53,112 bases of DNA from positions 1 through 53,112 of IMG/VR virus record IMGVR_UViG_3300025896_000034; one strand, written 5' to 3'. Source of the stretch: a virus. Under the pieces are notes generated by a model, which worked only from the letters and a program-made list of their open reading frames with translations, made no database searches and was not told the DNA's origin. This document shows, one piece after another, positions 1 through 53,112 of the stretch (the first letter of the stretch is position 1; each line of letters begins with the position of its first letter). A program made the position numbers and the translations under genes.

Positions 1-15
1 AAGACTGGGCTCGAT

Positions 16-426
16 ATGGACTTCGAGGTGCTGGCGGCCTTCATGAGCCTTGAGATCAATGCGGAGGTGTCCCCGCTACGGCTGAACACCATCCTCACAA
101 AGCGGATCTCAGAAATGAAGTCGGATGGGTCCTTCCGGAAGGTGCCAAAGGTGGTTCTTGAAATGCTGGAGTCACTGCGCGTCCCGAACTTCGCTCCGGT
201 GCGTGAACCTGAGTACACTGTCTCATCTCGCGGCGGCCTGTTGGTGGTGTCTGGAGACGGAGTCGAGTCAACCCTGCGCAGCAAGTCAATCCAGGGTCTG
301 TTGCGTCATTGCGAGTGGCAGATCAACGGCAACGACCTGATCCTGTCGGGAGGATTCGTTGACGCGTTCGGTCAGGAAGCCGTCAAACGCATCTGGCAGA
401 ATTGCCAGGCAGCCTCCCTATGCTGA
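16..426 (+). CDS. hypothetical protein, possibly 5'-truncated
   Basis: The reading frame gives 136 residues from the ATG at 16. The frame is open back to base 1, so the true start may lie outside the window. I see no recognisable domain, signal peptide or membrane segment; the N-terminal half looks helical and the C-terminal half is richer in strand-forming residues. Its stop overlaps the start of the next gene (ATGCTGA), which implies translational coupling and a shared operon. Function unknown. Confidence 0.6.
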   Translation: MDFEVLAAFMSLEINAEVSPLRLNTILTKRISEMKSDGSFRKVPKVVLEMLESLRVPNFAPVREPEYTVSSRGGLLVVSGDGVESTLRSKSIQGLLRHCEWQINGNDLILSGGFVDAFGQEAVKRIWQNCQAASLC

Positions 427-794
427 AGGCTCTCAAAGCCGTTATCAATGAGGTACGCAAGAACGACCAGCGGTCACTGGCGCTGGAGCTTGCCATGGAA
501 AGCTGCGGCCAGCTTGGTCAGCTGGTTCGCACCATCGGCGTAGGGCCAACGCTATTGTTGGTCAAAGCGTTCGCCGGTAAGTCCCTGAAGATCCCAGACC
601 TTGAGCAGTTCAGCTCTACTCTGGAGGCCGCAGCAGCTGCGGTGGAGGGGGACGGAGTTCCCCCGGTGATGATGCGCAAGCGTTACTCGAAGGAGGTGGT
701 CGCACGGGCCTCGCAGTTACGCACCCAGCTCAAAGAGGTGGAGCTTGCCAGAATAGCGCTGGTGCAAAAGATGGATGCGCGAGATACAGACTGA
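420..794 (+). CDS. hypothetical protein
   Basis: About 124 residues starting at the ATG that overlaps the upstream stop codon; a TTG at 402 is possible but less likely. The protein is mostly helical, with a charged C-terminal segment (KEVVARASQLRTQLKEVELARI) that could form a coiled coil. No family recognised. The tight overlap with the gene before it suggests co-translation. Confidence 0.6.
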   Translation: MLKALKAVINEVRKNDQRSLALELAMESCGQLGQLVRTIGVGPTLLLVKAFAGKSLKIPDLEQFSSTLEAAAAAVEGDGVPPVMMRKRYSKEVVARASQLRTQLKEVELARIALVQKMDARDTD

Positions 795-857
795 CACGCT
801 CTCGTTAGACGTCCCCCGTATCAAGTTCGGTCTATTCTCTAGGTGTAGGGGAACACG

Positions 858-1205
858 ATGCAGGCCTTCGCTAACAGCTCCAATCCGTTTGCCGACTTCA
901 TGCTGAGTCTTTTCAGCCGGGACGTTCTTCTGATGGACGCGGTGTCACAAATCGCCTGGGTGGACGGGAAAGACGACTCAAAGGGTTACCTGCTGGTGCG
1001 GGTGCTCCCACGGTCCGAAGAATCGTTCGAAGACATCAGGGAACTGCTAGTGCAGGGCCTTGAAGACGCCCAGGAAGACGCCCCGTTTCCCTTCAGATGT
1101 AGCGGCCAGGCAGTCCAAGACTCGACCGGAAGGCGTAACATGCTGGTCAAGCTCTGGCAGAAAGTCAGCTCGCCAAAACGCCCACAACCCACCTCTAATC
1201 GCTAA
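858..1205 (+). CDS. hypothetical protein
   Basis: 115 residues, no recognised family. It is separated from the previous gene by 63 bp that contain CTAGGTGT 11 nt before the ATG, a weak match to the CTANNTAT octamer found before several other genes here. It ends 6 bp before the next gene, so it is probably the first gene of a unit with the virion-type gene at 1212. Confidence 0.55.
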   Translation: MQAFANSSNPFADFMLSLFSRDVLLMDAVSQIAWVDGKDDSKGYLLVRVLPRSEESFEDIRELLVQGLEDAQEDAPFPFRCSGQAVQDSTGRRNMLVKLWQKVSSPKRPQPTSNR

Positions 1206-1211
1206 CTCACC

Positions 1212-1688
1212 ATGCAGATCCTCCAACACACCCTCCAGGTCCCAACCGGCAACACTTTCAAGACTGCCGCTGCCTTCAAAAACAGCTCCGGCAAAGTCGG
1301 CAAGGTCACCTTCTTCTTCATGAATCAGACCAACGCTGGTCTGGACAACAAGGCTACGAAGGCCGAACCGATCCTCGTCAACATCTATGAGTCCGATGAC
1401 GGACGCACGCTGGGCAGCCCCCTCAACAATAGCCCCCTCGCGGTGGCCGGTGGTGCTGAGCAGCCCGTGACCGTCAAGATCTCCAAGGCCTTCATCACCC
1501 TCAAGCTCAAAGGCTCCAACGGCAAGGGCGGCAGCATGCGCGTCAACGCCTCCTACGAAGGCCGCCAGGAAATGGGCCAGCTCGATGTGCTCTCCCTCGG
1601 CAAGGCCGGTTACGGCTTCGACGGCGGCACCGAGAACGGTCAGAGCGACGGCAGCTTCCCTTCTTACCCAGAAGGCGCTCCGGCCTAA
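1212..1688 (+). CDS. probable virion protein, paralogue A (no serine tail)
   Basis: 158 residues. The protein is clearly homologous to the next one (1777-2454): both begin MQILQHT, share a central ESDDG/QASADG turn, an NGKGG segment, a SYEG motif and the ending GYGFDGGT...YPEG. The composition is small, polar and strand-rich, as in phage decoration or tube proteins. It stops just after YPEG, where the paralogue continues into a long poly-Ser tail. A strong terminator follows directly, which fits an abundantly transcribed structural gene. The virion role is inferred from composition and context; no named family was recognised. Confidence 0.65.
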   Translation: MQILQHTLQVPTGNTFKTAAAFKNSSGKVGKVTFFFMNQTNAGLDNKATKAEPILVNIYESDDGRTLGSPLNNSPLAVAGGAEQPVTVKISKAFITLKLKGSNGKGGSMRVNASYEGRQEMGQLDVLSLGKAGYGFDGGTENGQSDGSFPSYPEGAPA

Positions 1689-1715
1689 GCGGAGCCGGTA
1701 TCCGGCTATTAACCA

Positions 1716-1757
1716 GGGGAGGCGGACTTCAGAAACGCCTCCCCTTCAGTTTGTTTT
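1716..1757 (+). terminator. rho-independent terminator
   Basis: Perfect 9-bp stem, GGGGAGGCG (1716-1724) with CGCCTCCCC (1736-1744), an 11-nt loop and a T-rich tail (TTCAGTTTGTTTT). It lies 27 bp after the stop of the gene at 1212-1688. Confidence 0.8.
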
Positions 1758-1776
1758 CTGACTACCTCTATTCCTC

Positions 1777-2454
1777 ATGCAGATCCTACAGCACACGTTC
1801 CCCGTCGCAACCGGGCTTACCGCCAAAATCGCGGTGCGCCTTCATCAAGATGGCAAGGTCAATCAGGCCTCGTTCACCTTCATCAACAAGCCGAACCAGA
1901 ACCTGGATGGCAAGACGGTCCACACCGACCCTCTGACCATTTCTCTCCAGGCCTCCGCTGACGGCATCAACAACTGGGTCGAAATCCTCGCCCCATTCGC
2001 GGTGCCAGGCAACGGCCAGATCACCAAAACCGTCACCCTTACTGCCAACTACATCAACATCTTGGGCAAGACGGCGAACGGCAAAGGCGGCTACTGCCGT
2101 CTCCACTGCTCGTACGAAGGCGTGCAGGATGGTGGTCAGATCGAGGTCATCACCTTCGGCAAGCAGGGCTACGGCTTTGACGGCGGCACCGGTCAGGGTC
2201 AGACCCTCGCCCAGCCTCCAGGCTACCCAGAGGGTACCTTCATCGAAGCCGAAGAGTCATCCAGCTCCAGCAGCTCGGAGAACTCCTCATCCAGCTCGTC
2301 CGACTCATCCGCATCTTCGAACAGCTCCAGCAGCTCGGTCAACAGTTCATCCAGCTCCAGCAGCTCGGTCAACAGTTCATCCAGCTCCAGCAGCTCGTCC
2401 AAGTCCTCGCAGTCCTCGTCCAGCTCCAGCAGCTCGTCCAGCACCTCCGCCTAA
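1777..2454 (+). CDS. probable virion protein, paralogue B with poly-Ser tail
   Basis: 225 residues. Residues 1 to about 155 are a paralogue of the preceding gene, with the same MQILQHT start and the same GYGFDGG...YPEG end to the folded domain. From about residue 161 the chain is almost pure serine broken by NS, VNS, KSS and QSS units, encoded by mixed TCN/AGC codons with a visible DNA repeat. The same kind of tail occurs on the proteins at 6615-9500 and 52178-53065. It is flanked by its own upstream and downstream terminators, so it is probably transcribed independently and strongly. Likely an exposed head or tail protein; the tail may be a flexible linker or a surface for modification. The function of the folded domain is unknown. 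Confidence 0.65.
   Translation: MQILQHTFPVATGLTAKIAVRLHQDGKVNQASFTFINKPNQNLDGKTVHTDPLTISLQASADGINNWVEILAPFAVPGNGQITKTVTLTANYINILGKTANGKGGYCRLHCSYEGVQDGGQIEVITFGKQGYGFDGGTGQGQTLAQPPGYPEGTFIEAEESSSSSSSENSSSSSSDSSASSNSSSSSVNSSSSSSSSVNSSSSSSSSSKSSQSSSSSSSSSSTSA
2257..2451 (+). repeat. poly-serine coding repeat
   Basis: Degenerate repeat encoding Ser runs. Near 2320-2400 a 30-bp unit containing CTCGGTCAACAGTTCATCC is repeated almost exactly. The same CTCGGTCAACAGTTC core is found on the opposite strand near 52245-52345, about 50 kb away. Confidence 0.75.
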
Positions 2455-2474
2455 GAGGCTCAAGTCGTTTAGTG

Positions 2475-2509
2475 GAAACGGCCCGGTTTGCTCCGGGCCG
2501 TTTCTTTGT
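2475..2509 (+). terminator. rho-independent terminator
   Basis: Perfect 12-bp stem GAAACGGCCCGG (2475-2486) / CCGGGCCGTTTC (2493-2504) with a 6-nt loop and a short T-rich tail, 20 bp after the stop of the poly-Ser virion gene. It lies just upstream of the promoter at 2517. Confidence 0.85.
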
Positions 2510-2516
2510 ACACTAC

Positions 2517-2545
2517 TTGACAGATTGACAAGCCTGTGTTACGTT
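2517..2545 (+). promoter_or_regulatory. sigma70-type promoter, leaderless geometry
   Basis: TTGACA (2517-2522), a 17-bp spacer ending in TGT (extended -10), and TACGTT (2540-2545). Only 5 nt separate the -10 box from the ATG at 2551, so the expected transcription start falls on or beside the A of the start codon. The same geometry occurs at 22337-22365 on the minus strand. Confidence 0.7.
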
Positions 2546-2550
2546 ATTAC

Positions 2551-3054
2551 ATGGCTAAAACTACCACACCCTACGAACCCCAAATTAACGACATCGCTGC
2601 TTATCGCGGCTCAACTGGACTCGTACTCAGCCTCGGCGGAGTCGGCTCCATGCAAGACGTCCCACTCGGCTCCATGCAAGACGTCCCACTCGGCTCAACC
2701 GAGTATCTCAGCCACGAGCCCACGGTTCTGATGGTTGATCTCAGCATCATCAGCTCCGGCATGGACCGCCAACTCCACAGCTTCCGAGTCCCGACCCGTT
2801 TGGTCACTTATGTCGGCAAATACAACCCAGAACTGGATGCGGTGGCTGCTGCACCCGTAGCAGTGCCAATCAAGGAACTGATCGTCGCCGACCTTCTCGG
2901 AGCCCCCGACGTCGGGATGACGATCTCACAGCTAGCAGCCTCTCTGCAGCGTCCGTCGGCTGCTATTCACAGCTCTCTGCAGAGCCTAAAGACTGCTGGA
3001 CGGGTGGCTCAGCGGGAGACGCTGGAGTGGCATCTGCTGCCTCAGGCTGCGTAG
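2551..3054 (+). CDS. winged-helix-like protein, probable early regulator
   Basis: 167 residues. The ATG at 2551 is chosen because it sits 5 nt after the -10 box of a strong promoter. The C-terminal third (IKELIVADLL...TISQLAASLQRPSAAIHSSLQSLKTAGRV) has the pattern of a winged helix-turn-helix DNA-binding domain, which is inference from pattern only. Residues 31-46 are two exact copies of LGSMQDVP-type octapeptides, encoded by a 24-bp tandem duplication. The 3' end overlaps the convergent DUF4406 gene by about 90 bp. A dedicated sigma70-type promoter suggests expression early in infection, separate from the structural genes upstream. Confidence 0.6.
   Translation: MAKTTTPYEPQINDIAAYRGSTGLVLSLGGVGSMQDVPLGSMQDVPLGSTEYLSHEPTVLMVDLSIISSGMDRQLHSFRVPTRLVTYVGKYNPELDAVAAAPVAVPIKELIVADLLGAPDVGMTISQLAASLQRPSAAIHSSLQSLKTAGRVAQRETLEWHLLPQAA
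2643..2690 (+). repeat. 24-bp tandem repeat, two exact copies
   Basis: The unit beginning CGGCTCCATGCAAGACGT is present twice in direct succession (2643-2666 and 2667-2690), followed by a third partial CGGCTC. It is in frame and duplicates eight residues of the protein at 2551-3054. Confidence 0.9.
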
Positions 3055-3415
3055 GCTCGAACACCTCCCAGAACCGCGACGGCGGGACCAGCTCAAGGAG
3101 TGTGGTCCTGCCGTCTCTCACGTTAGTGTTCATTCGCTCGGCAAACCGAACTTCGAGGTTGCAGCCACGGGACTGCACCCAGTCGCCGAACACCCAGACC
3201 TCATCGCACTTGGCGAGCAACCAGAGGCAGGATGCCATGGCGCGGTTGTAGTTCTCGGCGTCGTGCGGAATCACCTTCCCGAAGGCTAGAATGGGTGAGA
3301 CCGGGATGAAGCCAGCCTCGAAGATCAGCTGGCCGATCTTAGCCTGAGCGTCGAAGTTGGCAGCCGGGTCGCCATGAGTCGTGAACGGGTGGCAGATGTA
3401 GATGGACTTTCTCAT
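2963..3415 (-). CDS. DUF4406 / nucleoside 2-deoxyribosyltransferase-like protein
   Basis: 150 residues. The N-terminal two thirds follow the DUF4406 pattern: a first strand YICHPF, then NF..A....L..AGF.PVSPI, a Y...M...LWLL..CDEVWVFGDW segment and S.G...E. Proteins of this fold are nucleotide-sugar-bond enzymes or nucleotide binders related to nucleoside 2-deoxyribosyltransferases; the substrate here is not deducible. The last 40 residues are Pro/Ala/Glu-rich and lie antisense to the end of the gene at 2551. It follows the HIRAN gene by 3 bp and is probably its operon partner. Confidence 0.6.
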   Translation of the reverse strand: MRKSIYICHPFTTHGDPAANFDAQAKIGQLIFEAGFIPVSPILAFGKVIPHDAENYNRAMASCLWLLAKCDEVWVFGDWVQSRGCNLEVRFAERMNTNVRDGRTTLLELVPPSRFWEVFEPTQPEAADATPASPAEPPVQQSLGSAESCE

Positions 3416-3418
3416 GGC

Positions 3419-3766
3419 TTAGCGGGTTTCGACGACGAAGATGGCCCAGCTTGAGCTGGTAGCGATAGCCTTAGGGAGAAGTTCCCAGGACGCCGACTGG
3501 TTGAAGTCACGGTCGAAGTAGTGCTGCTTGTCGCGTGGGATGTAGCCGATGTCGCGACCACCGTGACACACCTTGATGGCCTTGGCGTCGTAGGGGTTGG
3601 TCGGCTCGCGCTCCAGCGTGACGCCTTTGGTGAGCTGGTACGGATCGACGTCCATGTGCTTGGAGCCGACGATCGGAATCTTGACGATCCGGGCTGGCTC
3701 ACCCTTGATCACGATGTTCGAGGCCTGCAGTTCTGGAGCGTGCAGCAGCTGTAAAGTGTCCCACAT
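3419..3766 (-). CDS. HIRAN-domain protein
   Basis: 115 residues, essentially a single HIRAN domain: I-x-I-V-G-S near residue 30, then LEREPTNPYDAKAIKV and GRDIGYIPRD, which match the family signature (REP-NPYD--AI-V ... IGY-PR). HIRAN domains bind single-stranded 3' DNA ends, for example in HLTF-type remodelers, and occur as stand-alone proteins in phages and bacteria. It starts 4 bp after the tnpB stop and ends 3 bp before the DUF4406 gene, so the three look like one transcription unit. The function in the phage is unknown; a role in damaged-DNA or replication-fork handling is inference. Confidence 0.75.
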   Translation of the reverse strand: MWDTLQLLHAPELQASNIVIKGEPARIVKIPIVGSKHMDVDPYQLTKGVTLEREPTNPYDAKAIKVCHGGRDIGYIPRDKQHYFDRDFNQSASWELLPKAIATSSSWAIFVVETR

Positions 3767-3770
3767 AGTT

Positions 3771-4898
3771 TTACAAGTTTAGTGCAGAGTGACCTGCGTT
3801 TGGTTTGTGTTTAACGAGTTGCCTCGTTCTCGAAACTCGTGGGGACGATACGCTCCCACGTGCCCGGATAAGGATGTTCCGCGCACCAACAGTGTCCGCG
3901 TTGGCGGTGTGGCCGCAAGAGCCACACTGGAACTTCTCATTCGTCCGGTTGTCATTTGCTCGGTGACTGCATTCAGGGCACGTCTGCGAGGTGTAGGCAG
4001 GGTTTACTCGGACAAACAGAACACAGTTCTCTCTGGCCTTTTGTTCAACCCTACCCAGCACAGAGGCATAGCGCCAAGGAGCAAGGAGTTTACGAAATTG
4101 TTTGCCGCGCTTGGGCTGCTTGCCTATCTTCAGGCCAGTCAGATCCTCGACCGCAACGGTTTTGAGAATACCCCAGGGAAGTTGGTTAACGCAGCGGTTC
4201 AGGTAACGATCCCGCGTGGTGCGAGCCCTACGCATCCCCTGGCCCCCTGGCTTCGCCATCCTGACGGCCTTGCCGATGGTCTTGAAGTCACGACCGATCA
4301 AGTTGCCGTCACTAGTTGCAAGAACAGTGCTGACCCCGCAATCCACGCCCAGCTCCGCACCCTCGGACCGCAGTGCGAGGTCCGGAATGTCAATCCAGAG
4401 GATGGCATACGCCCCTCTGTTTGTGAGACTAAGTTCGCAGCCTTTGGCAAGCACTGCCCCAGGCTTGCTCAACCATTTATTAAGAACCTTCGTGGACTTC
4501 GCTGGGACGTTTATGCGGCAACCACTGCGCAGCGTGGAAACGCGCAGCCAGGTGTCGAACGCCTTGCTTGACTTCCCGAAGGTGATGGAGACACACTTCT
4601 GGTTGACTTTGACACCGCGCTTGACCACAGGGCGGGTGGCCTTATTGACCGTGGCTCGTTGGGATTCCCGCGTCGCCTTGACTATTCCGAGCGCCTGTCG
4701 CAAAGCTGCAGCTCTGTAGTTGAACGGTAAGTGCCCGAGCGGCACAACGTCAGCAGTGGCCTTATCGAGACCGCCTTTGTTACCCCACAGAAACTTGATG
4801 TAACGGTTGCAGGCGCTCAAAAAACGCGACTCCACCGCCCGCAGCTTGCGCAGTTTGGACTCGGTGGCGTAAAGTTTGATTTTGACAGAGCGCGTCAT
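3771..4898 (-). CDS. tnpB: TnpB-type RNA-guided nuclease (OrfB family)
   Basis: 375 residues, full length for TnpB. The N-terminus carries the usual helical OrfB_IS605 segment. The RuvC-like core is intact: D in LGVDCGVSTVLATSDG, E in VAVEDLTGLK, and the last D in NADTVGARN. A zinc ribbon with two CxxC pairs (CPECSH ... CGSCGH) lies between the second and third catalytic sites. TnpB proteins are transposon-borne endonucleases guided by an omega RNA that overlaps the 3' end of the gene. No TnpA transposase is present nearby. The stop is 4 bp before the HIRAN start, so any omega RNA would run into that coding region. Nuclease activity is plausible because all catalytic residues are kept. Confidence 0.88.
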   Translation of the reverse strand: MTRSVKIKLYATESKLRKLRAVESRFLSACNRYIKFLWGNKGGLDKATADVVPLGHLPFNYRAAALRQALGIVKATRESQRATVNKATRPVVKRGVKVNQKCVSITFGKSSKAFDTWLRVSTLRSGCRINVPAKSTKVLNKWLSKPGAVLAKGCELSLTNRGAYAILWIDIPDLALRSEGAELGVDCGVSTVLATSDGNLIGRDFKTIGKAVRMAKPGGQGMRRARTTRDRYLNRCVNQLPWGILKTVAVEDLTGLKIGKQPKRGKQFRKLLAPWRYASVLGRVEQKARENCVLFVRVNPAYTSQTCPECSHRANDNRTNEKFQCGSCGHTANADTVGARNILIRARGSVSSPRVSRTRQLVKHKPNAGHSALNL

Positions 4899-4927
4899 CG
4901 TTTGGTGTTCGCCTTAGAAAACAAACT

Positions 4928-4935
4928 CTACCTAT
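4928..4935 (+). promoter_or_regulatory. CTANNTAT octamer (candidate phage promoter)
   Basis: CTACCTAT, 6 nt before the ATG of the PAAR-like gene at 4942, and at the start of a long plus-strand structural gene run. One of a recurrent set in this window. Confidence 0.45.
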
Positions 4936-4941
4936 TGGAGA

Positions 4942-5214
4942 ATGAAACAAGCAGCAGTCCAGGGTTCAGGGTGTCAAGGTAACACCGGGCCGTTGTACCT
5001 GATCGACTACGTGCCACAAGACCGGGTGCTGCTCAGCGGAGTCCCTCTGGCCACCAAGGCATCGCGAATCGGCTCCAGCGAGGTCCGTGAGGGCGATGAG
5101 CGCGTCCTAGTCGCCAACCGTTTCCCGGTCGCCGGTGAGGGTGACGCCATCGAGGGTCCGGTAGTGAGTGGCACTATCAACCAGGATACCAGCGACCGTG
5201 TGCTGATCGGATGA
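4942..5214 (+). CDS. PAAR-like tail spike-tip protein (tentative)
   Basis: 90 residues, Gly/Val-rich, with short repeated strands of the type RVLLSG.PLAT..SRIG and RVLVANRFPVAGEGD...I.GPVVSGT, ending in DRVLIG. This resembles PAAR proteins (T4 gp5.4 type), which cap the central spike of contractile tails. The metal-binding His/Cys set of classical PAAR domains is not evident, so the assignment rests on pattern and on the neighbouring baseplate-type gene. It starts the plus-strand structural gene run and is preceded by a CTANNTAT octamer. Confidence 0.4.
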   Translation: MKQAAVQGSGCQGNTGPLYLIDYVPQDRVLLSGVPLATKASRIGSSEVREGDERVLVANRFPVAGEGDAIEGPVVSGTINQDTSDRVLIG

Positions 5215-5232
5215 TTTCTTGCTGTCAACCCT

Positions 5233-6123
5233 ATGATTCGATCCAACGTTGATTCCCTGCCGCCAGAGTTCACCGAGTTCACCCTCCCATCAGGTGGACT
5301 GCCTTACCGAAACAACTTCCCGGACTTCCCGTCTGTAGCCAGGGTAGGGTCATTCACGTTCAAAACCGAGTGTATCTTGACCACTAACATGGACCTGATG
5401 GAGAAGATGGCCAGGATCACCAGAGACGTATTCCAGAACCTTCCGCCGAACTTCCCGATCGACGACCTCCTCGAAGAGGATCAGATGGTAGTCATGGCGC
5501 TGGCACGCGGCCAGACCTACGGCGAGTCTTACATCTTTGCCACTGTTTGCCCCAGCTGCAAACACCGCGAGTCTCACGAAATGAAGATCCCGGAGCAGCT
5601 CCCAGTCGTGAACTGGAAGTTCGACAGCCTGGAAAAACTGGAGGAACATCTGACCGTGGCGCTTCCCTACTCCAAGGACGTTGTGCGTCTGCGCCCCATT
5701 ACGGTCGGCATGGGTAAGAAGAGCGTCAAGGGTAACGAGCCCGCCAATGCCCCGGCAGAGGGCGAAGCCGCCCCAGCAGAGGCGAAGCCGCGCTCGTCCA
5801 AGTCGGCCATTGTGAAAGCCACAGCGGTCGCAGCTGCGCCAGACAAAGTCAGCCTGAGCGACCTCCCCAAAGAAGCGTCGGACTTCTTGTTCGGTGTCGC
5901 TCGTAGGATCGAGTCGGTCAATGGCACCACGCCGGACTCCTTGCAGGAGGCAGCCGACTGGCTGTTGCGTTTGTCGGGTCGTGACCGGGTGGCTATCGAG
6001 GAACATCGAGTCAAAACCGCGTGTGGGATCAACTATGACATCCCAGTGAAATGCGATAACTGCGCTAACCAGTTCACGGCGTTCCTGCCGATTGCGTCGT
6101 CATTTTTTCGTCGAGGCCAGTGA
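5233..6123 (+). CDS. baseplate hub protein, T4 gp26-like (tentative)
   Basis: 296 residues. It contains two CxxC pairs, CPSC near residue 105 and CDNC near residue 279, which together could bind one zinc. The arrangement, a soluble protein with N-terminal ITRDVFQNLPPNFPIDDLLEEDQMVVMALARGQTYGE and zinc pairs bracketing a variable insert, recalls the gp26/pfam T4_baseplate group in large myophages, but I cannot confirm it. A low-complexity Ala/Glu/Lys insert (about 165-215) is probably a linker. The leader has the TTTCT motif 13 nt before the ATG. It lies between a PAAR-like gene and a tail fibre gene, consistent with a baseplate role. Confidence 0.45.
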   Translation: MIRSNVDSLPPEFTEFTLPSGGLPYRNNFPDFPSVARVGSFTFKTECILTTNMDLMEKMARITRDVFQNLPPNFPIDDLLEEDQMVVMALARGQTYGESYIFATVCPSCKHRESHEMKIPEQLPVVNWKFDSLEKLEEHLTVALPYSKDVVRLRPITVGMGKKSVKGNEPANAPAEGEAAPAEAKPRSSKSAIVKATAVAAAPDKVSLSDLPKEASDFLFGVARRIESVNGTTPDSLQEAADWLLRLSGRDRVAIEEHRVKTACGINYDIPVKCDNCANQFTAFLPIASSFFRRGQ

Positions 6124-6184
6124 AAATGGCCGAGTCCCGCACGCTTCCTTGTTGACACGAAACCGGGCTGCGTACATCTCAATC

Positions 6185-6307
6185 ATGAGACTGTCAAGGT
6201 TTACAGGGACTCCGATGCCCTACTTCGAAACGATCCCGCTGTCACGCCTTCCAGTGTTGGAGGTGGAGCTAGAGGAACTCATCACTCAAACCAAGGGGCT
6301 GAGGTAG
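6185..6307 (+). CDS. small hypothetical protein
   Basis: 40 residues from the ATG at 6185; an internal ATG at 6215 is also possible. It fills the space between the gp26-like gene and the next small gene, ending 1 bp before it. A TTGACA at 6152-6157 lies upstream, but its spacing to a -10 (TACATC at 15 bp) is poor. No domain seen. Confidence 0.35.
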   Translation: MRLSRFTGTPMPYFETIPLSRLPVLEVELEELITQTKGLR

Positions 6308-6308
6308 C

Positions 6309-6605
6309 ATGCAAGACCTAGACGCTAAATGCCGCGAGATCCTCAAAGAGGAGCTAAAAAGACTGCTCGATGAGCACCGTGAGGTCCTTGATTCACTGCC
6401 TGATCGGTATCTCGAAGAACTAACCCTGTTGCGCACACTGAGCACAGTGTCGCTCACTGAAGCTCTCAAGTTTGACTTTGGGGATGCTGCTGGGCTGGCG
6501 TTCGTGTTGCAGCACGGAGGGCACGATTTTCCGGCGCTCCAGTTCATCACCAGACTAGACAAAGCGGTTGGTAGGCGGTTGACGGAGCTGATAGAGAAGC
6601 TCTAG
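6309..6605 (+). CDS. hypothetical protein
   Basis: 98 residues, mostly helical and charged (KCREILKEELKRLLDEHREVL...), with no recognised family. The position between a baseplate-like gene and the tail fibre gene suggests a small baseplate or assembly protein, but this is inference from context only. GAGG precedes the ATG, one of the few SD-like sequences here. Confidence 0.55.
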   Translation: MQDLDAKCREILKEELKRLLDEHREVLDSLPDRYLEELTLLRTLSTVSLTEALKFDFGDAAGLAFVLQHGGHDFPALQFITRLDKAVGRRLTELIEKL

Positions 6606-6609
6606 GTAT
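6602..6609 (+). promoter_or_regulatory. CTANNTAT octamer (candidate phage promoter)
   Basis: CTAGGTAT, 5 nt before the ATG of the large fibre gene at 6615, overlapping the stop codon of the gene before. Confidence 0.45.
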
Positions 6610-6614
6610 AAGCA

Positions 6615-9500
6615 ATGACAGTCCTGGTCAACAAGTCAACCGCACCGGTCACGGTGTTCTACTATGATGCCTCCAATCGTGAGCAGCAGACGGTCATAGA
6701 TCCTGGCAAACAATTCGTCCTGAACGGAGCGGTTCACCCGTCCACTCAGGCTCTGATCAAACGTAAGGTGCTCGTGGTGAGTTCCAGCACCGTCACCGAT
6801 CCACGCGCCAACACCCTCGCTTGGGGGACTCCACTCGTCTGGGCTGGAGGTTGGCGTCCCAACGCTTTGTACAAGGCCGGATTCGTTGTCCTGCACAACG
6901 GCAAGACCTTTGTGGCGATTCTGGATCACACGTCCGTCAACCCTCCGTCGGAGTCCGATCAGCGCTGGGATCTGTTTTCCCTTAAGAGCTTCGCGGCGGC
7001 ATTCGACTTCCTAGTCACGGTCGCCAACGATGGCTCCGTGGTGTCGTATGACGCAACTGCTGATGAATGGAAGCTCGCCAAGATTGGCGACGCCAATGTT
7101 CAGGGGATCTCGGCCAGCAAGATCACAGACATGGCCCAAGTCTTGGCTACGCTGATCGCCTCAGCAGGTGGCACGATGACTGGCCCTCTGGTCCTCGTAG
7201 GAAACCCGACCGAGAACCTACACGCGGCACCAAAGCAGTATGTTGATGGCTTCCTGTCGAAGGACGGTGGCACGATGACCGGAGCCTTGGTCCTGAACGG
7301 CAACCCAACTGCGGCCCTGCACGCCACTCCGAAGCAATACGTCGATACGTTCGTCTCTGGTGGTGGCGGCACGATGACTGGACTATTGACGCTATCCGGC
7401 AACCCGATCGAGAGCCTGCATGCTGCTCCCAAGCAGTATGTTGATGGCTTCCTGTCGAAGGCTGGTGGCACGATGACTGGTGACCTGACTCTGAGCGGCA
7501 ACCCGTCCGCAGCCCTGCACGCAGCACCGAAGCAATACGTTGATGGCTTCCTGCCAAAGGCTGGTGGCACGATGACGGGAGATCTGGTCTTGTCCGGTAA
7601 CCCGTCCGCAGCCCTGCACGCCACTCCGAAGCAATACGTTGATGGCTTCCTGCCAAAGGCTGGTGGCACGATGACGGGCGATCTGGTTCTGACTGGTAAC
7701 CCGTCTGCGGCGTTGCACGCCACTCCGAAGCAGTATGTTGATGGCTTCCTGTCGAAGGCCGGTGGCGCAATGACTGGTGCGATCACTGGCGCTCATGGCC
7801 TGCTGCCGCTCGCCGGTGGCGCGATGACCGGTGATTTGATCCTGTCGGGCAGCCCCTCAGCGGCATTGCACGCTGCCCCGAAACAGTACGTTGACCTGCG
7901 CCTTCTCAAGTCCGGTGACACCATGACAGGGCAGCTCAATCTGCTGTCAACCACCCTGAACGCTGGGACTGGACTCTACGAGACGTCTGATTATGGCGCT
8001 CCTGCCTGGAAATCTGGGCTCCTGCAGGTCAGTTATCCACCGACTTACATAACCGGCAGTCACACCGCCACAGCGACCGAAAGCATCTTCGTCTTCCGTG
8101 GCTATCAGGAGTCAACCCTCAACTTGAGCACCAACGCCCCATTCTCGTTCAAGGAAATGACTGTGACCAACGATGGCCAGGCCAACCTCTACGTGGTGGG
8201 CAGCTCCGAGACGGTCGTGATGGCTCCCGGCGAAACCCTGACCCTCCTACCATCCGGAACGGACTTCATTGTGTTGTCTCGCGGCTTGGTCCAAGACGTC
8301 GGAGCTGTCCTGGTGCTCTCTTCCATCGGCTCCGAGTCGGGAGGTACCAAGAACGTGACCTTCAGCATCTACGACACCTCTAAAGAGACCACGGCGATCA
8401 CCGTGGTGGCAAATCCCTCAGTCGGCGTCCTGCGCTTCACTGTGGGGAGCGCCCTGAACATCATGCTCGGCTCAAAGATCTTCGTGACCGGCACCGGCAC
8501 GTATGATGGCGAGTATTTGGTACACGACGTCTCAGGCTCCAACATCGACGTGCAGACCAGCACCCCGTTTACGATCTCCAAAACCGGCACTATGGGGGTG
8601 ACCAGGGTTGCAGCACGCAGCAGCACGCTGCCTCTCCTAGCCTTGGTCTCCGACACCGCGCAGGCAGCCTGGGGTGGCGCATCTGGAGCCGTCCTCTCAA
8701 TGGTGAGTGGCGGGGCTTTCCAGGCACGTTCACCGACCGGCAACGGCTATCGTCTTGACAGCACCGGCAGCAGCTTGGTCCTGAACCTCGACGAGCAGTT
8801 CGTCGATTATCGCCTGCTGTACGTTCACCTGCTCACCATGGGCAGGTCGTCTCCGGTCCGCTCAACCTTGATCAGCGATGTGGCACAGCTGGCTGTCGCC
8901 CTCACCAGCTCCTCTGACAACGGCGGGTTCCTGCAGATCGAGCTGGCGAGCGTTGACGGGTTCGAAGCCGGAGACTTGGTGACCCTGGCTGGCACATCAG
9001 GCGATGGCGACTACACAATCACAGCGGTCCTCACCGGACCTCCTCGAATTCGCCTGAGCACCGCGTACTTCGCGATCACCACTGGCACGCTCACGAACAA
9101 CATGGCGCTGGTCTTGACAGCGACCGAGACCGCCGGTCTGGTGGTAGGCTCGTTTGTGAACCTCAAGAACCTGCCCTGCCTTGGCGCACAGCGTGTGACC
9201 AGAGAAGTTAAGGGCCTGACTGGTACCACGATCATCGTCAAAGACCCGTTCGAGGCGTTCAACAACGCGCTGGGCAAGGTCGGAGTCTCGGAGCAGGCCT
9301 GCATCGCCAAGGTCGAATTCCTGGAAAACTCATCGAGCAGCTCCTCCAGCAGCTCCATCAAGTCGTCGCAGTCGAGCGCCAGCTCCGTCAACTCCTCGTC
9401 CAGCTCCAGCTCCAGCTCCGTCAACTCCTCATCATCGTCCAGCTCGGTCAACTCATCGTCCAGCTCGGTCAATTCGTCCTCGTCCTCGTCGTCACCATAA
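6615..9500 (+). CDS. tail fibre protein with GG-MTG repeats and poly-Ser tail
   Basis: 961 residues. An N-terminal domain (1 to about 180) is followed by about seven 33-residue repeats of the form GGTMTGxLxLxGNPxxxLHAAPKQYVDGFLxKA plus one short degenerate copy, a repeat type known from phage tail fibres, where it forms trimeric beta-rich shafts. A long strand-rich region (about 440-900) probably contains the receptor-facing or shaft domains, and the C-terminus is a poly-Ser/VNS tail from about residue 906. It is preceded by a CTANNTAT octamer and its last base overlaps the start of the tail-tube-like gene. Assignment as a fibre is well supported; the receptor is unknown. Confidence 0.8.
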   Translation: MTVLVNKSTAPVTVFYYDASNREQQTVIDPGKQFVLNGAVHPSTQALIKRKVLVVSSSTVTDPRANTLAWGTPLVWAGGWRPNALYKAGFVVLHNGKTFVAILDHTSVNPPSESDQRWDLFSLKSFAAAFDFLVTVANDGSVVSYDATADEWKLAKIGDANVQGISASKITDMAQVLATLIASAGGTMTGPLVLVGNPTENLHAAPKQYVDGFLSKDGGTMTGALVLNGNPTAALHATPKQYVDTFVSGGGGTMTGLLTLSGNPIESLHAAPKQYVDGFLSKAGGTMTGDLTLSGNPSAALHAAPKQYVDGFLPKAGGTMTGDLVLSGNPSAALHATPKQYVDGFLPKAGGTMTGDLVLTGNPSAALHATPKQYVDGFLSKAGGAMTGAITGAHGLLPLAGGAMTGDLILSGSPSAALHAAPKQYVDLRLLKSGDTMTGQLNLLSTTLNAGTGLYETSDYGAPAWKSGLLQVSYPPTYITGSHTATATESIFVFRGYQESTLNLSTNAPFSFKEMTVTNDGQANLYVVGSSETVVMAPGETLTLLPSGTDFIVLSRGLVQDVGAVLVLSSIGSESGGTKNVTFSIYDTSKETTAITVVANPSVGVLRFTVGSALNIMLGSKIFVTGTGTYDGEYLVHDVSGSNIDVQTSTPFTISKTGTMGVTRVAARSSTLPLLALVSDTAQAAWGGASGAVLSMVSGGAFQARSPTGNGYRLDSTGSSLVLNLDEQFVDYRLLYVHLLTMGRSSPVRSTLISDVAQLAVALTSSSDNGGFLQIELASVDGFEAGDLVTLAGTSGDGDYTITAVLTGPPRIRLSTAYFAITTGTLTNNMALVLTATETAGLVVGSFVNLKNLPCLGAQRVTREVKGLTGTTIIVKDPFEAFNNALGKVGVSEQACIAKVEFLENSSSSSSSSSIKSSQSSASSVNSSSSSSSSSVNSSSSSSSVNSSSSSVNSSSSSSSP
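7167..7913 (+). repeat. 99-bp tandem repeats in tail fibre gene
   Basis: Roughly eight direct repeats of about 99 bp, each encoding GGTMTG...PKQYVDGF. Copies 4-6 are nearly identical at DNA level. One copy near 7764-7817 is shortened to GGAMTGAITGAHGLLPLA, as if part of a unit was lost. Coding repeat, not CRISPR. Confidence 0.9.
9330..9497 (+). repeat. poly-serine coding repeat
   Basis: Ser-run coding DNA at the 3' end of the fibre gene, made of TCC AGC / GTC AAC TCC units. The same VNS spacer type is used as in the tails at 2257-2451 and 52181-52423. Confidence 0.75.
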
Positions 9501-10033
9501 TGCTGATCCTTGGCCCCTCAGACACGCTGCTGCAACAAGTCGAGCCCATCAGGTCCCACTGGTGGAGTTTGTCCCTTACCGGGCCGTCGGCGGTAGGCAC
9601 TCTGCCCGGAATCGAGGGGTTGTCCCTGCGCGATCTACCGTCCATTGGCAACGAGCAGGAAGCGATCGAGCACACCCCGATCAACAACACGATCAAGTAT
9701 CCCGGAAAGCAACTGGCTCAGTCCTGTCAGCTGCGCCTGATCATGCTGGACACCGACCCGGTGTACGACTTCTTCGTGCGCTGGCGTAGGATGTGCTACG
9801 ATCCGGAGACCAACTTGGTTGGGCTGCTCAACGAGGTGGCTGGGGTTGGCTACGTCAGGATCTTCGCCCCTACAAGCTCATCGTTCGCCCCGCAGAACAT
9901 CCGGACGATCAGGCTTGACGTGGTCTGGCCGAGCAGTCTGATCGTGACGGGCTTGTCACGTGATGGGGAGGGAGACCCAGCGGAGTATCAGGTAATGCTG
10001 GAGATCGGCAGCTCATACGACGTCAGCCTGTAG
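9500..10033 (+). CDS. tail tube protein, T4 gp19-like
   Basis: 177 residues. The order of elements matches gp19-type tube monomers: NNTIKYPGKQLAQSCQLRLIMLDTDPVYDFFVRWRRMC (central strand followed by the helix), then an IR.IRLDVVWPSSL segment and a final strand YQVMLEIGSSYDVSL, comparable to the T4 order INVAG...VTVMND...F.DW ... IKGLWPTNV ... FEVTLALDYW. Tube proteins stack as hexamers inside the sheath. A tube initiator or gp48/gp54 type protein of the same fold is an alternative. The ATG overlaps the stop of the fibre gene. Confidence 0.6.
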   Translation: MLILGPSDTLLQQVEPIRSHWWSLSLTGPSAVGTLPGIEGLSLRDLPSIGNEQEAIEHTPINNTIKYPGKQLAQSCQLRLIMLDTDPVYDFFVRWRRMCYDPETNLVGLLNEVAGVGYVRIFAPTSSSFAPQNIRTIRLDVVWPSSLIVTGLSRDGEGDPAEYQVMLEIGSSYDVSL

Positions 10034-10041
10034 ATATCGAC

Positions 10042-10398
10042 GTGATCACAAACCGCTCTCTAGTCGCCGCCGTCGGACCAACGCAGGCACCCATCTTCAA
10101 GTTCACAGGAACAGTCCGTGGTGCATTGCTGCTGATCCTCGAAAACCTCGATGATGTCAACCAGCTCACCTACAAGGTGCAGGAGAGCAATGACGGCGTC
10201 ACCTGGACCGACAAAATCTTCGTAGTTGGCGACTCAAACGTCAGCACGTTTGTGATCGACCACGGCGGAGCACACACTTTCCGGGTTCAACCAGCCACCC
10301 TCCACACCCGCTTGGTCGGAAGTGGTAGCCTCACAGTCAATGTCGGCCTCTCCTATTCAACCGCAGGATCAGACAGCGCCCCTGAGCTTTACGCGTGA
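10042..10398 (+). CDS. probable virion protein, beta-rich
   Basis: 118 residues from a GTG. It is strand-rich, with a QESNDGVTW turn that recalls the ESDDG and QASADG turns in the paralogues at 1212 and 1777, suggesting the same broad fold. GTAGATAT, close to the CTANNTAT octamer, lies 4 nt before the GTG. Its 3' end overlaps the next gene by about 60 bp. Virion role inferred from neighbours and composition. Confidence 0.5.
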   Translation: MITNRSLVAAVGPTQAPIFKFTGTVRGALLLILENLDDVNQLTYKVQESNDGVTWTDKIFVVGDSNVSTFVIDHGGAHTFRVQPATLHTRLVGSGSLTVNVGLSYSTAGSDSAPELYA

Positions 10399-11020
10399 GG
10401 TCTGGGACAAGGTCTCACCTGAGACGCTCGCCTTCCTAGACTGTCACGAAACCATGGGACTACTGGAGCACGGCCAAGAGGCCGCTCTTGAGTTATGCGC
10501 CATGGACGCCCTGATCGAGGAGTTCGAGAGCCACATCAAGCGCAGCCCACGCCACGGGCGGGTCAGAGATACATGGCAGACTCTGAAAGAAGCAGTTCGT
10601 ATTGGTAACGTTGGACCGCAGATCCTACTCAGGTTCTCACGCCGCACCAAAATCATGCTAGAACAAACCAGAAAAAACCGCTTCGAGGCTTCCCTGATGG
10701 AGTCGCTCCTCAACATGGGAGACCTCAGCGCCCTCGCCCCTGAAAGACTTCAGGACTTGGAGCCACACCAGGCTTTCCTACGCGAGATGGGCCGCACCTT
10801 CAAGTGTCGCAGCGGCGATCTGGCCGAATCGGTGTCGAGTGGCCTCCACGTTTACCTCGATGAAGCCGACACCAAGAAGCTGCTGGAGCAACGCGCCATG
10901 ATGCTTGAGCAGTTTGCTCTGAAGCACGGCTATCACTGCGTGCGCCGTGGCAGCATGTCGGACATCAGTCACGGACACTCCAGCCAGCGGGTATCACGCT
11001 GGACCTTCATCAAGATATGA
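10340..11020 (+). CDS. hypothetical protein, helical
   Basis: 226 residues from the ATG at 10340, overlapping the end of the previous gene. Mostly alpha-helical and charged, with no recognised domain. It ends in an ATGAG overlap with the intein-bearing gene, so the two are probably co-translated and may act together. Confidence 0.6.
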   Translation: MSASPIQPQDQTAPLSFTREVWDKVSPETLAFLDCHETMGLLEHGQEAALELCAMDALIEEFESHIKRSPRHGRVRDTWQTLKEAVRIGNVGPQILLRFSRRTKIMLEQTRKNRFEASLMESLLNMGDLSALAPERLQDLEPHQAFLREMGRTFKCRSGDLAESVSSGLHVYLDEADTKKLLEQRAMMLEQFALKHGYHCVRRGSMSDISHGHSSQRVSRWTFIKI

Positions 11021-13827
11021 GCGCGGCCTTGCTGCTACAGAAACACCGCCGGAGGCGCAAAGCGTCTTCCGTACCCAAGCCTTGCCCAGAAGAAGGCCAA
11101 GAGCCAGACAACCTGACCGAGTCCTCGGCATGGGTGGCAAACGTCCTAATCCCGGACGCTGGCAAGCTGATCCTGCTGCCGGTCCTCGACACTTATCAAT
11201 CAAATGGGGTCGCGTTTCACGCCAACTCCCCAGGAGGCAGGATGCTGCCGATCTATTCAGTCCTTGCCAATCGCGCAGTCCTCCAGAAACACTTCCCCTG
11301 GCTCGGTCGCGAGATCAACCGGCTGAAACAAGAGGACCTCGTGGACGAGTCTGAAATGTCGATGGTGCAGAAACGGGTGTTCGAGCGCAGCGGGTTCGGA
11401 TTCTGGATCGTTAAGGGCCAGCGCGGCTACTTCTATGGCAACCCGTTGGTGCATAAGCTGTTCATGCGCGACGTCACAACCGAAGAACTGCGCAAGCTGT
11501 CTCACATCTTCAAAGCAACGGCTGCCGGACTTCCGCAGGAGGTAGTGTCCATTGAGGACTTCACAGGCCAGGACGACCTGTCCTTGAAGGGACTGGTCAA
11601 CTCAGGCAGGCACGCCACCCCGAATGAGGTGGCGTTTTTGATCTACGACCAAGGAGACTTGGAAGGAGTCAACCCAAAACAGCTGGCTGACCTGCTGGAT
11701 TACCCAGCGGTCACTGATAGCCTTAGGCACCTCCAGGGGCCGTCACAACTCAAGTTTGCTCACAACGTCGTGCTGGCGCTCAAGTACTCTATGAGCAAAG
11801 GGGTGGAGGTGGAGATCGACAAATACCCGCCTTACATCGCAATGGCACTCCGCAAGGTCGGCGAGAGCCTGGAAGAGGCCTCCTTCAGCAAGCTGCTTGG
11901 CCTGACCCAGTCCAATGGTGGCTACCGTTACGGCGGTATGCGCAAGGTAAACGACCGGTGGGTGATCGACCCCGCCATCAACGGACGTCTTGACAACAGC
12001 CGTTTCATCGTGACCTCGATGCCATCCTGGAGGCTCGGTCAAGACGGGTTTCCTGTGATGCCCTACGTCTGCAAATCGGCTCCAGAGCGCAGCACCACTG
12101 GCATGAAGCAGGTTGGGTTCGTGCGCGTCACTAACCAAGGCGGGTTTTTGCGCAAGCTCGCTGGTAAACTCATTCCGCAGATCCGGGCGGCAGAGCCCGA
12201 CGTTCAGGTGTTCTGCAGCTGTCTGTCGGCGGAGTCAGTTGTATTGATGAGCGACGGCACCTATCGCCCAATCGCTGAGGTCAGGGTGGGGGACAACGTG
12301 ATCACCCACAAGGGACGCTCACGCAGAGTCACCAAGGTGGCAGCCCGTCAGGTCAGGCCAGACGAGAACGTGTATCGCGTAAAGGTACAAGGCTTCCCAT
12401 TTGAAATGACTGTGACCGGCAACCACCCGTTCTACACGCTCCGAGGTAACGACAAGTGCCTGTGCGGCTGCGGGCAGCTCCTACAGCGTCCAAAGCGCAG
12501 TGCCTGGTCGCCGGAACTGCTCCTAGGGCGTCGTTTCATTCAGGGCCATGGTGCACGCCCAGCAGTTGAGCAGGACCACTCAACTGGCAGGTTCTCGTGG
12601 ATTGACGTGGATAACCTTGAGCCAAACGAATGGTTCCTCTCCCCATGGCAGCAGTCCGGGTGCGCCAGCATGAGCAGGAGTCTGGCAAGGCTGTTGGGAT
12701 ATTACGCGGCGGAAGGCTCCGTTGCAACCAGAGGGACGACGGTTAGCTTCACTCTCAACATGAACGAGTGGGATACCATCGGCAACGATGTGTTGAGGCT
12801 CTGCCACAATCTCGGCCTTAAGGCGCGCAGGAAGCAGTCAGGCGACCACAACTGGTTCAACGTTTACGTCTCAGACAAGAAATTCCGCGACCAGTGCGTG
12901 TCCCTGGCGGGCACCGGGTCCCGCACCAAGAAATTGGCTAGCAGCTTGATGGACCTCCACCATGAATCACTCGTAGAACTGCTCCTAGGCATGTTACTAG
13001 GAGATGGCACAGTCGGTGGTGTGAGTGGTGGAAAACGTCAGGGACGAGTCAGGTACCACTCAACCAGCAGAGATCTTGCCAGCCAGGCCCAGACCATCAT
13101 GAGCAGGCTCGGACTGCGAAGCTCCCTGTCCTTCTCCAGGAAGGCCACGAAGCCAAGGCAGGCACGCAGCAAGCGCGAGGGCAAAGTGGTTACCCTTAAC
13201 CAGTCGGCTTGTTGGCAGGTCACTCCTGACCCAACGGCCTGTTCATCCCTGCGTCGCCTGATGCGCTCAGTAACGGGCGGTAAGGACTCCATGCCGGACA
13301 ACCCCGCAGCACAGCGCAGCGTTAAATTCGTCCCGAAGGAGGGACAACTGCGTGCTATGCTCAAACGCGAGAAGGTTGACTTTGACGGACTCGTTTACGA
13401 CTTGACTGTCGAGGAGGACGAGTCGTTTGTGGCGCATGGGGTCGCGGTTCATAACTGTCCCGACTTCAAGTATCGGTACCACTGGGTGCTGTCCCAAATG
13501 GGCGCAGCCGCGAAGCCGTCCGGAGCCGGTGGAGAGGCCACCAATGCCCCTCCCAACAAGACCAACCCGTCATTCAGGCCATCGCTGTGCAAGCATCTGG
13601 CAGCCTGTGACCAGTTTATCGACTTTGGCAACGCCGACTTCAGGAAGATGCTGCGCAAGGTCGGTAACTCGCCGGTCCAGACTACACAGCCAAAGCGCGA
13701 TCCGGTGATTCGCCGGAACGCGCCAGTCAGAGCAGCCCCGACACCACCAAAAAACGGCGATCCGAAGCCTGCTGATCAAGGTGTTACTCCTCCAGAAGCT
13801 GCTTCGGTGTCACCCCGCCTTGCCTGA
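11017..13827 (+). CDS. SWIM-type zinc-finger protein interrupted by an intein
   Basis: 936 residues as translated. Residues 402-813 are an intein; after splicing the product would have 524 residues. The joined host sequence reads ...VFCS-CPDFKYRYHW... followed by SLCKHLAAC, that is CxC...CxH, the metal-binding pattern of SWIM zinc fingers. SWIM domains bind DNA or proteins. The N-terminal 400 residues are unlike anything I recognise; the C-terminal 70 are Pro/Lys-rich and probably disordered. The gene sits in the structural run after the tail-tube-like gene, so a virion or packaging-associated role is possible but unproven. It has an ATGA overlap with the gene before. Confidence 0.7.
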   Translation: MSAALLLQKHRRRRKASSVPKPCPEEGQEPDNLTESSAWVANVLIPDAGKLILLPVLDTYQSNGVAFHANSPGGRMLPIYSVLANRAVLQKHFPWLGREINRLKQEDLVDESEMSMVQKRVFERSGFGFWIVKGQRGYFYGNPLVHKLFMRDVTTEELRKLSHIFKATAAGLPQEVVSIEDFTGQDDLSLKGLVNSGRHATPNEVAFLIYDQGDLEGVNPKQLADLLDYPAVTDSLRHLQGPSQLKFAHNVVLALKYSMSKGVEVEIDKYPPYIAMALRKVGESLEEASFSKLLGLTQSNGGYRYGGMRKVNDRWVIDPAINGRLDNSRFIVTSMPSWRLGQDGFPVMPYVCKSAPERSTTGMKQVGFVRVTNQGGFLRKLAGKLIPQIRAAEPDVQVFCSCLSAESVVLMSDGTYRPIAEVRVGDNVITHKGRSRRVTKVAARQVRPDENVYRVKVQGFPFEMTVTGNHPFYTLRGNDKCLCGCGQLLQRPKRSAWSPELLLGRRFIQGHGARPAVEQDHSTGRFSWIDVDNLEPNEWFLSPWQQSGCASMSRSLARLLGYYAAEGSVATRGTTVSFTLNMNEWDTIGNDVLRLCHNLGLKARRKQSGDHNWFNVYVSDKKFRDQCVSLAGTGSRTKKLASSLMDLHHESLVELLLGMLLGDGTVGGVSGGKRQGRVRYHSTSRDLASQAQTIMSRLGLRSSLSFSRKATKPRQARSKREGKVVTLNQSACWQVTPDPTACSSLRRLMRSVTGGKDSMPDNPAAQRSVKFVPKEGQLRAMLKREKVDFDGLVYDLTVEEDESFVAHGVAVHNCPDFKYRYHWVLSQMGAAAKPSGAGGEATNAPPNKTNPSFRPSLCKHLAACDQFIDFGNADFRKMLRKVGNSPVQTTQPKRDPVIRRNAPVRAAPTPPKNGDPKPADQGVTPPEAASVSPRLA
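12220..13455 (+). mobile_element. LAGLIDADG intein in the SWIM protein gene
   Basis: 412 codons in frame. It begins with Cys1 in CLSAESVVLMSDGTYRPIAEV (block A), has a block B His in TVTGNHPFYT, two LAGLIDADG-type helices (ARLLGYYAAEGSV and LVELLLGMLLGDGTV), and ends VYDLTVEEDESFVAHGVAVHN followed by Cys+1. All residues needed for splicing are present. The insertion point separates the two cysteines of the CxC zinc ligand pair, so the host zinc finger can form only after splicing. Confidence 0.92.
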
Positions 13828-13957
13828 CCGATTCGGTCAGAGTAGGGGCAGCCTGCGCGGCTTCGGAGGCCGAACCAAAGGTTCCCTTGACTGGAGCAAC
13901 GCGCTTGCCCTTGGAGTCAACCAGAATCCACTTTTCCTGAGATGTGCTGTTTTGCAT
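13784..13957 (-). CDS. small hypothetical protein
   Basis: 57 residues (MQNSTSQEKWILVDSKGK...). The sequence looks protein-like: WILVDSKGKRVAPVKGTFGSASEAAQAAP then a charged helical end. The ATG is preceded 12 nt upstream by the GCTTTCT leader motif shared with other minus-strand genes. It overlaps the 3' end of the SWIM/intein gene by 44 bp. No family recognised. Confidence 0.55.
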   Translation of the reverse strand: MQNSTSQEKWILVDSKGKRVAPVKGTFGSASEAAQAAPTLTESVRQGGVTPKQLLEE

Positions 13958-13968
13958 AGTGAGTGAGC

Positions 13969-13990
13969 TAGAAAGCAGGTCAGCTTTCTA
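13969..13990 (+). promoter_or_regulatory. hairpin abutting a start codon
   Basis: TAGAAAGC (13969-13976) pairs with GCTTTCTA (13983-13990) across a 6-nt loop; the last A is the A of the ATG at 13990. The same arms supply the TTTCT motif of the divergent gene at 13957. It could control initiation of the plus-strand gene or be a protein site between divergent genes. Confidence 0.5.
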
Positions 13991-14787
13991 TGAACAAAAA
14001 CGGACCATCCATGCCCAGTAACAATCAGCTACCAGATCTCCCTTCTTTCGACCTCGGCGGAGCCAGACTCATCCTTGCAGATGAAGAGTCACCCGACTTC
14101 GAAAAAGAGGCCAAGAAGCCAACCGCCCCGCCTCCCCCACCGGTGAGCTTGTTCGACGCCCTCAAAGCGACATGCGCAGGCACCCCAGCCGTACCGCCAA
14201 CGGGCTTCCAGTCGGCCAAGGCTTTGGGCAACTTGAACGACAAAAGGTTCATCCCATCGGAAGAAGGCCCGTTGATGGGGGACGTCGGAGCCTCTGAGCC
14301 CAGCCTAGGGCAACGGATGCTGCAGGAACTCAACAACGCTGTCCTCAGCAACTCCATGGACGCCACGACAGCCCGCGAAATGGCGGTCATGGTGGAAAAC
14401 TGGCAGACCCGGCTCGATCTCATCGGAATCGGCATGACTGCCTATGGGATGTCACGAGTGCAGAGCGTCACCCAGATGGCGGAGGACGTCGAAAGGCACA
14501 TCTGGGAGAGACTCGCCGACCTCCCAGTCACAGAGGCTATCGGCCTGCTCAAAGTTCTCCACAAAGACCGGCTGGCCTTCATCAACTTGGTTGGCAACAG
14601 GGCCTCGAACCCTACCATATCCAGCCCGGACGCACTGTCTGGAGGCCTTAACGGACGCGCTGAGGAGTCCTCAAAGCCAAAGGTCTCCATGATCAAGCCG
14701 GACGGTCGCAAGAGGCTCCACCTGATGATCGGAAAGCTACGCAAGGTGATCGACGCTGATGCAACTGTGGTTGAGAGTCCCACTTGA
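13990..14787 (+). CDS. hypothetical protein
   Basis: 265 residues. The first 90 are Pro-rich and low in order; 95-215 look helical (QRMLQELNNAVLSNSMDATTAREMAVMVENW...), followed by a basic end (KPDGRKRLHLMIGKLRKVIDAD). No family recognised. An internal ATG (MPSNNQ) is an alternative start. A hairpin runs directly into the chosen ATG. Its stop codon overlaps the -35 box of the promoter for the next gene. Confidence 0.55.
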   Translation: MNKNGPSMPSNNQLPDLPSFDLGGARLILADEESPDFEKEAKKPTAPPPPPVSLFDALKATCAGTPAVPPTGFQSAKALGNLNDKRFIPSEEGPLMGDVGASEPSLGQRMLQELNNAVLSNSMDATTAREMAVMVENWQTRLDLIGIGMTAYGMSRVQSVTQMAEDVERHIWERLADLPVTEAIGLLKVLHKDRLAFINLVGNRASNPTISSPDALSGGLNGRAEESSKPKVSMIKPDGRKRLHLMIGKLRKVIDADATVVESPT

Positions 14788-14812
14788 CGTAGCGGTAGGG
14801 AGCACTTACTGT
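14784..14812 (+). promoter_or_regulatory. sigma70-type promoter, short leader
   Basis: TTGACG (14784-14789), a 17-bp spacer and TACTGT (14807-14812), with 7 nt to the ATG at 14820. The -35 overlaps the stop of the upstream gene. AGCAC/GTGCT arms (14801-14805, 14811-14815) form a small hairpin over the -10. Confidence 0.5.
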
Positions 14813-14819
14813 GCTGTCC

Positions 14820-15560
14820 ATGAGCAATTACCTTGAAAACGAAACAACGACCATCCAATGGCTTGATGAAGCACTGGAGTCCCTCACAGAGGCCTTGAAG
14901 GCACTCGACGTTACGATCGTCAAAATCGAGCGGTTCCCACACCTCACCAGCGCAGCCGAGTGCAACCTGGGCAATTTCTGGAACCGACAGCGCGGCGGAG
15001 CCGTTGAGGTGAGCAGGATGGTCCTATGGATCGTTACTGGAGAGCACGTCCAGATGGTGGGCAGCACCACGGTCAGCGAGTATCTCCCATCAGTCACAGT
15101 CGGCACCATCAACTACAACGCTCCGATGCGCGAGGGCTGGGCTCGGTTCCAGGAGTACAAGTATTCAGCCAGTGCTGGCAAGAGGGGCATCAAGATCGCC
15201 ACAGTGGCGGAGCGCTTCAAGGGCTACCATGAGGTAGTGATCGACCCATCCAAGGCGACTTCCAAGAAAAAGCCAAAGGACTCGGAGGAGCCCGTGGAGT
15301 TTCAAAACGAAGCCGCTGTTGACTCCTCCACGGCGTCCCCAACGGAAGCTCCACCTAGGCCAACACCGGAGCCCAACAAGAAGCAGGCGGCAGCCCCCGA
15401 GATCCCGTTGCTCGAAATGGCAGCGGGTCCGGGAGGTATGGTTTACGTACATATCCCGATGACGCTCGTCCCCCAGACTTTCGCACTGGCGCTGGAGGCC
15501 CTCATGAGAGGGGCAAATGGTGATGTCAACATGGCAGCAACAACGCTTCCCCACTCATGA
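14820..15560 (+). CDS. hypothetical protein
   Basis: 246 residues from the ATG at 14820; a GTG at 14811 is possible. The N-terminal 140 residues look like a compact alpha/beta domain; 145-200 is a Lys/Pro/Glu-rich linker; the last 45 form a short hydrophobic-rich end. No family recognised. It has its own promoter with -10 seven nt before the ATG, and shares an ATGA overlap with the next gene. Confidence 0.55.
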   Translation: MSNYLENETTTIQWLDEALESLTEALKALDVTIVKIERFPHLTSAAECNLGNFWNRQRGGAVEVSRMVLWIVTGEHVQMVGSTTVSEYLPSVTVGTINYNAPMREGWARFQEYKYSASAGKRGIKIATVAERFKGYHEVVIDPSKATSKKKPKDSEEPVEFQNEAAVDSSTASPTEAPPRPTPEPNKKQAAAPEIPLLEMAAGPGGMVYVHIPMTLVPQTFALALEALMRGANGDVNMAATTLPHS

Positions 15561-15937
15561 TCAGACCTAAGGCCCTGACACTGTTCATCAAACGCAGGCT
15601 GATCATCGCGGACGGCCTGCTGCTCAACCCAGAGTCGATCGCTGAGGACGTCTTCTACCTTCTGAAGGCAAAACTCGAAGATAAGACACTGAAGCCTAGC
15701 AGGCTCTTTTTCACGGAGCACGTGGAGTCGCTCTTGAAGTCCTACGGGGAGAGGCTATCAAACATTGAAGCCGAAACCATGTTGTTCCATGAGGTCAACA
15801 CCCTGTTTTCGCAGTCATGCGAGGGCGAGTTCATGGACACTGGGAAGTCCTCGTTTGCAGCAAAAGCTGATGGGGTCGATCAGGACACCGACAACGAGAC
15901 TGATTTCATGTTGGTGATGGGCAGTACCGAAGAGTAA
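15557..15937 (+). CDS. hypothetical protein
   Basis: 126 residues. The first 95 are helical, and the C-terminal 30 are acidic (DGVDQDTDNETD). It starts in an ATGA overlap with the previous gene, so the two probably share a transcript. No family recognised. Confidence 0.55.
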   Translation: MIRPKALTLFIKRRLIIADGLLLNPESIAEDVFYLLKAKLEDKTLKPSRLFFTEHVESLLKSYGERLSNIEAETMLFHEVNTLFSQSCEGEFMDTGKSSFAAKADGVDQDTDNETDFMLVMGSTEE

Positions 15938-15968
15938 GGCGTGAACGGGTCGTTTTGTATCCCTGTGG

Positions 15969-15986
15969 GGGCTAGGTTTCTAGCCC
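15969..15986 (+). promoter_or_regulatory. hairpin immediately before a start codon
   Basis: GGGCTAG (15969-15975), loop GTTT, CTAGCCC (15980-15986), 3 nt before the ATG at 15990. It could be a weak terminator for the gene before or a leader hairpin controlling the gene after. Confidence 0.5.
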
Positions 15987-15989
15987 TTC

Positions 15990-16481
15990 ATGGACCAGAA
16001 ACAGCCCAACGATACTGCAATCCCTCTCTCCCTCCAGAAGCACAACCTCCCCCCAGGTCATGCTGGTTATTACAACCACAAGAGGTCTCCGCTCACCTTC
16101 ACCTCCAACTTCTCCAACCGTGGACCTGCCGACATCGACGCCGGTAAGGCAGTCCGCGACCTCCAGGGCGCGCTCGTCCTCTGGGACCCGGATTTGGAGC
16201 GTATGGTTGCCGACGGCGACCTCAAGCGCATCATGCCGAGCGATCCGCGCTACAAACAGTTCGTCAAGGAGAGCGGCGACCTCAAGAAGCGCCAGAGCAC
16301 GGTCGTTACTCCGAATGCTCAGGTGCCGGTCGGCTCCCAGCAGGATCAGTCCGACGCTGGCAAACTCCAATATGAGACCGACGTCGTGGACGACACCACT
16401 TACTACCTCTACGAGGGCCAGCGGTTCTCCTCGATCAGCGCCATGAACGCTTACGCGAGGTCGATCGGCAACGTCACCTAG
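15990..16481 (+). CDS. probable virion protein
   Basis: 163 residues. It has a polar, flexible composition with segments such as YYNHKRSPLTFTSNFSNRG and DDTTYYLYEGQRFSSISAMNAYARS. The latter resembles a short peptidoglycan- or substrate-facing repeat, but I cannot name a family. The 3' end overlaps the convergent HU-like gene by 4 bp. Confidence 0.5.
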   Translation: MDQKQPNDTAIPLSLQKHNLPPGHAGYYNHKRSPLTFTSNFSNRGPADIDAGKAVRDLQGALVLWDPDLERMVADGDLKRIMPSDPRYKQFVKESGDLKKRQSTVVTPNAQVPVGSQQDQSDAGKLQYETDVVDDTTYYLYEGQRFSSISAMNAYARSIGNVT

Positions 16482-16825
16482 TACCTGGACCACGCGGGAC
16501 GCCGCTTTCGCTGCCACGACTTGTGAACACGCAGCGTAAAGCGGGTCCCTTCTCCATGAAAGCACTTCTTATTGGAGACACCAGACAGGTTCATCGGGTA
16601 TTCCCTGGCCTTCACCTTGTGAGGTTGGAGCACTGCAAACCCGAGGTCGAGAGGCTTTCCGTTAAACACCTTCTCTTGAAGGTAATCGACCATCACAGCC
16701 GCCAGCTTCCTGGCTTCAGTCGCGCTCATGTCGTACTGAAACTGCAAATCCGAAACCAAGAACTTCATGTAGGTGCGTCGGTACTCGGAGGCAGGAACGA
16801 CGTCTTTGACAGGCTTGCGTGGCAT
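16478..16825 (-). CDS. HU/IHF-like DNA-binding protein (tentative)
   Basis: 115 residues from the ATG at 16825, chosen because it lies 10 nt after the GCTTTCT leader motif; a longer start at 16900 would overlap the divergent gene. The run MSATEARKLAAVMVDYLQEKVFNGKPLDLGFAVLQPHKVKARE, followed later by a basic C-terminus, resembles the helix-helix-beta order of HU/IHF-like proteins (helical body, a GK.V.L.GFG.F turn, basic arm). The similarity is weak. It could compact or bend phage DNA. Confidence 0.4.
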   Translation of the reverse strand: MPRKPVKDVVPASEYRRTYMKFLVSDLQFQYDMSATEARKLAAVMVDYLQEKVFNGKPLDLGFAVLQPHKVKAREYPMNLSGVSNKKCFHGEGTRFTLRVHKSWQRKRRPAWSRY

Positions 16826-16858
16826 AGGCCAACCAAGAAAGCCACAAATTCTCTCCCA

Positions 16859-16866
16859 GTAGGTAT
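16859..16866 (+). promoter_or_regulatory. variant of the CTANNTAT octamer
   Basis: GTAGGTAT, one mismatch to CTANNTAT, 6 nt before the ATG at 16873. Confidence 0.35.
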
Positions 16867-16872
16867 CACAAT

Positions 16873-17520
16873 ATGCCCGAAGCTGCACTGATAACCACAA
16901 CCGAGTACGATCGGAACAACAAGTCCCTCAGGAACTGGATCACCGCAGTCGAGGGCAAGGTAGACACCCTTAGGGCGGAGTTTGACCAGTTTAAGGTTGA
17001 CATCCGGGCCGAACTGGCTACCGCAGTCAGTGGACTCAATCAGCAGCTCATCGGCAACAGGGCCTACACCTATCCGCACTCCTTGCCGTTCATCTTCACA
17101 GAGCAGGAGATCGCGGTGTCCTTGTGGAACAAATGGACCACGGTTGACCTGAGTTCGTGGTGGACCGCCACCACGGTCGCGTTCCCAGCGAAGGCCGTTC
17201 GCCTGCAAGTCAGCGCTCGCATCTGGTGGACCGGGCCTCTGCAGTCTGGAGATGATATCCGGTATCTGGATGTTGATTTTTCCGGTGTGGAAACCAGCAC
17301 GGCGGTGACGCAAGACAACTATGCGAGGCCTGCCCCGTCACGACGCGTCCGCGTCAGTGGTGTTAAGGACGACAGCACCTACGCAGATTCAGTCAGCCAG
17401 GAGCTGTTGGTACCGGTCTATTACAAGGACAACAAACCATACATCAGGTACTGGTTCGGGTCTAACGGAGGCTCCGTCAGCAGACAGGCCTCCATCGCTA
17501 TCACTGGCTGGAAGTATTAA
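16873..17520 (+). CDS. probable short fibre / virion protein
   Basis: 215 residues. Residues 10-60 have a heptad-like helical segment (SLRNWITAVEGKVDTLRAEFDQFKVDIRAELATAVSGLNQQL) typical of a trimeric coiled coil, followed by a strand-rich C-terminal domain with several Trp (NKWTTVDLSSWWTA...ITGWKY). This coiled-coil plus beta-head plan is common in phage short fibres and whiskers. No specific family recognised. Its stop overlaps the convergent gene by 4 bp. Confidence 0.5.
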   Translation: MPEAALITTTEYDRNNKSLRNWITAVEGKVDTLRAEFDQFKVDIRAELATAVSGLNQQLIGNRAYTYPHSLPFIFTEQEIAVSLWNKWTTVDLSSWWTATTVAFPAKAVRLQVSARIWWTGPLQSGDDIRYLDVDFSGVETSTAVTQDNYARPAPSRRVRVSGVKDDSTYADSVSQELLVPVYYKDNKPYIRYWFGSNGGSVSRQASIAITGWKY

Positions 17521-17822
17521 ACAGCGGCCTTGACGCCGTTGGGCCACAGCACCGTGTAGAACCCCTTCGGGTTCAGCTTCTTCTCTGGAAGCTGCTTGCC
17601 ATCGTACAACAGGCCTTCAGCAGAGGCCTTGAACCTGGAGGTGCGCAGGTGACTCACGAACTTGCGCGACTTGAGCTGCGTGAACCACGGGTGAAACGGG
17701 GTCGTAAACACAGCTGGGTCATGGTGATGGAGCACCGACTGACCCTTAGTCAGAGACATGATGGCTTGAATGTGGCGAGGCGCGGTGTGAGTGTGAAACT
17801 CGATGACGGTGACGTTTTTCAT
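17517..17822 (-). CDS. hypothetical protein
   Basis: 101 residues, His-rich near the N-terminus (EFHTHTAPRHIQAIM...VLHHHDPA), with no recognised domain. It begins in an ATGA-type overlap with the upstream SbcD-like gene, which suggests an operon and possibly a linked DNA-processing role. The clustered His residues could bind metal, but no known motif fits. Confidence 0.5.
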   Translation of the reverse strand: MKNVTVIEFHTHTAPRHIQAIMSLTKGQSVLHHHDPAVFTTPFHPWFTQLKSRKFVSHLRTSRFKASAEGLLYDGKQLPEKKLNPKGFYTVLWPNGVKAAV

Positions 17823-18856
17823 GATTGAGGGATGGAGGCGTTGCTTAGGCGTTCGAGTGCCTCGTCAACTAGGTCGGGGCGTCCTTTGGAAGAAAGCCAG
17901 CCGCGCACGGCGTCGTCCCAGTTCATCGCGGCTGCTGTGGCGCGCTGCGTCGGCATGGACTCAGGACGCTCAAGCAGGGGATGAGCCTTGACACCAAGAG
18001 TACGAGCAATCGTAGAGACCCGATCAACTTCGTGGGCGGTCGAGCACCTCACCTTGTAATAGCCAGGCTCCAGCGCGATGGCTTGGTCGAACTGATCAAA
18101 AACCAGATAATGAAACTGGTGGCCGGTGGTACGGATCGAGGTAATCACGCCGTTACGGTCCACCTTGATGAAGCGCTTGACGTCTCCAGACTCGTCGGAC
18201 GTCACCTGATATGGAGAGCCCAGATAGGTCACTTTGTCGGTGAGCGACTGTGGCTTGTGGAAGTGGCCCAGGAACACGTGGTCGAACTTGTCTGGGTGGA
18301 GGTCCTCGATTCCGAGCGCCCCCTCGAACAAAGACGAGGCCAGCATGGCTCCGGAGACACCCTGGTGGAGGCACAGGAAACGCTTTCCGACGTGCTTAGG
18401 TCCGAGAGCGGCTACTACGTGCTGCAAGCGCTCCTTGAGCGCGTCCGTGTCGTCCGTGTAGGCAAAGAAGATGTACTGGTTGCCGTCGATCTCCAGGATG
18501 GCATGGTCGGACACCACGGTAACACTGCCGAGCAGCTCAAAAGGCTTGAGGGCGTGGATGGTGCCGGACCTGCTGTAGTGGTCATGATTGCCAGCCACCA
18601 AAATGAGCTTGACCCCCTTGTCGCGGACCCTGCCGATCCACTCAGAGACAGCGAACATCACTGAGGTGTCCACGGCACGTTGGGTCTCAAACAAGTCGCC
18701 CAGAACCACGATGGTGTCGCCCTTCTTGGCCGGAGCCAGCACCTGATCGAGGGCGTGAATTCCGTCCTGCAGCCGGTTGGAAAACCCGGTCGGCAGGAGC
18801 GTCCCGAAAGAACTGTGGTTGTGCAGCTGCAGATCTGCTGTTAGGAACACGCTCAT
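17819..18856 (-). CDS. SbcD/Mre11-like metallophosphoesterase, T4 gp47-like
   Basis: 345 residues. The calcineurin-type motifs are visible in order: TADLQLH near residue 6 (usually DxH), VLGDLFE, VAGNHDHY, a later HQG, and GHFHKP. Enzymes of this family (T4 gp47, SbcD, Mre11) are the nuclease half of a complex with an SMC-like ATPase (gp46, SbcC, Rad50), used in recombination and DNA-end processing. An oddity is that the first motif reads DLQ where DLH is usual, although a His follows two residues later. No gp46/SbcC partner is in the window. It lies in a minus-strand run with overlapping neighbours on both sides. Confidence 0.75.
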   Translation of the reverse strand: MSVFLTADLQLHNHSSFGTLLPTGFSNRLQDGIHALDQVLAPAKKGDTIVVLGDLFETQRAVDTSVMFAVSEWIGRVRDKGVKLILVAGNHDHYSRSGTIHALKPFELLGSVTVVSDHAILEIDGNQYIFFAYTDDTDALKERLQHVVAALGPKHVGKRFLCLHQGVSGAMLASSLFEGALGIEDLHPDKFDHVFLGHFHKPQSLTDKVTYLGSPYQVTSDESGDVKRFIKVDRNGVITSIRTTGHQFHYLVFDQFDQAIALEPGYYKVRCSTAHEVDRVSTIARTLGVKAHPLLERPESMPTQRATAAAMNWDDAVRGWLSSKGRPDLVDEALERLSNASIPQS

Positions 18857-19170
18857 TCTCTGATGGGCTCTCCTGGGCTTGATGGAGCAACGCCAGCTGG
18901 GAGGATGTTGATGAACTCCGGAAGGGTGAACTTAAGAAGTTCCTCGTTAACCTGCTCGACCTTCATAGGGAGCTGGGTAGGTACAAAGTCAGAGACCTTG
19001 ACGACCAAGCTGGGTGAGTCGAGCTTCAGCATGGCACAACGAAGGGCCGACGAGAGGTACTGGACTTCATGATCACGACCTTCGGCTTCACCGAGTCGGC
19101 GCAGCAGGGCGACCTTGAGGGAGTCACTGAGGTTGCTATTGACGATCTCTTGCACGTCTTTATTCATCAT
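18853..19170 (-). CDS. hypothetical protein
   Basis: 105 residues, no family recognised. It ends in a 4-bp overlap with the SbcD-like gene. Two ATGs in tandem start the frame. The GCTTTCT leader motif lies 10 nt upstream, in a 20-nt segment very like those before the genes at 16825 and 29563. Confidence 0.55.
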   Translation of the reverse strand: MMNKDVQEIVNSNLSDSLKVALLRRLGEAEGRDHEVQYLSSALRCAMLKLDSPSLVVKVSDFVPTQLPMKVEQVNEELLKFTLPEFINILPAGVAPSSPGEPIRE

Positions 19171-19193
19171 AGACCGGGCAAGAAAGCAGATTC

Positions 19194-19382
19194 TCAGCCT
19201 GTCGAGCGAATAAACTCGACGACGCTGTCCGGTATGTCGTCCACGTCCGGATAGGACTTGGAACGAGCCCGGTGCGTCTGGATGTACCAGCCCTTGTCGT
19301 CGCGTTTGAGCCCGACCCCGTCGAGGCGCTCCGGCTTGAGCGCTTCAAACAGAGCTGATAGGGTGCGCAGGACTGAGGTCAT
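19194..19382 (-). CDS. small hypothetical protein
   Basis: 62 residues (DDKGWYIQTHRARSKSYPDVDDIPDSVVEFIRS). The composition is that of a real small protein, with no family recognised. It lies between two like-oriented genes with short gaps; a competing frame at 19160-19348 is less protein-like. Confidence 0.5.
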   Translation of the reverse strand: MTSVLRTLSALFEALKPERLDGVGLKRDDKGWYIQTHRARSKSYPDVDDIPDSVVEFIRSTG

Positions 19383-19391
19383 CCCCGATAG

Positions 19392-19679
19392 TTAGGGCTT
19401 CACCAGCCACTCAAACCGCAGGTGGTTGTCGCCACACAGCACGGGCTCCCAGCCAGCGTCCTTGATCATGCTGCGGACGCGGCTGAACAGGCACCCCTGG
19501 TGACTACCGTCTGGGCTCTTCGGCCAAGTCTTCAAGGCCCTGCCGTCGTAGTGGACGGAGGCATGAATCACTTTTCCGGGGAGCTCAACTAGGGTTGTGC
19601 CTAGGATGAAATCAAGGGCCTCCAGCTTCTCAATAAGCTTGAGGAGCCCCACGTTTCGGTTTCTCAGTGTACATTCCAC
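19392..19679 (-). CDS. small hypothetical protein
   Basis: 95 residues from the ATG at 19679, which would overlap the upstream gene by 50 bp; a GTG at 19652 (VGLLKLIEKLEALDF) is a plausible alternative start with less overlap. It contains HASVHYDGRALKTWPKSPDGSHQGCLFSRVRSM, with no family recognised. Confidence 0.5.
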   Translation of the reverse strand: MECTLRNRNVGLLKLIEKLEALDFILGTTLVELPGKVIHASVHYDGRALKTWPKSPDGSHQGCLFSRVRSMIKDAGWEPVLCGDNHLRFEWLVKP

Positions 19680-20769
19680 GGGCTGAAGTAGTTGTGTCGA
19701 TGGTGACGCTCTCGATGGCCTGATCGAAGTCGGCCATTGGGAAGGCCTTGAGGGCCGAGTCTGGGTTGCAGTTGAAGACCTCGAATCCGACCTTCAAGAA
19801 ATACTCCTGCAACTGGGTGAAGCGGTTGATCAGAAGCCCGTAGGAACTGTTGTTGCCCTTGATGGCACCCGTGGTGCGCTCTTCGTCAAAGAAGTACTTG
19901 GCGGTCTCAGACATGTTGAAGTCGCAGCCAAGAAGGTAGAGCTTCTTGAAGCCGAGCAGATGGATGATCCGGACAGCTGACAGCATGCAGGAACGACCGC
20001 CACCAAGGTCGGAGTGATTGCCCCAGTTGATGGTCTGCTCACTCAGGTACTGGGCAGCGAGGAAGCGCTCGTTGCGGCGGAAGCCGATCACGTTCGGGTG
20101 CTGCCACACCTGTGGCCCTTCTTGGTTGGTCTGAGGATTCCAGGTCGGCTTGGAGAAATGCGAGTATGGAATGAACTTCATGATGTTCGGGTTACGCCAG
20201 ATCTCCGGCATAAACCGGGTCGGGTCGTCCACACAAGTCCACATGTTGGGAGTAAGGCTGTGACCACCGTTGTTGACGCCGAATAACACGACGCCGGTCT
20301 GCTTGAGCTTGAGCTTGTCGATTTTGTTGAGGCTTGGCCCGTTGAGTGCCAGGAAGCAGGTCTGACCACGGTACAACCCGAGGAGGTCGATCGGAGCCCC
20401 GTCGTGCCGGAAGAACATCGGAGTGCCACGCATGGCGTCCGGCTCAGGCAGCTTGCCAATACCACGTTGACCACCACACCAGTTGTGCTCGTTGCGGTCG
20501 GCCTTGTCCACAAAGTCATCATGAGCACGGCGCATGGCCTTAACGGGGTCGCGCATCAACACCTCAACTCGCACGCAGTCGGCACGTTGCTCTGGCGTTA
20601 CCAGTTCCTCTTTGAAGAGCTTGAAGTCGATGTGACTGCCGTTCTTCATGAACAACCTGACATCGGGCTGCTTGATGACCGCAACGTTGGCGACGACGGC
20701 GTCTAGTTCGCCGGACCCCCAGTTGACGTCGCTAAACTTCAGTGATAGAGTCTCGTAGGTCTTCTTCAT
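19630..20769 (-). CDS. MptE/DUF115-like protein
   Basis: 379 residues from the ATG at 20769 (MKKTYETL). The central part has the signature of the MptE-like/DUF115 group: CFLALNGPSLNKID, GVVLFGVNN, a WTCVDDPTRFMP segment, then GRSCMLSAVRIIHLLGFKKLYLLGCDFNM. Known members include 6-hydroxymethylpterin pyrophosphokinases and sugar-transferase-like enzymes; the phage substrate cannot be deduced. An N-terminal extension of about 140 residues is unassigned. It might modify a nucleotide, a pterin or a virion glycan. Confidence 0.5.
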   Translation of the reverse strand: MKKTYETLSLKFSDVNWGSGELDAVVANVAVIKQPDVRLFMKNGSHIDFKLFKEELVTPEQRADCVRVEVLMRDPVKAMRRAHDDFVDKADRNEHNWCGGQRGIGKLPEPDAMRGTPMFFRHDGAPIDLLGLYRGQTCFLALNGPSLNKIDKLKLKQTGVVLFGVNNGGHSLTPNMWTCVDDPTRFMPEIWRNPNIMKFIPYSHFSKPTWNPQTNQEGPQVWQHPNVIGFRRNERFLAAQYLSEQTINWGNHSDLGGGRSCMLSAVRIIHLLGFKKLYLLGCDFNMSETAKYFFDEERTTGAIKGNNSSYGLLINRFTQLQEYFLKVGFEVFNCNPDSALKAFPMADFDQAIESVTIDTTTSARGMYTEKPKRGAPQAY

Positions 20770-20794
20770 AGATTGGATGAGCTGAGTTAGAAAT

Positions 20795-20802
20795 CTACGT
20801 AT
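20795..20802 (+). promoter_or_regulatory. CTANNTAT octamer (candidate phage promoter)
   Basis: CTACGTAT, 9 nt before the ATG at 20812, the longest spacing of the set. Confidence 0.35.
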
Positions 20803-20819
20803 TTGACCAGTATGGTCAA
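20803..20819 (+). promoter_or_regulatory. palindrome over a start codon
   Basis: TTGACCA (20803-20809), GTA, TGGTCAA (20813-20819), a perfect 7-bp inverted repeat spanning the ATG at 20812 in a divergent gap. Candidate operator or leader hairpin. Confidence 0.4.
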
Positions 20820-21291
20820 GATCACCCCCACCCTCCTCGAATCCAGGCTCCTGATTGAAGCGATCACCGGAGAAAAGCTGTTCGACAGTCTTGCCTTTTC
20901 TTACGAGACCAGCCGTGGCGGCGGTGCCTTTGCACAGGAACTTAACGGCTTGAGTCCAAACGACACCCGAATGATCCTCGATTTCATGAAAGAGGCTGGG
21001 TATGACGTGAGGCTCCCAGAAACGGGTGCTACTCCGCACGCGATCAAACGCGCTATCACAACCGCTGTGGCGTCCTCTTCTTCGTCCTCGTCCAGCTCAG
21101 CGAGCCGGTCCGAAGGTTTCGGCACTCACGAAGAGGACGAGGACGAGGAGGATGAGACCGGCGTCATCAAGGATGACGAGTCCGGCATCAGTGTCAGGCG
21201 CGAGCGCCCGATGAAAGACGACCCCGCTGCGAGCGAGCTGGCCCTTGCCAGAACTCTTGGACATCGCAGCGAGACCGGCGAAGAGGACTAA
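20812..21291 (+). CDS. hypothetical protein with Ser and acidic runs
   Basis: 159 residues from the ATG at 20812. The N-terminal 85 form a plausible globular domain (TPTLLESRLLIEAITGEKLFDSLAF...LSPNDTRMILDFMKEAGYDVRLPE). Then comes a run of about eleven Ser, followed by an acidic stretch (HEEDEDEEDETG) and a polar tail. No family recognised. The start codon lies inside a perfect palindrome. The 3' end overlaps the convergent MazG-like gene. Confidence 0.5.
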   Translation: MVKITPTLLESRLLIEAITGEKLFDSLAFSYETSRGGGAFAQELNGLSPNDTRMILDFMKEAGYDVRLPETGATPHAIKRAITTAVASSSSSSSSSASRSEGFGTHEEDEDEEDETGVIKDDESGISVRRERPMKDDPAASELALARTLGHRSETGEED

Positions 21292-21734
21292 GCTCCCGGC
21301 TTCTTGTCAGCACGATCCTTGGCGGCAGCATCAGAGTACTTGCCCTTGTAGCGCTTCTCCAACTTGGCTTTGTTGTGCGCCTGGACGCTCGCATGAGTGT
21401 AACCGAAGTGGTTCATGAGACCCTGCAGGAAGAAGCTGATGTCGCCCAGCTCCTCCAGGATCGTCTCACCGATCGTCGCGCCAGTCTGCTCACACATCAC
21501 GGTGTCCAGTGGCTGGTTGTAGATGGTGTGCTTCTTGATGGCGTCGAGGAGTTCACCAGAGGCTTCTCCGGCGATGCCGAAGACCATGCGGATGAGGTTC
21601 ACCTTGTCAGCCGTGAGGGTAGCCAAGATGGCCTCAGGCGGCTTGATCAGGTCGCCCACGAACTTGGCGTAGGGGATTGCATTGACGTCCAGTTCGGGAA
21701 CTGGGGTTGCGGGTGCGGATGTGTTTTGGTCCAT
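21288..21734 (-). CDS. MazG-like nucleotide pyrophosphohydrolase
   Basis: 148 residues. It carries the all-alpha NTP pyrophosphatase pattern: GIAGEASGELLDAIKK (E..E helix) and LEELGDISFFLQGLMNHFGY (EExxD helix), followed by NKAKLEKRYKGKYS. MazG-type enzymes hydrolyse NTPs or dNTPs to monophosphates; phage versions are thought to adjust nucleotide or alarmone pools. A disordered N-terminus (1-30) and a basic end flank the domain. The TGATTTCT leader is 7 nt before the ATG. Confidence 0.75.
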   Translation of the reverse strand: MDQNTSAPATPVPELDVNAIPYAKFVGDLIKPPEAILATLTADKVNLIRMVFGIAGEASGELLDAIKKHTIYNQPLDTVMCEQTGATIGETILEELGDISFFLQGLMNHFGYTHASVQAHNKAKLEKRYKGKYSDAAAKDRADKKPGA

Positions 21735-21746
21735 CCGCTCCAGAAA

Positions 21747-22103
21747 TCACGCGATCTTGATCACCAGACGGGCTTCGATGATGGTGATCCTGACTCCCTC
21801 TGGCTCCTCGTTCGTGCGAGCAATTCCGGTCATCAGGAATACACCTTCGTCAGTGCTGATAACAAGGTTGTGCTCCGGGCCAAACTCGATCCGATCGAAA
21901 AAGCGATCGGTCTCGTGCGTGCGACGCACAAAATACTTCGCCCCGAGAGCACGCTGGGTGACAGCTGGTTCATCCTGGCCGTCGATCGGGATCGTATGGG
22001 GTGCGAATTCGGCCTCAATGTTGCCCATAGCTGTGCAGGAACCATTGTCCGCGACGAAGCCAAGGCGTTGATAAGGAAGGGCCGGTTTGGTTGTGTTCTC
22101 CAT
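21747..22103 (-). CDS. hypothetical protein
   Basis: 118 residues from the ATG at 22103 (MENTTKP); a GTG two codons upstream is possible. Strand-rich C-terminal half, no family recognised. It is part of the short minus-strand unit 22331-21288 read from the promoter at 22365. TGATTTCT, which includes the stop of the upstream gene, lies 7 nt before the ATG. Confidence 0.55.
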   Translation of the reverse strand: MENTTKPALPYQRLGFVADNGSCTAMGNIEAEFAPHTIPIDGQDEPAVTQRALGAKYFVRRTHETDRFFDRIEFGPEHNLVISTDEGVFLMTGIARTNEEPEGVRITIIEARLVIKIA

Positions 22104-22115
22104 AACCACTAGAAA

Positions 22116-22331
22116 TCAGACAACGGCTGTGAGGCGTGCAACTGAAAACACTAGCTTGCCTTTGCTGCCTCCAAGGAGAGCGATCGGGTCACCAGCGTTG
22201 CAGCCAATGGAGGCTATGTTGTCGTGGGAGGGAACAGCAGGACGGGCCACCAAGACTTTGCGTCGCGGACCTTTGCCATCGACTTTGACGAGGGTTCCAA
22301 CGAGGGACTTGAGAGGGGAGGGAGCGGTCAT
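22116..22331 (-). CDS. small hypothetical protein
   Basis: 71 residues from the ATG at 22331, chosen because it lies 5 nt after a -10 box. Sequence MTAPSPLKSLVGTLVKVDGKGPRRKVLV... ends in hydrophobic strands. No family recognised. It is the first gene of a three-gene unit with the MazG-like gene. Confidence 0.55.
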   Translation of the reverse strand: MTAPSPLKSLVGTLVKVDGKGPRRKVLVARPAVPSHDNIASIGCNAGDPIALLGGSKGKLVFSVARLTAVV

Positions 22332-22336
22332 TCCAA

Positions 22337-22365
22337 AAGCTAACACAGGAGCTGGTGCTTGTCAA
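22337..22365 (-). promoter_or_regulatory. sigma70-type promoter, leaderless geometry
   Basis: On the minus strand: TTGACA (22365-22360), a 17-bp spacer ending in TGT, TAGCTT (22342-22337), then 5 nt and the ATG at 22331. The arrangement is identical to the promoter at 2517. Confidence 0.7.
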
Positions 22366-22388
22366 GCCCTCCCCGAGTTGGGGAGGGC
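22366..22388 (-). terminator. terminator-like hairpin after tail sheath gene
   Basis: GCCCTCCCC (22366-22374) / GGGGAGGGC (22380-22388), a perfect 9-bp stem with a 5-nt loop, 18 bp after the sheath stop. On the minus strand it is followed at once by the -35 box TTGACA of the next promoter rather than by a T-run, so termination may be partial. Confidence 0.6.
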
Positions 22389-22406
22389 GGCCAGCCCTGA
22401 TAAGCT

Positions 22407-24788
22407 CTAAGCCTGGACGGTGGAGCCCTGAACGTCGCGAGCGATGAACTGCTCGACGTCGGCACCGCTTGGCAGGAGCGTGAAGTCGATCTCGAACGCC
22501 TCGGCGGACTTGGTCGGAATCACGTACACCTTGGCTTTGGCAAGGTTCTGATTGCGGACGTCCGGTGTGTTGGTGTCGGCGTCGCACTTGAGCTGGAACC
22601 ACTCGATAGCTTCCTGCTGCTTGCGCGTCCGGAAGGCAGGTTCCACGATGTTGAGCCAGTCTTCCCACATCGTCGGGCCGTTCTGTTCGAAGTTCAGACG
22701 GCGGGAAGCCTGACGGACGACTTTGATGAGGTCGAACATCATGCGGCGAACGTTGATGCGGTCCAGCGAGGACGCGAAGCGCTGCAGAGTGCGCTGGCCG
22801 TAAACCACGACGCCGGTGTCGTTGAACGACGCGATGGCGTTGAGGGCGTTGCCGTTGCCGGGGCCGTACATCGCGTTGCGATCCTCTTCGGTGGTCGCGT
22901 ATTCGACAGCCAGGGCGTTTGGCACCTGACCGCGCTGCTCACCAGCTGGGGCGGTCCAGACCTTGCCAACCGAGTCGTTGTAGGCGAAGACGCCGGGAAC
23001 GAAGGTGGTAGGCGGCATCCAGAGGTTCTTCTTGGAGTAAGGGTCGTAAACCTTGACCCACGGCCAGTAAAGGGCGGCCATGTTGGTCGCGAAGGCAGTG
23101 TGAAGGCCGGTGTACTCGCCGGTGCCGTTGTGCCAGTCGATGACCTGCTGGAGCGACAGGCCGAATGGCGTGTCATAGATGCCGAAGCAATCGTAGCGCT
23201 TCAGAAGGATCTGAGTGACCTCGTCCAGAACGGCTGCCAGAGTAACTCCAGGAACCGCCAAGATGTTGATGTCATAGAGATCGACGCGGCGGAAGTGCTG
23301 CAGACCAGTGTAGGTGCTGTTCGAGATAGTGCCGATGTACTCGGCGCTCGAAGGATTGGAGCCGTTGTAGCCCTTGGCGTTGTCGAACACCTGCTGGGAC
23401 GCCTGAGCGTTGTCGGAGGTGCGGATGGAAGTCTGAGCCCCCATCAAGAAGCGCGGGTTGTTGGGGTGACGAACGCGATCGTAGGAGTTTATGGGCTGCT
23501 CACCATTGGCACCCAAGTAAGTCGCTGTGACGTATTGGGAGATTGGGTTGGCCTCAGTGCCGACCACTGTGTCCCAGAAGTTCGGGCTGGCGGGATCGTA
23601 GCCGATCACGTTGTCGAACACTTCAACCTGAACACCACGGAACAGGATGCGGACGCGCTTGGTAAGGACTCCGACTGGGCTCCAGGCGCTGGAGGTGGTC
23701 GTCACCGCCGTGCAACGGTAAACAACGCCGAAGCGGTGGCCGGTCGTGGACTCCACGAAGCCGGTTTCGGTTCCAGGAGTGATCGTGCCAGCGTAGCCGG
23801 ACACCACAATCGAGGTGCCGTTCGGGATGGCCGTAACTGAGTAGTTGCCGTCGTAAACGGAAGTGCCGGACACCTCAATGGTGTCGGCGACCTTGAACTC
23901 GGAGCTGTTGGAGACGTTCAGGACCAGACTGCCGGAGCTGTTGGCAACACTGGTGATCGTAGCAGCCGCTGAGTCGAAGTTAACACCACGAGTCTCGCCA
24001 ACGCGCACGCCATTGGTGGAGTTGAGAGCGAGCAGATCGAATTTGGTGTCCTTCGAAGGCGCAGCTGGCATGACGCCCTGCAGGGGGATACCCTGGCTGG
24101 TAATGACGTTGCCCTGAGCATCGAGGTTGGCGAACTGGCCACCGTCTTCGATCAGGACTTCAATGCCCTGGGAAGATCCGAAGTTGGCGAAGTCGCCAGG
24201 ATAACGAGCGCGGAACGACAGCAACGGGGTGACCTGACCGTGATGACGGCTCATGACGAACACCTCAGCCGGAGCTGCGGCGGAGTCATCAGAAGAGTCG
24301 ATGCGGACGTCGCTGGTGTCCGTGTAGATGTCGAGCAGCTTACTTGCGAAGGTGATGACGAGGCCGGTGATGTCCGTGATCTGCAGGTTCTGGCTGGTGA
24401 CCCGGCCAGTCTGGGTGATCTTGACGAAGTCGCCAACGTTGAGGCCATGACCGGTCTGAACGTTGATCGAGAAGATGTCGCCAGAGGCCTCAGCCTCGCC
24501 CATGGAGTCAAACAGAGCGGTTTCCTCGGTGTACACCTTGGCAACGCGGCAGTACCACACCTTCTGACCACGGCGCAGGAAGTTGATCGCGGCGTGCGGA
24601 CCGAAGGAGTTGGCAGAGGGCTCGCCAAAGACGCTCAAGAACTGATCAGGAGAGGTGAGCAGGGTGGGCTTGTTGAGGGGGCCGCGTGCTGCCACGCCGA
24701 CAAGGGCGAAGATGGTCGTGGCCTGACCGGCGATGTAATCGCTAAAGTCGCGTTCGTTGATGTAAACTCCGGGGCTAAGGGGCGTCAT
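22407..24788 (-). CDS. tail sheath protein, T4 gp18-like
   Basis: 793 residues, longer than T4 gp18 (about 660). The N-terminus SPGVYINERDFSDYI, then TTIFALVGVAARGPLNKPTLLTSPDQFLSVFGEP, and a C-terminal region with TFVPGVFAYNDSVGKVWTAPAGEQRG, GVVVYGQRTLQ and SSLDRINVRRMMFDLIKVVRQASR, are standard features of contractile sheath proteins. The C-terminal DADTNTPDVRNQNLAKAKVYVIPT...FEIDFTL is the conserved handshake/inner domain. The sheath contracts around the tube during injection. The middle part (about 150-480) carries the variable outer domains and accounts for the extra length. It is followed by a terminator-like hairpin. Confidence 0.9.
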   Translation of the reverse strand: MTPLSPGVYINERDFSDYIAGQATTIFALVGVAARGPLNKPTLLTSPDQFLSVFGEPSANSFGPHAAINFLRRGQKVWYCRVAKVYTEETALFDSMGEAEASGDIFSINVQTGHGLNVGDFVKITQTGRVTSQNLQITDITGLVITFASKLLDIYTDTSDVRIDSSDDSAAAPAEVFVMSRHHGQVTPLLSFRARYPGDFANFGSSQGIEVLIEDGGQFANLDAQGNVITSQGIPLQGVMPAAPSKDTKFDLLALNSTNGVRVGETRGVNFDSAAATITSVANSSGSLVLNVSNSSEFKVADTIEVSGTSVYDGNYSVTAIPNGTSIVVSGYAGTITPGTETGFVESTTGHRFGVVYRCTAVTTTSSAWSPVGVLTKRVRILFRGVQVEVFDNVIGYDPASPNFWDTVVGTEANPISQYVTATYLGANGEQPINSYDRVRHPNNPRFLMGAQTSIRTSDNAQASQQVFDNAKGYNGSNPSSAEYIGTISNSTYTGLQHFRRVDLYDINILAVPGVTLAAVLDEVTQILLKRYDCFGIYDTPFGLSLQQVIDWHNGTGEYTGLHTAFATNMAALYWPWVKVYDPYSKKNLWMPPTTFVPGVFAYNDSVGKVWTAPAGEQRGQVPNALAVEYATTEEDRNAMYGPGNGNALNAIASFNDTGVVVYGQRTLQRFASSLDRINVRRMMFDLIKVVRQASRRLNFEQNGPTMWEDWLNIVEPAFRTRKQQEAIEWFQLKCDADTNTPDVRNQNLAKAKVYVIPTKSAEAFEIDFTLLPSGADVEQFIARDVQGSTVQA

Positions 24789-24822
24789 GATGTGTTAGAA
24801 GGGGTCTTGGATAGGTAGGGAG

Positions 24823-25398
24823 CTAGCAGCGGATGGACCAAATGAAACTCAGCGAAAGGTCTGACGTCTTGACGATAGGGACCAGAGCCTTGCGGGCAAA
24901 TAGGCCGCCACCAGCAGTCCACAGCCCCATCTCACGCAAGGTGTAACCGTTGCACTCGTCGGGGCCGAGCAGACACTCGAACCGAGTGACGAACGGTACC
25001 GGCCAGTCCACTGAAGTGATCGCCTTGCGGCGGTTCGTGCCGTCATACTTGATCTCGTTCTCACCACCGGCGGTTGCTCCAGGTTGAGGGGACAGGGTAG
25101 TGTCAGTGAAACGTGGAGCCTCGTCGTAGGTGCCCCAGCTCACGCTGGTAATCACCATGTTGGAAGTGCCGAGGTCCTTGCCGCCGATCAGATAAGCCAG
25201 AGCCTGCCTGCCGTTGTTGACCACCATGTTGCGCGACAGATCAAGCCTGCCGTCTTCAAAACGGGGAAGCTGATGGCGTGCAAAGTCAGGGTCGGCGAAG
25301 GCCTGATACGGATCAACTACCGGATTACCGGAGCGGTCCAGGACCAGCAACGAAACGTCGCCGCGCACCTCGACAGTGTCTGTCAGGAGGCTGCTCAC
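24823..25398 (-). CDS. probable virion structural protein
   Basis: 191 residues from a GTG. The segments VVNNGRQALAYLIGG, then YTLREMGLWTAGGGLFARKALVPIVKTSDLSLSFIWSI, resemble the phage tail-fibre/baseplate pattern in which an E-x-GLW/F turn is followed by I-K-T/S-x-x-L-x-F-x-W strands. The gene lies just upstream of the tail sheath gene in the same direction and downstream of a small gene, so it is likely part of the late structural unit starting at 25646. Confidence 0.5.
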   Translation of the reverse strand: MSSLLTDTVEVRGDVSLLVLDRSGNPVVDPYQAFADPDFARHQLPRFEDGRLDLSRNMVVNNGRQALAYLIGGKDLGTSNMVITSVSWGTYDEAPRFTDTTLSPQPGATAGGENEIKYDGTNRRKAITSVDWPVPFVTRFECLLGPDECNGYTLREMGLWTAGGGLFARKALVPIVKTSDLSLSFIWSIRC

Positions 25399-25400
25399 GT

Positions 25401-25646
25401 TTAGAGGATTCCGGATGGGAGGGACATCAGCTGCTGGGAGGAGAGCTTCTTGCGGAGCTTCTTCTTGTCAGCTGGGCTCAGGATCAGGTTCAGACGCTTG
25501 AAGTCGTTGATGCGAAGCCCCTTGATGTCGTGGTCACTGGGAACGCAGCTGGTGGCAATGGTTTCAACCAGACGATCAACACCCTCGTGAAAGGCGCGAC
25601 GGTTGCTGATCCTCTTGGTGGTGGCTTTAGGGCGTGGGCGGCTCAT
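25401..25646 (-). CDS. small basic hypothetical protein
   Basis: 81 residues, very basic (MSRPRPKATTKRISNRRAF...KKKLRKKL), no family recognised. It is the first gene of the sheath unit and is preceded 7 nt upstream by the CTAAGTAT octamer. The high charge suggests nucleic-acid or capsid-interior binding. Confidence 0.5.
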   Translation of the reverse strand: MSRPRPKATTKRISNRRAFHEGVDRLVETIATSCVPSDHDIKGLRINDFKRLNLILSPADKKKLRKKLSSQQLMSLPSGIL

Positions 25647-25653
25647 TAGAACT

Positions 25654-25661
25654 ATACTTAG
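25654..25661 (-). promoter_or_regulatory. CTANNTAT octamer (candidate phage promoter)
   Basis: CTAAGTAT on the minus strand, 7 nt before the ATG at 25646, at the head of the tail-sheath unit. Confidence 0.45.
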
Positions 25662-25680
25662 ACCCCGACTTCGAACCGGC

Positions 25681-25688
25681 CTAGATAT
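25681..25688 (+). promoter_or_regulatory. CTANNTAT octamer (candidate phage promoter)
   Basis: CTAGATAT, 7 nt before the ATG at 25696; it diverges from the minus-strand octamer 20 bp away. Confidence 0.45.
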
Positions 25689-25695
25689 TGCCTAC

Positions 25696-26418
25696 ATGGA
25701 CCCCTCACAACTCCCTGCTGGGATCGGACAGCACTGGCAGGCCATCCTCAGCTGGATCTTTTTAGTCGCAGCCGTCATCACAGCCGTAGGCGTCGTTTAC
25801 GCCAAATTCTTCAAACCAGTGGTCATAAAGAACTTTGTTAAGTATCTGATCACCCCGATCAAGAACCATGTGGCCGAGGTCAGAGAGAACAACCTCGCTG
25901 TCAGGGACATGGTGACGGTCGTTGGCGAGGTTAAGGACATCATTCCGAAACTCAAGCAGGTGTGTAAGATGGTGATGCCGAACCACGGCTCCTCGCTGCC
26001 GGACGGCCTCTCCAGGGTAGAGGCTCAGCTGCTTCAACTGGTGCACCAGATGAGCCAGTCCGAAGCAATTCAGGAGGCGTTGCTCCTAGATCACCCAAAG
26101 GCGGTGTTCATCTCCGACATGGAGAACCGCAACACCTTCGTGAACAAGAAGTACGCAGAGCTGATCCGGTGCGACCGCGAGGAGCTGTTGGAGCTGGGGT
26201 GGAGGACCTACCTGATGCCGAGCGAGCTGCTGGTGTACGACACGATCTGGAAAAGCGCCTTCCGTGAGAGCCGCGATTCGTTCTTCACTCTCAAGATGCG
26301 GACCAAGCGCGGCATGGACGCCGTGACGTTTTCGGTCAAGGTCAGTGTTCTGCGCAGTTCCAACGGGAAGCCGACAGGTCAGTTCATGGGGATCATGGAC
26401 GAGGTGGCTGCGGCTTGA
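25696..26418 (+). CDS. membrane-anchored PAS-domain protein
   Basis: 240 residues from the ATG at 25696. Residues about 16-40 (LSWIFLVAAVITAVGVVYAKFF) form one transmembrane helix. A helical linker (about 45-125) follows, and residues about 130-240 match a PAS domain: AVFISDMENRNTFVNKKYAELIRCDREELLELGWRTYL ... FFTLKMRTKRGMDAVTFSVKVSVLRSSNGKPTGQFMGIMDE. PAS domains sense ligands or mediate dimerisation in signalling. There is no kinase, GGDEF or methyl-accepting output domain. The protein could modulate a host signalling partner or lysis; that is inference. The single gene is flanked by divergent and convergent neighbours, as expected for a moron. Confidence 0.75.
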   Translation: MDPSQLPAGIGQHWQAILSWIFLVAAVITAVGVVYAKFFKPVVIKNFVKYLITPIKNHVAEVRENNLAVRDMVTVVGEVKDIIPKLKQVCKMVMPNHGSSLPDGLSRVEAQLLQLVHQMSQSEAIQEALLLDHPKAVFISDMENRNTFVNKKYAELIRCDREELLELGWRTYLMPSELLVYDTIWKSAFRESRDSFFTLKMRTKRGMDAVTFSVKVSVLRSSNGKPTGQFMGIMDEVAAA

Positions 26419-26995
26419 GCGATTCCAATAACTCCGCGAGCGAGCGCACGACCTTGTAGTTGAGCTTACGATCTTTGCCGGTGCCGGTGATCCTGAACTT
26501 GTCCGGTGTCCAGGCGTTGCTGAAGAAGCTACGAGCGCCCTGACCGATCCGGACTAGCTGGACCAGAATCCCGTAACGTTGCAGCACCCACTTAAGGTTG
26601 ATGTTGGCAAGCTGGGTCTTGTTGTGAGCATCAAAGCAGGGCTTGACCTCGATGATGGAGTCGGTGCCGGTGCGCCAGAAGGTAGGAGGCTCAGACACCT
26701 TGTCGGACAGATCAGCCGTCAGCAGCTTGGTAGCCGGTGAGTCCAGGTTCCACACCACTTTGAAGTCTGATGTGTACACGTGTGCCATGAACATCACCTT
26801 GCCAGCGAGCTTGAACTGCGGAGACAACTCCAGGGTAGGGGCGCGCTCGATCCGAGCGATGGCACCGATCCCAATCAGCTCCTCAAACATCCACCAAGCC
26901 CAGCGCTCCTCGTCAGAATCGAAGGTGAGTCCACCCTCTGGAACTGGCTTAGGCTTTGGCTTGGTTACTGGGAAAACTGGGCTGTCGTCGTTCAC
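26393..26995 (-). CDS. PDDEXK-like nuclease (tentative)
   Basis: 200 residues from a GTG. The pattern LTFDSDEERWAWWMFEELIGIGAI...VYTSDFKVVW...DSIIEVKPCFD...LANINLKWVLQRYGILVQLV fits the PDDEXK nuclease plan: early E, then D in a DF strand, then E-x-K. Such phage enzymes act as Holliday-junction resolvases or DNA endonucleases. Assignment rests on motif order only. It overlaps the upstream gene by 47 bp and the convergent PAS gene by 26 bp. Confidence 0.5.
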   Translation of the reverse strand: MNDDSPVFPVTKPKPKPVPEGGLTFDSDEERWAWWMFEELIGIGAIARIERAPTLELSPQFKLAGKVMFMAHVYTSDFKVVWNLDSPATKLLTADLSDKVSEPPTFWRTGTDSIIEVKPCFDAHNKTQLANINLKWVLQRYGILVQLVRIGQGARSFFSNAWTPDKFRITGTGKDRKLNYKVVRSLAELLESLKPQPPRP

Positions 26996-27299
26996 ACAGA
27001 ATCAGGTTGAGGAGTGGCAGGGGGCGTGGCTTTCCGTCGTTGCCGGTTAGCGTGACAATATCGGGAGTGACCTCGGTGATCGTAAGCAGCTCGTTGAACA
27101 AAAACACGCGATCTCCCACCTTGTCGGGGAGGTGTAGGTGCCTGATCTTCAGGAGCATGCACATGGTCTTGAAGGCTAGCACATAGTTGCCGCGCTGAAG
27201 ATCTGCAGAGGCGGTGCGCTTGGCGAGCTTCCAGGCTTGGTGGACGTCCCTGCATGGCTTCCCAGCTAGGAACGCCACAGCGTCTAGGTTTTTGATCAT
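26949..27299 (-). CDS. hypothetical protein
   Basis: 116 residues, no family recognised. It starts with an ATGA overlap with the sigma-like gene upstream, and its 3' end overlaps the nuclease-like gene. The final 30 residues are basic and low-complexity. It probably belongs to the same transcript as the sigma-like factor. Confidence 0.5.
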   Translation of the reverse strand: MIKNLDAVAFLAGKPCRDVHQAWKLAKRTASADLQRGNYVLAFKTMCMLLKIRHLHLPDKVGDRVFLFNELLTITEVTPDIVTLTGNDGKPRPLPLLNLILCERRQPSFPSNQAKA

Positions 27300-28339
27300 G
27301 AGTCGGAAACCAGACGGGCCACACGATCTCTGCCTCCTCCAAGTTTGATGGGGCGGTCTTCCAAGAGGCCGTCCTCAATGAAGCTGAGCACGTTCTCGAC
27401 GTCCGATTCAACGATCGCTGGGCTGATCCCTGGAAGCTTCATCCCCACCTCGACCAGAGACTGCGAGTCCTTGACCAGAGCGTTGATGACGCCACCGGCG
27501 GCGGCAGCACGCTTCATCTGCTGGACCGTGGGGAACCTGACCGACATTCCGGCGAACACGTGCATGAGGTGTCGAGTGTTTTTGACCCCGATGATGTTGA
27601 TGAGGTCTGGGATGAAAGAGAACTTGGCACCCAGACGCATAACGTCCCCCTCACTGAGCGGCGAAGCAAAATGGTCGAGCAGCACGTTACGGACTGCTCC
27701 GGTGGTCCAGTCAACCAGAAACTTGGCCTCGTCGAGCCCGATCTCGTATCCGAGACGCAGAGTGTTGAGCAGGTTACGTCGGTAGTCAACCGAGCGCCCT
27801 TCTGAGTCCTTACCACGGGTCTCACCCCTGCGTTCGAGCACCGACACCAGAATCACCCTGATGGCTTCTTGGATGTTGGGTTCAGTCCAGCGAGTCTCGA
27901 TGGCTGAGAGGCATTTCGCGATCGCCTGGCTGTCATCGAGGCGATGGTGCTCAGAAGCGACTGAGCCAAGTAGGTCGATTGGAGTATCACCAAGATTTTG
28001 GAACCTACCACGATAGTTCGACTCGCGAGCCACTAAGCTGATGCAACCATGCTTGGTCGAGGTAGCCGCGTAGGTGTAGAACTTGCCATCACCGGGACGC
28101 CATTTGAGAGCCCAACGGTCGATCTGACTGTACAGATGGGACAGCAGGTCCTCAAACGGGACCGACTGACTGTAACGGCTTTTCCTGATGATGCTCGACA
28201 TCAGGTTGGTGAGGTGATCGCAGATCCGGTGAAAGGTCGCAAAGTCGCGGTTGCGCTTAAACAGAAGGCACAGCTCCTCAACGGTCTCGTTCTCGAAGAT
28301 CATTTTCTTGCTGGCTGTTGTCGGAACTCTCGGTATCAT
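27296..28339 (-). CDS. sigma-factor-like protein, T4 gp55-like
   Basis: 347 residues. Residues about 40-110 (HRICDHLTNLMSSIIRKSRYSQSVPFEDLLSHLYSQIDRWALKWRPGDGKFYTYAATSTKHGCI) match sigma region 2: the helix binding core polymerase, DLL.H.Y, an F/W-x-P-x-x-G-x-F-x-TYA motif and the following helix. The rest of the protein lacks a recognisable region 4, although the region at 245-330 contains helical repeats. T4 gp55 is a short late sigma factor without region 4 that directs RNA polymerase to an octamer promoter. By analogy this could read the CTANNTAT octamers found here. The T4-late role is inference. Confidence 0.6.
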   Translation of the reverse strand: MIPRVPTTASKKMIFENETVEELCLLFKRNRDFATFHRICDHLTNLMSSIIRKSRYSQSVPFEDLLSHLYSQIDRWALKWRPGDGKFYTYAATSTKHGCISLVARESNYRGRFQNLGDTPIDLLGSVASEHHRLDDSQAIAKCLSAIETRWTEPNIQEAIRVILVSVLERRGETRGKDSEGRSVDYRRNLLNTLRLGYEIGLDEAKFLVDWTTGAVRNVLLDHFASPLSEGDVMRLGAKFSFIPDLINIIGVKNTRHLMHVFAGMSVRFPTVQQMKRAAAAGGVINALVKDSQSLVEVGMKLPGISPAIVESDVENVLSFIEDGLLEDRPIKLGGGRDRVARLVSDS

Positions 28340-28430
28340 CGTGTCGTGGGAGAGAAACCCCCTGGCTGAAAGAAAGCAAGGGTGGCTTAAGAGATCGGTT
28401 CAGCCTGTACTGAGCGCTGACCTAGGCACC

Positions 28431-28459
28431 TTGACAAGATCGACGCCGCATGCGAGATT
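28431..28459 (+). promoter_or_regulatory. sigma70-type promoter with extended -10
   Basis: TTGACA (28431-28436), a 17-bp spacer ending TGC, GAGATT (28454-28459), 10 nt before the ATG at 28470. The -10 is a weak match rescued by the TGn element. Confidence 0.45.
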
Positions 28460-28469
28460 TGCCGACCAC

Positions 28470-28724
28470 ATGGAAAAGCTCATAGACGTTGCATTATTGA
28501 TCCTGGCTGACCTCAACGTCGCCGGGGAAGCTGGACGCATAAAGACGCGGATACTGACACTAGTCAGTGGCACCGGGGCGAACCTGGACGAAGTCCTCGA
28601 TTCGTTGGTCAAACGCGAGTATATGACGATCGTGAAGGTGGCCGGTGCCAGAGCAATCGGCAACAAGCACTTCATCACGGAACTTGGTCAGAGAGCATTC
28701 GTGGAGGCTACCACCAAGCTGTGA
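28470..28724 (+). CDS. winged-helix-like small protein
   Basis: 84 residues from the ATG at 28470, placed 10 nt after a -10 box. The order helix, TRILTLVSGTGANLDEVLDSLVKREYMTIVKV, then an F-I-T-E-L-G-Q strand-turn, resembles a winged-helix domain. Overlaps the next gene by GTGA. A small regulator is plausible, but the family is not certain. Confidence 0.45.
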   Translation: MEKLIDVALLILADLNVAGEAGRIKTRILTLVSGTGANLDEVLDSLVKREYMTIVKVAGARAIGNKHFITELGQRAFVEATTKL

Positions 28725-28930
28725 ACCACGAGTGCCAGTACTGCGGGACGCTCGGAGATCACTCCTTGGCGAACTGTCGTAACTGCGGGGCTCCTACCGC
28801 TGAAGCGGTCGTGGCAGCACCACCTCCCCAACGCTTCGCGGTAGCGAAAGGACTGCTCCAGGTGGTTCCCGGAGCAGTCCTCATATTGATCAATGGCTGG
28901 AAGCTGATCTCAGTTCTGGTCGGACTCTAA
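28721..28930 (+). CDS. zinc-ribbon membrane micro-protein
   Basis: 69 residues from a GTG overlapping the upstream stop. The N-terminus has two pairs of cysteines, CQYC and CRNC, spaced 13 residues apart, as in a zinc ribbon. Residues about 40-69 (FAVAKGLLQVVPGAVLILINGWKLISVLVGL) form one transmembrane helix. This zinc-ribbon plus single-TM layout is typical of small membrane-associated proteins that interact with cytosolic partners. Function unknown; co-transcribed with the winged-helix-like gene from one promoter. Confidence 0.6.
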   Translation: MNHECQYCGTLGDHSLANCRNCGAPTAEAVVAAPPPQRFAVAKGLLQVVPGAVLILINGWKLISVLVGL

Positions 28931-29563
28931 GTCATCATCAGCACTGAGCCTTTTCATCCGCTCAAAGCTGCGGCGTTCCCCGGAAACGCCTGCGCCAGAC
29001 TCGCCCGTGCCTCTGGTCACCACCATGGTGGCTCCAGCCTCGACCAGAGTGGTTTCGAGCCTGCTCACGAACTCGCCGACGTCACCCACGGTGCGTTCGA
29101 CCTCCTGCAGGTCGTCTTCTTCGTTGCGGGCCTGCTCCACGCCGGGGATCTCGTTGTCCACCTCCTTGATGATGGCTGGCTGCTTGTGACGGATCTTGAT
29201 CCCGGTACCCTTGAGCCATTTGCGCGGCATCGACTCGATCACTTCGGACAGCTTACCAAAGACGTGCTTCTTCTTGGAGTTCACGTTGGCCTCCCGCACC
29301 GCAGTCAGCAGCTTGTCGAGGACCATTGTGTGCGGGATCTCGCGGTCAAACTCAACGATGAGCGCCACGGATTCCTCTGGACACGGCCCTTTAATGAACA
29401 GGATCATCGGGTCGAACTTCGGCGGCTTGATGGGCTCAGGCTTGGCGTCGTCCTCCTCCTGCTTGGCCTTCTTGAGGGCGTTTACGATGGCGAGCACTTT
29501 GTCGCGCTCCAGTTTGGCTTCAGTGTGAAGCAGTTCTTCGACTAGTTCAAGGTCAACTTGCAT
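28910..29563 (-). CDS. hypothetical protein
   Basis: 217 residues, strongly charged and helical, especially 1-50 (ELVEELLHTEAKLERDKVLAIVNALKKAKQEEDDAK) and 120-190. No domain recognised; it may be a coiled-coil assembly or scaffold protein. The 20-nt leader GCTTTCT...CCT ends directly at the ATG, as at 16825 and 19170. It overlaps the zinc-ribbon gene at the 3' end. Confidence 0.55.
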   Translation of the reverse strand: MQVDLELVEELLHTEAKLERDKVLAIVNALKKAKQEEDDAKPEPIKPPKFDPMILFIKGPCPEESVALIVEFDREIPHTMVLDKLLTAVREANVNSKKKHVFGKLSEVIESMPRKWLKGTGIKIRHKQPAIIKEVDNEIPGVEQARNEEDDLQEVERTVGDVGEFVSRLETTLVEAGATMVVTRGTGESGAGVSGERRSFERMKRLSADDDLESDQN

Positions 29564-29583
29564 AGGACGGCTCAGAAAGCACG

Positions 29584-31302
29584 TTATGCTATCACGACTT
29601 TGTCAACCCGGCACCCGTTGTCCTTGAGATACTTGACGATGCGGCGTGAGTTTTTAGCCAAAGACATGTTGTGCAGGTCGATCGGCACGTGGACGGTCCC
29701 GTGGGTCTTGCCCTCTGCGATACGTCCCACGCGACCGTCTTGCTGGGTCAGAAGCTGCTCACCGGGCTGGCCGTCGAGCTTGATCAGGTGGTAGAGACCT
29801 GGAATGTCGATCCCCTCGCTGACTGACTGATAGATGGCGAGGAGACCGGACACCTTACCCTCGGCGAACTTCTTGAGTGCCTCTTGGTTCTCGCCGGAGG
29901 TGCGGTCGCCCGATACTACCCCGAACGACATCCCGGATTGCTGCAGCAGCCCAGTCAGACGGTCCACGTGGCGCAGCTTTGCCACGGTCATCAGCCAGGG
30001 TTCCCCTTTGGCTGATAAGGAGGCAGCCAGATCGACAGCCCACTGGTTGCGGGGCTTGTACTCCATGATGCCGATGTCGTGTGAGGTCTGATACACCAGA
30101 CTGTTTTTAGTCATCTGCGACGGCTTGACTTGAGCCATCTTACCAGTGGCCTTGTCCTTCGCGTAAACACCGAACTTGGCCTTGTCCACCTTGGTCTTGC
30201 CCTTATCATCCGTCGTCGTGCACATCTGGCTGGCCTTCCCGTTCTCGTCGAGGCCGTGGTAGATCCCGTAGGTCCAGGAGTCGGCCCCGACCATCTTGAA
30301 GGCCGCCTTGACCCCGTCCCTGATGCTCGAGGGTAGGTTGGACGTGATCGCGGGCCAGGACTTCGCGGTGTAGGAGCAGACCACGACCGGGCAACGGCGC
30401 TCGACAGCTTCCGATTCAAGGAGGAGCGGTCCAAACTGGGCTTCGATGGTGTGCTCCTTCTGCTTGTTGCCAGCCTGAGTATACTGCAGCTTACCGGACA
30501 GGCCCCATAGAGAAGCCTCTGGGCATCGCTCGGAGGCCTTGGTCCATAGCCCAGAGGCTTGGTGATGTCCCTCGTCCACCACCACGTGAGTAACCTGAGC
30601 TAGGAACTCGTCACCCTCAAGGCAGTTCATTTCAGAGATCGTGTGCGGGGTCGCAATGACCACGTTGGCGTCAAGTTGCAGTTGAGAGTCACCTGCGATG
30701 CCCATACGGAGCAGTCCATCGGTGCCCTCGTCGAACCTCTTATAGGTCTGGTGCAGCAGATTGCGGTTCGGCACTAGGACCAGAAACACGGCGTCGGACT
30801 GATGCTGCAGGTGGCAGGCCGATGCGTTGATCATGATCTCGGTCTTGCCGGAGCCGGTCTTGAACTGGATGGAGGCGAGACGCTGGCGCAGCAGCAGCTC
30901 GCATACCTCCTGTTGAGCCGGAGACAGTGTCTTCCCTTTCAGGAGCTGTTGGAAGGGCGAGGGGTCGCTGACCTCAAGGTAGGGCCTTACGGCGTCCATG
31001 AGACCGGTCAGGAATGGGGCCTCGCTCTCGGCCAGTTTGCCGTAGAGGCCGAGGGGGCAGCCGTATACCCCAGGCCCGTTCCAGTCGCGGTCGATCGAAC
31101 GCACGAAGCCGTCCCAGTCGCGATAGAAAGGATTCTTCGGGTGCTTACGCTTAAGAAAAAAGGCCTGCGGATGCTTGATCCGGGTGGCGTGATGGATAGC
31201 TCGCCAGGCAATGTCGTTGCGGCAGTAAAAACGGATCTCCCGCCCAAATACTGAGATGTCCGGAAGGCCGAGGGTGCTAATTGACTGGAGGGCAGAACTC
31301 AT
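29584..31302 (-). CDS. UvsW-like SF2 DNA helicase
   Basis: 572 residues. Helicase motifs in order: KTGSGKTE (Walker A, motif I) near residue 160, VIATPHT (Ia/Ib region), VVVDEGHHQ (motif II, DEGH), WGLSGKLQ (motif III-like), then in the second RecA lobe GVVSGDRTSG, ISEGID-type AIYQSVSEGIDIP, and LTQQDGRVGRIA (motif VI). T4 UvsW is a related helicase that remodels stalled forks and recombination intermediates and shuts down origin-primed replication. A general SF2 repair helicase is the alternative. It is divergent from the gene at 31318, with only 15 bp between the start codons. Confidence 0.75.
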   Translation of the reverse strand: MSSALQSISTLGLPDISVFGREIRFYCRNDIAWRAIHHATRIKHPQAFFLKRKHPKNPFYRDWDGFVRSIDRDWNGPGVYGCPLGLYGKLAESEAPFLTGLMDAVRPYLEVSDPSPFQQLLKGKTLSPAQQEVCELLLRQRLASIQFKTGSGKTEIMINASACHLQHQSDAVFLVLVPNRNLLHQTYKRFDEGTDGLLRMGIAGDSQLQLDANVVIATPHTISEMNCLEGDEFLAQVTHVVVDEGHHQASGLWTKASERCPEASLWGLSGKLQYTQAGNKQKEHTIEAQFGPLLLESEAVERRCPVVVCSYTAKSWPAITSNLPSSIRDGVKAAFKMVGADSWTYGIYHGLDENGKASQMCTTTDDKGKTKVDKAKFGVYAKDKATGKMAQVKPSQMTKNSLVYQTSHDIGIMEYKPRNQWAVDLAASLSAKGEPWLMTVAKLRHVDRLTGLLQQSGMSFGVVSGDRTSGENQEALKKFAEGKVSGLLAIYQSVSEGIDIPGLYHLIKLDGQPGEQLLTQQDGRVGRIAEGKTHGTVHVPIDLHNMSLAKNSRRIVKYLKDNGCRVDKVVIA

Positions 31303-31317
31303 TTAACTTCTTGTCCT

Positions 31318-31695
31318 ATGCAAGAAAACACGCCTACACCCACCGTCAAGCCAACCTCAACACTTGGATTCCTCCTGAGCCAGGACAACAACGCCACCCG
31401 CGAACGTCGCGTGCGGTCTCTGCTCAAGAACATCGCGACTGAACAGAGCACGCTCATCATCAACCTGGAGCGCGAAGAAAACGCCCTTCAGGCCAAGCTG
31501 GAGAGCCTGTCCGATCAGCTGGCACCGGACGACACCACGTCCCTCAAATTCGGCAAAGATGCCGACGGAAAGGACCTCGACTGCTCCAAGTGGGTGGCCG
31601 ACGTTCAAGCCACCAAAGAAGCCATCGAGGAGGTCAAGTTCCGGCTTGAAATCGCTCGCGGAACCCTTCAGGAGTTCACCCAACAACAGGCATGA
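31318..31695 (+). CDS. coiled-coil hypothetical protein
   Basis: 125 residues. A disordered N-terminus is followed by heptad-like helices (RRVRSLLKNIATEQSTLIINLEREENALQAKLESLSDQL and VADVQATKEAIEEVKFRLEIARGTLQEF). Its position and tight ATGA overlap with the next gene indicate an operon pair. No family recognised. Confidence 0.5.
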   Translation: MQENTPTPTVKPTSTLGFLLSQDNNATRERRVRSLLKNIATEQSTLIINLEREENALQAKLESLSDQLAPDDTTSLKFGKDADGKDLDCSKWVADVQATKEAIEEVKFRLEIARGTLQEFTQQQA

Positions 31696-32309
31696 AGATC
31701 TTCTTGGTCCCGTCCAAACTTGCGTCCAGCAAGTTTCAGAACAAGATCGAGCTGCTTTACGACGTCCTGCGAACACATCAGGCAGGAGTGAAGCATGCGG
31801 TGACAACCGCCAGCACGGACTCCGACTTCAATGAAGAACACGCGAGCGAGGCAAACCTCGTCGTGTTCGCCATTACTAAGAGCACCGTGTGGCGTCATCG
31901 GGGGGACCCTGCCAACAGGGTTCGACCGCAGAATAAGCTGATCATCGGGCGTGGTGTTTACGACATCAACAGGATTGTGTGTGATAACATGAGCGACGAC
32001 GAACTGGTTACGGAGGCCGTCGTGGTCTTCGTGGACGAGGAGTCTGATTCTCGTGCTCACTTCAACGCCTATCGGATGCCACACACCAGAGACTTCAGAC
32101 AGATGGGAAGCACCCGTCCGTCTGGCTTCACAAAGGACACGGACTGGAACCAGTTCGCTTGGTGCGACTGGGAACCCAACGAGATCGGCTTCCCAGCGCT
32201 CCTGCAATGGCAGTCGCCTGAGTATCGGAAGCGCAAAGGCACGGTACCGCCCAAGAAGACCAGGCTTGCAGTCGCCTGTCGCTACTTGAGGAAGGCCGGT
32301 CGGCGCTAA
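31692..32309 (+). CDS. hypothetical protein
   Basis: 205 residues. An alpha/beta-like N-terminus with strands such as ANLVVFAITK and EAVVVFVDEE is followed by a basic C-terminus (YRKRKGTVPPKKTRLAVACRYLRKAGRR). No family recognised. It ends at the strong bidirectional terminator at 32329-32358. Confidence 0.5.
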   Translation: MKIFLVPSKLASSKFQNKIELLYDVLRTHQAGVKHAVTTASTDSDFNEEHASEANLVVFAITKSTVWRHRGDPANRVRPQNKLIIGRGVYDINRIVCDNMSDDELVTEAVVVFVDEESDSRAHFNAYRMPHTRDFRQMGSTRPSGFTKDTDWNQFAWCDWEPNEIGFPALLQWQSPEYRKRKGTVPPKKTRLAVACRYLRKAGRR

Positions 32310-32328
32310 ACAACCAACCAGAAAATGC

Positions 32329-32358
32329 AGCAGGCCTGGGAGTGATCCCAGGCCTGCT
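32329..32358. terminator. bidirectional terminator
   Basis: AGCAGGCCTGGGA (32329-32341), loop GTGA, TCCCAGGCCTGCT (32346-32358), a perfect 13-bp stem. T-rich tails follow on both strands (CTCTTTTG on +, GCATTTTC on -). It sits between convergent genes ending at 32309 and 32408. Confidence 0.85.
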
Positions 32359-32407
32359 CTCTTTTGTGGCGAGACGCCCCCACGGCTCTCATCTCACAAA
32401 GCTTGTG

Positions 32408-33475
32408 TCAGACGATCATGTTGCTCAAGTCCCCAAGAGCCACCGATGAGCCGGTCCGGTAGGACTCAACTTCCGTCTCTTGGGGGGCCACCTGAACCAA
32501 ATGGCCGTCGAACCACTTGTCGATCCAGCCAATAGGGTTGGTCTTCTGTCCGAAAATAGCTGGCAGGCCGATGCTCTGGAGGCGGAGGTCGGTGATGAAC
32601 TTGTTGAAGCCGATCATGCGTGCTTCATCCAGGTTTGCAATTGGGCCTTCTGAGAAGAGGTACTTGGACCATTCGATTTCCTCCTGAGCCGCCACCTCAA
32701 ACATCTCGATGGCGAGCGGCTTGCACTCCTCCCAGACATCCATGAACCCCTCGCGTGGGTCGGTCCTCATAGCGTTGAGGATTGTCGAGGTGATCTCGAC
32801 GTGCACGTTTTCGTCGCGGCAGATCTCACGGACGATTTTGGCGTTGCCTTCCATCTTGGCACGCGGTGGCTCAGCCAGGGCGAACGCGCAGGCAAAGGAG
32901 CCGTAGAAGCGGACGCCTTCGAGGATCTGAGTGCTCAGCAGGGTCAAAAGGATCTGCTTGCGCGGGTCGTCACCCTCAAAGGCGATCAGGCGGTCGAACT
33001 CGGCTTTGACGGCGGCACCGCGCTTGATGATCTCCGGGTTTGTCAGGGCGTCGTCGAAGATCTTTCCAGCGTCCGGCGTGGCGTTCTGCAGCAGATAGGT
33101 GTAAGAGTAGCTGTGGAGGTTCTCGCAGAAGATCCAGTAGTTGAACGCTGCCTCCATTTCGGTCAGCGACACGTAGGGCATCAGGGAACTCACACCACGC
33201 GTGATCACGGTGTCCATGGCGGTCTGATACTGCAGGTTCAGAGTGAACACGCGGCGTTCCTGTGGGTTCAGGCGCTCAAAATCGGGACGGTCCTTGGTGA
33301 GATCCATGCGCTCCGGACGCCAGAAGAAGTTCATCTGTTTCTTGAACAGCTCAAGAAACTCCGGGCGTTGGGGCCGATCATAACGGTGGAGACCCAGCGG
33401 GGCTCCCAAGAACATAGGTTGTCCGCTACAGTCGGTGGCTGTGTCATCGAATACGGTGCGTTTGGGAAGGATCAT
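32408..33475 (-). CDS. nrdB: ribonucleotide reductase small subunit, class Ia
   Basis: 355 residues. The ferritin-like core has the metal ligands in order: D in WRPERMDLTKD, E and E..H in TEMEAAFNYWIFCENLHSYSY, and later E and E..H in VREICRDENVHVEI; SYSYTYLL lies where the radical tyrosine is expected. NrdB forms the tyrosyl radical used by NrdA to reduce ribonucleotides. It is directly downstream of NrdA on the minus strand with a gap of 36 bp. A -10-like TATAAC lies 9 nt upstream of the ATG. Confidence 0.9.
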   Translation of the reverse strand: MILPKRTVFDDTATDCSGQPMFLGAPLGLHRYDRPQRPEFLELFKKQMNFFWRPERMDLTKDRPDFERLNPQERRVFTLNLQYQTAMDTVITRGVSSLMPYVSLTEMEAAFNYWIFCENLHSYSYTYLLQNATPDAGKIFDDALTNPEIIKRGAAVKAEFDRLIAFEGDDPRKQILLTLLSTQILEGVRFYGSFACAFALAEPPRAKMEGNAKIVREICRDENVHVEITSTILNAMRTDPREGFMDVWEECKPLAIEMFEVAAQEEIEWSKYLFSEGPIANLDEARMIGFNKFITDLRLQSIGLPAIFGQKTNPIGWIDKWFDGHLVQVAPQETEVESYRTGSSVALGDLSNMIV

Positions 33476-33511
33476 GGATCGTGCGTTATAGTGGGATTGT
33501 TACGGGAGAAA

Positions 33512-36500
33512 TTAAAGGGTGCAGGCACCGCCTGCGCAGCCAGATTCTTCCAGGAATGGGGCCTGGGTGTCAACGTGCTCGGAGACCGTCTGGCGGTCGT
33601 CATCGTCAGACACGATGTAGTAGAGAGACTTGCCGCCGATCCGGAAGAAAAACAGCTGTTCACGCAGAATCAGCTCCAGTGGGATCTTGCCGTCCGGGTA
33701 ACGCTTGTATTGGTAGTACAGGTTCGTGGAGATCGACATGCACATGAACTTCTGAATCGCGGCGGCGATGCTGAGGTATCCAAAGTTGTCCTTCATCCCG
33801 AAGGCGTGCTGATAGACTCCGAGCGTCCCTTCTCTGGTCAGAACCTGAGGAACCAACACGCGGACCGGGCCAGACTTGGACTTTTTGAAGGTCACTTCGG
33901 AACGCACCGGGTCGATCCCGTTGGTGCTGTTCTGGACGACCGAAGACGACTCGCACGGCATCTGAGCCGACAGCGTGCAGTTGCGCAGGCCGTGCTTCTT
34001 GATGCGCTCACGCAGGCCTTCCCAATCCATCTTCAGAGGAACCGTCACGATTGTGTCCAGGTCCTTCTTGTAATGGTCGATCGGCAGCAGGCCCTGAGCG
34101 TATTTAGTATCCCTGAAGCCGGGGGCTGCGCCCAGCTCTTCGGCCAGCTTGCAGGAGGCATCGAGCAGGTGCCACTGCACCATTTCCATGAGTTCGGCGA
34201 CGCGGTTCGGGGCGTCCGGGTGGTCGTAAGTGAGGCCTTCGCGAGCCAGCCAGGCGGCGAGGTTGGTGAGGCCGACTCCGAGGGAGCGCCAGTACTTGCA
34301 GAACTGCTCGGCGGCAGGCACTGGGTAGCTCTGGTAGTCGATCAGGGTATCGAGGTGAGACACCGTGGTGTAGGCGATCCTGGAGATGTTGTCGGCGGTG
34401 ATTTCGGTGGCGTTGAGAGCACTCAGGATGCACAAGCCAATCCAACCGGGGCCGTCGATGTGCTGAATTGGGATCGTCGGGTGGGTGACCTCCATGCACT
34501 GTCCAGTTACAATGCCGTTCACAATGATCTGATGATTCTCGGGCTCGGTCAGACAGAAGGTTTCCTCCTCACCAGCGTAGGTGATGCTCTCGACTTCCCT
34601 GAAGTAGAGGTTGTGGGAGTTGTTGCTGCCAGGGTGCGTCGCCAGCCACTCGCGGAGCGAAGCCATCTTGGACTCCTGGCGAACCCCGATAAGGTCCGCA
34701 AACAGCACCAGATTATCTCGTGAGGAGATCATCAGACGCCAGGTGGCCTTGCCGTCATACTCGCGCATCCCGCCCTTGCCGTCTTTCATCAGGCGCTTGC
34801 AGCCTTGAACTCCAGGGTGGAGCGATGACATGATACCAAACTGGCTCAGCAAGACTTGCACCTCACGAAGGAGAGACTTGCTGACCTGAGCAATCGTGAC
34901 GCTGGCAGAGGCACCATAACAGCCGATTGTAGCATCAGCGGTGTAGAGACCACGCAGGAAAGCCCCAACCGTGGTTTTCGTCCCACGCCAGATGCTAGCT
35001 GGAACGCGATGCTTGCTGCCGGGGGTGACACCATCCGCTAGCAACCTGCGCCCAAAGGGGAGGCTACGCGCACTTGCCACCCAGTACCCGAAGGCCTCGT
35101 CGAAATGTTTGTTGCTAAACGAGTAATCGGGGACGAGTTCGGATGTTGGGGAACTGTCAGTGAACAGCTGCTTCAGGAGGCTGGAGAACACCGGCCCCAA
35201 CTCATCGATTTCATCATCCCACAGCTTGATGATGCCGTGCTGACTGGTAGCGTTGCGGGTTGAAACAGAACCGTCTCCGATGAGGTGCCCAGCAAGCTCA
35301 GCGTAGGTGATGTCATCAAAGTCTCCGAAAAATTCAGTATTGGATACCCTGATGCGGCTGCCAGCTGCTAACTCGAACAACCTAGCTCTGCCGCCATCAT
35401 AAAGCTCGAATTCATGATGAGCTGTTGCCCTCACGGTGAGACCACCAGACAGTTTCAGGTCGAACACCTCAGATGACTCAGAGGTCCTCACCACTGGTGT
35501 GGAGTTGGCCACCCCGTGCTGGTTGACCACGAAGGAACTGTTGAAGTCAGCACCAGAACCAAGTTCGTGGCAGCCTTGCTCCAGCCAGAGGTCGCGCATC
35601 GGGCGGTACCCGGAAGTGGTGAGCAGTTTGGTGTCACCACTGAGACAGAGGTTGGACATGCGGACCGGCAGCGAAAAGGAGGAGTGCGTGTTGCAGTTCT
35701 CGATGTGCAGGTAGTAGAGGCGGCCAGTCTCAAGGGTGACATCGAGCGAGAGGTTCACCAGCTCCTTGGCTGAGATCTTCTTGGTGGTCAGTCCGGGGCG
35801 ACTCTCGCATTCAACGTAGAGGCGGTCGAAGTCCGGAGTCCCCCAAGCCTCATACAGGTCCTTCACCTCGTTAGGGTTGAACAACGTGATGTCCTGTCCT
35901 GCGATGGCGCGGAGGTAAAGCATCCGGTTGACCACGATGCAATAGTCCAGCTTGAACACCTTGCGGTCGTGGGAGCCACGGGTCGAGGACTTAGCGATCA
36001 CCAGCGACTCCACCTCAAGGTGCCAGAACTGGAAGAAGACCGTGGCCGACGCCGAGCGCACCCCGTGCTGGCTGGTGGACTTGATGGTTGACTCGAACAT
36101 CTTCAGGAACGGAATCACGCCGGTCGAGACGACCTCCCCAGACGCCACCGTGGAGTTCTGAGGGCGAATCCTGGAGATATTCAGGCCAAGACCAGCACGG
36201 GCTGCCCCATACTTCATCATGGCAAGGTTGGTGTGGCCGATGGAATCAAGCGTATCGTCCATTTCAGCCAGAGTGCAGCTGGCAAACTGCCGCAGCGGGG
36301 TCCTGAGACCAGCACGCACTGGAGTGGGCTGGGAGATCACTAGAGTGGACACGCCGTGATAGAGATCGCGGACCAGCTGCATCCTGACCTCACGCGGCTT
36401 GACGGCGTAGAGGGCGAGGGCTGTGATCATGATAGCGAACTGCGGGGTCTCGTAATGGCACTCCGAAGCCCGGTCTTGCACCAGATACTTCTCCATCCAC

Positions 36501-36793
36501 CACACGATAGCAGCATAGGTGTAGCCGAGGTCGCGGGTGTGGTCGATGGCCTGCTCGGCCTCGTCCAGCTCAGCTTCCGAGTAGAGGGCGAGAGCCTGAT
36601 CGTAGCGATGGGCGCTCAGACCCTGGTGCAGGAAGTTCTTCAGAGAAGGTGCAATGGTTCCGTCCCCTCCCCACACCTCTCGGCGCAGGGCAAGGTTCAG
36701 CAACAGGGACGCCTGATACTGGGTGTCTGGGTTTTCCGGCGAGATGGTATCTCCGGCAGATTTTGCGGCAAGCTTAAGTTCGTCGATGGTCAT
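33512..36793 (-). CDS. nrdA: ribonucleotide reductase large subunit interrupted by an intein
   Basis: 1093 residues as translated from the ATG at 36793; the host protein after splicing has 710. The spliced catalytic motif reads RMSNL-CMEVTHPT, the N-x-C-x-E triad of class I enzymes, so the Cys immediately after the intein is the catalytic thiyl Cys. Other family segments are present: SSFSLPVRMSN, a central N-rich block, a PCESSSVVQNSTNGIDPVRSEV segment and the C-terminal redox cysteine tail GCAGGACTL. It reduces ribonucleotides in the cytoplasm together with NrdB, for DNA synthesis. The intein must be removed before any activity. It is preceded by a small gene whose stop overlaps its leader. 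Confidence 0.92.
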   Translation of the reverse strand: MTIDELKLAAKSAGDTISPENPDTQYQASLLLNLALRREVWGGDGTIAPSLKNFLHQGLSAHRYDQALALYSEAELDEAEQAIDHTRDLGYTYAAIVWWMEKYLVQDRASECHYETPQFAIMITALALYAVKPREVRMQLVRDLYHGVSTLVISQPTPVRAGLRTPLRQFASCTLAEMDDTLDSIGHTNLAMMKYGAARAGLGLNISRIRPQNSTVASGEVVSTGVIPFLKMFESTIKSTSQHGVRSASATVFFQFWHLEVESLVIAKSSTRGSHDRKVFKLDYCIVVNRMLYLRAIAGQDITLFNPNEVKDLYEAWGTPDFDRLYVECESRPGLTTKKISAKELVNLSLDVTLETGRLYYLHIENCNTHSSFSLPVRMSNLCLSGDTKLLTTSGYRPMRDLWLEQGCHELGSGADFNSSFVVNQHGVANSTPVVRTSESSEVFDLKLSGGLTVRATAHHEFELYDGGRARLFELAAGSRIRVSNTEFFGDFDDITYAELAGHLIGDGSVSTRNATSQHGIIKLWDDEIDELGPVFSSLLKQLFTDSSPTSELVPDYSFSNKHFDEAFGYWVASARSLPFGRRLLADGVTPGSKHRVPASIWRGTKTTVGAFLRGLYTADATIGCYGASASVTIAQVSKSLLREVQVLLSQFGIMSSLHPGVQGCKRLMKDGKGGMREYDGKATWRLMISSRDNLVLFADLIGVRQESKMASLREWLATHPGSNNSHNLYFREVESITYAGEEETFCLTEPENHQIIVNGIVTGQCMEVTHPTIPIQHIDGPGWIGLCILSALNATEITADNISRIAYTTVSHLDTLIDYQSYPVPAAEQFCKYWRSLGVGLTNLAAWLAREGLTYDHPDAPNRVAELMEMVQWHLLDASCKLAEELGAAPGFRDTKYAQGLLPIDHYKKDLDTIVTVPLKMDWEGLRERIKKHGLRNCTLSAQMPCESSSVVQNSTNGIDPVRSEVTFKKSKSGPVRVLVPQVLTREGTLGVYQHAFGMKDNFGYLSIAAAIQKFMCMSISTNLYYQYKRYPDGKIPLELILREQLFFFRIGGKSLYYIVSDDDDRQTVSEHVDTQAPFLEESGCAGGACTL
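34499..35647 (-). mobile_element. LAGLIDADG intein in nrdA with C-terminal Gln
   Basis: 383 codons in frame. It begins CLSGDTKLLTTSGYRPMRDL (Cys1, block A), has a block B-like TAHHEFEL, two LAGLIDADG-type helices (AELAGHLIGDGSV and VGAFLRGLYTADATIG), and ends EPENHQIIVNGIVTGQ before Cys+1. The last residue is Gln instead of the usual Asn, and the penultimate is Gly instead of His. Gln-terminated inteins are known and can splice through Gln cyclisation. The insertion is exactly before the catalytic Cys of NrdA. Confidence 0.92.
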
Positions 36794-36800
36794 GTGGGGA

Positions 36801-37061
36801 CTAGGCAGAAAGCCAGGAAAGGGCAAACTGAGTTAAAGTTACGTTAGCCCCTTCAATAACGACAAGACCGCACTCTTTCAGCCACTCCACAGCGGGGGTG
36901 ACTTGAGTGCTGCCATTATCTCGAATTGACTGGAGGAGCCGCCAGTCATCACCCGTGATCTCGACCAGATTGACGTTGTCAGTGGCGGTCGTGATCATCC
37001 CAGTCTCGATCAGACGAGGCTCTTTAGTGCGTTGAGCAAGTTCTTCGCGAAGAGACAGCAT
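36801..37061 (-). CDS. small winged-helix-like protein
   Basis: 86 residues. The C-terminal part (DDWRLLQSIRDNGSTQVTPAVEWLKECGLVVIEGANVTLTQFAL) has a winged-helix pattern. It ends 8 bp before the NrdA start and begins 2 bp after the gp53-like stop. Role unknown; it could be a regulator of the downstream NrdA/NrdB genes. Confidence 0.45.
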   Translation of the reverse strand: MLSLREELAQRTKEPRLIETGMITTATDNVNLVEITGDDWRLLQSIRDNGSTQVTPAVEWLKECGLVVIEGANVTLTQFALSWLSA

Positions 37062-37063
37062 GG

Positions 37064-37825
37064 CTAGTCGGTGTGGATGATGATGGGTGGGAGACCTTGC
37101 CAGGCCGGGTTGGTGTCCGGCAGGATGATGCGGTACCTCGGGTAGTACTGAGTGCCGTTCACCATACCGTCAGCTGTAGTGATCCTGAAGTACACGGGCT
37201 GGGTCGCGTAGGTGGCAAGGTCGATCCCGTTGGCAGGGAACGGAAGGTGAGCTCCCTGACCGTTACCAGACCATGGATCGTAGTAGAACCAGCGCTCAAT
37301 GGAGGCAGCTGTCAGCCTGCTCAAAACGACTGCCGAGTACTGGCTGTCGGTGGCGAGTTGCAGCTCGATGTGCGCCGTCCCAGTGCCACAATCAGGCAGC
37401 TGGATGATGAGGTTGAAAATCGTGGAATCAGCGACCGTGACGGGTGCTGCGACCCGGTTCGGAGTCTGGTACTGAGGCGGTGTATAAGGGGCTGGGCTTG
37501 GCTGGCGAGCAGGCACCTGAGAGGAGTTGACGATGACACCGGCGGGGCGCACTTCGCCCCATGACCAGTCTGGAATGCGCAGACGATCTCCGACCCGTAG
37601 CGAGAATGGGTCTGTGATTGTGTTATAGTCGAGGACGACCCACCAGCGCTCCGTCGTCCCGTAGTAGCGATACGAGATCAGCTCAGGCCGGTCGATGTCG
37701 CCCTGAGTGATCACGTGGAGCTTTTCGGCGACCTTGCCGTAGGCAGGCGGGTGCCATTCAGCATACGCCACCACACCATCCTGACTGAACGTCGGAGTTT
37801 GGAGGAAGCGTGAATCGGGGATCAT
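37064..37825 (-). CDS. baseplate wedge protein, T4 gp53-like
   Basis: 253 residues. The segment YRYYGTTERWWVVLDYNTITDPFSLRVGDRLRIP near residues 50-90 is the gp53/LysM-like signature (YG...WWVI..YN.I.DPF.L..G..L.IP). T4 gp53 is a wedge subunit that joins wedges into the hexagonal baseplate. The C-terminal 150 residues are Pro-rich then strand-rich and probably add a peripheral domain. The start lies in an overlap with the upstream PKD-gp25 gene. Confidence 0.65.
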   Translation of the reverse strand: MIPDSRFLQTPTFSQDGVVAYAEWHPPAYGKVAEKLHVITQGDIDRPELISYRYYGTTERWWVVLDYNTITDPFSLRVGDRLRIPDWSWGEVRPAGVIVNSSQVPARQPSPAPYTPPQYQTPNRVAAPVTVADSTIFNLIIQLPDCGTGTAHIELQLATDSQYSAVVLSRLTAASIERWFYYDPWSGNGQGAHLPFPANGIDLATYATQPVYFRITTADGMVNGTQYYPRYRIILPDTNPAWQGLPPIIIHTD

Positions 37826-38862
37826 TAGGTGTCGGGGCTGTTTGACAGCGAGATTTCGGCTTCGAACACCTGCTCTGGAGCATTGGCAAGGCTGCTCTTG
37901 ACTTTTACTTTGCGCCCGTTGGGGCCGGTCGTCACCACAGTAACTGATGAAATAGACACTCGCGGTTCTGGAGCCACGGCATCACTCGTGTAGGCTGCTG
38001 CAATCTGGTCGAGGAGCGGGGTGGCCTGCTCGAAGACTAACTCAGGCAGTCTGCTGCCGATCCAAGGGCGCATCAGGCGCTCCCCGATCCTGGTTTCGAG
38101 CAACATTGTGATGCTGGATTGCACCAAATCGGTGTCGTAGATGGTCGGGAAGGCCCAGGAAGAGTCCGTGGCACCCTCCAGGCTGCTCACTTGGGCGTAG
38201 GAGCGGCGACGCATCTCGACGTTGGCCGTGGCGACGTCGTAATCGTCTTGAGCCGGTATCGTCAGGGTGAACTTACCCGCCCCCTGATCCTTGACGACAC
38301 GGCCAAAAGTGACCTTACGGCCAGGCTGCCAGATCGTGACCTCGGTTCCAGGCTCAAGAGAGATACCACCAGCCAGAATGACGTCGAACGACCCGCTTGC
38401 CAGCCTCGACGCCAAGGTCGTGGTGGTTGATGGGTAGAGGGTCTGAGTGGAAGCTGAAGGAGTGGACAGCTTGAGGATTGGAAGACCCAGACCACCCCAG
38501 CGGCGTAACACTATCTGCCTCTCTGCCTGAGGCATGATTCGCAAGGCGGCCACATCGTTCGGGGACGCAGCCGAGAAGGTGCCAGACGAGTTAACGCACC
38601 GAATCCTGATGAAAAATTCACCCGGAGTGTCGTAGGTGTGCTGGTACGCGAAGTCCCTGCCGACCGGCAAAAAGTCGCCAGTATCGACCGACCCATCGCC
38701 CCAGTCCACGATGAACTTCACGTAGGGGTCGTCATCCAGTCCGGAGGATACGGCGGCGACCTGGACCGATGCGATCATGAGGTGGTCCAGAATCCAGCGA
38801 CCGCCGGACTCACTGGCGTTGCCGACAAGCAGCCTGCGGTTGACCAGCTTAGGCGCTGCCAT
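37825..38862 (-). CDS. baseplate wedge protein: PKD-like domain fused to gp25-like domain
   Basis: 345 residues. Residues about 45-115 (VDWGDGSVDTGDF...YQHTYDTPGEFFIRIRCVNSSG) fit a PKD domain, with the WGDG core and a Y.HTY strand. The C-terminal 120 residues (DTDLVQSSITMLLETRIGERLMRPWIGSRLPELVFE...EPRVSISSVTVV) match the gp25/GPW family, the conserved wedge core of contractile tails. T4 gp25 alone is 132 residues, so the N-terminal two thirds are an addition. Between them lies a strand-rich region. It overlaps the portal gene by 14 bp and the gp53-like gene by 1 bp. Confidence 0.7.
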   Translation of the reverse strand: MAAPKLVNRRLLVGNASESGGRWILDHLMIASVQVAAVSSGLDDDPYVKFIVDWGDGSVDTGDFLPVGRDFAYQHTYDTPGEFFIRIRCVNSSGTFSAASPNDVAALRIMPQAERQIVLRRWGGLGLPILKLSTPSASTQTLYPSTTTTLASRLASGSFDVILAGGISLEPGTEVTIWQPGRKVTFGRVVKDQGAGKFTLTIPAQDDYDVATANVEMRRRSYAQVSSLEGATDSSWAFPTIYDTDLVQSSITMLLETRIGERLMRPWIGSRLPELVFEQATPLLDQIAAAYTSDAVAPEPRVSISSVTVVTTGPNGRKVKVKSSLANAPEQVFEAEISLSNSPDT

Positions 38863-40927
38863 GTCGCAGCCCCTTTCTCATTTTGACAGCTGGGTGGTTC
38901 TCAGCAAGAGACTTGGCCTCCGGCGGGGCTTCACCGGCGGCCTCGACCAGGTTGACTTCCAGTTCCCCACCCTTGGCGTAGGCCTCGACCAGCTTGGTTC
39001 GTGACTCGACCAGCTTGTCTGAGCCCGCAGTCCTGACAAGCGCTTTTGGGAGCGTCTCTGTGATGAGGGGCTCGCCGGTGTAGCTCTCGATCAGGCTGGT
39101 GCGTTTGGAGGTGTGCAGTTCGCTGATCGACTTGACTTCATTGATGATGCTCCTGACGAACTTGGCTCGGAGGAGCTTCTTGTCCTCGCTCTCCAGTGAC
39201 TTCATCCTAGTGCTGAGGCCACGAATCAGGCTGTCCACCACCGACTGTTGTTTTGGAGTAGAGCGGCGGCGACTTTCAAACAGGTTACCTGACTTCGCCC
39301 TAGCCCCAGACATAAGGGGAGCCTTCGGAGGAGCCCCATCAACCGGTTCAGCCTCGGAGCCGGAACCGTCTGGCATTTCGAGGTCGTCCATACCGTCTCC
39401 GGCCTCGTCCCCCATATCACCAAGGTCGTCCATCCCACCCATCCCGCCAAGGCCACCGCCTCCAGCGCCACCGGCGGAGTCCTGATCTGTGCCGAGAGCG
39501 CGGGCCACACTGGTGCCGAGCTTGGCGATGTCGATGAAATAGCGAGGCACCGAGAGGTACTCACGGAAAACAAGGTCGATGATCTCGCGGTTCGGGATCT
39601 CAAGCTGCTGGCACAACGTGGCGATTGTGTTGGCGAGGTTGGCCTGCTTCTCCAAGATAGCAACGTTGACCTCTTCCTCGATGGTCGAGATCCGGCTCAT
39701 CTTGACCTTGATGTTGTAACGGGTCGGGTCCTTACCGGAAAGGGCGAGGTGGATCTGGCCCAGCCGGTAGAAGCCAGCCACTAGGATGCGCCGAATGTTG
39801 CGGACCATGCGGGCAAACCGGATGTCCTGACTGACCAACGAAGACGAGGCCAGACTGGAGCCTTCGTCGTCCTGACCCATATAGGTCTTGGGGATGCGAG
39901 CGCCACCGTAGAGCTGCTTGAGGAGCTGCTCAATGTCGGGGACGTCGGGGACGTCCTTGTCGCCGACCATGCTGGTGATCTCCGTCGTGTCGTCGTTGCC
40001 ACGCTTTGGCAGGAACAACATCGACTCCAGGGCTGGAGGGTTGTAGCGTGACTCCATGTTCCCAGCCGACAGCATGACGTGCTGGTTGCGCAGCATGTGG
40101 GCGAACAGGTGAATCGACTCCATGGAGTCCGTGATGTCCTGCTCTTTGGTGTCGATGATGACGGCGTGCCGGGTAGGCATCGTGTGACGGCGGTAGAGCA
40201 CCATCTGGTCGATGGACTGGTCGATCTTGCGCCACAGCGAGTAGAGCTTGTCCATGATCGCCACCCCATACTCGGTGTCGGACCGATACAGGCGGCGAAA
40301 GTGAATGAAGGACCACGGCGGAAAGATCTCCTTGTGGGAGGGGTAGAGGACATCCTCATCGCGAGGCTTCTGGCCGTCCCACAAAAACCCAATCAGACGG
40401 CGGGTGGTCTTGTCCCACAGACGCCGGACCGGCATCCGGGCTGAGTTGGCTGAGTCAGCACGTGGAATCCCGACCAGTTGTTGAACCCCGTTGTCGTTGT
40501 ACAGGATGCGTCGAAACTCGTTGCCAGTACCGGCGGCCCCCATGACAATGCTAGGCAGGTGCTCCTCGGAGTTGATCCGATCGAGCATTGCGTTGAGGTC
40601 CTTCTCGATCTCACCGTCGTCGCACTCATACCAGAGAGCGCGCCCCTTGTTGATGTCTGGCTGGCAGGTCTCCTCGGCGTACACCTCAAGCATTGGCCCG
40701 ACCAGCTCAGAGTCGGACATCGCCAGCATGTCGCCATAGCGGGACTCTGGCGAGGCGTTGGAGTTCTGGCGCGCTAGGCCCTGGTCCTCATTGCCAGAAC
40801 CGGCAATCTGGCTACCAACACCAGCCCTGCCCTTGACTTCATCCTTGGTAAGGTTAACGGGGGACGAGCTATACCAGCCAAACAGGCCTTGAAGCCCTGC
40901 CAGGATGCCTATCTTGGGAGTTTCCAT
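38849..40927 (-). CDS. portal protein, T4 gp20-like
   Basis: 692 residues, longer than T4 gp20 (524). Typical portal segments are present: SRYGDMLAMSDSELVGPMLEVYAEE, a long alpha/beta body, ILVPxxK-like KRGNDDTTEITSMVGDKDVPDVPDIEQLLKQLYGGARIPKTYMGQ, and a helical crown (RFARMVRNIRRILVAGFYRLGQIHLAL). The C-terminal 190 residues include a Gly/Asp/Met-rich stretch (GGAGGGGLGGMGGMDDLGD) and a helical region that add length to the usual family. Portals form the dodecameric DNA gate at one head vertex. It is the anchor gene of the 42815-32408 unit. Confidence 0.8.
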   Translation of the reverse strand: METPKIGILAGLQGLFGWYSSSPVNLTKDEVKGRAGVGSQIAGSGNEDQGLARQNSNASPESRYGDMLAMSDSELVGPMLEVYAEETCQPDINKGRALWYECDDGEIEKDLNAMLDRINSEEHLPSIVMGAAGTGNEFRRILYNDNGVQQLVGIPRADSANSARMPVRRLWDKTTRRLIGFLWDGQKPRDEDVLYPSHKEIFPPWSFIHFRRLYRSDTEYGVAIMDKLYSLWRKIDQSIDQMVLYRRHTMPTRHAVIIDTKEQDITDSMESIHLFAHMLRNQHVMLSAGNMESRYNPPALESMLFLPKRGNDDTTEITSMVGDKDVPDVPDIEQLLKQLYGGARIPKTYMGQDDEGSSLASSSLVSQDIRFARMVRNIRRILVAGFYRLGQIHLALSGKDPTRYNIKVKMSRISTIEEEVNVAILEKQANLANTIATLCQQLEIPNREIIDLVFREYLSVPRYFIDIAKLGTSVARALGTDQDSAGGAGGGGLGGMGGMDDLGDMGDEAGDGMDDLEMPDGSGSEAEPVDGAPPKAPLMSGARAKSGNLFESRRRSTPKQQSVVDSLIRGLSTRMKSLESEDKKLLRAKFVRSIINEVKSISELHTSKRTSLIESYTGEPLITETLPKALVRTAGSDKLVESRTKLVEAYAKGGELEVNLVEAAGEAPPEAKSLAENHPAVKMRKGLRHGSA

Positions 40928-40952
40928 CAGGAGTCAGTGCTGTAGAGAGGGG

Positions 40953-41558
40953 TTATTTGGCACGACGAGCTGTCACAGCCTCACGGTGGAGACGCATGAA
41001 GCTGCCACGACCGTAGCCAGCGGTGCGACATTCGGCCAGAGGGTTGCGGGCCTTAGGTTTCACGCTGGAAAGCTGCGGCTGCGGCGGCTCCTGAGGCTTC
41101 TCGATGGAACTTTTCCGGATGTCATCGGCCCGTGATTCAAGGTCGGCGTTCGGCAGATCAGCCACGGACTTGATTCCAAGGAACTCAGCCAGCGGCTGGT
41201 CCCCGATCTCGTCCAGAAACATTGCGAAGGCCAGCTGGTTGGGCTCCCATTTGGCAACACCAAGCTGGCTGGACTCGGTACCCTTGAACAGGGACATCAG
41301 GTCAGAGGTGAGACCCTGAGCATCCTTAGAATTGAGGTTGCCATCTTCACGGTACAGGTCGTACAACCTGATGAAGATCTTGAGGGCCGTCTTGTTGGTC
41401 TTCAGGAAGTCCTTGAAACCAGACAGTTCGTCTGGCTCGGAGCTGGTAATGCTCGCCAGATCATCTTCTGGTTCAGGCGCTGCGGGTGTGTCCAGTTCAG
41501 AGCTGCCTGGAGCGTCAGCAGGCTCCAAGTCGTCGGTCAAGGTCTCGATTAGTCTCAT
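40953..41558 (-). CDS. hypothetical protein
   Basis: 201 residues. The acidic, disordered N-terminus (1-45) is followed by a helical domain (FKDFLKTNKTALKIFIRLYDLYREDGNLNSKDAQGLTSDLMSLFKG) and a basic end. No family recognised. The CTAGGTAT octamer lies 7 nt before the ATG and the gene sits between the portal and another unknown, suggesting a head or neck role. Confidence 0.5.
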   Translation of the reverse strand: MRLIETLTDDLEPADAPGSSELDTPAAPEPEDDLASITSSEPDELSGFKDFLKTNKTALKIFIRLYDLYREDGNLNSKDAQGLTSDLMSLFKGTESSQLGVAKWEPNQLAFAMFLDEIGDQPLAEFLGIKSVADLPNADLESRADDIRKSSIEKPQEPPQPQLSSVKPKARNPLAECRTAGYGRGSFMRLHREAVTARRAK

Positions 41559-41565
41559 CGTGCTG

Positions 41566-41573
41566 ATACCTAG
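41566..41573 (-). promoter_or_regulatory. CTANNTAT octamer (candidate phage promoter)
   Basis: CTAGGTAT on the minus strand, 7 nt before the ATG at 41558, ahead of the portal gene. Confidence 0.45.
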
Positions 41574-42569
41574 TCAGTCATCCGCTGTCCTGTCGAGGCT
41601 CTGGCTGGACGCCACAAAACCGGCCATGAGATCATTCAAGTCAGGACCGTGGCGAGTAGCCGGAGGACGCTTCGGAGCATCTTCCTCCTCTGACTCTTCT
41701 GACTTCCACCAGTAAGCAGGTAGCACCTCAAGGTCTTGCTTGACTGCGTAGTCGCCTACCAGCTTGCGCAGACGCCGGTCCCGGTCGGCCAGCGATACCG
41801 AGGAGGCCACGATGATGGCTCCGTTGACCTTCTCTGCGAACTCAACGTTGTTACTGACCAGCTGGAAGTGCATATCCTCCTTGATGACCGTCCCGATCTT
41901 GTGTTGCTGCAGCCAGCCGTAGGTGGCCTCTTCGATCGCAGTAGCAGCGGCCTCAAACAACAGCTCACGCAGTGGTTTGGAGGAGGCAAGACGAGCCTTT
42001 TCGTAAGAAAGGACCTCCATGATCGGTTTGGGGCGCAGCATGGCCGACAGACATGGCGCGGTGCCTTCCGTCCAGGTCTCGTGAATGCTGGAGTAACCCT
42101 TGAAACGGCCTAGGTTAACCGAAGCGATCATCCACCACACTGAGGGCTTCATGGCCGCCGGGTCGGGAGGTCCGTAGCTCAGAGCACCCTCCAGCCACTG
42201 CACCTCACCGGACAAGATGTCCGACCGCATCATCCCAGCGAAGGTCTCGTGCGACGACCCGGCGTTGATGATGAACCTGAGCTTGTCGCGCCATGTAGTC
42301 AGGTACTCCAGGCTCGACTCGGCGACCAAGTAGGAGTTGGCGAAGAATGGCGCTCGTGGTGGCTTGTTGAGTCCGCTCCCGGTGCGCAGCAGGTAGGCTG
42401 CCACTTGGTCTTCCAGGAACTCCTTGGCCGGTCCGAAGAAGGGCTCCAGTTTCTCGATCTCGATGAGGACCTCATCAGACGGCATCCACCCTCCATCGGT
42501 TGGAGGAACCCCAACTACACGGGTATATTGCTTAGTGAGTATTTCGCGTGCCTGGATGGCGATCATCAT
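41574..42569 (-). CDS. hypothetical protein, portal-adjacent
   Basis: 331 residues from the ATG at 42569 (MMIAIQAREILTKQY); a TTG at 42587 is possible. Mixed alpha/beta, with an acidic C-terminal 50 residues (KSEESEEEDAPKRPP). No family recognised. GGTTTCT lies 9 nt upstream. The position before the portal suggests a head or neck protein, but this is context only. Confidence 0.5.
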   Translation of the reverse strand: MMIAIQAREILTKQYTRVVGVPPTDGGWMPSDEVLIEIEKLEPFFGPAKEFLEDQVAAYLLRTGSGLNKPPRAPFFANSYLVAESSLEYLTTWRDKLRFIINAGSSHETFAGMMRSDILSGEVQWLEGALSYGPPDPAAMKPSVWWMIASVNLGRFKGYSSIHETWTEGTAPCLSAMLRPKPIMEVLSYEKARLASSKPLRELLFEAAATAIEEATYGWLQQHKIGTVIKEDMHFQLVSNNVEFAEKVNGAIIVASSVSLADRDRRLRKLVGDYAVKQDLEVLPAYWWKSEESEEEDAPKRPPATRHGPDLNDLMAGFVASSQSLDRTADD

Positions 42570-42593
42570 GTCAGAACTAGAAACCAAGTCTGA

Positions 42594-42815
42594 CTAGTGA
42601 TCACCGGGCGGAGCCACCATGGTGAGCTTGCCAACCACGGTGACCTTGATAATCTCCCTGAGCGACGGGTGCCGATCGCGGGCTGCCCTCCTGGCATTGG
42701 CCTCAGCAGCCGCTAGGTTTGGAGCAGAGCCCTCCCAGCGCCATAGCGTCTTGAACAGACCCCCTCTGGTGAGGTTGTCGAACCCTAGTTCAAGATCTGC
42801 CAAGTACTCGGCCAT
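42594..42815 (-). CDS. small hypothetical protein
   Basis: 73 residues, with AAAEANARRAARDRHPSLREIIKVTVV indicating a helical then strand segment. No family recognised. It is the first gene of the long minus-strand unit and is preceded 5 nt upstream by the CTAAGTAT octamer. Confidence 0.5.
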   Translation of the reverse strand: MAEYLADLELGFDNLTRGGLFKTLWRWEGSAPNLAAAEANARRAARDRHPSLREIIKVTVVGKLTMVAPPGDH

Positions 42816-42820
42816 ATCTC

Positions 42821-42828
42821 ATACTTAG
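42821..42828 (-). promoter_or_regulatory. CTANNTAT octamer (candidate phage promoter)
   Basis: CTAAGTAT on the minus strand, 5 nt before the ATG at 42815, at the head of the portal/NrdA/NrdB unit. Confidence 0.45.
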
Positions 42829-42829
42829 T

Positions 42830-43231
42830 GTGGCCGTCGAACGTGGAGCCGATACTGGTTCTACGTGTGCGCGCACGCGCTCGCTGGCCGCGCTGGCTCG
42901 CGTGCGCGATTCCCTCTTAAACGTGATTTCTGTTATAGCTTTAGCTTTGAAACGGAGTGAACAAGAAGATGATGGTAGAACAGAAGATCACCTCTCTCCC
43001 CCTCCACGGCCCACGGAGTGGGGCGGAAACCCAACTTGTTGGGTTGTTAAGAAGGGACATAACCTTAAAAAGTAAACGCGAGCGCGAGCGGCCCGCTGGC
43101 TGGCTCCGGCATGTGACTCGCCTAGCGGCGAGGACGGCCCCCACTCCGTGGGGCCGGGTGGCGGTTGGATGGAGACGATGCAATGTGGCAGCAGGCTGCA
43201 CTGTTTGGTTTTCTTGGCTGGTCCCCACACC
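42830..43231. other. non-coding hairpin-rich region upstream of DNA polymerase
   Basis: About 400 bp without a convincing gene. It contains a 10-bp GC-rich inverted repeat (42870-42879 / 42899-42908, CGCGCACGCG and its complement), an AT-richer segment (42917-42955), a mini-hairpin CCCACGGAGTGGG (43010-43022), AACCCAAC-TT-GTTGGGTT (43028-43045), CTCGCC-TAGC-GGCGAG (43117-43132), and CCCCAC-TCC-GTGGGG (43139-43153). The first mini-hairpin and the last are also 14-bp inverted copies of each other (43010-43023 and 43139-43152). Two GC-rich Ala/Gly/Cys-like segments have no translatable meaning. It could hold a structured RNA, a replication origin or the polymerase regulatory region. No promoter with a good -35 was seen. 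Confidence 0.55.
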
Positions 43232-46200
43232 ATGAGCAAAGTCCTAAAGCAGCCCGTTATGTCCGGGCCTGAGCATCCACCATCCGAGGAGCATCCGGCC
43301 TGCATTAAGTGCGCCTTGTTCAAGACTGCCGAGACCCCGTTCTGGGACTCCTTCTACGAGCAGGACGGCAAGATCAAGATGGGGATGCCCGATTACCCGG
43401 TGAACGGTGGCTGGGTGATGGTAGTCGGCGACGGGATCTCCAAGGAAATGGACGAGGAGGAGAAGCCGACCGACCTTAGCGTGCTGATCAAGCACCTACG
43501 GAGCATGGGTCTCAACAACCGCGTTGTCTATGTGCCAGGCACGCTCTGTGTGGCCCCGGACGGTACCGAGGGACGCAAACGCAACCTCAAGAAGCCAGAG
43601 ATCAGCCGCTGCTTCGGTCACCATATCCGGTGGCGGGTGGACTACCTGAAGAACATCGGCCTGTGTGGGCTGATTGCCGCCGGTCCCGTGGCGTCCTATA
43701 GTCTGCTGGGCCACATGGACTCCAAGCAGTGGGGGCAGCGCAAGCCCTACGTCCACGACCACGACATCCCGGTGATCGGGACGATTGACGTGGAGGCGAC
43801 TCTGGTTGCTCCGACCAAGCGCCCCCTGCTGATTACGCAGCTCCAGTTTGCTGTGGACTCCTTGGAAGGGCGCATCGCAGCTACTGACCGTCACCAGGTC
43901 GCCTACACAGTGGCGTGGTCTCCTGAAGAGTTCGATGCTTGGTTTGAAGGTCTGGACCTGCGCAAGCCGCTAATGTGGGACGTGGAATCCAGTGGGGTCA
44001 AGCCCTTCGCAGCTGGTTACCGTCTGGGCGTGTTTTCCTTCTACCACCCGTCCCGCGACAAGGTTCTGATCGTGGCGACTCCGGACTACAAGCATGCTCA
44101 CGACAAGTATTCAGACTGGGTGGATGCTGCCCTGGAACGCTTGGAACAGGGCTCCGAAGAGGATGTGCCGTGCAACAGTTTCGACCAGCAGTGGCGCAAG
44201 ATGGAGCCAAAGGTCAAGAAGGTGATCGAGGCTGAGGAGTACAAGAAGCTGGGTCACAATCAGCAGTTCGATGATGTGTCGGTGTATGCCAGGTACCGCT
44301 GGCAGATGGGCGGCTACTTCAACGACACGATGATCATGAACTACCTGTTGACGCCGGACGAAAAGCGCAACGGTTTGGAGGCTCTGGTCCAGAAGTGGTA
44401 TCCGGAGGCCGACGGTTACTGGGACGCTCTGGACGAATATAAGAGCCAGTACAACCCAGAGTCTTACATGGAGATTCCGTGGGACGTCTTGGTGCCTTAC
44501 GCGGCCTACGACACCTGGGTGCTGTGGCCGGTGTTCATGGCGATCCTCAACGAGTTCAAGAGGCTGGATGACGAAGAGTATGGCGGCCTGTTCGTGAGGC
44601 GCACCGAGGGTGGAGTGATCCAGCCCACCTACTCGCTCCTTGAGTATGCGATGTTTGGCCGGAAGATTCACCAACGGATGTGCACCGAGCTGGAGAAGAC
44701 CGGAGCACCGATCGACACCGAGCTGCTGCCACGCATTTACGACGAGTACAACAGGCAGCGTGATGCTTTGGCCGTCAAGCTCAACTCCCATCAGGACGTC
44801 GTAGCCTTCTGCTCCGAGGTCCTAGGACCACAGGCCAAGAAGGGAACCCCGAACTTCAAGCTGTGGAAGGCAGGCGAGATCCCAGAGCTCAACTGGGGCT
44901 CGCCGGTCCAGCTCAAGACCTTCTTCCTTGACTACCTCGGAATGAGCACTGACCGCCGGACCAAGACCGGCGGTGTCAGCCTGGATGAAACGGCCCTGCT
45001 GGGTATGATGACGGAGCACGAGATCGTCAAGATCCTGCTGGACTGGCGCGGAGCCGACAAGTTCGTGACCTCCTTCCTCGATCCGCTCATCGAAAAGCGC
45101 GTGCTGTGGCCGGACGGACTCACCCACGCCTCCTTCAGGCCGTCCGGCACCGAGACCAGCCGTCTCGCAGTGTCCAGCCCGAACGTCCAGGCCATCCCGC
45201 GTGACGGCTTGGTCAAGAAGCTCTACTGCCCACGCGACCGTGCCAAGGGCTGGCTGGTGACACGCGATTATTCAGGCCTCGAAGTCCGCGTGATGGCTTG
45301 TATGGCGTCCGATGAATCGCTGATTCACACCTTCATGACGGGTGGTGACCCCCACTTCAACACGCAGCGCCACTTCTTCCACGACAAAGCTGACAAGAAG
45401 AATAAGACCCAGCGCTCGATTTGCAAGCAGGCCCTGTTCGGGCGAATTTACGGCCAGACCGCCAAGGGTCTGTATGAACTACTGCTCGGAAACGGTGTGA
45501 TGAACCCCGACACCGGCCTCCCGATCACTATGGAGGAAGCCGAGGCCTTCAACCAGATGCTGGACGACGCCTATCCGGCCATCGCCAGCTGGGTCAACGC
45601 CTCTCACCGCTTCTCGATCGCTACCAAATACGTGGCGTCGCCCTTCGGATTCGTCCGCCCTCTGGACGCCCTGCAGGACCACGCCACCTTCCTGACCCGG
45701 AAGCGTGAAAAGGGTTGCTGGGACAATCAGCGCTTCCGCAAGCTCTCCAGCGCTATCTCGAAGGACCTCAGGCGTGCTCAGAACTGTGTGGATGCTGAGA
45801 CCGAGTGTCTTACTGCCGAAGGCTGGAAAACCTATGATAAGCTGGCAGCCGGTGAGCTAATCATGACGAAAAACCCGGATACCGGAATCCTGGAGTGGCA
45901 CCCGATCCTGAAGATGAACGTCTTCGAGGAATCGTCCACGCCGGTATGGGAAGTCGAGACCAACGCCTTCTCGGCCTGCGTTACCCCGAACCACCGCTGG
46001 CTGGTGACGACCCGCAAGCGTGGCGGCAAGGGTAAGCCAACCCAGTATGTCGATGAAATCTTGACGATGGAGCAGATGGTAGCCTCGAAGGGCTTCTCGT
46101 CTCTGCACCGGACTGGCGAGTGGGAAGGTGCAGACGCCCCTTATTCAGACCGGTTCCTGCAGCTCATCGGGTGGTATGTGACCGACTCCAGCATCAAGCG

Positions 46201-47263
46201 TGGAGTGGATGGGAGGTCTTCTACAATTGAAGTCGGTCAGGACTCTTCCAAAAAAGACAACTGCGAGCAGATTCGAAGCATCCTTGGCGACTGGGCTATC
46301 AGCGAACGCCCGGAAGGGACTTTCTTGCGCTGGCGTGTGAATGTTGCTATCTCAGAGGAGGTCATCAGGCTGCTACCGCGCCGGAAGCTCACCAACGAGT
46401 TCATCAGGTCACTCTCGCAGTTTCAAGCAAGACTCGTGATGAGTGAAATGCTCAAAGGAGATGGCAGCCGTGGGCGTGTCCTCTATGCTGAGGACCAGGA
46501 GGAGGTTGACTTATTTCAGACTCTGGCTTTCATAGCTGGCATCGCCACCAACGCTGGTTGGCGTGACATGTCGAAGTACCCGCCACGTGCCAGCAAAAAG
46601 CTTAAGCGTCCGATCATTTCGAAGAAGGGTGGCTACTGGGAAGTTTCGGTTCTCAGCCGTAAGACAGCGCAGGTCCTGAAGCCACAGGTCAAGATTATCG
46701 ACGACAAGCGCTTGGTGTGGTGCCCGACCGTGCAGAACAGCACCTGGGTGGCCCGTCGCAAGGGCTGCGTTTACGTGACAGGGAACACCGCGATCCAGTC
46801 GGCTGCCGGAGACCTCACGGTGTTCGCTGGTTGGCAGATCCGCAACGTCATGAAGGACGTTGGGCTGGACTCCGAGATCGTCAACATCGTTCACGATGAT
46901 ATTTGGATCAACGTCAACAGCGATGATCAGGTGCCGATGACCACCGCTGTGATGCGTCAGGTCATGGACAACTCACCGGACTGGCTCCCCGACATGCTCC
47001 CAGGCTATGACCCGTCTTGGATCACGGTGCCGATCATCGGCGAGTGCGACGTCGGGATCAACGCCAAGGACGCCTTTGGCGCTAAAGAACCTGATTGGGG
47101 CGTGGCCGACTCCCGTCTGAAGCTCAAGGTGCCAGGCGTCGTCATCAACAAGATCAACGGGCGCGACCTTGCGACGGAATGCGAGCCAGACTACGTCGAT
47201 TTCTTGGATAACTCAGATCTTCTCAGGTCAGTACTCAACGTACAACGTAGCCAGTTCAATTAA
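43232..47263 (+). CDS. polA: family A DNA polymerase with UDG-like N-terminus, interrupted by an intein
   Basis: 1343 residues as translated from the ATG at 43232 (MSKVLKQ); about 1009 after intein removal. Residues 1-190 resemble a [4Fe-4S] uracil-DNA glycosylase: C24 and C27 in CIKC, then C106 and C127 spaced as in family 4 enzymes, but the usual GEAPG catalytic motif is VVGDGIS, so activity is doubtful. A 3'-5' exonuclease follows (DVESSG near 249, LGHNQQFDDVSVYAR, YAAYDT), then the polymerase with motif A RDYSGLEVRVMA (about 678), motif B RSICKQALFGRIYGQ (about 730) and motif C IVHDDIWINV. The intein sits before the IQSAAGD motif. UDG-PolA fusions are known in SPO1-like phages. It leads the replication gene run. 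Confidence 0.9.
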   Translation: MSKVLKQPVMSGPEHPPSEEHPACIKCALFKTAETPFWDSFYEQDGKIKMGMPDYPVNGGWVMVVGDGISKEMDEEEKPTDLSVLIKHLRSMGLNNRVVYVPGTLCVAPDGTEGRKRNLKKPEISRCFGHHIRWRVDYLKNIGLCGLIAAGPVASYSLLGHMDSKQWGQRKPYVHDHDIPVIGTIDVEATLVAPTKRPLLITQLQFAVDSLEGRIAATDRHQVAYTVAWSPEEFDAWFEGLDLRKPLMWDVESSGVKPFAAGYRLGVFSFYHPSRDKVLIVATPDYKHAHDKYSDWVDAALERLEQGSEEDVPCNSFDQQWRKMEPKVKKVIEAEEYKKLGHNQQFDDVSVYARYRWQMGGYFNDTMIMNYLLTPDEKRNGLEALVQKWYPEADGYWDALDEYKSQYNPESYMEIPWDVLVPYAAYDTWVLWPVFMAILNEFKRLDDEEYGGLFVRRTEGGVIQPTYSLLEYAMFGRKIHQRMCTELEKTGAPIDTELLPRIYDEYNRQRDALAVKLNSHQDVVAFCSEVLGPQAKKGTPNFKLWKAGEIPELNWGSPVQLKTFFLDYLGMSTDRRTKTGGVSLDETALLGMMTEHEIVKILLDWRGADKFVTSFLDPLIEKRVLWPDGLTHASFRPSGTETSRLAVSSPNVQAIPRDGLVKKLYCPRDRAKGWLVTRDYSGLEVRVMACMASDESLIHTFMTGGDPHFNTQRHFFHDKADKKNKTQRSICKQALFGRIYGQTAKGLYELLLGNGVMNPDTGLPITMEEAEAFNQMLDDAYPAIASWVNASHRFSIATKYVASPFGFVRPLDALQDHATFLTRKREKGCWDNQRFRKLSSAISKDLRRAQNCVDAETECLTAEGWKTYDKLAAGELIMTKNPDTGILEWHPILKMNVFEESSTPVWEVETNAFSACVTPNHRWLVTTRKRGGKGKPTQYVDEILTMEQMVASKGFSSLHRTGEWEGADAPYSDRFLQLIGWYVTDSSIKRGVDGRSSTIEVGQDSSKKDNCEQIRSILGDWAISERPEGTFLRWRVNVAISEEVIRLLPRRKLTNEFIRSLSQFQARLVMSEMLKGDGSRGRVLYAEDQEEVDLFQTLAFIAGIATNAGWRDMSKYPPRASKKLKRPIISKKGGYWEVSVLSRKTAQVLKPQVKIIDDKRLVWCPTVQNSTWVARRKGCVYVTGNTAIQSAAGDLTVFAGWQIRNVMKDVGLDSEIVNIVHDDIWINVNSDDQVPMTTAVMRQVMDNSPDWLPDMLPGYDPSWITVPIIGECDVGINAKDAFGAKEPDWGVADSRLKLKVPGVVINKINGRDLATECEPDYVDFLDNSDLLRSVLNVQRSQFN
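45785..46786 (+). mobile_element. LAGLIDADG-type intein in DNA polymerase
   Basis: 334 codons in frame. It begins CVDAETECLTAEGWKTYDKL, has a block B His in TPNHRWLVTTR, LAGLIDADG-like helices LIGWYVTDSSI and MSEMLKGDGS (the first lacks the canonical acidic residue, so homing activity may be lost), and ends CVYVTGN before Thr+1. It interrupts the conserved N/T-x-IQ-x-AAD helix just before motif C. Confidence 0.88.
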
Positions 47264-47275
47264 ACACCCTCTCTC

Positions 47276-47491
47276 ATGTACTTTCGCCGCATCAAGGAAG
47301 CCCTTCTCCTCACCTACTTCGCCACCAACTCAACCGGTAACTTTGTAGCTGCTCTCAAGAAGCTCGACGAACGAAACGAGGCATCCTGGCAGGTCGCCAC
47401 CGGCACTGATCGCAGCCCAGTCATCCGAGAGGAAGGACTCACCATGGAACAGGCCTTCGAGGCCGCTGAGCGTATCGAAGTCATGGGATAA
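47276..47491 (+). CDS. small hypothetical protein
   Basis: 71 residues, with a short helical start and NFVAALKKLDERNEAS. No family recognised. It follows the polymerase by 12 bp without an SD, in a CT-rich leader. It ends just before the palindromic promoter at 47493. Confidence 0.5.
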   Translation: MYFRRIKEALLLTYFATNSTGNFVAALKKLDERNEASWQVATGTDRSPVIREEGLTMEQAFEAAERIEVMG

Positions 47492-47492
47492 C

Positions 47493-47521
47493 TTGACAGG
47501 AGCGCGCTCCTGTTGTATGTT
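47493..47521 (+). promoter_or_regulatory. sigma70-type promoter containing an 18-bp palindrome
   Basis: TTGACA (47493-47498), a 17-bp spacer, TATGTT (47516-47521), 29 nt before the ATG at 47551. An 18-bp perfect palindrome, ACAGGAGCG/CGCTCCTGT (47496-47513), overlaps the -35 and fills the spacer; it is a candidate operator, or a terminator stem for the gene before. Confidence 0.6.
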
Positions 47522-47550
47522 ATCTAGTCGTTTCCCACCACACTCCCCCT

Positions 47551-48222
47551 ATGTCAAAACCAACGCCCGCATCCGCCCTGTCAGCCTTCGCCAAGAAGGA
47601 ACCTGCCAAGAAAGTCACCACCCTCACTCTCGATGAGGTCGAGCTGCACAAGCAGGTCCTCGAATACGCCAAGGCTAAGAAGGCTATGGACGAAGCCGAA
47701 GCCGCCCTCAAGAAGTTCAAGCCGGAACTGCGCGACGCCGCCTTGGCGCTCTACGCTGATCACAACGTCGCTACCAGTGTTTTCGCTGGCAATGTGGCCT
47801 TGCAGTCGCCGTTCGCCGACCTGCGCGTCAACTTCAACAACGGCTACCGGTCCGCTCTGACCAACGAGGCGATCGCAGACGCCGAGGCCGCCATCGGCAA
47901 GCCTCTCAAGCAGCTGTTCACGACCGCCACGACCACTCTGGTGGACTTCGACAAGCTCCCCAAGGAGCTGCGCGCCAAGTTCGAGGAAGAGTTCCTGCAC
48001 CTGTTTGAGAAGTATGACGCCGTCGGAGCCGTCACTCTCAAGTCGGTCAACACCGTCGTGGAAGACTTCAATCAGAAGGTGCTCAAGGTCCTCACCGCTG
48101 ACGAGATCGTGGTGCTCGACCAGTCCCTGCCGATCCCAGCCACCTTCACGGTGACCCGCCTGGAGTCCCCCGAATTCATCACCGCAGCTCTCCTGAAGCT
48201 GCAACAGGGGGCTCAGGCATGA
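47551..48222 (+). CDS. hypothetical protein
   Basis: 223 residues. A helical N-terminus (DEVELHKQVLEYAKAKKAMDEAEAALKKFKPEL) is followed by an alpha/beta domain. No family recognised. Its 3' end overlaps the ligase gene by 4 bp (ATGAG), so the two are co-translated. It has its own palindromic promoter. Confidence 0.6.
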   Translation: MSKPTPASALSAFAKKEPAKKVTTLTLDEVELHKQVLEYAKAKKAMDEAEAALKKFKPELRDAALALYADHNVATSVFAGNVALQSPFADLRVNFNNGYRSALTNEAIADAEAAIGKPLKQLFTTATTTLVDFDKLPKELRAKFEEEFLHLFEKYDAVGAVTLKSVNTVVEDFNQKVLKVLTADEIVVLDQSLPIPATFTVTRLESPEFITAALLKLQQGAQA

Positions 48223-50243
48223 GCCCATACTCCTCCCCAACACCAGTTGCGAACGTGTCGGCCTTGGTCGATGAGATCGAGATCACGAAGCTCACCGAGG
48301 AACTCGAAGCGGCAGCCGCAGCCTACTACAAGGATGGCAGCTCCACGATGACCGACGCAGAGTTCGACCTCAAAGTCGAAGAGCTGCGCGAGCGCGACCC
48401 CGAAAGCGACTTCCTGAAGAAGGTCGGCGCTCCTCCGAGCAGCAACCTCCCTAAGATCGCCCACAAACTCCCAATGCTGAGCCTCAACAAGGCGACCACG
48501 CAGAAGGACTTGAAGGACTGGATCGCCCGCCTCCCAGGCCACTGCCCGGATGAAGATGGCGTCGCGGTTCAGTTCAAGATGGATGGTGCCTCGGTGGAGC
48601 TGTTCTATGACAAAGGCATGCTCGTCCATGGCTCTACCCGTGGCGACGGCGTGACCGGCGAAGATGTCACGGTTGCGGTTCGCAAGGCTGTTGGCGTCCC
48701 CGTCAAAGTCTTGTTCACCGGGCCTCTCTGGGTGCGCGGTGAAGTCACCCTGCCAATCTCCAAATGGGCTGAGGTCGATCCTGAAATGAAGACCAACCCA
48801 CGTAACGTCGGGACTGGCATCCTCAGTCGTGAGGATGGGTCGGATGCTGAGAAGCTACGTTTCACAGCATTCTCTTGCAACGGCAAGGAGATCGACACCC
48901 TTAACCACCTTCTTGAAAGCGACGTCCTAGCGTTCCTCAACCTGCAGGGATTCCATATTGCTGAGACCGCGTTCGTGAAGCTCGATCTGGAAGCCATCGA
49001 GCGCGCCATCGAACACATCCGTGAGCGTCGCCCGACCCTTGAATACGCGATCGACGGAGCCGTCATCAAGTTCAACAGTCTGCAGGCGCAGCACGCCCTC
49101 GGAGTGTCGAGCGGACGCCCCAAAGGCCAGATCGCCTTCAAATGGCCATCCGACACCATCGAGACCGTTCTGACCGGCGTCACCCTTACAGTAGGCCACA
49201 CCGGCTACATCGCCCCGACGGCCCAGCTTGCTCCGGTGCAGCTTATGGGCGTGACGGTCCAAAACGCCCTGCTCAACAACTGGGACGAGATCGCCCGCCT
49301 CGGAGTTGCCATCGGTGACACCGTGCTGGTCGAACGCTCTGGCGAAATCATCCCGAAGATCATCGGAGTCATCAAGCGCCCTGAGAACCGTCATCCCATC
49401 CTGGAGCCTACTAGCTGCCCAGAATGTGGCGGCCCATGCGCACGCTCCACCAGCACTACTGGCGAGTCCGGCGTCCTGACGGTCTGCCTGAGCAACGACT
49501 GCCCATCACGCCTCCGTGGTGTGGTCAAGCGTTGGGTCAAGTCCCTCGATATCTTGGGGATTGGCGACGACGTTCTTGACTCGATGTTCAAGAGCGGACT
49601 GGTGCGAGACCGCATCAGCCTCTACACGGTGCGTCTGGATGATCTGTCAGCCATCCGGGTCGGCAACGGCGTCCTCGGCCTCAAACGTGCTGATTCAATC
49701 ATGCATGAGATCAAAAAGACTCATGGTGCGCTGAGCATCAGCCAGTTCATCGGCTCGCTCGGCGCTCCTTATCTCGGCGTCCGTAAGGCAGCTATCATGC
49801 AGGGACTCGCTAAGGGTGAGCTCAACAAGCTCTCTGACTGGGTCGGTGGCAAGCTGCTCGAAATCGGGTCACGGGTCCAGGCCGGTGGCACCGCACCAGT
49901 GATGCACGCCTTCTTCCAACGCAATCTGGAAGAGATCAACCGCCTCGCCGTGGTCTGCCTGAAGGCTGAGAGCGACTTCGTGGAACCTGCTCCTGAGCTT
50001 GCCTCGCTGCCGGAGGGTAAGAAGCGCCACACGTTCCTGCTCACCGGTAAGTTCGACCAGAAGAAGTCCCACTACCACGACCTCATCACCGCTGCCGGTC
50101 ACCTCTTCGAAGAGGACTTCAAAGCCGGAGTCACCCACCTCGTGCAGGCTGATCCGGAGTCCGCCAGCGCAAAAACCAAGAAGGCTCAAAAGGCTGGCAT
50201 CCCAGTGATCGGGATTGACAATCTGATGTCCTTGATTTCGTAA
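48219..50243 (+). CDS. ligA: NAD-dependent DNA ligase
   Basis: 674 residues, the usual length for LigA. The adenylation motif KMDG (KxDG) lies near residue 119; further adenylation-domain motifs are STRGDGVTGEDVT and RGEVTLP. A zinc finger with four Cys (CPECGGPC...VCLSNDC) lies near 398-428, a HhH-like region follows, and a BRCT domain (HTFLLTGKFDQKKSHYHDLITAAGHLFE...AKTKKAQKAGIPVI) closes the protein. It joins nicks in DNA using NAD. Phage-encoded LigA is less common than ATP ligase. It is located in the replication gene run with the polymerase. Confidence 0.93.
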   Translation: MSPYSSPTPVANVSALVDEIEITKLTEELEAAAAAYYKDGSSTMTDAEFDLKVEELRERDPESDFLKKVGAPPSSNLPKIAHKLPMLSLNKATTQKDLKDWIARLPGHCPDEDGVAVQFKMDGASVELFYDKGMLVHGSTRGDGVTGEDVTVAVRKAVGVPVKVLFTGPLWVRGEVTLPISKWAEVDPEMKTNPRNVGTGILSREDGSDAEKLRFTAFSCNGKEIDTLNHLLESDVLAFLNLQGFHIAETAFVKLDLEAIERAIEHIRERRPTLEYAIDGAVIKFNSLQAQHALGVSSGRPKGQIAFKWPSDTIETVLTGVTLTVGHTGYIAPTAQLAPVQLMGVTVQNALLNNWDEIARLGVAIGDTVLVERSGEIIPKIIGVIKRPENRHPILEPTSCPECGGPCARSTSTTGESGVLTVCLSNDCPSRLRGVVKRWVKSLDILGIGDDVLDSMFKSGLVRDRISLYTVRLDDLSAIRVGNGVLGLKRADSIMHEIKKTHGALSISQFIGSLGAPYLGVRKAAIMQGLAKGELNKLSDWVGGKLLEIGSRVQAGGTAPVMHAFFQRNLEEINRLAVVCLKAESDFVEPAPELASLPEGKKRHTFLLTGKFDQKKSHYHDLITAAGHLFEEDFKAGVTHLVQADPESASAKTKKAQKAGIPVIGIDNLMSLIS

Positions 50244-50250
50244 AACCACT

Positions 50251-51162
50251 ATGTCGATCCTAAAAAGCCTCTTCGGAGGCTCATCCAAGCCGAAGCCAGT
50301 AGCCATCAAGCCAGAAGACCGTCTCAAGCGTGAGCTTGAGCGTGTCAACGCCGCACCCCCAGAAGGTGACGCCGAAATGAACGATCAGGAGCGCGCTCTG
50401 ATGTGCTTCTCCGCCCAAGAGAAGCGTGAGATGTTCGAGGCCCGTTGCATCCTGCAGCTCCTCCCATCTATGAGCGTCACCGCGATCACTGAGGTGGTTC
50501 AGGTCATGGAGAGGGCTGGCAAGAAGGTCACCAAGCAATACGTCCATCAGGTCATCTACCCGAAAGACCCTGAGCGTCTGTTCGCTTCCCATAGCCCTGG
50601 GTACAAGAAGGTCTGGTGCACCTTCCGTGATGCCATCCACGACAAAATCCGGATGCCGAACGAACAGGAGCTGGCAGCGATCAGCGCCCTCAAGGAAGCA
50701 CCAGTCACTCGTCGTGAGATCCTCAAGGAGATCAAGCTCTCGGAGCCTGCTGCCAAGAAGATCAGCGAGGCCTGCGCGATGCGTGACGCTTACCGGGCGA
50801 CCGTAACAGCCATTGCTCAGCTGCGCGATGGTCGCGAGGTCCTGCTGCTCGGTGTCAACGCTTCCAGGCTGAAGTGGATCAAGGTCAAGCTGCGCAAGCT
50901 CGGCATCAAGTACTCACTCCGGAAGGATGACTCGGTTTATCCGAACCGCTGCTTGATCACGCCATCGACCATCCCGGTCAAGGACGAGGTGTTCTCGGTT
51001 GAGAAGTGGCTGGCGGAGAGCATCGGCGTTGGTATCCGGTCAGTCGGTGCCGATCCGCTGATGCGCCCCAACCTTGTAGGTCCGAAGGCCGAGGAGACCC
51101 TGTTCGGGAAGACCTTCAAGGTCTATCACGTGCTCGGCAACGCGAAGTGCGCGCAGGTATAG
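50251..51162 (+). CDS. hypothetical protein
   Basis: 303 residues, strongly basic and helical, with several regularly spaced helix-turn patterns such as SVTAITEVVQVMERAGKKVTKQYVHQVIYPKD and APVTRREILKEIKLSEPAAKKISEACAM that could be DNA-binding helix-turn-helix units. No family recognised. It follows the ligase by 7 bp and ends in a 37-bp overlap with the convergent hub-like gene. Confidence 0.55.
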   Translation: MSILKSLFGGSSKPKPVAIKPEDRLKRELERVNAAPPEGDAEMNDQERALMCFSAQEKREMFEARCILQLLPSMSVTAITEVVQVMERAGKKVTKQYVHQVIYPKDPERLFASHSPGYKKVWCTFRDAIHDKIRMPNEQELAAISALKEAPVTRREILKEIKLSEPAAKKISEACAMRDAYRATVTAIAQLRDGREVLLLGVNASRLKWIKVKLRKLGIKYSLRKDDSVYPNRCLITPSTIPVKDEVFSVEKWLAESIGVGIRSVGADPLMRPNLVGPKAEETLFGKTFKVYHVLGNAKCAQV

Positions 51163-52178
51163 CACCCCTTTTTGACCTCGTGTACCCTGACGACCGCGAT
51201 GACATTCGCGGCCTCAGGGTAAAACTTTTGGTCCATGGTGATTCTGACAGGCATCTTCACACCACAGTTGGCATCACCGAACAAGTTCACGACCACGTAA
51301 CTGCGACGCCATGAAGCAAATGAGTTGCTAGTAGAGGCAAAGACCTTCAGAGCCTCTTGCTTTAGGCAAGCACGAACCTCACGTGATTTCGACTCTGATA
51401 GTGGGGTACGACCGCGCTCTTCCCCTGCAGCGAGGCCACCGGGGGAGGTCAGGAGTTCGAGCTTTTCGGGGTCAAATCCGAGGGACGTCTCTTCACCGCC
51501 TCCCTCCGCAAATGACAGCGTGGCCGACCCTTCTACCGAGTCAACTACCTGATCATAGTCTGGTCGTATGCTGTCACGCACGGTTCGCGGCGTGCAAAAT
51601 GACACCTCGTCCCCATTGGACGAGAACAGGCAATAGCCGCCCTCACCGCGTGAATTCACAGCCCTCTTCGTCAGGTGCCTTCTGATGAACTCGTGAGCAG
51701 ACCAGCCTGGACAATGCAAGATCCTGAACTCGTCCGGGGTTTGAGTAGTCTCGATGGTACCAGGCGTCATCCCTGACTCCTGAATGACGCGGGAAGCTGT
51801 CTCCGATACCTCGCCTTCGTAGTGTTTCATCAAGGACGACGCCAGCATGACGGCTCGCTTTTCGATCGTCACGAACTCAAACCGCATCGTGGTCTTGCGC
51901 CTTCTGATCCGCGATCCGATCACGATGTGACGTTGTGTAGGCAGGGTGACGGATAGCGCCGTGTCCTTGATCGAAAACTCGATCTCCCCACCGGCTTTGA
52001 TCAGCTGCGAGTAGTTGGCGAGCCAGGCTTCCGACTGCTGCCCCATCGGTTTGCTCACGTGCCACGCCATCGACCAGTCCCCATCAGCCCGGTCCACGAA
52101 CCTGAGAGACTCAAACGAGTCGCTGAGTGCGTCATCCTTGTAACGCACACACCAGGAGGTCTTTTGTTGGAATGCCAT
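51126..52178 (-). CDS. baseplate hub-like protein (gp27/gpD type, tentative)
   Basis: 350 residues. The central region (residues about 85-215: IVIGSRIRRRKTTMRFEFVTIEKRAVMLASSL..., GWSAHEFIRRHLTKRAV, YCLFSSNGDEVSFC) resembles the hub domain shared by T4 gp27, P2 gpD and related proteins, where W-S-x-x-E-F-I-R-R-x-L is a typical stretch. The C-terminal part is unrelated. Hub proteins hold the central spike and the tube. It overlaps the poly-Ser gene at its start and is in the same direction. Confidence 0.45.
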   Translation of the reverse strand: MAFQQKTSWCVRYKDDALSDSFESLRFVDRADGDWSMAWHVSKPMGQQSEAWLANYSQLIKAGGEIEFSIKDTALSVTLPTQRHIVIGSRIRRRKTTMRFEFVTIEKRAVMLASSLMKHYEGEVSETASRVIQESGMTPGTIETTQTPDEFRILHCPGWSAHEFIRRHLTKRAVNSRGEGGYCLFSSNGDEVSFCTPRTVRDSIRPDYDQVVDSVEGSATLSFAEGGGEETSLGFDPEKLELLTSPGGLAAGEERGRTPLSESKSREVRACLKQEALKVFASTSNSFASWRRSYVVVNLFGDANCGVKMPVRITMDQKFYPEAANVIAVVRVHEVKKGCYTCAHFALPST

Positions 52179-53065
52179 TAGGACGAGCTAGACGACGAAG
52201 AAGAGCTGTTGACCGACGAAGAGGACGAAGAGGACGAGGAGGAACTGTTGACCGAGCTGCTGGAGCTGGACGAACTGTTGCGCGACGAGGATGATGAAGA
52301 GGAACTGTTGACCGAGCTGCTGGAGCTGGACGAGCTGTTGACCGACGAGGATGAGGACGAGCTGGAGTTGGAAGAGTTGGACGAACGAGAGGACGCGGAG
52401 CTGGCTGAGGACTCCGAGGAATAAAGCTCTGCGATGCTATCGAGGTGTGGCACCGCGATGGCCCAGGCCGACACGATGATCGAATTCGAGTTTGGGTTGA
52501 TCAACCGGATGTCGTACTCATCCTCAGCGTCCAGAGTGAACGGAGGAAGCGACATGTCCTGGTTCATGAACTTAGGAGCCTCGGTGAGGTCAACGATGGC
52601 GTTGGTGCCGAGGTTGTACAGGACTACCCTGGCTGTGGACACCGTGGCGTCACTCGATGAGGAGGACGAGGATGACCCCTCGGGGTCAATGAGGTGCAGG
52701 CTTAGGCCGACGCCGACGTAGCCCCAGCGCGAGATCCCAGCAACCGGGTTGATCCGGCCAAGGGAGATCCAGTCGCCGCCCGGAAGGCGCAACGACGGCA
52801 TGTTGTAGGTGACTCCCCCACGGTTCCCCAAAAAGGAGATCACGGAGCGCAGGCCGATCTCAAGGACCAAGTCCCGCCTGAACAGATCTCCTTCAACCCT
52901 TTGGCGCGTGTAGGCATTGACCGGGTCTTCACCGGCGGTGACCTGCAGGGCAGCGTTCGGGTTGTTGTAGGGGTCGCCAACCAAGGGGTTGACGCGTGAC
53001 CAATAGCTGAGCCACAGGGCTGGTGCGTTGGTGTCGAGACGGTCGATGGGTACGGGAGAGGGCAT
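52178..53065 (-). CDS. probable virion protein with poly-Ser tail
   Basis: 295 residues. Residues 1-130 and 140-215 look like strand-rich virion domains (LRSVISFLGNRGGVTYNMPSLRLPGGDWISLG..., EYDIRLINPNSNSIIVSAWAI), joined by a run of eight Ser; the last 80 residues are Ser runs broken by VNS, RNS and SSN units. The tail is the longest of the three in the window. Location next to a hub-like gene suggests a baseplate or fibre-associated protein. The CTACTTAT octamer lies 5 nt before the ATG. Confidence 0.6.
   Translation of the reverse strand: MPSPVPIDRLDTNAPALWLSYWSRVNPLVGDPYNNPNAALQVTAGEDPVNAYTRQRVEGDLFRRDLVLEIGLRSVISFLGNRGGVTYNMPSLRLPGGDWISLGRINPVAGISRWGYVGVGLSLHLIDPEGSSSSSSSSDATVSTARVVLYNLGTNAIVDLTEAPKFMNQDMSLPPFTLDAEDEYDIRLINPNSNSIIVSAWAIAVPHLDSIAELYSSESSASSASSRSSNSSNSSSSSSSSVNSSSSSSSSVNSSSSSSSSRNSSSSSSSSVNSSSSSSSSSSSVNSSSSSSSSS
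52181..52423 (-). repeat. poly-serine coding repeat
   Basis: Ser-run coding DNA (TCC/AGC/TCG mix) with VNS spacers. It shares the CTCGGTCAACAGTTC core with 2257-2451 at the opposite end of the window. Confidence 0.75.
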
Positions 53066-53070
53066 GCTTT

Positions 53071-53078
53071 ATAAGTAG
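53071..53078 (-). promoter_or_regulatory. CTANNTAT octamer (candidate phage promoter)
   Basis: CTACTTAT on the minus strand, 5 nt before the ATG at 53065. Confidence 0.45.
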
Positions 53079-53084
53079 TTATCG

Positions 53085-53101
53085 GTTCTCTCTAGGAGAA
53101 C
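53085..53101. promoter_or_regulatory. inverted repeat in divergent region
   Basis: GTTCTC-tctag-GAGAAC, perfect 6-bp arms. It lies between the minus-strand start at 53065 and a possible plus-strand ATG at 53110, at the window edge. Candidate operator; the right-hand gene is cut by the window end. Confidence 0.35.
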
Positions 53102-53112
53102 ACACCCAATGA

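Follow-up and report, generated by a model that had tools for sequence, protein, structure and literature searches.

A start-codon-proximal octamer as a candidate T4-type late promoter of mostly leaderless phage genes

Late promoters of phage T4 carry the element TATAAATA at -13 to -6 (PMC1524935; PMC2988020), and those of phage Aeh1 carry CTAAATA from -12, in which the C is a strong determinant (PMC1524935; also PMC2988020). The T4 late system uses gp55, gp33 and gp45, and the Aeh1 late promoter is paired with a diverged gp55. T4 gp55 shows sigma similarity in domain 2 only, and promoters of this type have so far been inferred in phages of E. coli, Aeromonas, Vibrio and cyanobacteria (PMC2988020). 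Here, we analyze a stretch of DNA of 53,112 bases from an uncultured tailed phage (the window) in which an octamer DNA signal, CTANNTAT (CTA, two free bases, TAT), stands directly before gene starts. On the evidence of sequence, we consider it probable that CTANNTAT is a T4-type late promoter of the Aeh1 subtype, mostly leaderless and read by a phage sigma factor without a -35 element.

The two strands of the window hold ten copies of CTANNTAT, compared to 2.92 expected, and none of 100 dinucleotide shuffles held at least ten. All ten copies have a gene start ahead of them on the same strand, with nine lying 5-9 nt from an ATG and the tenth 22 nt from the tail-sheath ATG (Table 1); a reversed control pattern is never found 3-12 nt before an ATG on its strand, a range that takes in 9/10 copies of CTANNTAT. 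Since a first-order Markov model predicts 0.015 copies in this range before the 59 predicted starts, and since all ten fall outside gene bodies in a window that is about 94% coding, the octamer is clearly not as frequent in coding DNA away from starts as it is beside them. The original prediction had placed the octamer 5-9 nt before eight ATGs, with far fewer than one hit expected near starts, and had noted a one-mismatch form before 16873. All eight sites are where it put them, the one-mismatch form is present as GTAGGTAT and is one of 6 such forms found 3-12 nt before starts (0.5 expected), and the search of the whole window adds two copies that had been missed, before 19382(-) and 24788(-).

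Because CTANNTAT had been chosen after the fact, we also ran an unbiased scan of all gapped patterns with six fixed bases, scoring each for enrichment upstream of starts. Exactly two motifs stand far beyond the scan null: CTANNTAT, with 10/10 copies near starts (log10 p -19.4), and GNTTTCT, with 14/23 (log10 p -21.0). The best log10 p was -6.6 across 60 sets of random positions and -6.4 across 60 sets of gene-internal positions; when starts were taken from an automatic gene caller only, CTANNTAT still had 9/10 copies near starts (log10 p -14.8). As a calibration, the same scan recovered TATANNTA from the T4 late region (log10 p -13.2; TATAAATA near starts in 12/18 copies) and CTANATA as the top non-Shine-Dalgarno motif of the Aeh1 late region (log10 p -10.7; CTAAATA near starts in 10/17). 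The strength of the CTANNTAT signal equals T4's own, and CTANNTAT is a short, conserved, start-linked element of the -10-like kind that characterizes T4-type late promoters.

Table 1. Octamer sites and related genes in the window; distances run from the octamer to the ATG.
Feature	Position	Strand	Context
CTACCTAT	4928..4935	+	6 nt before ATG 4942 (90 aa, no known function); heads rightward unit including baseplate-hub gene 5233
CTAGGTAT	6602..6609	+	5 nt before ATG 6615 (tail fibre, 961 aa); then probable tail tube gene 9500
One-mismatch form GTAGGTAT	16859..16866	+	6 nt before ATG 16873 (215 aa)
CTAACTAT	19388..19395	-	5 nt before ATG 19382 (62 aa, phrog_3666); not in the original prediction
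CTACGTAT	20795..20802	+	9 nt before ATG 20812 (159 aa); adjoins opposite-strand GNTTTCT heading 20769(-)
Tail sheath gene	22407..24788	-	ortholog used for promoter comparison across relatives
CTACCTAT	24811..24818	-	22 nt before ATG 24788 (tail sheath); not in the original prediction
CTAAGTAT	25654..25661	-	7 nt before ATG 25646 (81 aa); heads leftward unit leading to sheath
CTAGATAT	25681..25688	+	7 nt before ATG 25696 (240 aa); divergent partner of 25654..25661 site
Sigma-like protein (347 aa), proposed octamer reader	27296..28339	-	preceded by two GNTTTCT, not CTANNTAT
CTAGGTAT	41566..41573	-	7 nt before ATG 41558 (201 aa); then portal (40927), baseplate-wedge (38862, 37825)
CTAAGTAT	42821..42828	-	5 nt before ATG 42815 (73 aa); heads leftward unit opposite DNA polymerase
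CTACTTAT	53071..53078	-	5 nt before ATG 53065 (295 aa); heads leftward unit

All ten CTANNTAT sites keep the C, TA and TA of CTAAATA, and the central two bases vary freely, AA occurring at none. No column upstream of the aligned octamers is conserved except for one borderline base, so these sites have no -35 element, as is the case for T4-type late promoters. The resemblance to T4 late promoters that had been proposed is supported, by a TANNTA core, its placement one helical turn before the start, the lack of a -35 element and a phage sigma with region 2. Because C, TA and TA are common to Aeh1, however, CTAAATA is a better match than had been recognized. These bases are equally spaced in the two phages, and in both the element lacks a -35 partner and precedes genes that are late in Aeh1 and putatively so here; the differences are AA in the Aeh1 centre, where CTANNTAT is free, and the extra T that ends CTANNTAT. 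An A stands at offset 13 from the octamer's C at 7/10 sites, and is the A of the ATG in four of them. The +1 register is uncertain by one base, with the C at -12 by alignment with Aeh1 and at -13 by this preference for A.

The distance to the start codon also separates the window from both described systems. The element lies 14-28 nt before the ATG in T4 and 18-45 nt before it in the Aeh1 stretch tested, compared to 5-9 nt in the window, and a Shine-Dalgarno string precedes 40/51 genes in that Aeh1 stretch and 30-78% of starts in relatives of the window phage, but only 2/53 starts in the window. Near-absent leaders are unusual for phages of this kind. That the spacing predicts leaderless transcripts had been suggested before, and as a candidate this is the best reading: the window phage would be an extreme case in which nine of ten messages are leaderless or nearly so, with 5' ends that we infer to lie at or near the ATG. 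In the open-access literature, we found no paper joining T4-like late promoters with leaderless mRNA.

Most genes headed by CTANNTAT have no known function; among those immediately downstream of a site, a role is known only for the tail fibre gene (6615) and the sheath gene (24788). The original claim that most of the sites head structural gene units is partly borne out, by these two genes, by the portal and baseplate-wedge genes within the 41558 unit and by the probable tail tube gene within the 6615 unit; the other headed genes are unannotated. An Rfam search returned no match. The second motif, GNTTTCT, heads genes for a helicase, the ribonucleotide reductase large chain, TnpB, the sigma-like protein (two copies) and DNA polymerase, whose best-scoring start at 43232 has GTTTTCT 17 nt upstream and which faces 42815. 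At four divergent junctions (4898/4942, 16825/16873, 20769/20812 and 25646/25696), each side carries one of the two motifs. With many genes unannotated and one structural gene (5233) preceded by GNTTTCT as an exception, the two gene sets suggest a division into early or middle genes under GNTTTCT and late genes under CTANNTAT. We rejected GNTTTCT as a MotA box of the kind found in T4 middle promoters because the ATG, mostly 7-20 nt away, is too close for a box at -30.

The proposed reader of the octamer is a likely phage sigma factor encoded at 27296-28339. This protein appears to share homology with sigma region 2, as expected of a gp55-type late sigma, even though its match to Pfam Sigma70_r2 (E 5.6e-4) lies below the curated cut-off; by eye, its GKFYTYAATSTKHGCISLVARES resembles sigma regions 2.3-2.4. 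Compared with 12,910 ORFs from relatives and the window, seven of its eight best non-self matches belong to one sigma-fold family of about 250-340 aa, recovered from some 100 viral contigs, and a profile of that family ranks the window protein first after the family's own members (E 0.007-0.2), making it a probable ortholog. Since a structural model of the window protein reached only pLDDT 41, we modelled a family member from a relative instead (pLDDT 77). Nearly everything that it matches in the PDB is a sigma factor, with no E value better than 0.03, and its weak fold matches among viral proteins include gp55 proteins. Profile comparison with gp55 by hhalign is likewise weak (E 0.01-0.07, with E 0.03-0.07 for the link between family and gp55), but colinear over 104 columns in insert-less members. 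The label gp55-like that had been attached to this protein is therefore apt as to region 2, below threshold, and as to kinship with a sigma-fold family, while literal orthology to gp55 is only suggested by these profile values. The window protein has 347 aa and T4 gp55 has 185 aa. The sigma alignment, used as a profile against solved structures, gave no match. By eye, no clamp-binding motif is obvious in the C-terminus of the sigma, and no clamp or gp33 came to light in the window. Late expression, reading of the octamer by this sigma, any activation through a clamp and the precise 5' ends are all inferred here.

Searches with the tail sheath identified relatives among uncultured phages, with best segments 28-43% identical. 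Single-protein searches of viral contigs with the sigma, portal and DNA polymerase found no relatives, nor did tblastn of the sigma against named phages, and a DNA polymerase match to phage DP SC_2_H4 was rejected as kinship, the match being largely a shared intein. None of the relatives carries CTANNTAT at gene starts or shows enrichment of it before ATG, and motif discovery in 10-22 kb pieces of the closer sheath relatives, an underpowered comparison, found no twin of it. In several whole relative records, the top start-proximal non-Shine-Dalgarno motif is instead CAAANATA or CAAANNTA (log10 p -12.9 in G007, -14.4 in G016, -19.9 in G019 and -11.9 in G022); the motif-bearing genes of G019 include those for the sheath and head maturation protease, and also homing and HNH endonucleases. 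Of 50 distinct regions upstream of the sheath gene, 30 hold CAAANATA between -33 and -57, with a Shine-Dalgarno string after it. Among 100 leadered sites, the base 12 nt from the C of CAAANATA is A in 57% (p 2e-7), within an initiator-like pattern, with T before that A and purines after it, that spans 11-15 nt from the C and is absent from 276 copies of CAAANATA away from starts.

At 18 further CAAANATA sites, the predicted +1 coincides with the A of the ATG, and Shine-Dalgarno strings occur at none of these 18 but at 77 of the 100 leadered genes; this split suggests that leaderless genes already arise from this kind of promoter in the relatives. The element of these far-T4 relatives is like that of the window phage in preceding the same sheath gene, in the company of a probable sigma ortholog and in its leaderless subset, and differs in its octamer and in having leaders with Shine-Dalgarno strings at most sites.

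The same observations bear on other accounts of CTANNTAT. In Actinobacteria or Deinococcus, a -10 element of the TANNNT type adjoining the ATG is known, and in a host rich in leaderless genes, primary-sigma promoters of this kind would need no phage sigma. The position and leaderless layout of CTANNTAT fit such promoters, and its TA could occupy -12/-11 if the C is at -13; this reading fails, however, because -7 would then be A in 10/10 sites rather than T. Nor is there conservation at -35, and sigma-70-type sites are not enriched (4 found, 4.0 expected, in 18 kb scanned), while CTANNTAT heads structural genes and another motif marks replication and regulatory genes. We consider host promoters of this kind unlikely. 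The octamer might alternatively act in mRNA as a translation signal in the Shine-Dalgarno position, since 5-9 nt is Shine-Dalgarno spacing, Shine-Dalgarno strings are missing from the window, and some copies sit at junctions within runs of co-directional genes. Yet two free central bases are ill-suited to rRNA pairing, just ten genes have the octamer, the sheath copy is 22 nt away, and copies head units at divergent junctions; moreover, the counterpart in relatives lies 33-57 nt upstream, with a normal Shine-Dalgarno string and the initiator-like pattern downstream. A translation signal accordingly has little chance of being the right answer.

The TANNTA core is its own reverse complement, as would suit the operator of a dimeric regulator with the promoter elsewhere, but the flanking C and T break the symmetry at 10/10 sites and point in one direction throughout, a regulator site has no need of fixed closeness to the ATG, and no other motif lies upstream of the octamer; this reading is very improbable. 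We also rejected an archaeal TATA box, given the 5-9 nt that separate octamer and ATG and the presence of a sigma gene in the phage.

We therefore return to CTANNTAT as a late promoter and propose that it serves as the -10-type element of a diverged T4 kind (TATAAATA; CTAAATA in Aeh1), to which the host core RNA polymerase would be brought by a phage sigma, with the 27296-28339 protein as the most likely one, and with no part played by a -35 element. This would place transcription starts some 12-13 nt from the octamer's C, on the A of the ATG or a few bases ahead of it, and leave 9/10 messages with little or no leader, to be translated in the absence of a Shine-Dalgarno string; for the sheath message, a leader of roughly 17 nt is predicted. 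The C-terminal stretch of the relatives' sigma proteins reads like a helix-turn-helix, and region 2 and a helix-turn-helix-like C-terminal domain appear to be combined in these proteins. A bolder scenario, which we put forward tentatively and judge to fall somewhat short of probable, is that promoter and start codon have fused in the window phage: nearly all late genes would be leaderless and lack Shine-Dalgarno strings, and their promoter would be recognized by one late sigma chain uniting region 2 and the helix-turn-helix-like domain, in place of T4's split gp55/gp33. The CAAANATA sites of the relatives, a subset of them leaderless, would then represent an intermediate state.

If CTANNTAT and CAAANATA are late promoters as we propose, the range of T4-type late promoters would grow to include a large far-T4 group of uncultured phages as well as a GC-rich genome, and transcription starts in this group would be predictable to within a base or two. 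One promoter kind would serve both leadered and leaderless genes, which the presence of a Shine-Dalgarno string (77/100 and 0/18) divides cleanly. Prior work has asked why a fused late sigma has not turned up (PMC2988020), and the apparent union of region 2 with a helix-turn-helix-like domain in the relatives' sigma would bear directly on that question.

A gapped-pattern start-enrichment scan of the window reveals a second motif near gene starts, GNTTTCT (log10 p -21), which often reads TGNTTTCT. The motif lies upstream of the ATG, mostly by 7-20 nt, and precedes genes for a helicase, the RNR large chain, TnpB, the sigma-like protein that is the proposed reader of the CTACCTAT octamer, DNA polymerase and others, with two copies ahead of the sigma gene. 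The TnpB/Cas12f-like gene is headed by GTTTTCT, and the CTACCTAT site at 4928 points away from it. GNTTTCT has no companion element at constant spacing, and no counterpart was seen in relatives; the motif may represent a promoter class or an RNA signal. Elsewhere in the window, a strong hairpin sits between convergent gene ends and is a candidate bidirectional terminator, and three proteins carry intein-like insertions.

Coordinates of features in the window and of one gene in a relative
Feature	Position	Strand	Remark
GNTTTCT copies	1753, 4916, 5213, 15975, 16836, 19181, 20789, 21742, 22111, 28353, 28371, 29574, 31323, 36807, 42579, 43208		
TnpB/Cas12f-like gene	3771-4898	minus	
Further protein, with intein-like insertion	11017-13827		
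Hairpin, candidate terminator	32329-32358		13 pairs; T-rich tails on both strands
Convergent gene ends	32309; 32408	plus; minus	
RNR large chain, with intein-like insertion	33512-36826		
DNA polymerase, with intein-like insertion	43232-47263		insertion judged by similarity to phage DP SC_2_H4
Sigma-family gene, relative record G019	L174:10747-12981		split by intein with LAGLIDADG domain

In the phage sigma family of the relatives, unlike in T4 gp55, region 2 can contain a cysteine-rich insert and a helix-turn-helix-like stretch lies at the C-terminal side, as seen in alignments A3 and A5 (for example in loci L314, L184 and L168). Among the sheath genes of these relatives, CAAANATA, the counterpart of the octamer, is absent within 70 nt upstream in one subclade with the N-terminus MAERIVSPGV (L062, L069, L075, L083, L086-L089, L091 and L094), so these sheath genes may be read from a promoter farther upstream. 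Two sheath-encoding contigs of the phage group, L098 (JAHEYD010000003.1) and L100, are binned in MAGs that carry the archaeal labels Nitrosotalea and Lokiarchaeota, and are possibly phage contigs that were mis-binned.

Shine-Dalgarno strings lie upstream of only 2 of the 53 predicted starts in the window, compared with 30-78% in related phages, and the host of this phage probably initiates translation without them.

Follow-up and report, generated by a model that had tools for sequence, protein, structure and literature searches.

The 416-bp non-coding gap in front of the DNA polymerase gene of this virus is very probably a cis-acting DNA element that is conserved by shape and not by sequence. 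Our analysis establishes the features of the gap, shows that they exceed chance expectation, and finds them again in the orthologous gaps of two remote relatives. The element probably initiates replication of the viral DNA or acts as a switch for both gene sets. The window, by which we mean the whole stretch of DNA analysed, is a 53,112-base IMG/VR fragment that encodes a T4-like portal, tail sheath and baseplate wedge, a ribonucleotide reductase, an intein-bearing family A DNA polymerase and an NAD-dependent ligase. G001 and G002 are remote IMG/VR relatives of the unclassified myovirus to which the window belongs.

Intein-like inserts are present in the large subunit of the ribonucleotide reductase and in the DNA polymerase, based on the sequence and on PHROGs overlap, and intein domains (Pfam, NCBIfam) are found in an unnamed 936-aa protein; the three intein-bearing genes are located at 33512–36826, 43232–47263 and 11017–13827. 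A minus-strand gene at 3771–4898 encodes a TnpB-like RNA-guided nuclease (guided_TnpB; its 90.5 bits fall slightly short of the curated cut-off of 100). The product of 27296–28339 (minus strand), a gene conserved in G001, has a weak match to sigma-70 region 2 (20.1 bits versus a cut-off of 24) and may be a phage sigma factor. An SbcD/Mre11-like nuclease subunit is encoded at 17819–18856 (minus strand); nucleases of this type cut hairpin DNA. Shine–Dalgarno-like motifs were observed upstream of only 4 of the 26 genes checked, suggesting that the host may not use Shine–Dalgarno pairing.

The gap is located between divergent genes. A codon-usage gene call places it at 42816–43231, making it the largest non-coding gap of the window, as had been proposed in a sequence-only reading of the same DNA with limits of 42830–43231. 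On the left it is flanked by a small minus-strand ORF (42594–42815; 73 aa, function not assigned), and on the right the polymerase gene begins at 43232 on the plus strand and extends to 47263, encoding exonuclease and polymerase domains together with the intein-like insert. The small ORF is followed by two conserved minus-strand genes, 41574–42587 (337 aa, with homologues in G001 and G002) and 40953–41558 (201 aa), neither of which could be assigned to a family. The orthologous gaps occupy positions 46070–46576 of G001 and 20754–21117 of G002.

Near its left end, the gap contains a 19-nt tract of alternating purines and pyrimidines (TACGTGTGCGCGCACGCGC, 42862–42880), which is prone to form Z-DNA and is the longest such tract of the window. 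This tract was absent from the sequence-only description. A GC-rich hairpin at 42870–42908 (plus strand), identified from the repeat listing and by folding, has a perfect outer stem of 10 bp (CGCGCACGCG/CGCGTGCGCG). The AT-rich block that follows (42916–42995) is easily melted in a ranking of 80-nt stabilities and is a candidate unwinding element. Three further hairpins, found both in the repeat listing and in a hairpin scan, are CCCAC-GGA-GTGGG (43010–43022), which presents a C-GGA-G triloop on the plus strand, AACCCAA-CTTG-TTGGGTT (43028–43045, plus strand), with a 7-bp stem, and CCCCAC-TCC-GTGGGG (43139–43153), which presents a C-GGA-G triloop on the minus strand. The hairpin scan alone gave CTCGCC-TAGC-GGCGAG (43117–43132, plus strand). 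A GC-rich block at 43076–43155 is among the most stable 80-nt windows of the record.

Two of these hairpins are related to each other by inversion. The segments 43010–43023 and 43139–43152 are inverted copies of each other without a mismatch over 14 nt, and their loops (GGA and TCC) are complementary. They form part of longer inverted arms (42998–43023 and 43139–43164) that are 26 nt in length, 81% complementary and enclose 115 bp. The earlier claims of five hairpins within about 290 bp, of an inverted 14-bp pair with complementary 3-nt loops, and of an AT-richer block between GC-rich stems are thus borne out, the five hairpins all lying within 42870–43153 (284 bp).

These features exceed what is expected from the composition of the gap, as judged from 2000 dinucleotide shuffles of the gap itself. 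The gap contains four perfect hairpins, compared with a shuffle mean of 0.70 (p = 0.002), its distal inverted repeat of 14 nt is longer than the shuffle maximum of 13, and the 19-nt alternating run has p = 0.0005. As single-stranded DNA, the gap folds with z-scores of −3.96 (plus strand) and −2.97 (minus strand). In the 53 kb, only one site is less stable than the 80-nt window at 42916, and the 80-nt window at 43076 ranks among the most stable of the record. In a 200-nt fold scan the gap region ranks no higher than 14th of 530 windows, behind, for example, those at 28691 and 32291. The two strongest-folded stretches of the window are 28691–28890 and 32291–32490, the latter of which contains a hairpin with a 13-bp stem (32329–32358) between convergent genes. 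Terminators are expected in such positions, and this hairpin is a probable bidirectional terminator.

Relatives of the window are remote and were found through short polymerase motifs. No DNA-level relatives were detected among INPHARED phages or PLSDB plasmids, and neither single-protein scans nor the A1 polymerase and A3 ligase profiles returned close protein relatives. G002 was not among the matches listed for the A2 sheath profile, although its sheath is 55% identical to that of the window (portal, 50%). A degenerate pattern for the polymerase motif DYSGLEVRV identified G001 (L212/L216) and G003 (L211/L215), and a two-sequence profile (A4) then identified G002 (L217). A pattern for a second polymerase motif, PRDGLVKK, returned identical records and no others. 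GTDB genomes gave no matching relatives, and 38 further phage records reached via sheath and ligase matches included no clear member of the clade. G003 and G001 share the same gap DNA, and the comparison therefore comprises three independent lineages. Across these lineages the GC content spans 45–58%, and the polymerases of the relatives are 30–38% identical to that of the window.

The position of the gap is shared by all of these records. In G001, G002 and G003 a divergent gap likewise precedes the polymerase, with thyX (Pfam Thy1) lying between the two in G002, and the far side of the gap begins with homologues of 41574–42587 and 40953–41558. These two left-hand families have no Pfam match and adjoin the gap in all three lineages; the portal gene, unlike them, is located elsewhere in G001 and G002. 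Because they stay at the gap while the portal moves, the left-hand families may belong with replication rather than with the head. An AlphaFold model of the left neighbour was poor (pLDDT 43).

Direct alignment of the three gaps revealed no real sequence homology, and what recurs is their architecture. The longest alternating purine–pyrimidine run of each record falls within the gap: 19 nt starting at 42862 in the 53-kb window, 29 nt starting at 46163 in the 64-kb G001, and 17 nt starting at 20815 in the 65-kb G002, where a 15-nt run at 21005, also in the gap, ranks second. The gaps make up 0.78%, 0.79% and 0.56% of the window, G001 and G002, respectively. By position only, the chance that all three longest runs would fall in the gaps is ~3.5 × 10−7, a figure to be read with the fact that run length was chosen as the measure post hoc, after the first two gaps had been seen, and with n = 3 independent lineages. 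Hairpins are also concentrated here, with densities per kb of 9.6 in the gap versus 2.07 in the record for the window, 7.9 versus 1.31 for G001 and 11.0 versus 1.60 for G002, or 5–7 times the record mean. In other intergenic gaps of the same records, alternating runs reach at most 11 nt and hairpins are few. Every gap couples a block that is among the most stable of its record with one that is unusually unstable, the AT-rich block ranking in the top 0.13% for instability among 80-nt windows in G001 and in the top 1% in G002, and the single-stranded DNA fold z-scores range from −3.0 to −5.1 across the three gaps. One hairpin stem, CCCAC-NNN-GTGGG, is shared by two of the records, with two copies in the window and one in the 64-kb G001, all of them inside the gap; G002 has none. 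The sequence-only reading would have been set aside had relatives lacked conservation; in both remote relatives, the architecture is found again at the syntenic position.

Outside these records, 2.74 Mb of other phage DNA contained only one tract of comparable strength (L192 1781–1805, corresponding to G042 8763–8787). G042 is an unrelated AT-rich phage. Its tract lies in a divergent gap that is itself AT-rich, contains GC-rich inverted segments, has a DNA fold z-score of −6.31 and marks the record's switch in gene direction. The perfect-hairpin count of this gap is not above that of shuffles. The cumulative GC skew of G042 has a local minimum at the gap, but it tracks gene direction and is suggestive only. 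It is conceivable, if rather doubtful, that a class of control elements, origins or bidirectional switches, exists in which selection holds the shape of the DNA (a left-handed tract, extrudable tight-loop hairpins and a block that melts) even as the sequence diverges past alignment, and that this class extends through the whole unclassified myovirus clade and arose separately in at least one unrelated phage, G042.

The folding data bear on whether the element acts as DNA or as RNA. An RNA element, either a structured non-coding transcript or a folded 5′ leader on the polymerase mRNA, would be read from the plus strand and closed by a stem between 42998–43023 and 43139–43164 around three hairpins. 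The plus strand of the window gap does fold better as RNA than the minus strand (z = −3.92 versus −1.58), the enclosed segment 42990–43180 folds at −94 kcal/mol, and 42996–43058 resembles the whalefall-1 RNA (RF01762), with two adjacent hairpins in the same order, the second of which has a CUUG loop. This best Rfam resemblance scores 15.2 bits, however, far under the gathering score of 37, and was not seen in G001 or G002; no Rfam family rose above threshold in the window or in either relative. In the relatives, moreover, both strands fold about equally (plus/minus z = −3.42/−4.12 for G001, L212, and −3.41/−3.73 for G002, L217), which indicates perfect inverted DNA repeats rather than a one-strand RNA with G–U pairs. 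The 14-bp long-range pairing, which would be the backbone of any single RNA fold, is confined to the window, since the longest distal inverted repeats in the gaps of G001 and G002 are 8 and 7 nt, as in shuffles, and the gap holds only its 14th place in the fold scan of the window. The lack of strand preference in the relatives, the window-only pairing and the absence of an Rfam match together favour an element that acts at the DNA level; the structured RNA is improbable and not supported. The same 26-nt arms, 81% complementary around 115 bp, might instead mark a MITE- or REPIN-like mobile or repeat element or some other insertion, but the window contains no further copies, INPHARED phages and PLSDB plasmids contain no similar DNA, and the arms are missing in relatives in which the rest of the architecture persists, making an insertion of this kind highly improbable.

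Among DNA-level functions, a replication origin is the simplest reading of a gap at a gene-direction switch beside the replicative polymerase, and we tentatively propose, as a quite possible assignment, that the gap is the origin of this phage or one of several. In all three lineages the gap adjoins the family A DNA polymerase at the point where gene direction switches, and in the window it includes the easily melted AT-rich block at 42916. Iterons or other repeated initiator sites forming a family of at least three copies were not found in the window gap; the gaps of the relatives contain two copies of a 13-nt repeat (G001) and three copies of a 10-nt repeat (G002). Not every phage origin has iterons, and their absence therefore excludes an iteron-type origin but not origins in general. 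Iteron-type origins of phages and plasmids, of the phage lambda type, combine iterons with an AT-rich block and adjoin replication genes. The gap shares with them the AT-rich block next to replication genes but has a Z-prone tract and many hairpins in place of iterons. No initiator gene was recognized beside the gap, where the conserved left neighbour has no family match. The cumulative GC skew of the window turns near 44.5 kb. Although GC skew shifts at the gap, it tracks the orientation of the genes, and a comparison of fourfold sites within each coding strand gave no separate replication signal.

As an origin, the gap would respond to supercoiling and would possibly double as a divergent promoter. 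Negative supercoiling would drive the alternating CG-rich tract toward Z-DNA and cause the short GC-rich hairpins, whose loops are a tight 3–4 nt, to extrude, and the AT-rich block between them would melt. The exposed single strands and hairpins would then provide sites at which phage or host initiation proteins load helicase and primase, and replication would proceed bidirectionally from beside the polymerase gene. We infer the extrusion, Z-formation and melting, and their link to replication initiation, and structures of this kind could be advantageous in any divergent regulatory region. A precedent is the oriV of RSF1010 (IncQ), which contains the single-strand initiation sites ssiA and ssiB, one initiation hairpin per strand (PMC4434180). 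The window resembles it in that one hairpin occurs on both strands, in opposite orientations, next to an AT-rich block, and the gap hairpins would serve strand initiation as the ssi hairpins do (PMC4434180). The inverted hairpin pair, in contrast, is not conserved (one copy in G001, none in G002), and the sequences and stem sizes differ from those of RSF1010.

A serious rival to the origin is a divergent promoter region that behaves physically in the same way. The gap could possibly be a control region with no role in replication initiation, containing promoters for the left and polymerase operons whose timing is set by the supercoil-sensitive Z tract and hairpins, the latter perhaps acting as hairpin promoters or shielding the 5′ ends of mRNAs. 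Gene direction flips at the gap in all three phages, and G001 contains tandem copies of TAATTTTGAACAC. The gaps of the three phages gave no consistent match to sigma-70, Bacteroidota-type or T4-late-type promoter motifs, however; there is no sigma-70-type promoter in the window gap, no promoter motif is common to the three gaps, and the tract is missing from other intergenic gaps, where promoters are presumably present. The sequence CTARGTATNA, located upstream of some genes, was considered and rejected (8 occurrences versus 4.6 expected, not clearly above chance). The C-GGA-G hairpins also resemble those read on extruded DNA by the N4 virion RNA polymerase: in the early promoters of N4, a C-GGA-G loop extrudes at physiological supercoiling and is recognized on single-stranded DNA (PMC4496689). 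The likeness lies in the 3-nt GGA loop closed by C–G at 43010–43022 (plus strand) and 43140–43152 (minus strand) (PMC4496689). The two systems differ at position −8, which is A in both window hairpins versus a contacted G in N4; the loop is GTA in G001, G002 has no such hairpin, and the window phage is a myovirus, not a schitovirus. The longest open frame in the 53-, 64- and 65-kb fragments is 1924 codons and no giant RNA polymerase frame was seen there; a search with PF00940 gave no match, and its control likewise gave none. The sequence-only reading had placed a structured RNA or a replication origin ahead of a simple promoter. The origin is still plausible, now as a DNA element, while the structured RNA has lost ground and the divergent promoter stays in contention.

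To our knowledge, few origins of large environmental phages have been mapped, and elements that lack sequence conservation escape homology searches. Physical properties of the DNA at a syntenic place provided a reproducible signal across phages whose polymerases are 30–38% identical. Conservation at the level of shape without conservation of sequence is unusual and testable. If confirmed, it would allow origins or master switches to be pinpointed in phage genomes recovered from metagenomes, and it would serve as a test case for selection acting on non-B DNA.
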